Origin: Paragorgia papillata
Taxonomy: Eukaryota > Cnidaria > Anthozoa > Scleralcyonacea > Coralliidae
Assembly (NCBI GenBank): GCA_035771165.1
Contig: JAWNZC010000322.1
Coordinates: forward strand, 10,429,001 to 10,493,000
Reading direction: 5' to 3'
DNA length: 64,000 bases
Shown here: one piece after another, positions 1 to 64,000 of the stretch
Numbering within the stretch: the first letter of the stretch is position 1
Layout of the letters: each line of letters starts with the position of its first letter
Program-made: the position numbers and the translations under genes
Notes under the pieces: model-generated
Seen by the model: only the letters and a program-made list of their open reading frames with translations
Told to the model about the DNA's origin: nothing
The model's database searches: none

Positions 1-700
<700 letters not shown>

Positions 701-897
701 ATATACCAACGACCAACCCATTAAATTTTGGTTGAATTTGGTTAAGATTTGGCTAAGATAAGAATTTAATAGAAGAAATGCTGGATTGCTCATTATCCTT
801 ACTTTATGCAAATATTTTGTCATAATTTTGGTACGAGTGCAATCGTGCATTATATTCATACATGTGTAGGTCTTGTGAGCTAGCCTGCTTAGTTTCA

Positions 898-1130
898 ACT
901 CATTCCTGTGTGAGGGCTTCCCCAGAGGTGAATAAAATCGTCTGGCGTTAGCCAGAATAAAATAGTATGGCGTTAGCCAGAATAAAATAGTAAAGACCAA
1001 TTTGGACAGGAAAGAGTTAGAGAGAGATAGTTTATAACTCATTCCGAGGGCTTCCCCAGATGTGAATAAAATCGTCTGGCGTTAGCCAGAATAAAATACT
1101 AAAGACCGATTTGGACAGGAAAGAGTTAAA
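898..1130. repeat. Two tandem copies of a roughly 135-bp repeat
   Basis: Both copies contain GAGGGCTTCCCCAGA and TCGTCTGGCGTTAGCCAGA, a hairpin-forming motif also present near 42442 and in part near 54160. Confidence 0.75.
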
Positions 1131-1312
1131 CATCCCTAATAACCCGCTGCTGGCGGAGGTATATGCAGTCTCCGAGTGCCCTGTTTGTTAGATTATATTC
1201 ATACATTACATGTGCTGTGCCGGCTGACATTGCCACTTCCACTCGCCCTCGCCCACACTCTCCCTCGCCCCAACACTCGACCGCCCCTAACATGAAATAG
1301 TTTGCTCCAAAC

Positions 1313-1570
1313 CTTATAGTATTTAACTCGTCGCTAAAAAGTTGAGAAATTTCATGTTCTGAAGTTGTGCGATGATATTTCTTAATCATGACAATCCTTC
1401 CATTTAGCTTGCCCATAATGCTCAGTGTCTTTGGGCCAATTGAATATTTACAGTTTTCGTGTATTTCAAGATCTGCAGGAAGAATCTCCGGAATGGGGAT
1501 GCTAACAATTTTCGACGATTCGTTTATGTCTATAAATAAATATTCTGATATTTTTCTTATTTTAACCTCA
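1313..1570 (-). CDS. Exon of the ankyrin gene, kinase N-lobe-like
   Basis: Read leftward, acceptor GATCTAGATCAG at 1571 opens a frame that ends at donor AAG|GTTTGG (1312-1311). The product includes GKLNGRIVMIKKYHRTT and a downstream acidic-helical SDELNTIR, resembling the VAIK strand and alpha-C helix of a protein kinase or pseudokinase. The Gly-rich loop is weak. The phase (2) matches the preceding exon if that ends at 2873. Another acceptor at 1575 is possible. Confidence 0.5.
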
Positions 1571-1917
1571 CTGATCTAGATCAAAAGAACATTTAACAAT
1601 TTAAGGTTTGTTTTACGCTATAGACAGCCTTTTTCTAGCAATAGAGCTCTTGTGCGTGACGTCAAATCACTCATCTGGAGGACAAGTTCAAATAAAAAAT
1701 TCATTCAACATAAGTTTGTGGAAACACAGCGTTTAATATTTATTTTCTAAATCAGTTGCTTAGTTTATAAATGACGTGAGCCAACAGGTCGACCGTTGTT
1801 ATATTGTTCTGATGAAGGACTGAGTCAACAGTCCGAAAGCTTAGCAAATAAATATTAAACGTGGTGTTTCCAAAAACTTATCTTGAATGTTATTAGTCGC
1901 CATGAATACTTTTAAAG

Positions 1918-2330
1918 AACAAGACGCCTGGGTAAGGCGTTCACTCGGGCTACTGGCAAAGTGCGGAGGTGCTGGGGTAAAAGATACTGATTGTAGTGTT
2001 ACTGCAGCAATCACTAAATCGAAGCCTGAATCGAAGGCCTCTAGATCTCTCCTCCTCAGAGGCTCTGTACCGTGCTAGCAAAGGTGGAAGTATATATACT
2101 TCACACTGGTGAACATATTTACGATCAAGACAGTTGTCAGCCACATCTGAATACTGTTAATTGTTAAACTACAAGGTCAGTCAGTCTATTTCGAAATCTA
2201 CCAACAATCATGTGCAAGAAAACCTTGATCCTGAATAAAAAACTGTTCCTGTTCAACTTTTTGTCCAACTCCAAAGGCAAAAGGAGCAAAGAACTTACAA
2301 CATGCCTTGATGCCTCACGGCCTCACTATG
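1918..2330. repeat. Dispersed SINE-like repeat, copy 1 of 3
   Basis: Shares GCGTTCACTCGGGCTACTGG, GTGAACATATTTACGATCA and TTTTTGTCCAACTCCAAA with 33915-34195, and its first part with 59918-60080. Confidence 0.7.
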
Positions 2331-2417
2331 AATAGTAGCGGAAGTAAAATCATGCAAAAATACAAAATCGTGCCCGGGACAAAGTTGTTAAAAGGTAGAA
2401 ATTGATGCTACTTGGAC

Positions 2418-2608
2418 CCCGTTTACACGGTACCGGACGAATTCGGAATTCGAGACAGGTCTCGAATTCGTCCATTTCGCCGTGTAAACAGGCGGAACCG
2501 TATACTAATTCGAGACCGGTTCCGAATTTGTCTTCCGTGTAAACAGACGGAACCGGACGAATTCGAGACCGGTCTCGAATTCGTCCGGTACCGTGTAAAC
2601 GTAGCCTT
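2418..2608. repeat. Palindromic MITE with CCGTTTACACGG ends
   Basis: Begins CCCGTTTACACGGTACCGGA and ends in its reverse complement. Inside, GAATTCGAGACCGGTCTCGAATTC palindromes recur, split by CCGTGTAAAC motifs. Related ends occur at 49898-50152. Confidence 0.75.
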
Positions 2609-2872
2609 ATTCTGCAGCGTATATGCCAATTATATTGCTAAACATATTTTTAATTCTGTTTGCTTAAAAATAGTCGCTTTATCTAGTTTATTATTCTGTG
2701 TATAAAGACTTGAAAATAGTCGTTTGATTAAAATGTTTCTAAGTTACTTGGAGAAAATGCTAGTAGAATTAGCTAGGCCATCGCGGTCCTACAATCAAAC
2801 CATGCAAATGTAGAGTTGCAAATTAACAACCTGAAATTGTATGACGTGCATGCTGGCAGCTTTTTAAAATAC

Positions 2873-2991
2873 CTACCACATTTTTCTTCGGATCCTTTTG
2901 TCTCACTCTCTGTTTCAATTTCATTTGCATCATGTTCATTTTCACCTTCTGGGATATCTCCAGAATTAACAGCAGGGGGTTTCAATATATC
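2873..2991 (-). CDS. Ankyrin gene exon 3 (acidic linker)
   Basis: Acceptor TATTGCAG at 2992 and donor TAG|GTATTT (alternatively TGTG|GTAGGT at 2877). It encodes an acidic linker (NEIETESETKGSEEKC). Phase 0 at its start matches the end of exon 2. Confidence 0.6.
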
Positions 2992-3968
2992 CTGCAATAT
3001 ACATGATTCAGTGGAATTTCAGTTATTACATTCAAATATATATTTAGTGACAACAATAGAGCATGCAATTGACGGTACTGAAAAAGATGGCGACGGTACA
3101 TTAATATAATGCTTTGCGACCTCAAATCAGCTCAAATAACAACTAAACATTGTTTATCATGCTAAGATTGATTAAGCAAGAAATTCATTCCTACCAAAGT
3201 TGATCGTTTTAAATCCATATCTTCCAATAATTCTGCAAGAAACAATATTTACTGAACGCAAAGGATTGTGGTTAAATGTACAAGTCGCCATCTTTTTCGG
3301 TACGGCCAATATAACTATTTTGAAAGATAGTACACTACATTAATTAGTTTTGATTTCAAGCAACTTAATTCGCACCAATAAAAGATAATTGTCGAGTTTC
3401 TCTCTTTCTCTTGTCTGCATTCCCCTCCCTCTCTCCTTCCACAAGAGCCTGCTCGCAGGCTAAGGATCGGGACTCCACGTACAATGAACGGTTATCAGCG
3501 CTCAAGTTGTTACCTCTGCGCTATATTACGGAGAAATTAGAGATTTAACCTTCTTTTACAGAGCTCTTTATGATATTTCTGATATAAACTTTTCTTTTGT
3601 TACGCACGACTGAACCCAGCTTATAGTCTTAGTCCTATACTTTTATGTTAAAAACTCTGATTTGCAAAACTAGTACGTATAAGGCTGTTATTTTAACCGG
3701 GTTGCATGTCAAGTTATGGAACAGTATTTGCAAAGTAGTTCATGGAACCTATTAATTTCTCAAGTGTATATATATTTAAGAACTTTCTCTTCTCTTACTA
3801 CTCAGGACTTCTACTACTGTAACAGTTTTTGATGTAAACCTAACCTGCACTTGGTCACTCGTAACGGATTGTCCTTGTCACAGAAATTAATTTCATTTTA
3901 TTATTTAATTTGTTGGACATTTTGCAATAGTTGTATTTTTGTATTTTTTTTCAATGTATTATGTAATA

Positions 3969-4112
3969 TATCATACACGAGAAGCCGTTTATTACCTGAT
4001 TTAAAAACACCGAAAAAGTGCGTTGAAAAACGAGCCGAGTTTTTTAACTTACTCCGAGGTGTTTGTAAATCAGATAATAAACGGCTTTCGAGTGTATGCA
4101 TGGTATATAGCT
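3969..4112. repeat. Foldback MITE
   Basis: Inverted arms around ATACACGAGAAGCCGTTTAT and ATAAACGGCTTTCGAGTGTAT. A structurally similar element is at 33187-33330. Confidence 0.7.
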
Positions 4113-4440
4113 TCTCAAACAAATCAGTATATTTAAAGAGAAATTTGAGGTAAAACTTGTCTTAATTTTTTTGGCGTTTATTACCACATTTCATAACAAC
4201 GTCTCGGTAACCGATTTCCATTGTTTTCCTCGTGAATTATTAATGATTTGAGAAATATTTTACAGGGAGGTCCCTTCATTGCATGGGTACTTGCGTCCCG
4301 TTCGCACCTCTCCCATTTATATATAAGTATATATTAGTGTTTTGTTTTGCTTTTTCTTTGTTTCTTTATAGCTGTTTTTTCTTTTGAAATATGTATTTTT
4401 GTTACCAAATAAAGTTTAATAAATAAATAAATAAATAAAT

Positions 4441-4692
4441 GCCGTCGATTGCATCTAAGGATGGATACCGTTGATAAAAAACATTACCCCCGCCAGCGTC
4501 AAACTTCAACGTTTCCCACGAGCATTTGACAGGTTTCTTTTAGCTCAACCAATCACCTTGAGACTGGTTAAACGTGATTGGTTGAGCTAAAAGAAACCTG
4601 TCAAATGCTCGTGGGAAACGTTGAAGTTTGACGCTGGCGGAGGTAATGTTTTTTTATCCACGGTGTCCATCCTTAGATGCAATCAACGGTAT
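4441..4692. repeat. Long foldback element with about 115-bp arms
   Basis: The left arm (GTCAAACTTCAACGTTTCCC, CAAATGCTC and so on) is repeated inverted at 4565-4690 with few differences. The centre is CTTGAGACTGG. Confidence 0.9.
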
Positions 4693-5062
4693 ACATTTCA
4701 ATGTTTGTATGCGCTGCCGCTGCTACAGGCGTTCGGTTTACATGCACTCCATTTATAAAATGACAATATTCGAAATTAATTGAATTGACATGAAACATGC
4801 CAAGATATGAAATACACTTCATTCTTCTTCCTCATTCTTTCAAAGCGTTTAATCTTTCGTTTAATCTTCTTGCCATGATGATTTGATTGCGACATTTTGC
4901 AGGTATGCTGAACAAGTATGCTTATCATAATTAAAATTTACGACCAAAAGAAGTTATTGTACCGACTTCAAAATTCAGTAAATTTATCAAAGGTGTTGAA
5001 TTAATACTTGAAATATCCGACAACGTGCCTTAAAAAAGTTAGACTTACATATATTTTCTCAC

Positions 5063-5261
5063 CTTCACATTAGCGAATTGTGAATTCGTGGCGATAAAAT
5101 GAATGACTTGTTCTTGGTTCATTTTTTCCGCCAGCTGAAGAGGCGTTTCACCTTTTTTATCGCGAGCAAGAATAAATCCTCCATATTCTGTCAACAGCTC
5201 AACACACTTCAAATGTCCTCTAACGACGGCTAGATGTAAAGGCGTACCGTTAGGAGACTGC
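5063..5261 (-). CDS. Ankyrin gene exon 2 (ankyrin repeats)
   Basis: Acceptor TTTCTAG at 5262 and donor AAG|GTGAGA at 5062. It encodes ankyrin helices NGTPLHLAVVRGHLKCVELL and GETPLQLAEKMNQEQVIHFI. Phase 2 at the start completes the codon split at the end of exon 1, so the repeat reads through the junction (GANPN then PNGTPLHLA). Ankyrin repeats mediate protein-protein contacts. Confidence 0.85.
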
Positions 5262-6672
5262 CTAGAAATATAAACATAAAACACGACTAGAAACGAATGA
5301 ATGCAACCAAGACAATAAATCTAATATATATATATAAGTCAACTAAACTGCCAAAACAATTAACATTGTTAATTTTCTTCAGAGCGGTTATAATCATTAG
5401 TCTCGTACAGTCTTATAGGGCCGCCTGTTTATATGATCCTGCAGTGTACCGGAATTTCATCCCCGGTTGACCGGATGAATTTCATCCCGGGTCAAAAAGC
5501 ACGGGAATTTAAGGAAATGGCGCAAAAAAGAAAAAACTCACCCTAATTCTACTATGTTAGAAGTTATCTCACTTTTATGCAGTGCTTTGTCTCTAGACCT
5601 GACCGTTTGGACGAAATTCTTACCGTAATATTCAAAGTTACAAGCATGGGATGTCGCGTTGCGTAGCCGGCGCTTATAAACAGGCCATTACTGTATGTAA
5701 GTTAGAAAATCCGTATCCCCCACCCGAGATCCCCCACCCGAGATCCCACGCATGCCAACTAAAAGGCTGAAACCAATGCACTTTCGGATAAAGTGAATTG
5801 ATAGGTTTTGACGTCGGAGTTGTTAACATTCCTCCCTCTTTAGATTCAGCTGCTCCCAGCATACAAAACTATCCTAATAACTATATTAAAGATCCTAATA
5901 CTTACTAAATACAAATAAATTTCCCACAGATAGCACTGAAGATAGCTGTTATGGACACACTCCTTTAAGGCGAGGTAATACGGGCAACATATTTCTTCAA
6001 CTTGAAAAGCGTTGTTGCACGTATTACCACCCACTCATTGTTACGTGACAATGTTTAAGGTGGTACGTAATACGTGCAACGCGCTTTACAACGCTTTTCA
6101 AGTTGAAGAAAAACGTTGCCCGTATTACCTCACCTAAATGTTGCCCGTATTACCTCATCTTAAATGGTGAGGTAATACGGGCAACATTTTTCTTCAATTT
6201 GCAACCTTTGTTGCGTGGCAAGTTGAAAAGCGTTGTTGCACGTATTACCACCCACCTTAAACATTGTCACGCAACAATGATTTTGTTGCAAGTTGAAAAA
6301 ATTTGTTGAAAAAAGTAGACTGCCGTTCTACTTGCAACAAAATGATTGTTGCGTGACAATGTTTAAGGTGGGTGGTAATACCACTTGCAACGCAACAATG
6401 TTAATTGCAGCAATTTGTTGCTCGTATTACTTCACCTTACGGTGTGGACTCCAATCCTGGAGCAAAAACAGTGCGAGCACAGTGGAGAAAAAATTCCAAA
6501 GATAAGGAGCAGTGCTTTGCTAAACATGTTTCCAGAAGAAAGAATGGTACCAGGGACATTGGAATTGAAATATATACCTGTTGTGGGTGACCATGCGTCC
6601 ATAGAATTAAAGTGTCTGTAAATGTGACCAAACTCTTTGTTCTGTTTGACTGTTTTTATTTACTTTTATGTA
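5262..6672. other. Ankyrin intron 1, left of the Polinton
   Basis: No coding exon seen. 5935-6440 contains several inverted and direct copies of GAGGTAATACGGGCAAC and ACAATGTTTAAGGTGG, a nested MITE cluster whose motif recurs at about 45212-45245. Confidence 0.55.
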
Positions 6673-6678
6673 AATATG

Positions 6679-6909
6679 AGTAGTAGGAAAGGGCCGGTTC
6701 TAGCGCACTTTTGGTTTTATCGTTTTGGCAACGCCTTGGCGCCATTTTACCACCTTACTCATGTGCGCCATCCTGAACCTTTTCAACTAACATTATTATT
6801 AATTTTTTAATAATAATACCCATCCACCCCAGGGGCTAATCCCGTTTAACAATGACCGATTGCCAATGTCTGAATTCCGTCGTTACAAATTATTCTTTTG
6901 TCGTCGTTT
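6679..6909 (+). repeat. Polinton left terminal inverted repeat
   Basis: These 231 bp match the reverse complement of 25240-25470 with no difference found by eye. They contain an internal AT-rich palindrome around 6798-6826 (TTATTATTAA...TTAATAATAA). The innermost part is an inverted copy of the last codons of the DNA polymerase gene. Confidence 0.95.
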
Positions 6910-6925
6910 TTCTTTTAAATAAAAA

Positions 6926-7666
6926 ATGAGTATACACTATGGTTATGAAAACAAAATATTAGAACATCAACAGTACGGCTATGCTTACAAAACTGTTTTT
7001 GACGTTAATTTACAAAAAGCTGTAAAAACTGGACAAGCCGATAAAGGTGTTAGAGTTGGAAGAGTACAAGACAATGAATATTCACTTTTTCAAAGCGTGT
7101 ACAACAGAGGACCAATACCTGGATTAGATTTTATTCAAAATACCAGAAAGTGTTTTATGATATTTAAATGTCCGGAAATGGTTAACATTAACATTTCTAT
7201 ATTCATCGTGGTGCGCGTTATTGGAGATACCAACAATTCCGGTTTGTGGGCATACATTATTGGTAACGATAATGGTGGTTACGATAAATTCATTGGATAC
7301 AAAACAGCATCAACAAACCAACTTTCGTATGGAGGGGGATTTCCTACAAAGGAGTACAACTGCACAATTCAAAGTGATGTTAGCATTTTTGATAAACATA
7401 TAATTTCTTGTCATTGGCTATTAAGCGGAAGTTGTGTATACATTAATGGAGTAAAGTCAGCGGATTCAGATTTTTATGCAAATCCAAAAACCATTGGCGA
7501 AACATGTAGTACAATATTTATGAACGATAGATTTACCGGAACCACAGGGCCGTTATCAAAACCGTTTAAAGGAGAGATTTACGATATTAAGGTTATTAGC
7601 GGATTTTTAGAAACAAATGATATTGTAAGCATAAACAAAAAAATAATGGATCAACATGACATTTAA
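6926..7666 (+). CDS. LamG/concanavalin-like jelly-roll protein, candidate virion fibre or attachment protein
   Basis: A 246-residue protein, first gene after the left TIR. The C-terminal half has the pattern of concanavalin A-like/laminin-G folds: CHWLLSGSCVYINGVKSAD (about 163-181) followed by the closing strand GEIYDIKVISGFL (about 219-231), then a run typical of the end of these domains. Such folds usually bind sugars or cell surfaces. In a capsid-coding element this suggests a fibre, but that is inference. The start follows TTTTAAATAAAAAATG, the motif used by the structural genes. Its stop falls inside the regulatory cassette of the next gene. Confidence 0.6.
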   Translation: MSIHYGYENKILEHQQYGYAYKTVFDVNLQKAVKTGQADKGVRVGRVQDNEYSLFQSVYNRGPIPGLDFIQNTRKCFMIFKCPEMVNINISIFIVVRVIGDTNNSGLWAYIIGNDNGGYDKFIGYKTASTNQLSYGGGFPTKEYNCTIQSDVSIFDKHIISCHWLLSGSCVYINGVKSADSDFYANPKTIGETCSTIFMNDRFTGTTGPLSKPFKGEIYDIKVISGFLETNDIVSINKKIMDQHDI

Positions 7667-7740
7667 GTGGGGACACTTTTTTCGACCATTTTTTCAACCA
7701 TTTTTTCGACCATTTAAAAAGATATATAATAAAGGAATAA
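7663..7740 (+). promoter_or_regulatory. Regulatory cassette copy 1, upstream of the zinc-ribbon/PriCT-2 gene
   Basis: It has an AAGTGGGGACACTTTT inverted repeat, then three direct repeats of TTTTTTC[GA]ACCA, then TATATAATAAAGGAATAATG. The same order occurs inverted at 10032-10110, and the first part recurs at 20847-20902. It overlaps the 3' end of the LamG gene. Confidence 0.75.
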
Positions 7741-9398
7741 TGGAACAAAAACGTGAAAAAGAAAGATTAAAAAAAGCTAAACAAAGATTAGCTAAAAAAC
7801 CTGTGAAACCTATATTAACAACAGAAGAAACAAAACTAAAGTATGCCGAACAAAGAAAAGCTAAAAAACCTGTGAAACCTATATTAACAACAGAAGAAAC
7901 AAAACTAAAGTATGCCGAACAAAGAAAAGCTAAAAAACCTGTGAAACCTATACTAACAACAGAAGAAACAAAACTAAAGTATGCCGAACAAAGAAAAGCT
8001 AAAAAACCACCAAAGGTGATTGTTCCGCTAGGTGAAAAGCGCAAAACAGACCAACTAAGGAAAGTTGCACAAAGACCAGCTAAAAAACCACCAAAGCCGA
8101 AAAAACAAGAAAAACCTTTAACTTTAAAACAACAACGAGAAAAAGAGTGTTTTGAAAAACTTGCTAACGAGTTACCGTCTATTGAAGATTCAGGCATACC
8201 CGGAGTGATAAGACTGTCAGCACCAAGAGCAAAACTCCTGGAGACCAAGCCTGGTTATTTCAACAGCGATGTTTCACTAATGTTTAGTCAAATGTTACAC
8301 GCAATCAAAAAACAACAAGAAAAACCGCAAACATTTCCACCAAATTACGATTTTAAACAACCATTTTTACCAGTAAAAGGTTGTAATTTTCAAAACTATT
8401 GTTTACACTCTTTTAAGGGTGACTACTGTGAAAGGAAATGTAATCAAAAGTTTTGTGAAGAACACAGTCCCAGAAACATTAGCGACAACTGCTTTCACCT
8501 AATCAAGGAAGAGGATGGTGACAACCGTTTTTGTATAAACTGTGGATTAGTTTTTGAAGGCTGCCCTATGCCACCACGACGCAAGCCAGTGAAACTTAAA
8601 AAAGGAGAAAGAAAAGAGGGTGATCCCGATTACTCATCAATTCAGACCAACAGAAAAAGCATCTTTACCGCTAATCACAGCCTTAAGGATTGGGTAAGGT
8701 GCGGTCAAATTTTAAGTAGAATGGCAGTTAATGAAAACAACAACACAAAAGAAAGACTGTTTTACCTATGGAAAAAGTTTTCACTAAAAATGTGCGGTGA
8801 AAACTATAGCCATGACTGTGTTAAGGATGTGTGGAACAAAGGATGTGTTTTTGCAGCATCACTACCACCTTATTCATTTGGTGGAAAGATATGGATGGAT
8901 GATGGCTATCTTTTACACAGACTGTCAGATGGTTGTCCATCCCTTTACAACCTTTGGTTAGACTTTACCAAAAAACAGGATAGCACCTTTTCATTACGTT
9001 TTTCCATTGAAATGTGGGAAAACTATTCCACACCTACCTGGGCTAGAAAGAAACTTATTTACCTTAAATATTTTCGAAACGAGGAAATATCTCATCACTT
9101 TTTCAGCAACGGGTTTACTCTTGCTGAGAACGATAACTACAACTTTACTGCGTACACAAAAGAGTACAAAAAAGGAACAATTGAAAATTACATAAAAGCT
9201 AATAGAAGGGTGTTAAAACCACTGAAATCAATTGTAAGCACAAATTTTGAAAACGAAAAAGAAAGCGAACTTAACAAGGAAATTGTTCGAATTAACGGAA
9301 TGCGTAAAGAAAAAAAGATAGAGTTATATAACTTTAACATTACTATGGTTGACGAAAGGCTTAAAAGGGATTATATTAAACAGCTTGAAAAGGCATAG
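7740..9398 (+). CDS. Zinc-ribbon protein with two PriCT-2-like modules and an N-terminal 23-residue repeat
   Basis: A 552-residue protein. I choose ATG 7740 over the in-frame ATG at 7656 because 7663-7740 is an almost exact copy of the cassette upstream of the minus-strand gene at 10032, including TATATAATAAAGGAATAATG, so the first 28 codons are promoter DNA. Three near-identical 23-residue basic repeats (KKPVKPILTTEET core) lie near the N terminus. A Cys/His-rich middle follows: CNFQNYC, CERKCNQKFCEEH, and the ribbon CINCGLVFEGC. Two modules near residues 313-365 and 380-430 share the spacing W-x(3)-G-x-x-L...LW-x-x-F...W of PriCT-2, a domain found between primase and helicase in NCLDV D5-type proteins. 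No primase or helicase core is present. A replication-initiation role is inferred. Confidence 0.6.
   Translation: MEQKREKERLKKAKQRLAKKPVKPILTTEETKLKYAEQRKAKKPVKPILTTEETKLKYAEQRKAKKPVKPILTTEETKLKYAEQRKAKKPPKVIVPLGEKRKTDQLRKVAQRPAKKPPKPKKQEKPLTLKQQREKECFEKLANELPSIEDSGIPGVIRLSAPRAKLLETKPGYFNSDVSLMFSQMLHAIKKQQEKPQTFPPNYDFKQPFLPVKGCNFQNYCLHSFKGDYCERKCNQKFCEEHSPRNISDNCFHLIKEEDGDNRFCINCGLVFEGCPMPPRRKPVKLKKGERKEGDPDYSSIQTNRKSIFTANHSLKDWVRCGQILSRMAVNENNNTKERLFYLWKKFSLKMCGENYSHDCVKDVWNKGCVFAASLPPYSFGGKIWMDDGYLLHRLSDGCPSLYNLWLDFTKKQDSTFSLRFSIEMWENYSTPTWARKKLIYLKYFRNEEISHHFFSNGFTLAENDNYNFTAYTKEYKKGTIENYIKANRRVLKPLKSIVSTNFENEKESELNKEIVRINGMRKEKKIELYNFNITMVDERLKRDYIKQLEKA
7792..7998 (+). repeat. Three tandem 69-bp coding repeats
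   Basis: Copies at 7792-7860, 7861-7929 and 7930-7998 differ by about one base (ATATTA against ATACTA in copy 3). The 69-bp unit keeps the frame and encodes 23 lysine-rich residues. Near identity implies recent expansion. Confidence 0.95.
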
Positions 9399-9414
9399 TT
9401 CCTATTTTTAAAAT

Positions 9415-9441
9415 ATTTCATATATTTAAAATATATGAAAT
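9415..9441. terminator. Hairpin between convergent gene ends
   Basis: ATTTCATATA and TATATGAAAT form a 10-bp stem with a 7-base loop between the stops of the plus gene (9398) and minus gene (9454). The same stem recurs at 21384-21410. It may direct 3'-end formation for both transcripts; this is inferred from position. Confidence 0.55.
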
Positions 9442-9453
9442 TAAATTTTTTTG

Positions 9454-10032
9454 TTAGCATCTTCTACAATGTTTACACCTTTTTGATTTAAAAGTGACCA
9501 TATTGCATAGACTTTCTTCAAAATCTTTTTCATCCTCGTCATCTGAAGATTCTGGCGTATAGTTTTCTAATTCGTATGCATTGCATGATTTTAGACCATA
9601 TGTTTCAGGATTAGCTCGGTAGCGATGCTGTTTTTGTGTGATTGAACGCGGACCTTGTAATTTGAATGGTACAACATAGGATTTGTAATCTTGTTGGTAG
9701 ATTTTTTTTTTGTTGAATTCTTTGAAGATGTTTTTGTATAACATATAGTATTTTTTTTTATCCCTTTCGTTAAAAATTGTAACAGTATCGTGACCAATTA
9801 TATGATCAATAAGCATTTTAAACATATCTTTTAACGCATCTGAAATACGACCCCGGTTTTTCTTGTTTTGCATTATTTCAATGAACACGTAGATTTTTTT
9901 GAGTTCACCAACCGGAAATATTATGAAATTAAAATTAACTTCAATTTCAAACGTTTTTAGTGACGGCATTTCGTCTTGGCAGATTAGATTTTGAAACTTT
10001 GTAACTAATGCATTTTTTTTCTTTAGTTCCAT
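9454..10032 (-). CDS. Unrecognised 192-residue protein with acidic stretch and Cys-rich C terminus
   Basis: I do not recognise the family. The middle is lysine-rich and probably helical. An acidic stretch, SSDDEDEKDFEE, precedes a C-terminal basic CKHCRRC. The terminal C-x2-C-x2-C could bind zinc or form disulfides. The start follows TATATAATAAAGGAATAATG and shares a nearly identical 80-bp upstream cassette with the zinc-ribbon gene at 7740, so the two genes are probably co-regulated. It is divergent from the PriCT-2 gene at 10130, with a 97-bp gap. Confidence 0.65.
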   Translation of the reverse strand: MELKKKNALVTKFQNLICQDEMPSLKTFEIEVNFNFIIFPVGELKKIYVFIEIMQNKKNRGRISDALKDMFKMLIDHIIGHDTVTIFNERDKKKYYMLYKNIFKEFNKKKIYQQDYKSYVVPFKLQGPRSITQKQHRYRANPETYGLKSCNAYELENYTPESSDDEDEKDFEESLCNMVTFKSKRCKHCRRC

Positions 10033-10110
10033 TATTCCTTTATTATATATCTTTTTAAATGGTTGAAAAAATGGTCGAAAAAATGGTTGAAAAAAGTGTC
10101 CCCACTTTAA
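10032..10110 (-). promoter_or_regulatory. Regulatory cassette copy 2 (inverted)
   Basis: Read on the minus strand this matches 7663-7740: TTAAAGTGGGGACACTTTTTT, three C[GA]ACCATTTTTT units, then TATATAATAAAGGAATAATG. It occupies most of the divergent promoter between 10032 and 10130. Confidence 0.75.
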
Positions 10111-10129
10111 AATCTACTATAATAAAGAG

Positions 10130-10942
10130 ATGAACACTTTAAACTTTTACTTAACTCAACTTTCAGTTAACCGTGGCAAGCCTTATTCTGAATCCTGGTA
10201 CACAACTGGATGTGTTATTTACAACTGCTCTAATGGTTCCAAAGAAGGTCATGAAATTTGGCACCGTTTTTCCCAACGTAATGAAAATTACAACAAAGAA
10301 GTTTGCGACAAAAAATGGCTTTACTTTAAAAAACAAGTTAAACTATATGCGATAAGACTATTAGTTCCCATGATTTACGAAGACGGAGGAACAACCTACA
10401 ACCCAAGTGAAACACAAATAGTTTTAGATGAAGAAGTGAGAAACTTTGTTTACAACATTATTATTCCTAAGTTATCAATTCGAAGAATGCGCAATAGCAA
10501 AGCTCTTAACAACCTTTGTTCTGCGGTGTTTACCATGTCAGAAGGAAAAGACGAACATATTTTAGCAGAAATTTGTAAAAGAATTAAAGACAAAGAATTA
10601 AAAAAAACATTTACCTTAACATGGAAGTACAAACGTTTTAGGTTTACTTGTGATATTAACAGCATTATTAGCTGGCACAACAGTGATGAAAAAGAAAAAC
10701 CAAACTCAAGGGCGACCAACATTAAATCATATATTAACAACGACCGACTTTGGTTAGAAAGAACAACCAGCTATTTAAAATCATTTGACAACGCTGGTTA
10801 TACACCAAGATATTTTAAAACAACTGCAGAAGAACGAAAAAAACTAGAACCTAAAGTAAAAAAGAAAAAACTTTTAAACGGATTGTGTAACGCAGGGTGT
10901 TTTAACATAGTTAATAGCCTTTTAAATAAAGATGTTAGTTAA
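10130..10942 (+). CDS. PriCT-2-like domain protein
   Basis: A 270-residue protein. Residues about 20-67 match the primase C-terminal 2 pattern: SWYTTGCVIYNCSNGS, then GHEIWHRFSQ, then YNKEVCDKKWLYF. The remainder is basic and ends KPKVKKKKLLNGLC-like. PriCT-2 normally links an archaeo-eukaryotic primase to an SF3 helicase in D5-type proteins; here it stands alone, so the biochemical role is unknown. The start follows ACTATAATAAAGAGATG, the motif of the replication genes. Its end overlaps the next start by 11 bases. Confidence 0.6.
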   Translation: MNTLNFYLTQLSVNRGKPYSESWYTTGCVIYNCSNGSKEGHEIWHRFSQRNENYNKEVCDKKWLYFKKQVKLYAIRLLVPMIYEDGGTTYNPSETQIVLDEEVRNFVYNIIIPKLSIRRMRNSKALNNLCSAVFTMSEGKDEHILAEICKRIKDKELKKTFTLTWKYKRFRFTCDINSIISWHNSDEKEKPNSRATNIKSYINNDRLWLERTTSYLKSFDNAGYTPRYFKTTAEERKKLEPKVKKKKLLNGLCNAGCFNIVNSLLNKDVS

Positions 10943-11135
10943 AAACAACATTAATGTTGCAAAGTGTGAATTCAAATCTAAAACTTGGTTTGATATTGGT
11001 AAACTTATTTTTAATCTCACAAATGGTAGCAACGAAGGATACAACCTTTGGGTGATGTATAGCAAATACGACCAAAAAAATTTTAACGAATCTTGTTGTA
11101 TTGAATACTGGGTTTACCTTATGAACAACGCTTAA
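10932..11135 (+). CDS. Small stand-alone PriCT-2-like protein
   Basis: A 67-residue protein that is almost entirely one PriCT-2-like module: KTWFDIGKLIFNLTNGSNEG, then YNLWVMYSKYD, then CCIEYWVYL. It starts inside the last codons of the preceding PriCT-2 gene, preceded by TTTTAAATAAAGATG, and the two modules look like a duplication. Small size lowers confidence, but the conserved W/G/LW/C-x3-W spacing argues it is real. Confidence 0.55.
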   Translation: MLVKNNINVAKCEFKSKTWFDIGKLIFNLTNGSNEGYNLWVMYSKYDQKNFNESCCIEYWVYLMNNA

Positions 11136-11165
11136 AATTGATTTTTTTATTATAATAATAAAGAG

Positions 11166-11402
11166 ATGAATAACGAATTACAATACGAAGATCCAGAAGG
11201 TTACATAGTTGTTTCAAACCAAGAACTGTATTGGTTTAGTAATTTAACTGAGCTTTTTGACACATTTGGTGATCGTGTAGAATGGGATTTTGAAAACGAA
11301 GTTTACATTATACCAAATGAAAACTTTGAAGTTGATGAAGAATTAAGTAATTGGTTGGATGAAGAAGATTTACCAGAATCTACAGCTACTGATGAACTTT
11401 AA
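11166..11402 (+). CDS. Small acidic protein
   Basis: A 78-residue, very acidic protein (many D/E, C-terminal LDEEDLPE). I do not recognise a family. It could mimic DNA or bind basic proteins, but nothing in the sequence proves this. The start follows TTATAATAATAAAGAGATG, matching the promoter of 10130. A perfect 28-bp palindrome begins 12 bases after the stop. Confidence 0.55.
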   Translation: MNNELQYEDPEGYIVVSNQELYWFSNLTELFDTFGDRVEWDFENEVYIIPNENFEVDEELSNWLDEEDLPESTATDEL

Positions 11403-11413
11403 TTAAAAAAAAA

Positions 11414-11441
11414 AAATTCCTATTTTTAAAAATAGGAATTT
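11414..11441. terminator. Perfect 28-bp palindrome between convergent genes
   Basis: AAATTCCTATTTTT is followed directly by its reverse complement, between the stops at 11402 (plus) and 11448 (minus). A probable bidirectional 3'-end signal; function inferred from position. Confidence 0.6.
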
Positions 11442-11447
11442 AAAAGC

Positions 11448-11849
11448 TTATATCAACTTGTGTAACAACCACCCACCACCAGCACCTGCTAATCCAACAG
11501 CCATAATTTGATATTTTTTCATTTCAGGCGATGGTTGGTAATAGTCTTCTAATTTTGGTGGTGGGATATTTCTTATGTTCCGAACTTGTTGTAGTTCTGC
11601 AAGTGCTTTGTTGGTGTCTTTAATATCACCTTTTGCATTGTAAAGTTCTTCTTGAAGTTTTTTTTCCTTGTTTCTTGCTGCTGTCTCTTGCTCACGGAAG
11701 GCTTCGTTAGCCTTTTGCTGTTCTTCCATTGCGTGGTTGTGTCTTTTCGCTTCTTCTTGGTAACCTTTTTTGTTAAACGTTGAGAATAAGTAACCAGCTC
11801 CTGCAAAGGCAACCGCATTAAATAATCCTCCTGCTATCATTGATACCAT
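11448..11849 (-). CDS. Membrane protein with two hydrophobic ends and a central coiled coil
   Basis: A 133-residue protein. Hydrophobic segments lie at about 3-24 and 113-131, and a charged Glu/Lys/Gln-rich coiled coil spans about 30-88. The family is not recognised. It is in the minus-strand capsid block, so a virion membrane or internal structural role is possible. Its start lies in TATAAATAAATG. Confidence 0.6.
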   Translation of the reverse strand: MVSMIAGGLFNAVAFAGAGYLFSTFNKKGYQEEAKRHNHAMEEQQKANEAFREQETAARNKEKKLQEELYNAKGDIKDTNKALAELQQVRNIRNIPPPKLEDYYQPSPEMKKYQIMAVGLAGAGGGWLLHKLI

Positions 11850-11860
11850 TTATTTATACT

Positions 11861-12082
11861 TTAAACCTTAAGAGGGATATACCCCGCGGTTTGACCCTTT
11901 TTTACCAAAAAGCTACCAACTGCAACAGCGACAGCTAACTTTGCGGCATCCTTTAGACTGGCTGGTGCTGCTAAAGGCTGACCAGCCACTTTTTTAGAAA
12001 CCATACTTACAACTACGGCTCCTGCGGTAACTAACGCAGCTTCGTACAAATCTTGCATTACTTCACGTTTTGTTTCAATCAT
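11861..12082 (-). CDS. Small hydrophobic protein, probable membrane protein
   Basis: A 73-residue, alanine/valine-rich protein with hydrophobic stretches at about 14-28 and 44-62. Not recognised. It is in the capsid block just upstream of the 133-residue membrane protein, with an 11-bp gap. The start lies in CTATAATAAATG, the shared late-type motif. Confidence 0.55.
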   Translation of the reverse strand: MIETKREVMQDLYEAALVTAGAVVVSMVSKKVAGQPLAAPASLKDAAKLAVAVAVGSFLVKKGQTAGYIPLKV

Positions 12083-12108
12083 TTATTATAGTAGAATTTT
12101 ACAAAGTT

Positions 12109-12192
12109 CTAGTTCAGATGTATCGTTAGGTAATGATCCTGATTTTTGTTGCATGTTACACTTGCTTTTTCAAAACCATAATTTAGTGTCAT
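12109..12192 (-). CDS. Possible 27-residue mini-protein
   Basis: An open frame of 27 codons fills the gap between the 73-residue gene and the penton-like gene. It begins two bases after the penton-like stop and follows GATAAAATAAAATG. There is nothing to compare it with. I list it only because of the start motif and the otherwise unexplained gap. Confidence 0.22.
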   Translation of the reverse strand: MTLNYGFEKASVTCNKNQDHYLTIHLN

Positions 12193-12193
12193 T

Positions 12194-12832
12194 TTATTTT
12201 ATCGTTATTTCTAACAATATGTCGCCAATCTCATGGCTTACCGAAAACTTTAGTTCGTTATAAATTCCGTCGTTTAGTTTGGTTTCACTGTTGATGTTGT
12301 CGTAGTGTGTAACGGTGCCCTTTAATGACTGGGTGGTTGTAATTGGAAGAATTGCGATGGACCCATCCCGTTGACCTTGAAATGATGTTTTGTTTTTGTT
12401 AACAGCACTACACTTAATGTTAATATATTTTAAACCAAGGTTAACATTAACAGATGTGTTAGAAGTCCAACCACTTCCTTTTGGAATAACCATCCGTGTT
12501 TCAGAAAATCCAAGAATTGGAGCCAGTTTTTCAAGGGAAAGGATTTCTGTTGGTGTAATTTTAATTTTTTGCGAATAATGTACTAGCTCTGCTTTTGCGT
12601 TTACTTCCGCTAATTTTTCAACAATCATGTTGGCGGTCCAATAACCAGGTTTAAACCATAATTTTTTACTACCATTTGCGATAAAAATAGGATCTGTAAT
12701 GTTATTAAAATCCCAAAACACACTTGCACACTTTACTGTCATTGTTTTGTTTTCGATGACTAAAGGTTCATCAAATTTAACAATGGTTTCCATTTCATTG
12801 TTTTTTTCCATGAAGATTCTTAAAAGACTCAT
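12194..12832 (-). CDS. Minor capsid (penton-like) protein
   Basis: A 212-residue protein. It lies directly downstream of the ATPase, where Polintons keep the minor capsid gene. The C-terminal half has strand-rich stretches typical of penton proteins: LKYINIKCSAV, then SIAILPITTT, and a closing EIGDILLEITIK. This fits a single jelly roll that would form capsid vertices. The call rests on position and pattern, as sequence similarity in this family is weak. The start follows TTTAAATAAATG. Confidence 0.65.
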   Translation of the reverse strand: MSLLRIFMEKNNEMETIVKFDEPLVIENKTMTVKCASVFWDFNNITDPIFIANGSKKLWFKPGYWTANMIVEKLAEVNAKAELVHYSQKIKITPTEILSLEKLAPILGFSETRMVIPKGSGWTSNTSVNVNLGLKYINIKCSAVNKNKTSFQGQRDGSIAILPITTTQSLKGTVTHYDNINSETKLNDGIYNELKFSVSHEIGDILLEITIK

Positions 12833-12844
12833 TTATTTAAAAAA

Positions 12845-12877
12845 AAAAATCATATGCCAACAAAACATATGATTTTT
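12845..12877. terminator. Hairpin downstream of the packaging ATPase gene
   Basis: AAAAATCATATG and CATATGATTTTT form a 12-bp stem around a 9-base loop, 8 bases after the ATPase stop and just before the penton-like gene. Confidence 0.55.
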
Positions 12878-12884
12878 ACACTTT

Positions 12885-13469
12885 TTATACTATTTCATGA
12901 TTGTATGGGTGTTTTAGGTTGATCTCTAACCTACTATATTTTTTTTCTTTCAATGTTTCTTTGATTTTTTTTTCTTCATCTTTTGAAACGTCTAAATAAT
13001 CATCTAGGATAATCTGCATATCCTTTTTGTTTGGATTGTAAAAAGACACTAGTTTTGATATGTTTTCTCTATACGGTTTTGCAATACTTGTTAGTTGTTG
13101 TGTAATCACTATTGTGCTAATAAGCATATGCCTTGCACCAAATCCAAGTTTTACCAACTCACTAGTTCGGTTTTTTACCGACTGTCCAGCAGCGCAGTCA
13201 TCAAGTATGATTAACGATGGACTTCCTTTACAATATTCCACAACAAATTTCAGAAGCTCATCTGTTTGATCCTGGTTACAGGGTATAACAAAGAAGTTTG
13301 AATCGTTTAAATGTTTCCAGTTTAGATAGGTTTTATTCCACTCAAAAGTTGGACAAATTAAAAATATGTTTTCAAACTGTTTATAACATTTTTCTTCTAA
13401 CATTTCAAGAAGGTAATGTGTTTTTCCACATCCCGTCATTCCGACTATTATCATGTTAAATGAATTCAT
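12885..13469 (-). CDS. A32-like genome-packaging ATPase (FtsK/HerA superfamily)
   Basis: A 194-residue protein. The Walker A motif is GMTGCGKTHY at about 10-19 and Walker B is SLIILDDCAA at about 85-94. A conserved Gln/Thr stretch follows (STIVITQQ, about 117-124). Length and motif order match the packaging ATPases of Polintons, virophages and NCLDVs, which pump DNA into preformed capsids. It is placed between the major and minor capsid genes, 13 bp after the major capsid stop. The start lies in GTAAATAAATG. Confidence 0.9.
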   Translation of the reverse strand: MNSFNMIIVGMTGCGKTHYLLEMLEEKCYKQFENIFLICPTFEWNKTYLNWKHLNDSNFFVIPCNQDQTDELLKFVVEYCKGSPSLIILDDCAAGQSVKNRTSELVKLGFGARHMLISTIVITQQLTSIAKPYRENISKLVSFYNPNKKDMQIILDDYLDVSKDEEKKIKETLKEKKYSRLEINLKHPYNHEIV

Positions 13470-13482
13470 TTATTTACTTTGT

Positions 13483-14691
13483 TTAGTAAGTAACTCCTCG
13501 GAAGTCGCCTGCTTGCACCTTTAGAACTCCATCTGAAAGTATAAAAATATAACAGTTAAGGTTTACAGTTGTTGCTTTTTTTGTAATTTCCAGCATGATA
13601 CCAGATTGGGTTGACAAAAGTTTTGTTCCATGTCCGTATAATTCGTTGTCGTCAATGGTTCTAAGATCGACTACCAAAGCAAACTTGTCGCCGGTGAAGA
13701 AGCTACTTGCGGTAACAGCACTGGTGTCCTGTTTAAAAAGTCTTTCTGCCTCTTCAAACAGTCTTCTTTTAATTATTCCCTGCGAGTAAACACTGTTAGG
13801 AATACCTTCAATGGTAACTTTCACGTTTTCAATGTTTGGGAAAACAAACTCTTCGGATCCACCACGGGTTCCCTTTGTGAAAAGCATTACAACAGCTTTC
13901 ATACTTTTTCGTGGTAAATTAATGGTTTCGTTAACAAGAGTTGTTGTTTTGTTCCATTCCACCTTTTTTAAAAGGGTAGCGTGTTCAAAACTAAGACTTC
14001 TCCCTGCGTTGTATCCACTTTCGACTTCGCGAACAAGGTCGTTGTTGGTGATGGTTTCAAATTCCAGTTCAATGTTTTCTAAGCTATATCCTTCAACTGC
14101 TTGGTTGTTTTGTGCTTGCATAATTTCGCTGGCTTGTGGAAGAGTGATAATATACTGTAAATCGTTGCTCATGTTGTAAGGAGCGTATAAACCATGGTCC
14201 ATAAGAATTTTTCCTAGTTGAATTCTTTGCTTGTTGCCGTAAACTGAGGCGTACACATCAGATGTGGCATCATCCGACTTTGAGATAACTTTACGTTGGT
14301 TTTCGGTGGCAATACCATCCTCCAGCATGTTGGCACGGTCGTCGCTATTTAACCACAGATCTTCGTAGGTTCTAAGTAAACTTTCACCTGTATTGTCGTA
14401 AATAATTTCACCTGCAAATTTAACTTTTAGTTGCTTTTGAAGTTGTTTTGCAAGGTTGTTGTTAAACCACGACTTGGTGTTTGCATTTTTAAAGTCAAAA
14501 ACCAAAAACATTTTGTCTGGAACAAGAGTTGTCCCAGGTTTAAGTTTTGGAATTTGAATATAAATTTCTTCTCCTGGGTTAGCTTTGTTAGGATTAAATG
14601 TTGTAACATGTCTTGTACGTTCACCAGTTATTTCGCTTTTTTGTAAACGTTTATAACCTGGTTTTAACATAGTTTGTCGTTCCTTATTCAT
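13483..14691 (-). CDS. Major capsid protein, double jelly-roll type
   Basis: A 402-residue protein in the expected place beside the packaging ATPase. The N-terminal half has KPGTTLVPDKMFLVFDFKN, then FAGEIIYDN and YEDLWLNSDDRANM. It then shows the pattern QLGKILMDHGLYAPYNMSND seen in Polinton and adintovirus major capsids, with more strand-rich sequence to the end. It would form hexon-like trimers. At about 400 residues it is shorter than many Polinton capsids (often 500 or more), so loops may be reduced. The start follows CTATAATAAATG. Confidence 0.8.
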   Translation of the reverse strand: MNKERQTMLKPGYKRLQKSEITGERTRHVTTFNPNKANPGEEIYIQIPKLKPGTTLVPDKMFLVFDFKNANTKSWFNNNLAKQLQKQLKVKFAGEIIYDNTGESLLRTYEDLWLNSDDRANMLEDGIATENQRKVISKSDDATSDVYASVYGNKQRIQLGKILMDHGLYAPYNMSNDLQYIITLPQASEIMQAQNNQAVEGYSLENIELEFETITNNDLVREVESGYNAGRSLSFEHATLLKKVEWNKTTTLVNETINLPRKSMKAVVMLFTKGTRGGSEEFVFPNIENVKVTIEGIPNSVYSQGIIKRRLFEEAERLFKQDTSAVTASSFFTGDKFALVVDLRTIDDNELYGHGTKLLSTQSGIMLEITKKATTVNLNCYIFILSDGVLKVQAGDFRGVTY

Positions 14692-14719
14692 TTATTATAG
14701 TGTAATTTTTATAACAAAA

Positions 14720-15061
14720 TTATATATCATCGTTATCAAGATTGTTAAACACCACTTCTTTTGATACTTTTTTAGGTTCTACTTTTTCTTTTTTTTTTGT
14801 CCCAGTGTACTGCTTCCATACAATGTATGTTCCTATTACACCAGTTACAGCACCAACTATACTTAGTGATGTTGTTAACCCAGGTAACACTAAAGATTCG
14901 CCTTCACCGCTTTGCTCTTCGTTTTGCTGTTGAAGGGCTTCCTTTTTCTTAGCTTTTGCGTTTTTGCTTATTTCAGCTAGTCTGTATCCTTGTGCAACTC
15001 TTTTTGGGTTTTTTACCCTTGTTACTTCTTCAGATTTTGTAATAGTTCGTTGTTCATTCAT
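14720..15061 (-). CDS. Single-pass membrane protein of the capsid block
   Basis: A 113-residue protein. It has a basic N-terminal half with Lys/Gln/Glu-rich helix (about 30-50), a hydrophobic segment LSIVGAVTGVIGTYIVW (about 66-82) and a Lys/Glu-rich tail. Not recognised. It is upstream of and co-directional with the major capsid gene, separated by 28 bp. The start lies in CATAATAAATG. Confidence 0.55.
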   Translation of the reverse strand: MNEQRTITKSEEVTRVKNPKRVAQGYRLAEISKNAKAKKKEALQQQNEEQSGEGESLVLPGLTTSLSIVGAVTGVIGTYIVWKQYTGTKKKEKVEPKKVSKEVVFNNLDNDDI

Positions 15062-15095
15062 TTATTATGACGGAATTAACACATTTGCTATTTTT

Positions 15096-15247
15096 GCTAT
15101 TTTGTATTATAATTTTGCTATTTTGTATGTAATAGCTAGTTATACAGCTAGCTATTTTGTATTATAATTTTGCTATTTTGTATGTAATAGCTAGTTATAC
15201 AGCTAGCTATTTTGTATTATAATTTTGCTATTTTGTATGTAATAGCT
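15096..15247. repeat. Tandem 55-bp repeats in a divergent promoter
   Basis: Two full copies (15096-15150, 15151-15205) and one 42-bp partial copy lie between the minus gene starting at 15061 and the plus resolvase gene at 15273. Each contains two TTGCTATTTTGTAT units and a CTAGTTATACAGCTAG stretch. They could be iterated binding sites, an origin or an enhancer; function unknown. Confidence 0.9.
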
Positions 15248-15272
15248 CTAGCTGTCAAAACATACAAAATAA

Positions 15273-15788
15273 ATGTTAATATTATCCATAGACATTGGAA
15301 TTAAAATTTTTTGTTACAGTGTGGAAGAATATACAAAGGATCCGCTTTCTGGTTGTGTGAAAGAACTAAAAAATTCATGTTTGGCAAAAAATGGGAGGAA
15401 GGAGGTTTCAACTGCGGTTCTCAATAGCGTTTCTGGTATCATTCAAAATGTTTTTAAAACATTTGCGGTTACTAATGTTTTAATAGAAAAACAAGTTAGA
15501 CAAAACACAAACTGTATACGACTAATGCAGCACGTTTGGACCTTAGTTTCTTTGCTGTATCCTAACGTGGAACTAGAACTGTACCCCCCAAAATTTAAAA
15601 CAAGTGTGTTTGGGGTTAAGCTTGGCGATCACAGATCGCGTAAAAAGTGGGCTGTACAATACGCTAAAAAATTGATGGAAGAACGCGGTGATCAAGAAAC
15701 CTTACTTTTACTTGATGTTAAAAAAGCAGATGATATGGCAGACTGTTTGTTGATGAGTCTTAGCTGGATGTACAGAAAGTATGGTTAA
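15273..15788 (+). CDS. RuvC-like Holliday junction resolvase (poxvirus A22-like)
   Basis: A 171-residue protein with an RNase H-fold resolvase layout: SIDIGIK with Asp7, NVLIEKQ with Glu72, and KKADDMADCLL with Asp154 and Asp157. These are four acidic residues in the order and spacing of RuvC/A22. It would cut branched DNA, for example resolving replication or packaging intermediates. The start lies in CAAAATAAATG. The stop codon directly abuts the stop of the convergent minus gene (15789). A resolvase is not part of the usual Polinton core set as I know it. Confidence 0.75.
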   Translation: MLILSIDIGIKIFCYSVEEYTKDPLSGCVKELKNSCLAKNGRKEVSTAVLNSVSGIIQNVFKTFAVTNVLIEKQVRQNTNCIRLMQHVWTLVSLLYPNVELELYPPKFKTSVFGVKLGDHRSRKKWAVQYAKKLMEERGDQETLLLLDVKKADDMADCLLMSLSWMYRKYG

Positions 15789-17261
15789 TTAGAAAAATTT
15801 GTAAAATGTGAAAAAGGTGCCAGTAAGAAAAGCTCCAAAAACTAATGGTAATACAAGCGGTGAATCATGGTTTGCCGGTAACCGAGTTGTTACGCTCTGC
15901 TGTTTTGCTGGTATTCGAGTTGTTACGCTCTGCTGTGGAATATTAACCACTTTGTTAATATTCTTATTGTTGCCAAATGTCATCTTACCTGTTGCTAGTG
16001 TTAGTGTGTTGTTAAATCCGCTAATAGGATTAATAAGAATTCTCATATCTGACGGAATAAGAATTAAACCCGGTGAAACGGCAAAATTTAGAATTACATT
16101 GGTACTTTTGATAGCTGTACGCATATTTGAAATGGCAACAGTTGTATCATCTTGAGCTATTGTATCTTTAACAAGTTTTAAGAAAACATCCTGCGTTTGT
16201 GTACTTTTGGCTCCTTGATCTATGATACTCCATCTGGTTCTTGCTTGCGCGCCTAAAATACAGTAAACATAGCTTTCTATGGATTGTTGAAATAGTTTTT
16301 GTCCTAATGGTGTTATTCCATTTGAGGTTTTTGGGATAAAAAGCTGGTAATCATTACCTTCTTTTGGTTTGCCTCCCATATATTTTTCATATTTTAAATT
16401 TGCTCCGTAATTAATGTAATTTGCATGGTTTTTTACATACCTCATGTTTCTTATAATATAACCTAGACTTTCTTGCTGTTTTAAAAAATCTTCTAGTTTC
16501 GTTGTCGTGTCACTGTATTGTGTCCTCCAAATTTTTCTAACTGGTGTGTGTTCTTGTAAAAAATCTAAATGTTTTCCTGACATATATTTTTTAAGTTTTT
16601 TGGGGTTTCGTAAAAACCTTCTTAAATGGTAGGCAAGGTGGTACTGGGTTATACTTGTAATTATATTTGATCTTGCTCTTGGAATTTTGTTTAAAAAATG
16701 TTTTTCTGAAATTCCACACAAATTGGTAGCAACATAAGTAGCTGCTATTGCTGTAAAGTATGGATTATTTAAGTAATCAAAGTCTTCTTTTGAATATGGT
16801 TTCTCTGGTTCGTTGGCTGGTTTTATGTAAGTTGTATTTAGTTCTTCAAAATGTGCTGTAAACTTTTTCTTTTCAGTTACAAAAATAGCAAAGACATTTA
16901 AGTTTAATGTGAATTTTTCATTAAGTCCAGGATCCGGTGAATCTTGGGTGACAGACCATTCTTTTGGCCAGTATAGGTGGTTAACCCAATTAGGGTTGTT
17001 TTTAAAGGTGTCTGATGTGATGTTGATAGTTGAGGAGTCATTTAATTTAAAAAGCACCTCCCTAGAGTCAACCTCTCCTTTGTTATTAAGCCAAATAGAA
17101 AAAATAAACCTGCTTACATCAGCATTTGGATATTTTTCTAAAAACTCATTACGAAGTTTGGCTTTTTCTATTGGTCCACCTTTAACTGCACCTTTGTAGT
17201 CTTTTTCATACAACGTCTTAAGACGTTGTAGTTCTTTTGGTGAGTAAACATTAGTCATCAT
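15789..17261 (-). CDS. Large unrecognised protein with C-terminal membrane anchor
   Basis: A 490-residue protein. The body is mixed and globular, with IQYHLAYHLRRFLRN-like basic helix near 210-225. Near the end, two copies of PAKQQSVTTR-type sequence precede a final hydrophobic segment LVLPLVFGAFLTGTFFTFY, giving a tail-anchored layout. I do not recognise a family. It is probably structural, given its late-type start (TAAATAAAATG) and size. It begins ATGATG, so the exact start may be either codon. It is divergent from the integrase with only 18 bp between start codons. Confidence 0.6.
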   Translation of the reverse strand: MMTNVYSPKELQRLKTLYEKDYKGAVKGGPIEKAKLRNEFLEKYPNADVSRFIFSIWLNNKGEVDSREVLFKLNDSSTINITSDTFKNNPNWVNHLYWPKEWSVTQDSPDPGLNEKFTLNLNVFAIFVTEKKKFTAHFEELNTTYIKPANEPEKPYSKEDFDYLNNPYFTAIAATYVATNLCGISEKHFLNKIPRARSNIITSITQYHLAYHLRRFLRNPKKLKKYMSGKHLDFLQEHTPVRKIWRTQYSDTTTKLEDFLKQQESLGYIIRNMRYVKNHANYINYGANLKYEKYMGGKPKEGNDYQLFIPKTSNGITPLGQKLFQQSIESYVYCILGAQARTRWSIIDQGAKSTQTQDVFLKLVKDTIAQDDTTVAISNMRTAIKSTNVILNFAVSPGLILIPSDMRILINPISGFNNTLTLATGKMTFGNNKNINKVVNIPQQSVTTRIPAKQQSVTTRLPANHDSPLVLPLVFGAFLTGTFFTFYKFF

Positions 17262-17279
17262 TTTATTTATAAATAAAAA
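17262..17279. promoter_or_regulatory. 18-bp bidirectional start region
   Basis: The start codons of the minus gene (17261) and the integrase (17280) are separated only by 18 bases containing the perfect palindrome TTTATTTATAAATAAA. Each direction reads TAAATAAA and then the start codon, so one palindrome can serve both genes. Confidence 0.65.
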
Positions 17280-19073
17280 ATGACTACTTTAACACAAAAA
17301 CCAAACGGTTTTCACCGCGAAAAGCGAAGCGAAGTCGCAGACGACTCTTCGATTTTAACGCTACTTGACCTTGAGTTAAGAAACATATATTACAATCCTG
17401 TAACCGGTTACCAAAGTGCGGAAAAGCTTTACCAAAAGGCGGTTGAAGAAAATGTGGAAGGAGTTACAAGAAAGTTAGTTAAGGAGTGGTTATCTTCGCA
17501 AAGTACATACACACTACACAAACCGCTAAGAAAACCACGTAAAACGCAAAGGACTTTTGTTAAAAATTTAGCCGACCAGCTTCAAATGGACTTAGTGGAT
17601 ATGGCTAAGTTTAGTTTTGTAAACAAAAGATTTAACTGGATATTAACAGGAGTTGAAATTTTAAGTAGGTTTGCTTTTACCGTTCCTGTGCACAAAAAAA
17701 ATACAGAAAGTATGGTAGAAGGAGTTGGTAAAATGTTAAAGGAATTTAAACATCACTTCCAAAAGTATCCCGAGGTTGTTCAGTTTGATAATGGTAATGA
17801 ATTTTATAATGTTGGAGTGAAATCCCTTTTAAAATCTCATGACATAGAATACTTTTCAACACTTTCAGAACGTAAGGCAGCTATTGTAGAAAGATTTAAC
17901 AGAACATTAAAAACAAGGATGTGGAAATATTTTACCGCTGAACAAACTAAAACTTGGTTACCAGTTTTAGACAAACTCACCAAAAGTTATAACAACACAT
18001 TTCACTCAACCATTAAAAGAAAACCTAATAGCGTTAATTTTAATAACCAAGATGAGGTATTTTTAACTTTATACGGTTTACCACCGACAAAATTTCCAAC
18101 ACCCAAATTTAAGGTTGGCGATTATGTAAGAATATACAAATACAAAAAGAACTTTGCAAAGGGGTATGACCCTAATTTTACAAGTGAAGTTTTTAAAATA
18201 TCAGCTGTGTTTCGCGGTGATCCGGTGATGTACAACATTGAAGACAACTTAGGTGAAAATGTTATTGGAAAGTTTTACGATGAAGAGTTGGTCCAAGTTT
18301 ATACAATAAATAAAATGGAAGGATTTGAATTTAATACCTTTAATGAAAACAATGAAGCGGAAATGCGCGGTGAAGAGGAAACAAGCTTTATGGACAATGA
18401 TAATGACGACTTTGGTGGTTATGATGATGATGACTATGATGAAAACATTGATCTGGAAGGAAGACCAGATTTAGAGCCGTTTGATTCGAATGCGTGGGTA
18501 AAAGCACAAGACCCTAACGTAACAGTTGAAGAAAACGTTGAAGAAAATACAATACAAAACAAATATAAGCGATGGGAAACCTCTGAGAAAAGAAGAATTA
18601 CAAGAACGCGACAAGAATTTTTAAGAAACAACTTTAATCAAGAAATAGTGATGAAAGATGGTCCCACCTCAAGAGAACTAATTAACAAAAGTTTAATTTC
18701 AATAAGTGAAAAAACTGGAAAGGTAAACGGAATTCTTTATGACGGAACAAGAGTTGTTGTTCAAAAAGGAAAAGGATTTGTTTTAAGTACAAGTGAAAAA
18801 GCGCAACCGGCTGTGCAAAAATACATCCAACTTATGGAAAATGCGCGTTTTGAACATGGTGGAACCGCAAACGGGGCTATTGAGGAAACTGTTGGTAGCC
18901 TTCCTGGAACACCAAATGTTAATGGGATCAGAGCAAATGTTATCAATAACATCCAAGATGAAATAGAAATAGGTAACAATTCGATTGACAAAACACAACT
19001 CACAGATGAGGAACTAAGAGAACTTGGTGGAATACTAGCAACGGATGACATAAAAAAATTTAGACGCTGTTGA
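17280..19073 (+). CDS. Retroviral-type (DDE) integrase, fused in frame to a downstream late-gene-like segment
   Basis: The open frame is 597 residues. Residues about 90-225 are an rve integrase core: Asp104/Asp107 in QMDLVDM, Asp170 in QFDNGNEF and Glu204 in AAIVERFNRTLK. Residues about 280-345 look like an SH3/chromo-type DNA-binding tail (FKVGDYVRIYKYK). The enzyme would insert the element and create the 6-bp duplication. From Met346 (18315) the sequence becomes acidic (MDNDNDDFGGYDDDDYDE) and unlike integrases. That Met is preceded by ACAATAAATAAAATG, the late-type start motif, so residues 346 onward may be a separate gene fused by loss of a stop. Frame breaks follow near 19051 and 19267. 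Confidence 0.85.
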   Translation: MTTLTQKPNGFHREKRSEVADDSSILTLLDLELRNIYYNPVTGYQSAEKLYQKAVEENVEGVTRKLVKEWLSSQSTYTLHKPLRKPRKTQRTFVKNLADQLQMDLVDMAKFSFVNKRFNWILTGVEILSRFAFTVPVHKKNTESMVEGVGKMLKEFKHHFQKYPEVVQFDNGNEFYNVGVKSLLKSHDIEYFSTLSERKAAIVERFNRTLKTRMWKYFTAEQTKTWLPVLDKLTKSYNNTFHSTIKRKPNSVNFNNQDEVFLTLYGLPPTKFPTPKFKVGDYVRIYKYKKNFAKGYDPNFTSEVFKISAVFRGDPVMYNIEDNLGENVIGKFYDEELVQVYTINKMEGFEFNTFNENNEAEMRGEEETSFMDNDNDDFGGYDDDDYDENIDLEGRPDLEPFDSNAWVKAQDPNVTVEENVEENTIQNKYKRWETSEKRRITRTRQEFLRNNFNQEIVMKDGPTSRELINKSLISISEKTGKVNGILYDGTRVVVQKGKGFVLSTSEKAQPAVQKYIQLMENARFEHGGTANGAIEETVGSLPGTPNVNGIRANVINNIQDEIEIGNNSIDKTQLTDEELRELGGILATDDIKKFRRC

Positions 19074-19628
19074 CATAGCTGTTAAGTACTGGGATGACAA
19101 AGCAAAAGCTGAAGCTGATATCCGAAAAAAAGCTGTTTACAAAGACATTTCAGATGTTGCTAAGTTAAAAGCCGAAGAACTAAGATTAAAAAATAACTTA
19201 AAACCTGAAAGGGAAGAAACCTTAGATAGGATAGCTGACGATGAAATAACAAAATATGAAAAATTTAAAAGTTTGCTAAAGAAAACTTTGTATCTTTGTC
19301 AACATTAGCTATAACTATTGCCGGCGTCATAACAACAGTAGTTATATTTGGTAAAAAAAACTTAACTAGCGCCGCAAAAGCAGCTGCAAAAGCGGCTGCT
19401 GAACTTGCAAAAGCATCACTAAAAATAGCAAAAGCGCAATACAAAATACTGAAAGCCGCCCTACCCGTAATACTTAAGTTGTTTAACATGTTAACCAAAT
19501 TATTGGTACTTGGTTCAAAAGGATTGCTATGGCTGTCAAAACATTTGTGGGTATTAGCTATTGCTTTTGCTTATATTCTTTACAAAAACGTGAAAGCACT
19601 TTCACCAAAAAAAGATAGTAATAAATGA
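18315..19628 (+). pseudogene. Probable separate late gene overlapping the integrase frame, broken by two shifts
   Basis: This begins at an internal ATG with its own late-type motif (ACAATAAATAAAATG). The acidic and globular part ends at a stop at 19073. From the A7 run at 19052-19058 the reading continues in another frame to a stop at 19308. From about 19267 it returns to the original frame, giving a hydrophobic, Ala/Lys-rich part with membrane segments to 19628. The two breaks cancel, as expected if one longer gene had been damaged; sequencing error in A-runs is an alternative. The product would be a structural or membrane protein of unknown family. Confidence 0.5.
19296..19628 (+). CDS. Hydrophobic Ala-rich membrane protein segment
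   Basis: About 110 codons without an ATG start; the first usable codon is TTG at 19296, so it may be only the 3' part of the broken gene beginning at 18315. It has a hydrophobic N-terminal segment, an Ala/Lys helix (SAAKAAAKAAAELAK) and two hydrophobic C-terminal segments. Its stop overlaps the next start (ATGA at 19625). Confidence 0.4.
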   Translation: MSTLAITIAGVITTVVIFGKKNLTSAAKAAAKAAAELAKASLKIAKAQYKILKAALPVILKLFNMLTKLLVLGSKGLLWLSKHLWVLAIAFAYILYKNVKALSPKKDSNK

Positions 19629-20155
19629 ACACAGAAGAACTTAACTTTGAAAACATACAACCAAACGTACAACATGAAAACAACAACCTTAGAGATGAAC
19701 TAATCCGCTTGTCTGCCGCAAAAGAAATTAAATACTCAGAAAAATATATCAAAAAGGCGAGTCAATCCGCATTAGAAAAAATCAAAGAAAACCATCAACG
19801 CGATCAAATGGATAAGGTCAACTCACAGTTAACTGAAAGTCTTATTTCCAAGTTTTCAAAATTAATGGAACAACTAAATATGGTTGAAAACAACGGTAAC
19901 CTAGACAAAGAACTATCGGAAAACAAACTTTTCCATGACGATGTTAAAACAATGGTTATGAAGGTATCCCCCTACATCCCTATGATTGGTTTGTTTTCAG
20001 GTGGACTAATACTAGCAAAACATATGTGGGACAAACCCGAAAACGAAGTAGATAAAGAAACACAAAATGAAGTACAAAGTAATCAGGATTCTAGCGCAAG
20101 CAACAATAGTAGCAATACTATTAATTCCGATAACGGTGGAGTTAATACTGATTAA
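19625..20155 (+). CDS. Single-pass membrane protein with long helical N terminus
   Basis: A 176-residue protein. Residues 1-110 are charged and helical, a hydrophobic segment VSPYIPMIGLFSGGLILA spans about 113-130, and the tail is Asn/Ser-rich and disordered. Not recognised. Its start overlaps the previous stop by 4 bases, implying co-expression with the upstream membrane segment. A virion membrane or scaffold role is possible. Confidence 0.55.
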   Translation: MNTEELNFENIQPNVQHENNNLRDELIRLSAAKEIKYSEKYIKKASQSALEKIKENHQRDQMDKVNSQLTESLISKFSKLMEQLNMVENNGNLDKELSENKLFHDDVKTMVMKVSPYIPMIGLFSGGLILAKHMWDKPENEVDKETQNEVQSNQDSSASNNSSNTINSDNGGVNTD

Positions 20156-20190
20156 AACATTATTATTTTAATTTCCCATTTTTAAATAAA

Positions 20191-20472
20191 ATGGGAAACT
20201 CAAAAAGTAAAACAAAAGAAAAACTTAACAAAAACCATAATACAAAAAAAGGATTCCAGCTTGGTATTAGTTTCGGAAAAGATTCTGAAACAATAGAAGG
20301 AAACGTGCAAATGGGTTGGACAAACAAAACAGTCAAGAACTACTCTCGTATACCCGGGTATACCACTTGTCAACACTGTCCTGAATCTCAGAACACATCT
20401 CCCGAACCAAATCGTCAATCACCATCAGCTTCCCATCAAACAGAGCCTGATCAAAGTGAACCCCTCGCATAA
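20191..20472 (+). CDS. Small protein with N-myristoylation-type start
   Basis: A 93-residue protein starting MGNSKSKTKEK, a classic N-myristoylation signal (Gly2, Ser5/Ser7, following lysines). The rest is basic, then Pro/Ser/Gln-rich. Its 3' 140 bases overlap the convergent minus gene (20333-20833). The start follows TTTTAAATAAAATG. It may tether to host membranes; inference. Confidence 0.5.
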   Translation: MGNSKSKTKEKLNKNHNTKKGFQLGISFGKDSETIEGNVQMGWTNKTVKNYSRIPGYTTCQHCPESQNTSPEPNRQSPSASHQTEPDQSEPLA

Positions 20473-20833
20473 ACTCTCTAAGATTATTCAGCACCTTTCT
20501 ATAATTTTTAAAGGCAAACCTGTTTCTATCCACCGCTTTTGTCAAATTAGCTTTTCGCATATAACCAGCTATCAAAAGACCTAATCCCGACATTGCACCT
20601 AAAATCCATGGATTAAGTGTAATACAACCCAAAACAGTTCCACCAGTGCTACCAGATATTAAAACCACTTTCAAAAACAAAAAAATGTTGTCTTTGTACT
20701 TGCTTTTTTTATACATTCTCTCATAACATTTTGTTAGTCTGTGGTAGTGTGCATACATTTCCTTAAATCTCGTTATTTGGTCTTCAGTTAAATCTTTTGA
20801 GATATGATTAAAGTTAAATATTTTACAAATCAT
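20333..20833 (-). CDS. Two-helix membrane protein (SLATT-like layout)
   Basis: A 166-residue protein. An N-terminal helical region (1-50) is followed by two close hydrophobic segments (about 52-72 and 75-91, VVLISGSTGGTVLGCITL and ILGAMSGLGLLIAGY), then a long helical tail. This layout recalls SLATT-type or viral membrane proteins, but I cannot assign a family. The start lies in CTATAATAAATG. It overlaps the myristoylated-type gene on the other strand. Confidence 0.55.
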   Translation of the reverse strand: MICKIFNFNHISKDLTEDQITRFKEMYAHYHRLTKCYERMYKKSKYKDNIFLFLKVVLISGSTGGTVLGCITLNPWILGAMSGLGLLIAGYMRKANLTKAVDRNRFAFKNYRKVLNNLREFMRGVHFDQALFDGKLMVIDDLVREMCSEIQDSVDKWYTRVYESSS

Positions 20834-20846
20834 TTATTATAGTAAT

Positions 20847-20902
20847 TTTAAAGTGGGGACACTTTTTTCAACCATTTTTTCGACCATTTTTTCGACCATT
20901 TT
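20847..20902 (+). promoter_or_regulatory. Regulatory cassette copy 3
   Basis: TTTAAAGTGGGGACACTTTT and three C[GA]ACCATTTTTT repeats, matching copies 1 and 2 but without the TATATAATAAAG part right after. A related fragment, TTTAAAGTGGGACAACC, lies at 20985-21001, closer to the start at 21031. Confidence 0.7.
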
Positions 20903-20946
20903 GATGGGACAACCTTTCACTTTTTTGAATAATAAAGAAATGTACT

Positions 20947-20981
20947 AAAGTTAACTTTAACTTTAAGTTAAAGTTAACTTT
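20947..20981. promoter_or_regulatory. 35-bp near-perfect palindrome
   Basis: AAAGTTAACTTTAACTTT is followed by AAGTTAAAGTTAACTTT, nearly its own reverse complement. It sits in the upstream region of the SAP/NUMOD gene and of the minus gene at 20833. A possible operator or replication site. Confidence 0.6.
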
Positions 20982-21030
20982 GACTTTAAAGTGGGACAAC
21001 CTACCAAAAAAAGGTATATAATAAATAACA

Positions 21031-21348
21031 ATGTATACAATAAGACAACTAAGACAAATGGGTAAAGAAAGAGGAATCAAATACTTTTCAAAAATGAATA
21101 GTAAAACTCTATGTGAAAAACTTGGTCTTACGCTAGTAAGAAACCAAGCATTCGACACACACAACAAAAACAAAATTGGTATACCAGTTCCAATCACAAT
21201 CGAAAACATGGAAAGCGGTGAAATTATAAAATTTCCAAGCATATACAAAGCATCAAAACATCTTGACATAAACCCAAATTACATCTACAAATTCCTAAAA
21301 GAAAAAACTGTATCAATAAAGGGGTGTCCGTACTCTATCACCAAATAG
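21031..21348 (+). CDS. SAP-like plus NUMOD1-like DNA-binding protein
   Basis: A 105-residue protein. Residues 2-32 (TIRQLRQMGKERGIKYFSKM then LCEKLGL) resemble a SAP helix-extended-helix motif. The C-terminal 45 residues (FPSIYKASKHLDINPNYIYK) resemble NUMOD1, a helix-turn-helix module found in homing endonucleases. No nuclease core is seen, so it may be a regulator or an origin-binding factor. The start follows TATATAATAAATAACAATG. Confidence 0.55.
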   Translation: MYTIRQLRQMGKERGIKYFSKMNSKTLCEKLGLTLVRNQAFDTHNKNKIGIPVPITIENMESGEIIKFPSIYKASKHLDINPNYIYKFLKEKTVSIKGCPYSITK

Positions 21349-21383
21349 TCAGTTTTTCAATTCCATACTTCCTTTTCAAAAAA

Positions 21384-21410
21384 ATTTCATATATTTTAAA
21401 TATATGAAAT
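21384..21410. terminator. Hairpin after the SAP/NUMOD gene
   Basis: The same ATTTCATATA/TATATGAAAT stem as at 9415-9441, located 36 bases after the stop and upstream of the polymerase promoter (ACTATAATAAAGGG at about 21439-21452). Confidence 0.5.
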
Positions 21411-21457
21411 TAAATCAAATTTTTTTTTGCAAAATCTTACTATAATAAAGGGATAAA

Positions 21458-24400
21458 ATGTGGAATACTATTACTGAATATATTAAAAAACTTGAACTTA
21501 AAAACAAACGTCAAGTTCAAAAACAAGAAGAAAAACATCAACAAGAAAAAACAAGACTTCAGCGACAAATTCAACGACAACAGCAAGAAGAAAAACGACA
21601 ACAAGAAAAAGTCAAGCGTCAACAAGAAAAAGTCAAACAAAAATTACAGCAAAAAATGAACGTCGTTTTGGAAAAAGCGAAAAAACAATGGAACAAGCAA
21701 GAACTCAAAGCTCTGAAAAAGAAACAACACAAGGAAACCATCAAGTGGCGAAAAGAAATCAAACAGGAGTCCAAACGTCAATTCAACATCATCGAAGGAA
21801 AGAAATGGAAAGGATCCAAAAAACTCGCCAATATTCGCGAAAAGCTTAGCAACAAGCTGTGGAACAGCCTCAACGAAAACGCAAAAATGACAAAAAAATT
21901 CAATGAAAGCAGCTTCCTACCAACAATTGTTTCAAGAGCAATACGCAAAAACACCGAAAAGTGGGAAATTAATGGCGATGGAGTTAAAGACCCAAAAGCA
22001 TTCGTCTATGGTGTTGCAGAAAACGTTGAAAAATTAATTAACAACACCGCAAGTGTTGGAAAAAAGGTAAAAACAATCCTTGTTTGTCTGTTAAAAGATG
22101 CTAACGACAACGAAGAATTGGTCTACTTTAGAAGTAAAACCCATTCAATTATTTCAAAAGAAGATGCCAGCGAAGAATACAGAAAAATGTGTGGAAAAAT
22201 GTTAGAAAGTCTGTCAGCATTTCAGAGAAAAGGATCTGGATGGAGGTTACTTTACGTTAAAAATTTGGAAATTTTCATAACAAAATACAAACCAGTAAAC
22301 GGAAAAAGCTATAAACCTTTACCAAAATTCCTTAGCACCAAAAAGGCTATCATCAACATAGAAAACGACGGCAATCAGTGTTTCAAATACGCGGTAACAA
22401 GAGCATTAAACCCTGTGGAAAGAGATGGTGGAAGAGTAACCAAAGCTCTAAAACTTCAAGCAGAAAAACTTAACTGGGATAAAGTTGTGTTTCCTATGAA
22501 GTTAAAAGATATAACCAAGTTTGAAAATTTAAATGAGCTTAGTATTAATGTTTACGGATTTGATGAGGAAATTAAAAAGGTGTTTCCGTTAAAAATATCT
22601 AAAAACTATCATAAGAAAAACATTAAATTATTTCTACATAACGAACATTACAGCGTTATTAGCGATATAAGTAGACTACTAAGTTCACAGCTCTCAAAAA
22701 AGGAACACCAAACATATATTTGTCCTCGCTGTTTAAATGCATTTGGAACACAAAATATTCTAAACATTCACTTATCCATCTGTAGTACACATGACTGTCA
22801 AATCCATGAATATCCCAAAGAAGGAGCGGAAACATATTTTAAACAGTTTCAAAAAACAACAGATGTTCCGTTTGTCATTTACGCGGATTTCGAAAGCTTC
22901 ATCATTCCTGTTGACACCGTACAGAAAAATAATGACAAAAGCCACACCACTGCTTACCAGCACCATCAACCATCAGGATATTGTTACACTGTTAAATGTA
23001 AAGACAAAACCATATTCCAAGACAAAACTGTGCTGTATACAATGGAAAACGAAGACGAGGATATAGGCAAAAAATTTGTTGAAAGTGTAGAACTGGAGAT
23101 GAAAGAAATCTATGAAATTACAAAACAAATTAAACCTATTCAAATGAGTAAAACACAAGAAAAAGAATTTCGGTGTGTAAAGAACTGCTATGTTTGTAGT
23201 GAAACATTGAACGCTGATCGAGTCCGGGACCACTGTCATCTAACAGGAAAGTATCGTGGTGCCGCCCACAACAAGTGTAATTTAAAAATGAAAACCCCAA
23301 AATTTGTTCCTGTTTTGTTCCACAACCTGGAAGGTTATGATGCCCATCTGTTCATTAAAAGTCTAGGACTTTCAGAAGGAAAAATTAACTGTATACCTAA
23401 GACAGACGAAAAGTACATCAGTTTTAGTAAGGAAGTGGTTATGGAGACAATAACAAAAAACGAAAAAACAAGAAATGTTAAGTATGAGCTAAGGTTCTTA
23501 GATTCATTAAAGTTTACCTTAAGTTCATTAGACGGACTAGTCAAAAACTTAGGTGTTAACCAGTTTAAATCTGTAGAACAAGGGTTTAACGGTTATACCA
23601 AAACCCAAGTTAACCTACTTAAGAAAAAGGGAGTTTTCCCCTATGAGTTCATGTCTGGATTTGAAAAACTAAGTTATCCTCAGCTACCTAACAAATCTGA
23701 GTTCTTTTCCAAGTTAAACAACACACACATTTCAGACGAGGATTACAAGCATGCTCAAAATGTTTGGACAAAATTTAATTGTCAAAATATGCGGGATTAC
23801 CATAACTTATACCTTAAAACCGACGTACTACTTTTAGCTGATGTTATGGAAAGTTTTAGAAATGTTTGTAAGAAAAATTACGGCTTAGAACCACTTTGGT
23901 ACTATACCAGTCCGGGTCTGGCATGGGATGCAGCCCTAAAACTAACAAAAGTTAAGCTGGAACTAATAACTGATCCCGACATGTACCTTATGATTGAAAA
24001 AGGAATTCGAGGTGGTATCTCAACTATCACCAAAAGATATGCGAAAGCTAACAATAAGTACATGCCTAACTTCAAACTTAATGAATTAAATGTTTTCCTA
24101 GCGTATTTAGATGCTAACAATCTGTATGGATGGGCAATGAGTAAAAAACTTCCGGTTAAAGACTTTAAGTGGTTGGAACAAAAACAACTTGAAACATGGA
24201 AATCCGTGCCGTGTATTTTAGAAGTGGATCTAGAATACCCACAAGAATTACACGAACTGCATAACGAATATCCATTAGCTGCGGAAAGGTTAAGTGTTGA
24301 CGGAGTAAATAAGTTAATCCCTAACTTAATGAACAAGAAAAAGTACGTCATTCACCACGAGGCACTAAAGCAATGCTTAGAACTAGGGTTAAAGTTAACT

Positions 24401-25303
24401 AAAATTCACCGCGGAATTACGTTTGTTGAAGAAGCCTGGCTAAAACCGTACATCAAACTTAACACAGATTTAAGAACCAAGGCAACTTCAGATTTTGAGA
24501 AAGATTTCTTTAAGTTAATGAATAACTCGGTATTCGGTAAAACCATGGAAAATGTAAGAAACCGGGTTGATGTCAAACTAGTAACTAACGAAGAACAGCT
24601 TGAAAAATTAGCGAAAAAATCCAACTTTGACTGGGTTAACATTTTCACAGAAAACTTAGTTGCTGTGCATATGAAAAAGACCATGGTAAAACTTAACAAA
24701 CCCATATACTTAGGTATGAGTATTCTGGATATCAGCAAAACGTTAATGTACGATTTCCATTATAATTACATTAAACCCAAGTATGGGAAGAAGGCCAGTC
24801 TGCTGTTTACGGATACAGATAGCTTGTGCTATGAAATCCAAACCGAGGACTTCTACAAGGATATCAGTAATGATGTAAGTAGTAGGTTTGACACCAGTAA
24901 CTTCCCTAAGGAACACAGCGATAGCGCGGGAAACCCTAGTGGAATCCAAACCGGTGTCAACAAAAAGGTTATTGGTATGTTTAAGGATGAGGCGGGTGGA
25001 AAACAAATCACAGAATTTGTAGGATTGCGGAGTAAGCTGTACGCTTACAAGATGAACTCCGGATCTGAAGAAAAAAAATGCAAGGGAGTAAAGAAAGGAG
25101 TAGTTAAAAATGAGATCACCTTTCAGGATTACAAAGACTGTGTGTTTAGTAAAAAACACTTAATGAAAGGCATGAACACTTTCCGGAGCCGGCAACACGA
25201 GATTTACACGGAACACATCAATAAGATAGCACTTTCGGCAAACGACGACAAAAGAATAATTTGTAACGACGGAATTCAGACATTGGCAATCGGTCATTGT
25301 TAA
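21458..25303 (+). CDS. polB: Protein-primed family B DNA polymerase with OTU-like, zinc-finger and endonuclease VII-like insertions
   Basis: A 1281-residue protein that would replicate the element from its ends. In order: a Gln/Lys-rich coiled coil (15-65); an OTU-like cysteine protease motif (Asp304, Cys308 in DGNQCF; His397 in HNEHYSVI); a C2H2-like finger (CPRC...HLSIC, about 423-443); exonuclease motif I (Asp477, Glu479 in YADFES); an HNH/endonuclease VII-like insert (C577-x2-C580, DHCHLTGKYRG at 591-601, CN); exo II (HNLEGYD, 622-628); exo III (Tyr785, Asp789); polymerase motif A (Asp885, LDANNLYG); motif B (1019 on, KLMNNSVFGK); and motif C (FTDTDS, Asp1119/Asp1121). All key residues seem present. 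The C terminus lies in the right TIR. The start follows ACTATAATAAAGGGATAAAATG. Confidence 0.96.
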   Translation: MWNTITEYIKKLELKNKRQVQKQEEKHQQEKTRLQRQIQRQQQEEKRQQEKVKRQQEKVKQKLQQKMNVVLEKAKKQWNKQELKALKKKQHKETIKWRKEIKQESKRQFNIIEGKKWKGSKKLANIREKLSNKLWNSLNENAKMTKKFNESSFLPTIVSRAIRKNTEKWEINGDGVKDPKAFVYGVAENVEKLINNTASVGKKVKTILVCLLKDANDNEELVYFRSKTHSIISKEDASEEYRKMCGKMLESLSAFQRKGSGWRLLYVKNLEIFITKYKPVNGKSYKPLPKFLSTKKAIINIENDGNQCFKYAVTRALNPVERDGGRVTKALKLQAEKLNWDKVVFPMKLKDITKFENLNELSINVYGFDEEIKKVFPLKISKNYHKKNIKLFLHNEHYSVISDISRLLSSQLSKKEHQTYICPRCLNAFGTQNILNIHLSICSTHDCQIHEYPKEGAETYFKQFQKTTDVPFVIYADFESFIIPVDTVQKNNDKSHTTAYQHHQPSGYCYTVKCKDKTIFQDKTVLYTMENEDEDIGKKFVESVELEMKEIYEITKQIKPIQMSKTQEKEFRCVKNCYVCSETLNADRVRDHCHLTGKYRGAAHNKCNLKMKTPKFVPVLFHNLEGYDAHLFIKSLGLSEGKINCIPKTDEKYISFSKEVVMETITKNEKTRNVKYELRFLDSLKFTLSSLDGLVKNLGVNQFKSVEQGFNGYTKTQVNLLKKKGVFPYEFMSGFEKLSYPQLPNKSEFFSKLNNTHISDEDYKHAQNVWTKFNCQNMRDYHNLYLKTDVLLLADVMESFRNVCKKNYGLEPLWYYTSPGLAWDAALKLTKVKLELITDPDMYLMIEKGIRGGISTITKRYAKANNKYMPNFKLNELNVFLAYLDANNLYGWAMSKKLPVKDFKWLEQKQLETWKSVPCILEVDLEYPQELHELHNEYPLAAERLSVDGVNKLIPNLMNKKKYVIHHEALKQCLELGLKLTKIHRGITFVEEAWLKPYIKLNTDLRTKATSDFEKDFFKLMNNSVFGKTMENVRNRVDVKLVTNEEQLEKLAKKSNFDWVNIFTENLVAVHMKKTMVKLNKPIYLGMSILDISKTLMYDFHYNYIKPKYGKKASLLFTDTDSLCYEIQTEDFYKDISNDVSSRFDTSNFPKEHSDSAGNPSGIQTGVNKKVIGMFKDEAGGKQITEFVGLRSKLYAYKMNSGSEEKKCKGVKKGVVKNEITFQDYKDCVFSKKHLMKGMNTFRSRQHEIYTEHINKIALSANDDKRIICNDGIQTLAIGHC

Positions 25304-25470
25304 ACGGGATTAGCCCCTGGGGTGGATGGGTATTATTATTAAAAAATTAATAATAATGTTAGTTGAAAAGGTTCAGGATGGCGCACATGAGTAAGGTGGT
25401 AAAATGGCGCCAAGGCGTTGCCAAAACGATAAAACCAAAAGTGCGCTAGAACCGGCCCTTTCCTACTACT
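25240..25470 (-). repeat. Polinton right terminal inverted repeat
   Basis: Reverse complement of 6679-6909. The last 21 or so codons and the stop of the polymerase gene (to 25303) lie inside it. Apparent identity of the two repeats suggests a recent insertion or recent gene conversion. Confidence 0.95.
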
Positions 25471-25476
25471 AATATG

Positions 25477-27437
25477 TGCACACAATACTTGATGAACACA
25501 TTTTATTTTTGGTAAAATTAAACAATCAGCCATTGGCAGCATTTGGCTTCAATCACTCAACCGTGTGGTATATGAATATTAACGTAATACCAAAGATTTG
25601 TGCACTTTCAGGGCACCCTCGACATAAATGGCAGCTCACTCCTTTGACGCTCGCCGCGTTTGCATTTTTTTCTAGTGACTATGTGTAATTATTATATAGC
25701 ATGCTATCGGATATGAGCTTTTGCGTAATCTGATTGGTTCCCTACTACTAGGCTATCAGCTCATATCCTACTACACACGTAAAAACGCGCAAGCTGTTAC
25801 AGACCTGCAAGCAAGTTGTTACAAGGCTGTTCAACAGGCTGTCACCGTCATGTGTTCGCACTGGTTGTCCCAGTATGTTAACATGTCTGTAGCAGGTTGT
25901 TGACAACTTGTAACAAGGCTGATGACTCCAACAGACTGATGACAAGTTGTTCCAACAACCTGTTACCGCTCTGCACTTAACAAGTTGTTAACAGATTGAT
26001 GCTAACAAGGTTGTAGCAGCTTCTTGAATGAACAGCATTGTTACAACCTGTTAACAGCCTTGCTACAAGCCTGTTGCGAACACATCCTGTTGACAGGCTG
26101 TGAGATTTTTACGTGTGTAGTAGAGGAAAAACAAGATGGCGGCATGTTTTTTAAAACTGCCGAAAAGAGTTGAAATTGACGGATTTTTATACAGAAAAAC
26201 ATCAACACCCTCAAACCAATGTATAAGAAAACAACATTGTGTAAAAATACATTAACAAATACACAATTTAGCATGTCAAATGGTAAAATTCACCTAAAAA
26301 TTACGTCTTTTTACTTCAAAAACCCGACTAAATTAGCGGGTTGATATTAATTTGTTGCCAAACAAAGAAACTCACGGTTAAAATCAAGCTTACAACACAC
26401 ATTTCGTAGGAGATCACCAGTAAAGAGACTTTTTTTATTTAGATAAGCATTTGGAGTAGTAAAAAGCATGTTCTTTTTCAAAAAGAACCAACTAAGTAAT
26501 TTAGTTTCGCTGCCGAAGGTGTTTCAGTTTCATTTTTGCATGAAATCAAAACCTTTTTCACGACAGCAACGCTAATATAAACAACTGACCCACCTTTTGA
26601 CTTCATAAAGGTACCTTTTAATCTTTTTTCTTGATCTGCTTAACACATTTTTTGCCTCTCGAGCAACATTTATACAACATTTCGAAGCTGTTTACCGAAC
26701 AGCTCTGCAGCCTGCGAGAAACTCTATGTGAATGCATCATTACGCATGGCGGAAGTATTAGTTGCCTATGCCGGAAGTTTGTCGTTTGAAACATTAAATT
26801 TCGCTATAATTTTGTCTCTTGTACAGTGCTTGGCTATATAATAAAACAATTATACCATTCGCTCTCGTCGTATATGAACTCATAGCCAACTCGGCGAAGC
26901 GCCTCGTTGGCTATGAGCTCATATACGACTCGAGCTCATGGTATAATTGTTAATTAGACACCAATAATGTAAAACACCGACAAAGTAAATATTAACAAAA
27001 TATAAGGCTTAGCCTCGTTTGTGTCTGCAATTCAAAATAATTTTTGCTTCATATATAACGAGGCCAGAAAGGCTCATTTAGCTGCATATAAAATATTTAA
27101 AGTGAAGGCCTTTATGAAAGTGGTCTATAACTGAAGTTTATGTAACCTCTCATATATACAGATTACTGGCGAAAACTGTGGTCATTTGTACTTTGGTCAA
27201 ATCTCGTAGTTTTTGAGCTTGGCAATTGTATTCACATACTTGTTGAAAATAAGAAATAAACTTTATGCCATGTATAATCAAACAAGCAGAAATTTGAAAA
27301 ATAAACGAGAGGGATATGAACCCTGCGCAAAATTAAACTTGGTGACAAAACTGGTAAGATATTTTTGATGCAAATAAGTTTTATGTTTACTAAAAACTAT
27401 AGCGTTTATAAATACTGCGAATTCGTAATAACTGTAC
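25477..27437. other. Ankyrin intron 1, right of the Polinton
   Basis: Contains a repeat rich in AACAAGTTGTT-type words (25771-26124) and a palindrome at 26864-26950 (CTCATAGCCAACTCGGCGAA arms). No exon recognised. Confidence 0.5.
25771..26124. repeat. Dispersed repeat with ACACGTAAAAA inverted ends, copy 1
   Basis: Begins TACTACACACGTAAAAA and ends TTTTTACGTGTGTAGTA. The interior is made of reshuffled GTTGTTACA/TGTAACAA words. A second copy lies at 29050-29372. Confidence 0.8.
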
Positions 27438-27637
27438 CTGTTTGGATTTGCTCCTCGTTTTAAAAGTTCTTCAACACAATCAGCTTGTCCATATTTCGCA
27501 GCAAGGTGGAGGGTAGTTTGATATTTTTCATTGTGTTCATCAACATCAGAGGACTCGTCAACAACCATGGCTCGTAGCTTCTCTATTTCACTCGTTTTCG
27601 TCCTGGAGAAACATTCTCGTACTGTCCTAAGAGGCAT
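27438..27637 (-). CDS. Ankyrin gene exon 1 with start codon
   Basis: ATG at 27637, ending at donor CAG|GTACAG (27437-27436) in phase 2. It encodes a charged N-terminal region, then the first ankyrin repeat (YQTTLHLAAKYGQADCVEEL, then GANPN). With exon 2 at 5261 the intron is about 22.2 kb, of which 18.8 kb is the Polinton. The complete protein is unknown because the gene leaves the window on the left. Confidence 0.85.
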
Positions 27638-28297
27638 GATTAATTAAGCACTTTCCAAAAAAAACCGCCACCACAGAAATAATAAATTCAATTTTTATAG
27701 TCAATTGTTACGTCACAAAACAAATGTTACGTCAGTCCTCCACATGGCTCATGCGTTTACTTATCATTTTTAATTACTATTTCGATTGGTCAGACTCGAA
27801 GACATACTTTCGATGACTCGATCCCAGTACTTAAAGGAGCAGTCTCACCATTTGCGCACATAGAAATAACTTCGGAAAATGTTGGAAATAGCTCTAAATC
27901 GGACAAGAAACCAAAGAAATGAATCAAATGATATTTACCTTAATAATACCTACGGTATTCCAATGAGCAGATGGGCTGCGAAGTCGCTATCGCTACATGA
28001 ACCATATCCAGCTACGATTTTACCATCTTTCCATGACTCAAATATAGTCAGTGATAAGTAAATACGTTTGTGCGGACTATTCCATGCTTTCTGTGAACTC
28101 GGCCTGAATTATCGCGTCTTCCACCATACGATCCACCAAGTGCGGCCGCCATCCTGGATCAACAAACCTTTTTTTTATTTTTTTTTTTTAAACATATATA
28201 ATTCTAACGTTTACCCAACAAACTTGAAAACCTACAGGCTGTAGTTTTTCAAGTTGGCGTGTGATTATTGCGTGGGCTTTGCGAGTGACACTGCTCC

Positions 28298-28716
28298 TTT
28301 AAAGTGTCTATAAAGTGAAAAATTCGTTGGCATTTTTGTTGTTTTATTGTACAGAGGAGCATGGTAGGAGCACTGAAAATTTCAAGATAATCTGCAATGT
28401 GTAGTTTTCGCGCTATCAACTCTCAAAGTTTGCCGTGGCTAGTTTGGTTTTGGAGAAAAATTGGGCTTTCGGTAACAATGCCTTATGACGTAGGCAAATG
28501 ACAACTATCATGCATAAGAACAATTGATTTCAGCATTAATTGTTCATTTGCGCCATAATTTCCCCAAAAACAAATGATCCACGGCAAATTTTGAGAGTTG
28601 ATAGCGCGAAAACTACGCATCAGATTATCTTGAAATTTTCAGTGCTCCTACCATGCTCCTCTGTACAATAAAACAACAAAAATGCCAACGAATTTTTCAC
28701 TTTATAGACACTTTAA
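28298..28716. repeat. Foldback element with roughly 150-bp arms
   Basis: AAAGTGTCTATAAAGTGAAA at the left is mirrored by TTTCACTTTATAGACACTTT at the right, with GAGGAGCATGGTAGGAGCAC inside both arms. Confidence 0.9.
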
Positions 28717-29049
28717 ACATCCAAAATATAGCCTCGGCCTGCCACGCGAGTCTCAGTAACTCAATGGTTAGAGCATAACTATTCTCAAGGTTTACTGAGT
28801 ACTTATAGCTTGCTTACAGCAAACTGCTACGCAGCACTATACTACTAGTTAAAAAGGTATGCTGTATCTTCAAAATCATACCATCATAAACTATATTAGA
28901 TGAACTTAAAATTATAGCGGGGATCTTGTGTTCTTGTTGCGGATTCCAGCCAACACCAAGATAAAAGAATATAAAATATAGCCTTACAAAAACAATAGAA
29001 TTCCATACAAAGATTCATTTGGTATCGGGAAGTTTAAAAGGGAACTACA

Positions 29050-29372
29050 AAAACGAGCAAGCTGTTACAGACCTGCAAACAAGTTGTTACAGGCTTTTCC
29101 GACAGGCGGTCACCGTCATGTGTTCGTACTGGTTGTCCCAGTTTGTTGACAAGTTTGTAACATGTTGTTGACAACTTGTAACAAGGTTAATAACTCCAAC
29201 AGACTGGTGGCAAGTTGTTCCAACATGTTACCTGTTCCATGCATGCTTCAGCTAACAACTTGTTAACAGGATGACGCTAACAAGGTTGTAACAGCTTGTT
29301 GAATGAACAGCATTGTTACAACCTATTAACAGCCTTGCTACCAGTCTGTTGCGCTGTGAGATTTTTACGGGT
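29050..29372. repeat. Dispersed repeat, copy 2
   Basis: About the same order of motifs as 25771-26124 (AGCTGTTACAGACCTGCAA start, GCTGTGAGATTTTTACG end), with small deletions. Confidence 0.8.
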
Positions 29373-30567
29373 GTATGTTAAAAACTCCTACGAAATCGTT
29401 TAAAAATCTACATGACTATACAACAGCTAATAGTTTATTAGATAACATCAATATATTAAATACACTTTGTTCTAAAGATCGTTTGAAACACTATTTCAAA
29501 CGAGTGTTTAAAGATAAATACAAGAACTGTTCGATGTCTCAGGAGAACCCCAAGTGGTAAACGTCTTTAAGTCACACTATACCTCATACGAAAATCACTT
29601 TAACCAATTGACAAAGAGGTATCACCAAAATAATTGCCAATTGAAGCTTACCTTTTGAAAATTTAGCAAAACCAAAAAATATAAATAAATAGTTGAACCA
29701 AAAGTTAATAAAATTATGTTCTCTAATTAGCCTCGAAATACGGGTCGTCGCAGTTCATTTGCGTTAGCCGTCAAAACATTTTGCCGCACATATACTTCAT
29801 CGGTATAATAGAAACTACACCGTCGTGCTTACATATTATAACCTGAAGCAAACACAAGAACGAGTTTGCTGGAATCCGAAAGGTTATGTGAACCCATACT
29901 GTAGGCGAGGATTCACATAAATACTTCTGCTTAACTTTACACTATAGTATCCTGCCCGGAGGCTTCGTTATCTCTTTTAAAGTTGCGAACCTGTGTTAAC
30001 TATGGCTTGTTCAAAGTGTCATGTGTAATCCTAAAAAATCATTTCAATCTGTAACTCGATGCGCTTACAAATTACAGAAAAAAGTAAGAAATACGTGGAA
30101 TCTGTTACTTGAAACAAATTACGTTACATGTCACTACTCAAGCGAGTCCTAGTACAGCGCTCCTAAACCAAAGCCTAACAGAGTAATTCCATTCCACCCG
30201 AAAAAACACGTTATCCCAGCTAGTGTTACGGTTATCAATAGTTCAATGTATAGACATACATTATTCATAAATGGCCGCCGAATTAGTATTTTTCTATTTT
30301 ATTTCTTTTTATTACATTGTCCCTTCAAAACTCGTTTGCGTGTAACGGAATTCAAAACAAATGTATAACTCTAAACCGAGTTTATAAATAAAACAATTTT
30401 TAATTGTCGGCCATATATGAATGGTCTATACGGTGGTTTTCAAGACGGTGGCCAAAAGTTTAGGACTTAAGATAATGAAAGCCGAAGGTATATTAATTAG
30501 GGTTATAACAGTTAAGCTTGGTTACGAAACGGAAAAAGGGGAGATTTCAGTTCAAAATGAATTACTT

Positions 30568-31408
30568 TTAAAGTGCCCATGAAACGAAAATTAAGTCTGT
30601 CTTATTTGAAAGTACACTTAAAATTACAGAGTGATAGAGTAACATCTTTGGCAGTTTTTTGTTTACTTGCTTCGTTCTTGAGATATTTCAGGTTTGTTTG
30701 ATATGCACTGACTCCCTGCGAGTTTGCCAGGTTTTTTATAATCGCTTGTAATTGGCGCTTGTCGTCGGTTGTTGTTATACGGCGCTACGTGATTGGTCAA
30801 GCGACATGTAATGTATATTTTAAAAGGATTAAAAAAAGATTCACGAGAGATTTTTAATGGGAGCTGGACGTGGACAATTTGATGTCATTTGAAGCTGAAA
30901 AGTCTCGCGTTTAATTTAAGGCGTACGAGTTGTTTCATCTGTCGTATTTGTATTCAGAAGCTGAAGAAAACGAATCCAAACGTGCAGGCGTCCAGAACAT
31001 GAATTTGGTCGCTGGTCCGCAGACGGACTATATCGGGTTTCAATTTCAAAATACGTCCGGCTGCGACGCAGGCTAGTGCATAATGAGTTATCGAAAAAAG
31101 TTATATATCTTTGCTATTGTCAAATATAATCACTTGAAAATCTACGTGTTTAGTGTTCTGGGCGAAACATACGCACATGCATGCTTCCTTTCGAATTAAT
31201 TTGATTTGATAATAGCAAAGATTTATAACCTTCTCCGATAACTCATTATGCACACGTGACGTCAAAATGTTTAATTTGCATATCAAACAAATCGAAATAT
31301 CTCAAGAACAAAGCAAGGAAACGAAAAACTACAAAAGATGTTACTCTGTCATTTTAAGTATTCTTTCAAATAAGACAGACTTAATTTTCGTTTCATAGGC
31401 ACTTTAAT
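30568..31408. repeat. Inverted-repeat element, family copy 1
   Basis: Ends TTAAAGTGCCCATGAAACGA and its complement at 31389-31408. Arms of about 120 bp carry GCTTCGTTCTTGAGATATTT. The family recurs at 56611-57047. Confidence 0.85.
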
Positions 31409-32187
31409 GAAAGTCTCTTGAACGTTGTGTTTGGATATGTTAATAGTTTTACGATATCTGCTCTCGTACTTGGGAAATGACTTTACCATTCATGTACATC
31501 AAAATTGAGCCATTATTTAGACCCAAAATAGCGGCATAAAATACGAGAATGATAACGTCATTTCTCGAGAACGAGAGCAGACGCTGTATCGCAAAACTAT
31601 TAACATTTCCAAACGTGATATTTAAATAACTTTCATTTAAAAGTAATATATTTTTTGATCGAAGTTCCCTTTAAGGTTTTGCTAACTTAACTCGCAGATT
31701 ATTTTCGCCCTCGAATAACTATTTTCTTTCTTACATTGTTAACATCGCGGCCATTTTGTATCCTACCTTTCGCGTATGTCTTTTAGCGTCAAGCAAGCAA
31801 GAAACAAATAAAATGTCATAGTAAACGTTTAACCGGGTTTTTAACCGATGCAAACGGCGGGCGAGTACTGTATCGTGCTCAGAATATTGGTGAATAAGCA
31901 TTTAAACAAAAACGTAAACTAAAAATAGTGCGAATAGTGTGACTATAGACGTGTTTGACAAATAACAACAAACAATACATCTCCATCGTGACAACGAAAA
32001 GTAGCAGTGAAGTGTTGCTAGAAAATGAATGTCAACTAAAGTATGCAAGAAAAAACAACAACACAACTGAATTACGTAAGGCAAATTTGTTCATATTTAG
32101 CTTAAGGATCTCCATGGTCTCCTGAGTGGGATGTACTGTTTGCCTTTTTATATACAGTACAGTCTTGTTGACAGCAGTTACCCGCGA

Positions 32188-63916
<31,729 letters not shown>

Positions 63917-64000
63917 CTAGAAGGAAAAAAAGAACACCCACTAAACATGTATGAAGTACCGTAATATCCTATTAAAAGCCCCTTCAGGTTATATACAACT

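Follow-up and report, generated by a model that had tools for sequence, protein, structure and literature searches.

A TA(T/A)AATAAA box at the start codons of a Polinton-type element from Paragorgia papillata: a candidate viral-type transcription initiator in two spacing classes

ASFV encodes its own RNA polymerase, and the pGKL linear plasmids are protein-primed. According to the cited reports, the vaccinia late motif TAAAT overlaps the transcription start site, and ASFV late promoters require TATA at the initiation region (PMC5294985). The late promoter of CroV was described on all Mavirus genes, while in Sputnik the mimivirus late promoter was assigned to 12 genes and a hairpin polyadenylation signal to 16 (PMC6723459). 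Adintovirus-like insertions of Amoebidium have been listed with VLTF3, and 144 adintovirus genes (32%) were switched on by demethylation, capsid genes not being seen to respond (PMC11244446). The mRNAs of pGKL, yeast cytoplasmic linear plasmids, have 5' poly(A) leaders (PMC6831550), and these plasmids bear putative RNA polymerase genes of their own (PMC6211774). A literature text search listed promoter work for virophages and giant viruses, with none for Polintons proper among the papers listed.

The window analysed here comprised 64,000 nucleotides of P. papillata DNA (contig JAWNZC010000322.1, positions 10,429,001 to 10,493,000). It contained a complete Polinton-type element of 18.8 kb (6679-25470), with terminal inverted repeats of ~246 nt (98% identical), a 6-bp target-site duplication, AATATG (6673-6678 and 25471-25476), and a packaging ATPase (12885-13469, minus strand; Pox_A32, 58 bits relative to a cut-off of 22.8, E 1e-15), all three being features by which Polintons/Mavericks are recognised. 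A RuvC-type resolvase (15273-15788, plus strand) matched Pox_A22 (E 4.7e-12), and the integrase ORF matched rve with E 5.9e-7 but at 30.1 bits, below the cut-off of 32.6; it shared 36% identity over 270 aa with an ORF of a distant relative (L011). The ORF at 21458-25303, which we take to encode a protein-primed family B DNA polymerase (PolB), was 39-40% identical to an ORF of another relative (L002) and showed a DTDS-type motif by eye; there was no polymerase family among the three Pfam matches of the scan. The product of p402 (13483-14691) is probably a double-jelly-roll capsid protein, on a low-confidence model, and that of p552 (7740-9398) was zinc-ribbon-like. No RNA polymerase subunit family was found among the 18 element ORFs scanned with Pfam (p73 and p78 lay outside the scan).

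The start boxes proposed in a sequence-only reading were confirmed and strengthened in this element. AATAAA was located -1 to 8 nt ahead of the start codon in all 19 accepted genes, a list that was partly motif-aware (starts 7740, 20191 and 21031). In a motif-blind test on the longest non-overlapping ORFs (AATAAA within 20 nt before the ATG, plus the A of the ATG), it was found at 17 of 20 starts of ORFs of at least 60 aa, compared with 12 of the element's 605 other ATGs (Fisher p 7e-23), and at 16 of 19 starts relative to 13 of 607 for ORFs of at least 70 aa. Three starts of the latter set lacked it: 7656, which is an in-frame ATG upstream of the start originally proposed (7740), and those of two ORFs on the minus strand, one at 19265-19489 and one at 20868-21269 that overlaps the accepted gene at 21031. 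In flanking host DNA, the box preceded none of the 36 ORFs that reached 60 aa and one of the 100 that reached 40 aa. All nine occurrences of AATAAATG in the element, both strands included, were at accepted gene starts. Since the spacing to the ATG varies from -1 to 8, the box is not mere Kozak context. Gaps between genes were only 11 nt before p133 and 13 nt before the ATPase gene, which leaves scant space for an ordinary promoter together with a leader.

Two arrangements of the motif had been proposed, and the six sites of one and twelve of the other were all present as described. Class one consisted of a TATAATAAA-type box followed by 3-8 nt (AATAAA-to-ATG spacings of 3, 3, 5, 6, 6 and 8). 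On the plus strand it preceded p552 (TATAATAAAG, 7728-7733, 6 nt before the ATG), the PriCT-2 gene (10130-10942; box 10121-10126, 3 nt), p78 (11166-11402; AATAATAAAG, 11157-11162, 3 nt), the NUMOD gene (21031-21348; box 21020-21025, 5 nt) and PolB (CTATAATAAAG, 21444-21449, 8 nt), and on the minus strand p192 (9454-10032; box 10039-10044, 6 nt). In class two, AATAA was fused or nearly fused to the ATG (spacings of -1 at nine sites, 0 at two and 2 at two). Its minus-strand members were p133 (11448-11849; TATAAATAAATG, 11849-11854), p73 (11861-12082; CTATAATAAATG, 12082-12087), p212 (12194-12832; TTTAAATAAATG, 12832-12837), the ATPase gene (GTAAATAAATG, 13469-13474), the capsid candidate p402 (CTATAATAAATG, 14691-14696), p113 (14720-15061; CATAATAAATG, 15061-15066) and p166 (20333-20833; CTATAATAAATG, 20833-20838). 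On the plus strand were p246 (6926-7666; TAAATAAA, 6918-6923, 2 nt before the ATG), the RuvC gene (AAAATAAATG, 15268-15273), p93 (20191-20472; TTAAATAAA-ATG, box 20185-20190) and p176 (19625-20155; GTAATAAATG, 19620-19625), the last being an addition to the original twelve. A bidirectional class-two region (17262-17277) lay between p490 (ATG 17261, minus strand) and the integrase gene (ATG 17280, plus strand), whose divergent ATGs are 18 nt apart and have an AATAAA each.

The base after AATAAA was G at five of six class-one sites and at none of 13 class-two sites. The classes are set apart by this base and by the spacing to the ATG, and the core is not class-specific: of the five occurrences of CTATAATAA, two precede class-one genes (PolB and PriCT-2) and three precede class-two genes (p73, p402 and p166). 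The proposed division between replication and structural genes stood in part, with PolB and PriCT-2 on one side and p402, the A32-type ATPase, the A22-type RuvC and the integrase on the other, but with a core common to both; the functional split is drawn from two clear replication genes and four virion or DNA-processing genes. A further sequence, TGGTYGAAAA, was present as three repeats in 12-bp steps upstream of p552 (7679-7712, minus strand) and as triplets between p192 and PriCT-2 (10060-10093, plus strand) and upstream of p166 (20865-20898, minus strand), these clusters (7679, 10060 and 20865) holding nine of the ten copies in the element.

If the motif is functional in the manner proposed, it should recur at orthologous starts of related Polintons, and inside this genome it was kept at 32 of 37 such starts (14 genes in three divergent copies; p246, p552, p176 and RuvC were left out of the comparison), with the integrase, counted separately, at 3 of 3. 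Over 32 pairs, the 9-nt box was 94% identical, relative to 63% in the 32 nt upstream (59% when shuffled). All 11 class-one pairs (PolB, NUMOD, PriCT-2 and p192) had TATAATAAA at a spacing of 3-7, all 21 class-two pairs had spacings of -1 to 2, and every orthologue with a kept box had kept its spacing class. The box was found in all three divergent copies for PriCT-2, NUMOD (spacing 3), PolB (spacing 4), p133 (spacing 2), p73, p212, p113, p490, p93 and, joined to an in-frame ATG, the integrase; in 2 of 2 for p192 (L070 and L072); in 1 of 1 for the ATPase, whose start was not covered by the pieces from the other two copies; and in 2 of 3 for p402, the start of which reads GATAAATG in L055. A miss was scored for p78 in L071, where a class-one box precedes a same-frame ATG further upstream. 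No orthologue of p552 was present in the divergent pieces examined and no RuvC match in L054-L056; the RuvC box was kept in three closer copies among the matches listed, and the PolB box in every match listed (34 matches in total, identical ones unlisted). In L070, a single palindrome, TTTATTATATAATAAA, lay in the 23 nt that separate the ATGs of PriCT-2 and the p192-like gene. Judged from these comparisons, the start-codon motif is held under selection while the adjoining sequence turned over.

Among 13 distant loci the exact motif was mostly missing, AATAAA enrichment being clear only in L009 (5/8 vs. 9/265, p 8.5e-6), nominal in L002 (p 0.04) and at p 0.05 in L011. A TATATATA-type (TATA-type) box was strong in L002 (8/15 vs. 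5/555, p 3e-11), the one locus of the 13 with a clear signal of this type. The class split is not general, because PolB itself has ATAATAAA joined to its ATG in L004, and PolB and integrase carry the same box in L002. In L009 and L014 a zinc-ribbon protein is encoded beside PolB. Pox_VLTF3 was matched in L014 only, below threshold (E 0.011-0.014); the best three viral Foldseek matches were VLTF3-like (prob 0.90, 0.84 and 0.66; E 0.19-0.67), and several components of Pol II/III initiation complexes were among the best PDB matches (E 1 or worse). These matches hint that the two relatives might encode a VLTF3/TFIIB-like protein; a search of the window's element for a VLTF3-like protein found no counterpart.

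Box position, enrichment, conservation, two kept spacing classes and bidirectional use in very short gaps are what the sequence shows, and a motif in two kept spacings suggests a virus-style on-switch rather than an ordinary host promoter. The TA(T/A)AATAAA box would serve the element as a transcription initiator of its own, placed at each start codon or a few bases ahead of it. Transcription would begin in or just after the A-run of the box, and the mRNAs would therefore be almost leaderless (0 to about 12 nt). TATAATAAA(A)G with a short leader would mark replication genes, putatively early, and AATAA running into the ATG would mark capsid, packaging, resolvase and integrase genes, putatively late. 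The element has no recognised RNA polymerase gene, so host Pol II may be redirected by a virus-supplied initiation factor (VLTF3/TFIIB-like), or a polymerase may be borrowed from a co-infecting large DNA virus in the virophage manner. Counting against this scheme, p166 belongs to class two in the window and yet has the repeats found with early-type promoters, and its start lacked AATAAA in all three divergent copies. On balance, a viral-type initiator giving near-leaderless mRNAs under early/late control, with start site, timing and polymerase as we infer them, is considered likely.

A special case of this explanation is helper dependence, in which the boxes would be promoter sequences of a nucleocytoplasmic large DNA virus infecting the same cell, and the Polinton would be a virophage-like parasite, read by the helper polymerase and with transcripts ended at hairpins. 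Mavirus with CroV and Sputnik with mimivirus provide a precedent (PMC6723459), but no helper is known here. The element contained 11 perfect hairpins (stem of at least 9) relative to 1.1 expected, five of them at most 60 nt from gene 3' ends (p 2.6e-4), although placement was not significant against intergenic sequence only (p 0.06) and gene 3' ends mostly had unremarkable RNA folding energies. AT-rich palindromes were located between the convergent 3' ends of p552 and p192 (9415-9441) and of p78 and p133 (11414-11441; also in L067, and cut by the piece edge in L066), after the NUMOD gene (21383-21411), and 29 nt past the PolB stop within the terminal repeat (25332-25357). The NUMOD palindrome kept its arms (stem 11-13, loop variable) in 31 of 31 close copies, the window's own included; in L050 and L053 the hairpins differed in sequence, and in L051 the hairpin had decayed. 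Between the ATPase gene and p212, a hairpin was found in L062 (where a C-G pair had changed to T-A on both arms), L064, L065 and L066, but not in L063. Against this, L002 had no hairpin excess (2 vs. 1.5), and five of the 13 isolated 3' ends had ATTAAA no more than 80 nt away (expectation 0.10 per end), so that host polyadenylation is possible; helper dependence is thought rather unlikely. The AATAAA motif could also be the polyadenylation signal of a preceding gene overlapping the next start codon, and it was indeed found at all six gene ends with a same-strand start within 80 nt. Those six are, however, the next gene's start boxes, 13 of the 19 starts have a box despite lacking a same-strand gene end inside 80 nt, and the isolated gene ends contradict this reading (AATAAA within 80 nt at 0 of 13), the probability of which is close to negligible.

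Ordinary host Pol II promoters of the TATA type, by chance near the ATG, would fit the resemblance of TATAATAAA to a TATA box and the chromosomal location of the element. A TATA box, however, directs Pol II to start about 25-30 nt further downstream, which would drop the ATG from the mRNA at all 19 genes; bidirectional gaps were just 18 to 24 nt, and the box was absent from the 36 flank ORFs, a comparison that covers flank ORFs and not the host's own promoters. Such promoters are regarded as very improbable. A-rich start contexts are common, and class two is A-rich right up to the ATG, as would be seen if the motif were host-type translation context only, with the true promoters elsewhere; yet the box sequence is kept at spacings from -1 to 8 nt and palindromic boxes are common to divergent gene pairs, which makes translation context an improbable explanation.

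The viral-type initiator may extend to Polintons of this group in general, which could use poxvirus/ASFV-style initiation, near-leaderless mRNAs, early/late control and hairpin ends, by way of a co-infecting virus or their own VLTF3/TFIIB-like factor; this wider proposal is tentative. If true, such Polintons would not be transposons that use host promoters but virophages or self-regulating viruses, equipped with a dedicated programme of transcription. A selected start-codon motif would constitute a concrete and testable promoter code, from which the start sites of 19 genes and a division into early and late expression are predicted; it would also bear on the nature of Polintons, as transposons, autonomous viruses or viruses dependent on a helper.

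Compared with described systems, the element resembles pGKL in being linear DNA, but no RNA polymerase gene was recognised in it. It is Polinton-related, as are the Amoebidium adintoviruses, which have an adintovirus-matching PolB (PMC11244446); those are about 30 kb when complete with VLTF3 reported (PMC11244446), whereas VLTF3 was not found in the window's element. As in virophages and EMALEs (Mavirus TCTA), a single motif precedes almost every gene in a Polinton-related element (PMC8547959), and hairpins at gene ends recall Sputnik (PMC6723459), but here AATAAA abuts the ATG, there are two spacing classes and no giant-virus partner is known. The box differs from ASFV late promoters in also serving replication genes, and resembles them in placing a TATA-like sequence at the putative initiation site itself (PMC5294985). 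The likeness to the poxvirus late signal drawn in the sequence-only reading was borne out for the initiator and not for the rest. A T-rich core, 5-7 bp upstream in poxviruses, was not general here (TTTT at -22 to -8 in 6 of 18 starts, background 0.185; TTTTT at -30 to -8 in 4 of 18, background 0.119), no RNA polymerase family was recognised in the 18 ORFs scanned, and in class one the same core is set off from the ATG by a spacer. A TAAAT(G/A) initiator did lie over the start codon, as TAAATG at 9 of 13 class-two sites and as TAAAATG or TAAAAAATG at the other four, and an AT-rich initiator over the start codon, little or no leader and late use for virion genes would be shared with poxvirus late promoters (PMC5294985).

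Throughout the element, which is complete (18,792 bp, window 6679-25470), the AT-rich signal containing AATAAA, referred to here as the box, was located at -1 to 8 nt before the ATG in 19 of 19 accepted genes. The accepted gene list had been drawn up partly with knowledge of the motif, and the test was therefore repeated motif-blind: AATAAA was then found at 16/19 starts of ORFs of at least 70 aa (13/607 other ATGs), and at 17/20 starts of ORFs of at least 60 aa (12/605 other ATGs, p 7e-23). In the flanking DNA, AATAAA was present at 0 of 36 ORF starts. The element holds 29 copies of AATAAA in total, and all nine copies of AATAAATG lie at gene starts. The start-proximal motif described in the sequence-only reading was thus borne out.

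Two classes of start were told apart by the spacing from AATAAA to ATG, and not by the core alone. In class one the spacings were 3, 3, 5, 6, 6 and 8 nt, and the core was TATAATAAA in five of the six sites, with AATAATAAA at p78 (proteins are named by residue count), while class two had spacings of -1 to 2 nt and cores of TAAATAAA, TATAATAAA or less. Class one includes PolB and the PriCT-2 gene, and class two the ATPase, RuvC, integrase and capsid candidate genes. The proposed division between replication and structural genes held in part, in that the two clear replication genes fell in class one and the virion or DNA-processing genes in class two; the core was not class-specific, and the functional split is suggestive rather than proven because few genes have a known role.

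The element is bounded by inverted repeats of 246 nt and flanked on either side by a 6-bp duplication (AATATG); several inverted repeats, MITE-like, occur in the host flank immediately to its left (window 4500-6381). Its products comprise an ATPase (A32-type), a RuvC resolvase (A22-type), PriCT-2 and NUMOD proteins, an integrase-like protein and, labelled PolB here, a protein of 1281 aa that is related to the PolB of a Polinton-like record; p402 is, according to a low-confidence model, probably a double-jelly-roll capsid protein. Within PolB (window 21458-25303) one stretch resembles Endonuclease VII (Pfam E 1e-5), and the N-terminal half contains, judged by eye, an OTU-like part. Searches of solved structures with PolB, p552 and p490 gave no match. 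Two overlapping open frames without a clear start, coding-like and one of them membrane-type by eye, lie 3' of the integrase gene (window 19054-19628). The genome (618 Mb, 473 contigs) contained at least 36 PolB copies, 79-100% identical (36 scored among 16,847 candidates), and 28 of the 36 scored rows, some of them partial, had no internal stop; this PolB-bearing family is recently active. Among the copies covered by the pieces read, p490 was more variable than p402.

Orthologous starts were read in three divergent copies from the same genome (PolB 79-83% identical), available as separate pieces; the starts of p246, p552 and p176 lay outside this comparison, and RuvC had no match in the pieces. 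AATAAA just before an ATG was kept at 32 of 37 starts (14 genes). Over these 32 pairs the 9-nt box was 94% identical, compared with 63% for the upstream 32 nt and 59% for shuffled upstream sequence. Spacing was likewise conserved, with TATAATAAA at 3-7 nt in 11/11 class-one pairs and a spacing of -1 to 2 nt in 21/21 class-two pairs. The five starts without a box were p166 (three times), one capsid start reading GATAAATG, and p78 in piece L071, where a class-one box precedes an ATG farther upstream. For the integrase, outside the 37-start count, the box was joined to an in-frame ATG in 3/3 copies; in L054 this is the later one, with another in-frame ATG upstream. The observation is thus real: the box is under selection and occurs in two conserved spacing classes. 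In two pieces (L070:711-739 and L072:485-514) the PriCT-2 gene and a p192-like gene lie head to head around a single palindromic TTTATTATATAATAAA box, their ATGs being separated by 23 nt in L070 and by 23-24 nt across both; in the window the PriCT-2 and p192 genes are 97 nt apart and have separate boxes.

Distant relatives were taken from IMG/VR (one record via PolB and integrase, one more via ATPase) and from 12 PolB-bearing loci on contigs binned into bacterial or archaeal genomes; L001, L015 and L016 were dropped as duplicates of the L002 record, and L018 and L019 as duplicates of L009 and L014. Presence of the box in related elements was upheld clearly in L009 (5/8 starts vs 9/265, p 8.5e-6) and nominally in L002 (2/15 vs 11/555, p 0.04) and L011 (2/6 starts, p 0.05), and ten other loci showed no enrichment of AATAAA at starts (L003, L004, L005, L006, L007, L008, L010, L012, L013 and L014, the last with 1/5). 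A TATATATA-type box was strong at L002 starts (8/15 vs 5/555, p 3e-11). The PolB start of L004 reads ATAATAAA-ATG and is too close to the contig end for an enrichment count, and the second ATPase relative (L017) had no such box joined to starts of ORFs of at least 80 aa. The exact box is thus a feature of this AT-rich group of elements, not one shared by all. The L009 locus also carries a BRO N-terminal domain gene (L009:659-1099 (-), E 1.2e-24) with a spaced AATAAAG box.

At the gene ends, 11 perfect hairpins (stem of at least 9) were found in the element, relative to 1.1 in Markov sequences, and five lay no more than 60 nt from a gene end (p 2.6e-4 with the whole element as background, 0.06 with intergenic sequence alone). 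The NUMOD-end hairpin had intact arms and a variable loop in 31/31 close copies; at this site the hairpins of L050 and L053 differ in sequence, and that of L051 is decayed. The hairpin between ATPase and p212 was present in L062 (with a paired change), L064, L065 and L066 and absent in L063. Hairpins also occurred at ORF ends in L009, L014 and L005; in L002 hairpins were not in excess, and no ORF end carried one. Folding energy at 3' ends was mostly not unusual (lowest percentiles 0.03 for ATPase and 0.055 for p176), and TTTTTNT, the early-termination signal, was not systematic at class-one gene ends. Host polyadenylation of element transcripts is possible, judging from ATTAAA near 5 of 13 isolated gene ends. 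Three clusters of three TGGTYGAAAA repeats in 12-bp steps (window 7679-7712, 10060-10093 and 20865-20898), upstream of p552, p192/PriCT-2 and p166, may represent an upstream element that regulates early-type genes. Between p113 and RuvC (window 15092-15234) lie repeats at steps of about 55 bp together with small palindromes, perhaps an origin or regulatory site, and a perfect palindrome with a 16-bp stem lies between the p166 and NUMOD genes, away from gene ends (window 20947-20981).

No RNA polymerase family was found among 18 element ORFs. Of the accepted gene products, p552 alone shows the zinc-ribbon pattern that was tried; it had no VLTF3 profile match, so that its reading as the VLTF3-like protein was rejected, showed a PriCT_2 hint only (E 2.2) and is not a paralogue of the PriCT-2 gene. 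The best-scoring VLTF3-profile frame (E 0.002) is short, overlaps the start of PolB in another phase and was regarded as a chance match. In L009 (2737-3207 (-)) and L014 (1417-1923 (-)), the ORF adjoining PolB encodes a zinc-ribbon, helical protein (63% identity between the two), whose three best viral structure matches in Foldseek were VLTF3-like (all E >0.1), with a weak Pfam match to VLTF3 in L014 only; a VLTF3/TFIIB-like identity is weakly indicated. The L014 frame does not extend 5' as far as the orthologous start box. PMC11253617 describes VLTF3 as undetected outside Nucleocytoviricota, yet PMC11244446 lists VLTF3 with adintovirus-like insertions in Amoebidium and reports that their capsid genes are not reactivated when others are. 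This silence would fit late genes that have a further requirement; it is no test of the present element.

A promoter is the likely reading of the box. A plain Kozak (translation) context is disfavoured because box-to-ATG spacing varies. As a poly(A) signal of a preceding gene, AATAAA was rejected because 13 boxed starts have no same-strand gene end nearby. Ordinary TATA-to-start spacing places transcription start beyond an ATG this near the box, so that with a TATA box in ordinary use the start codon would fall outside the mRNA. What is left after these options would be an initiator located at the start codon. Such an initiator might serve early/late timing and might be read by a viral-type or borrowed machinery.

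The literature searched, with most subscription papers outside its reach, gave no promoter description for Polintons proper. Upstream A-runs were weakly in excess (AAAA at -22 to -8 in 7/18 vs 0.165; TAAAA in 4/18 vs 0.049; p192, whose upstream sequence duplicates that of p552, omitted). PMC5294985 gives the two nearest descriptions: the TAAAT initiator of vaccinia, and ASFV late promoters, which have TATA at the initiation region. The likeness to the poxvirus late signal stands for the TAAAT-type initiator, whereas the T-rich core of poxviruses is not general here; for this reason the box, which may work like a poxvirus late promoter, is likened to one rather than equated with it.
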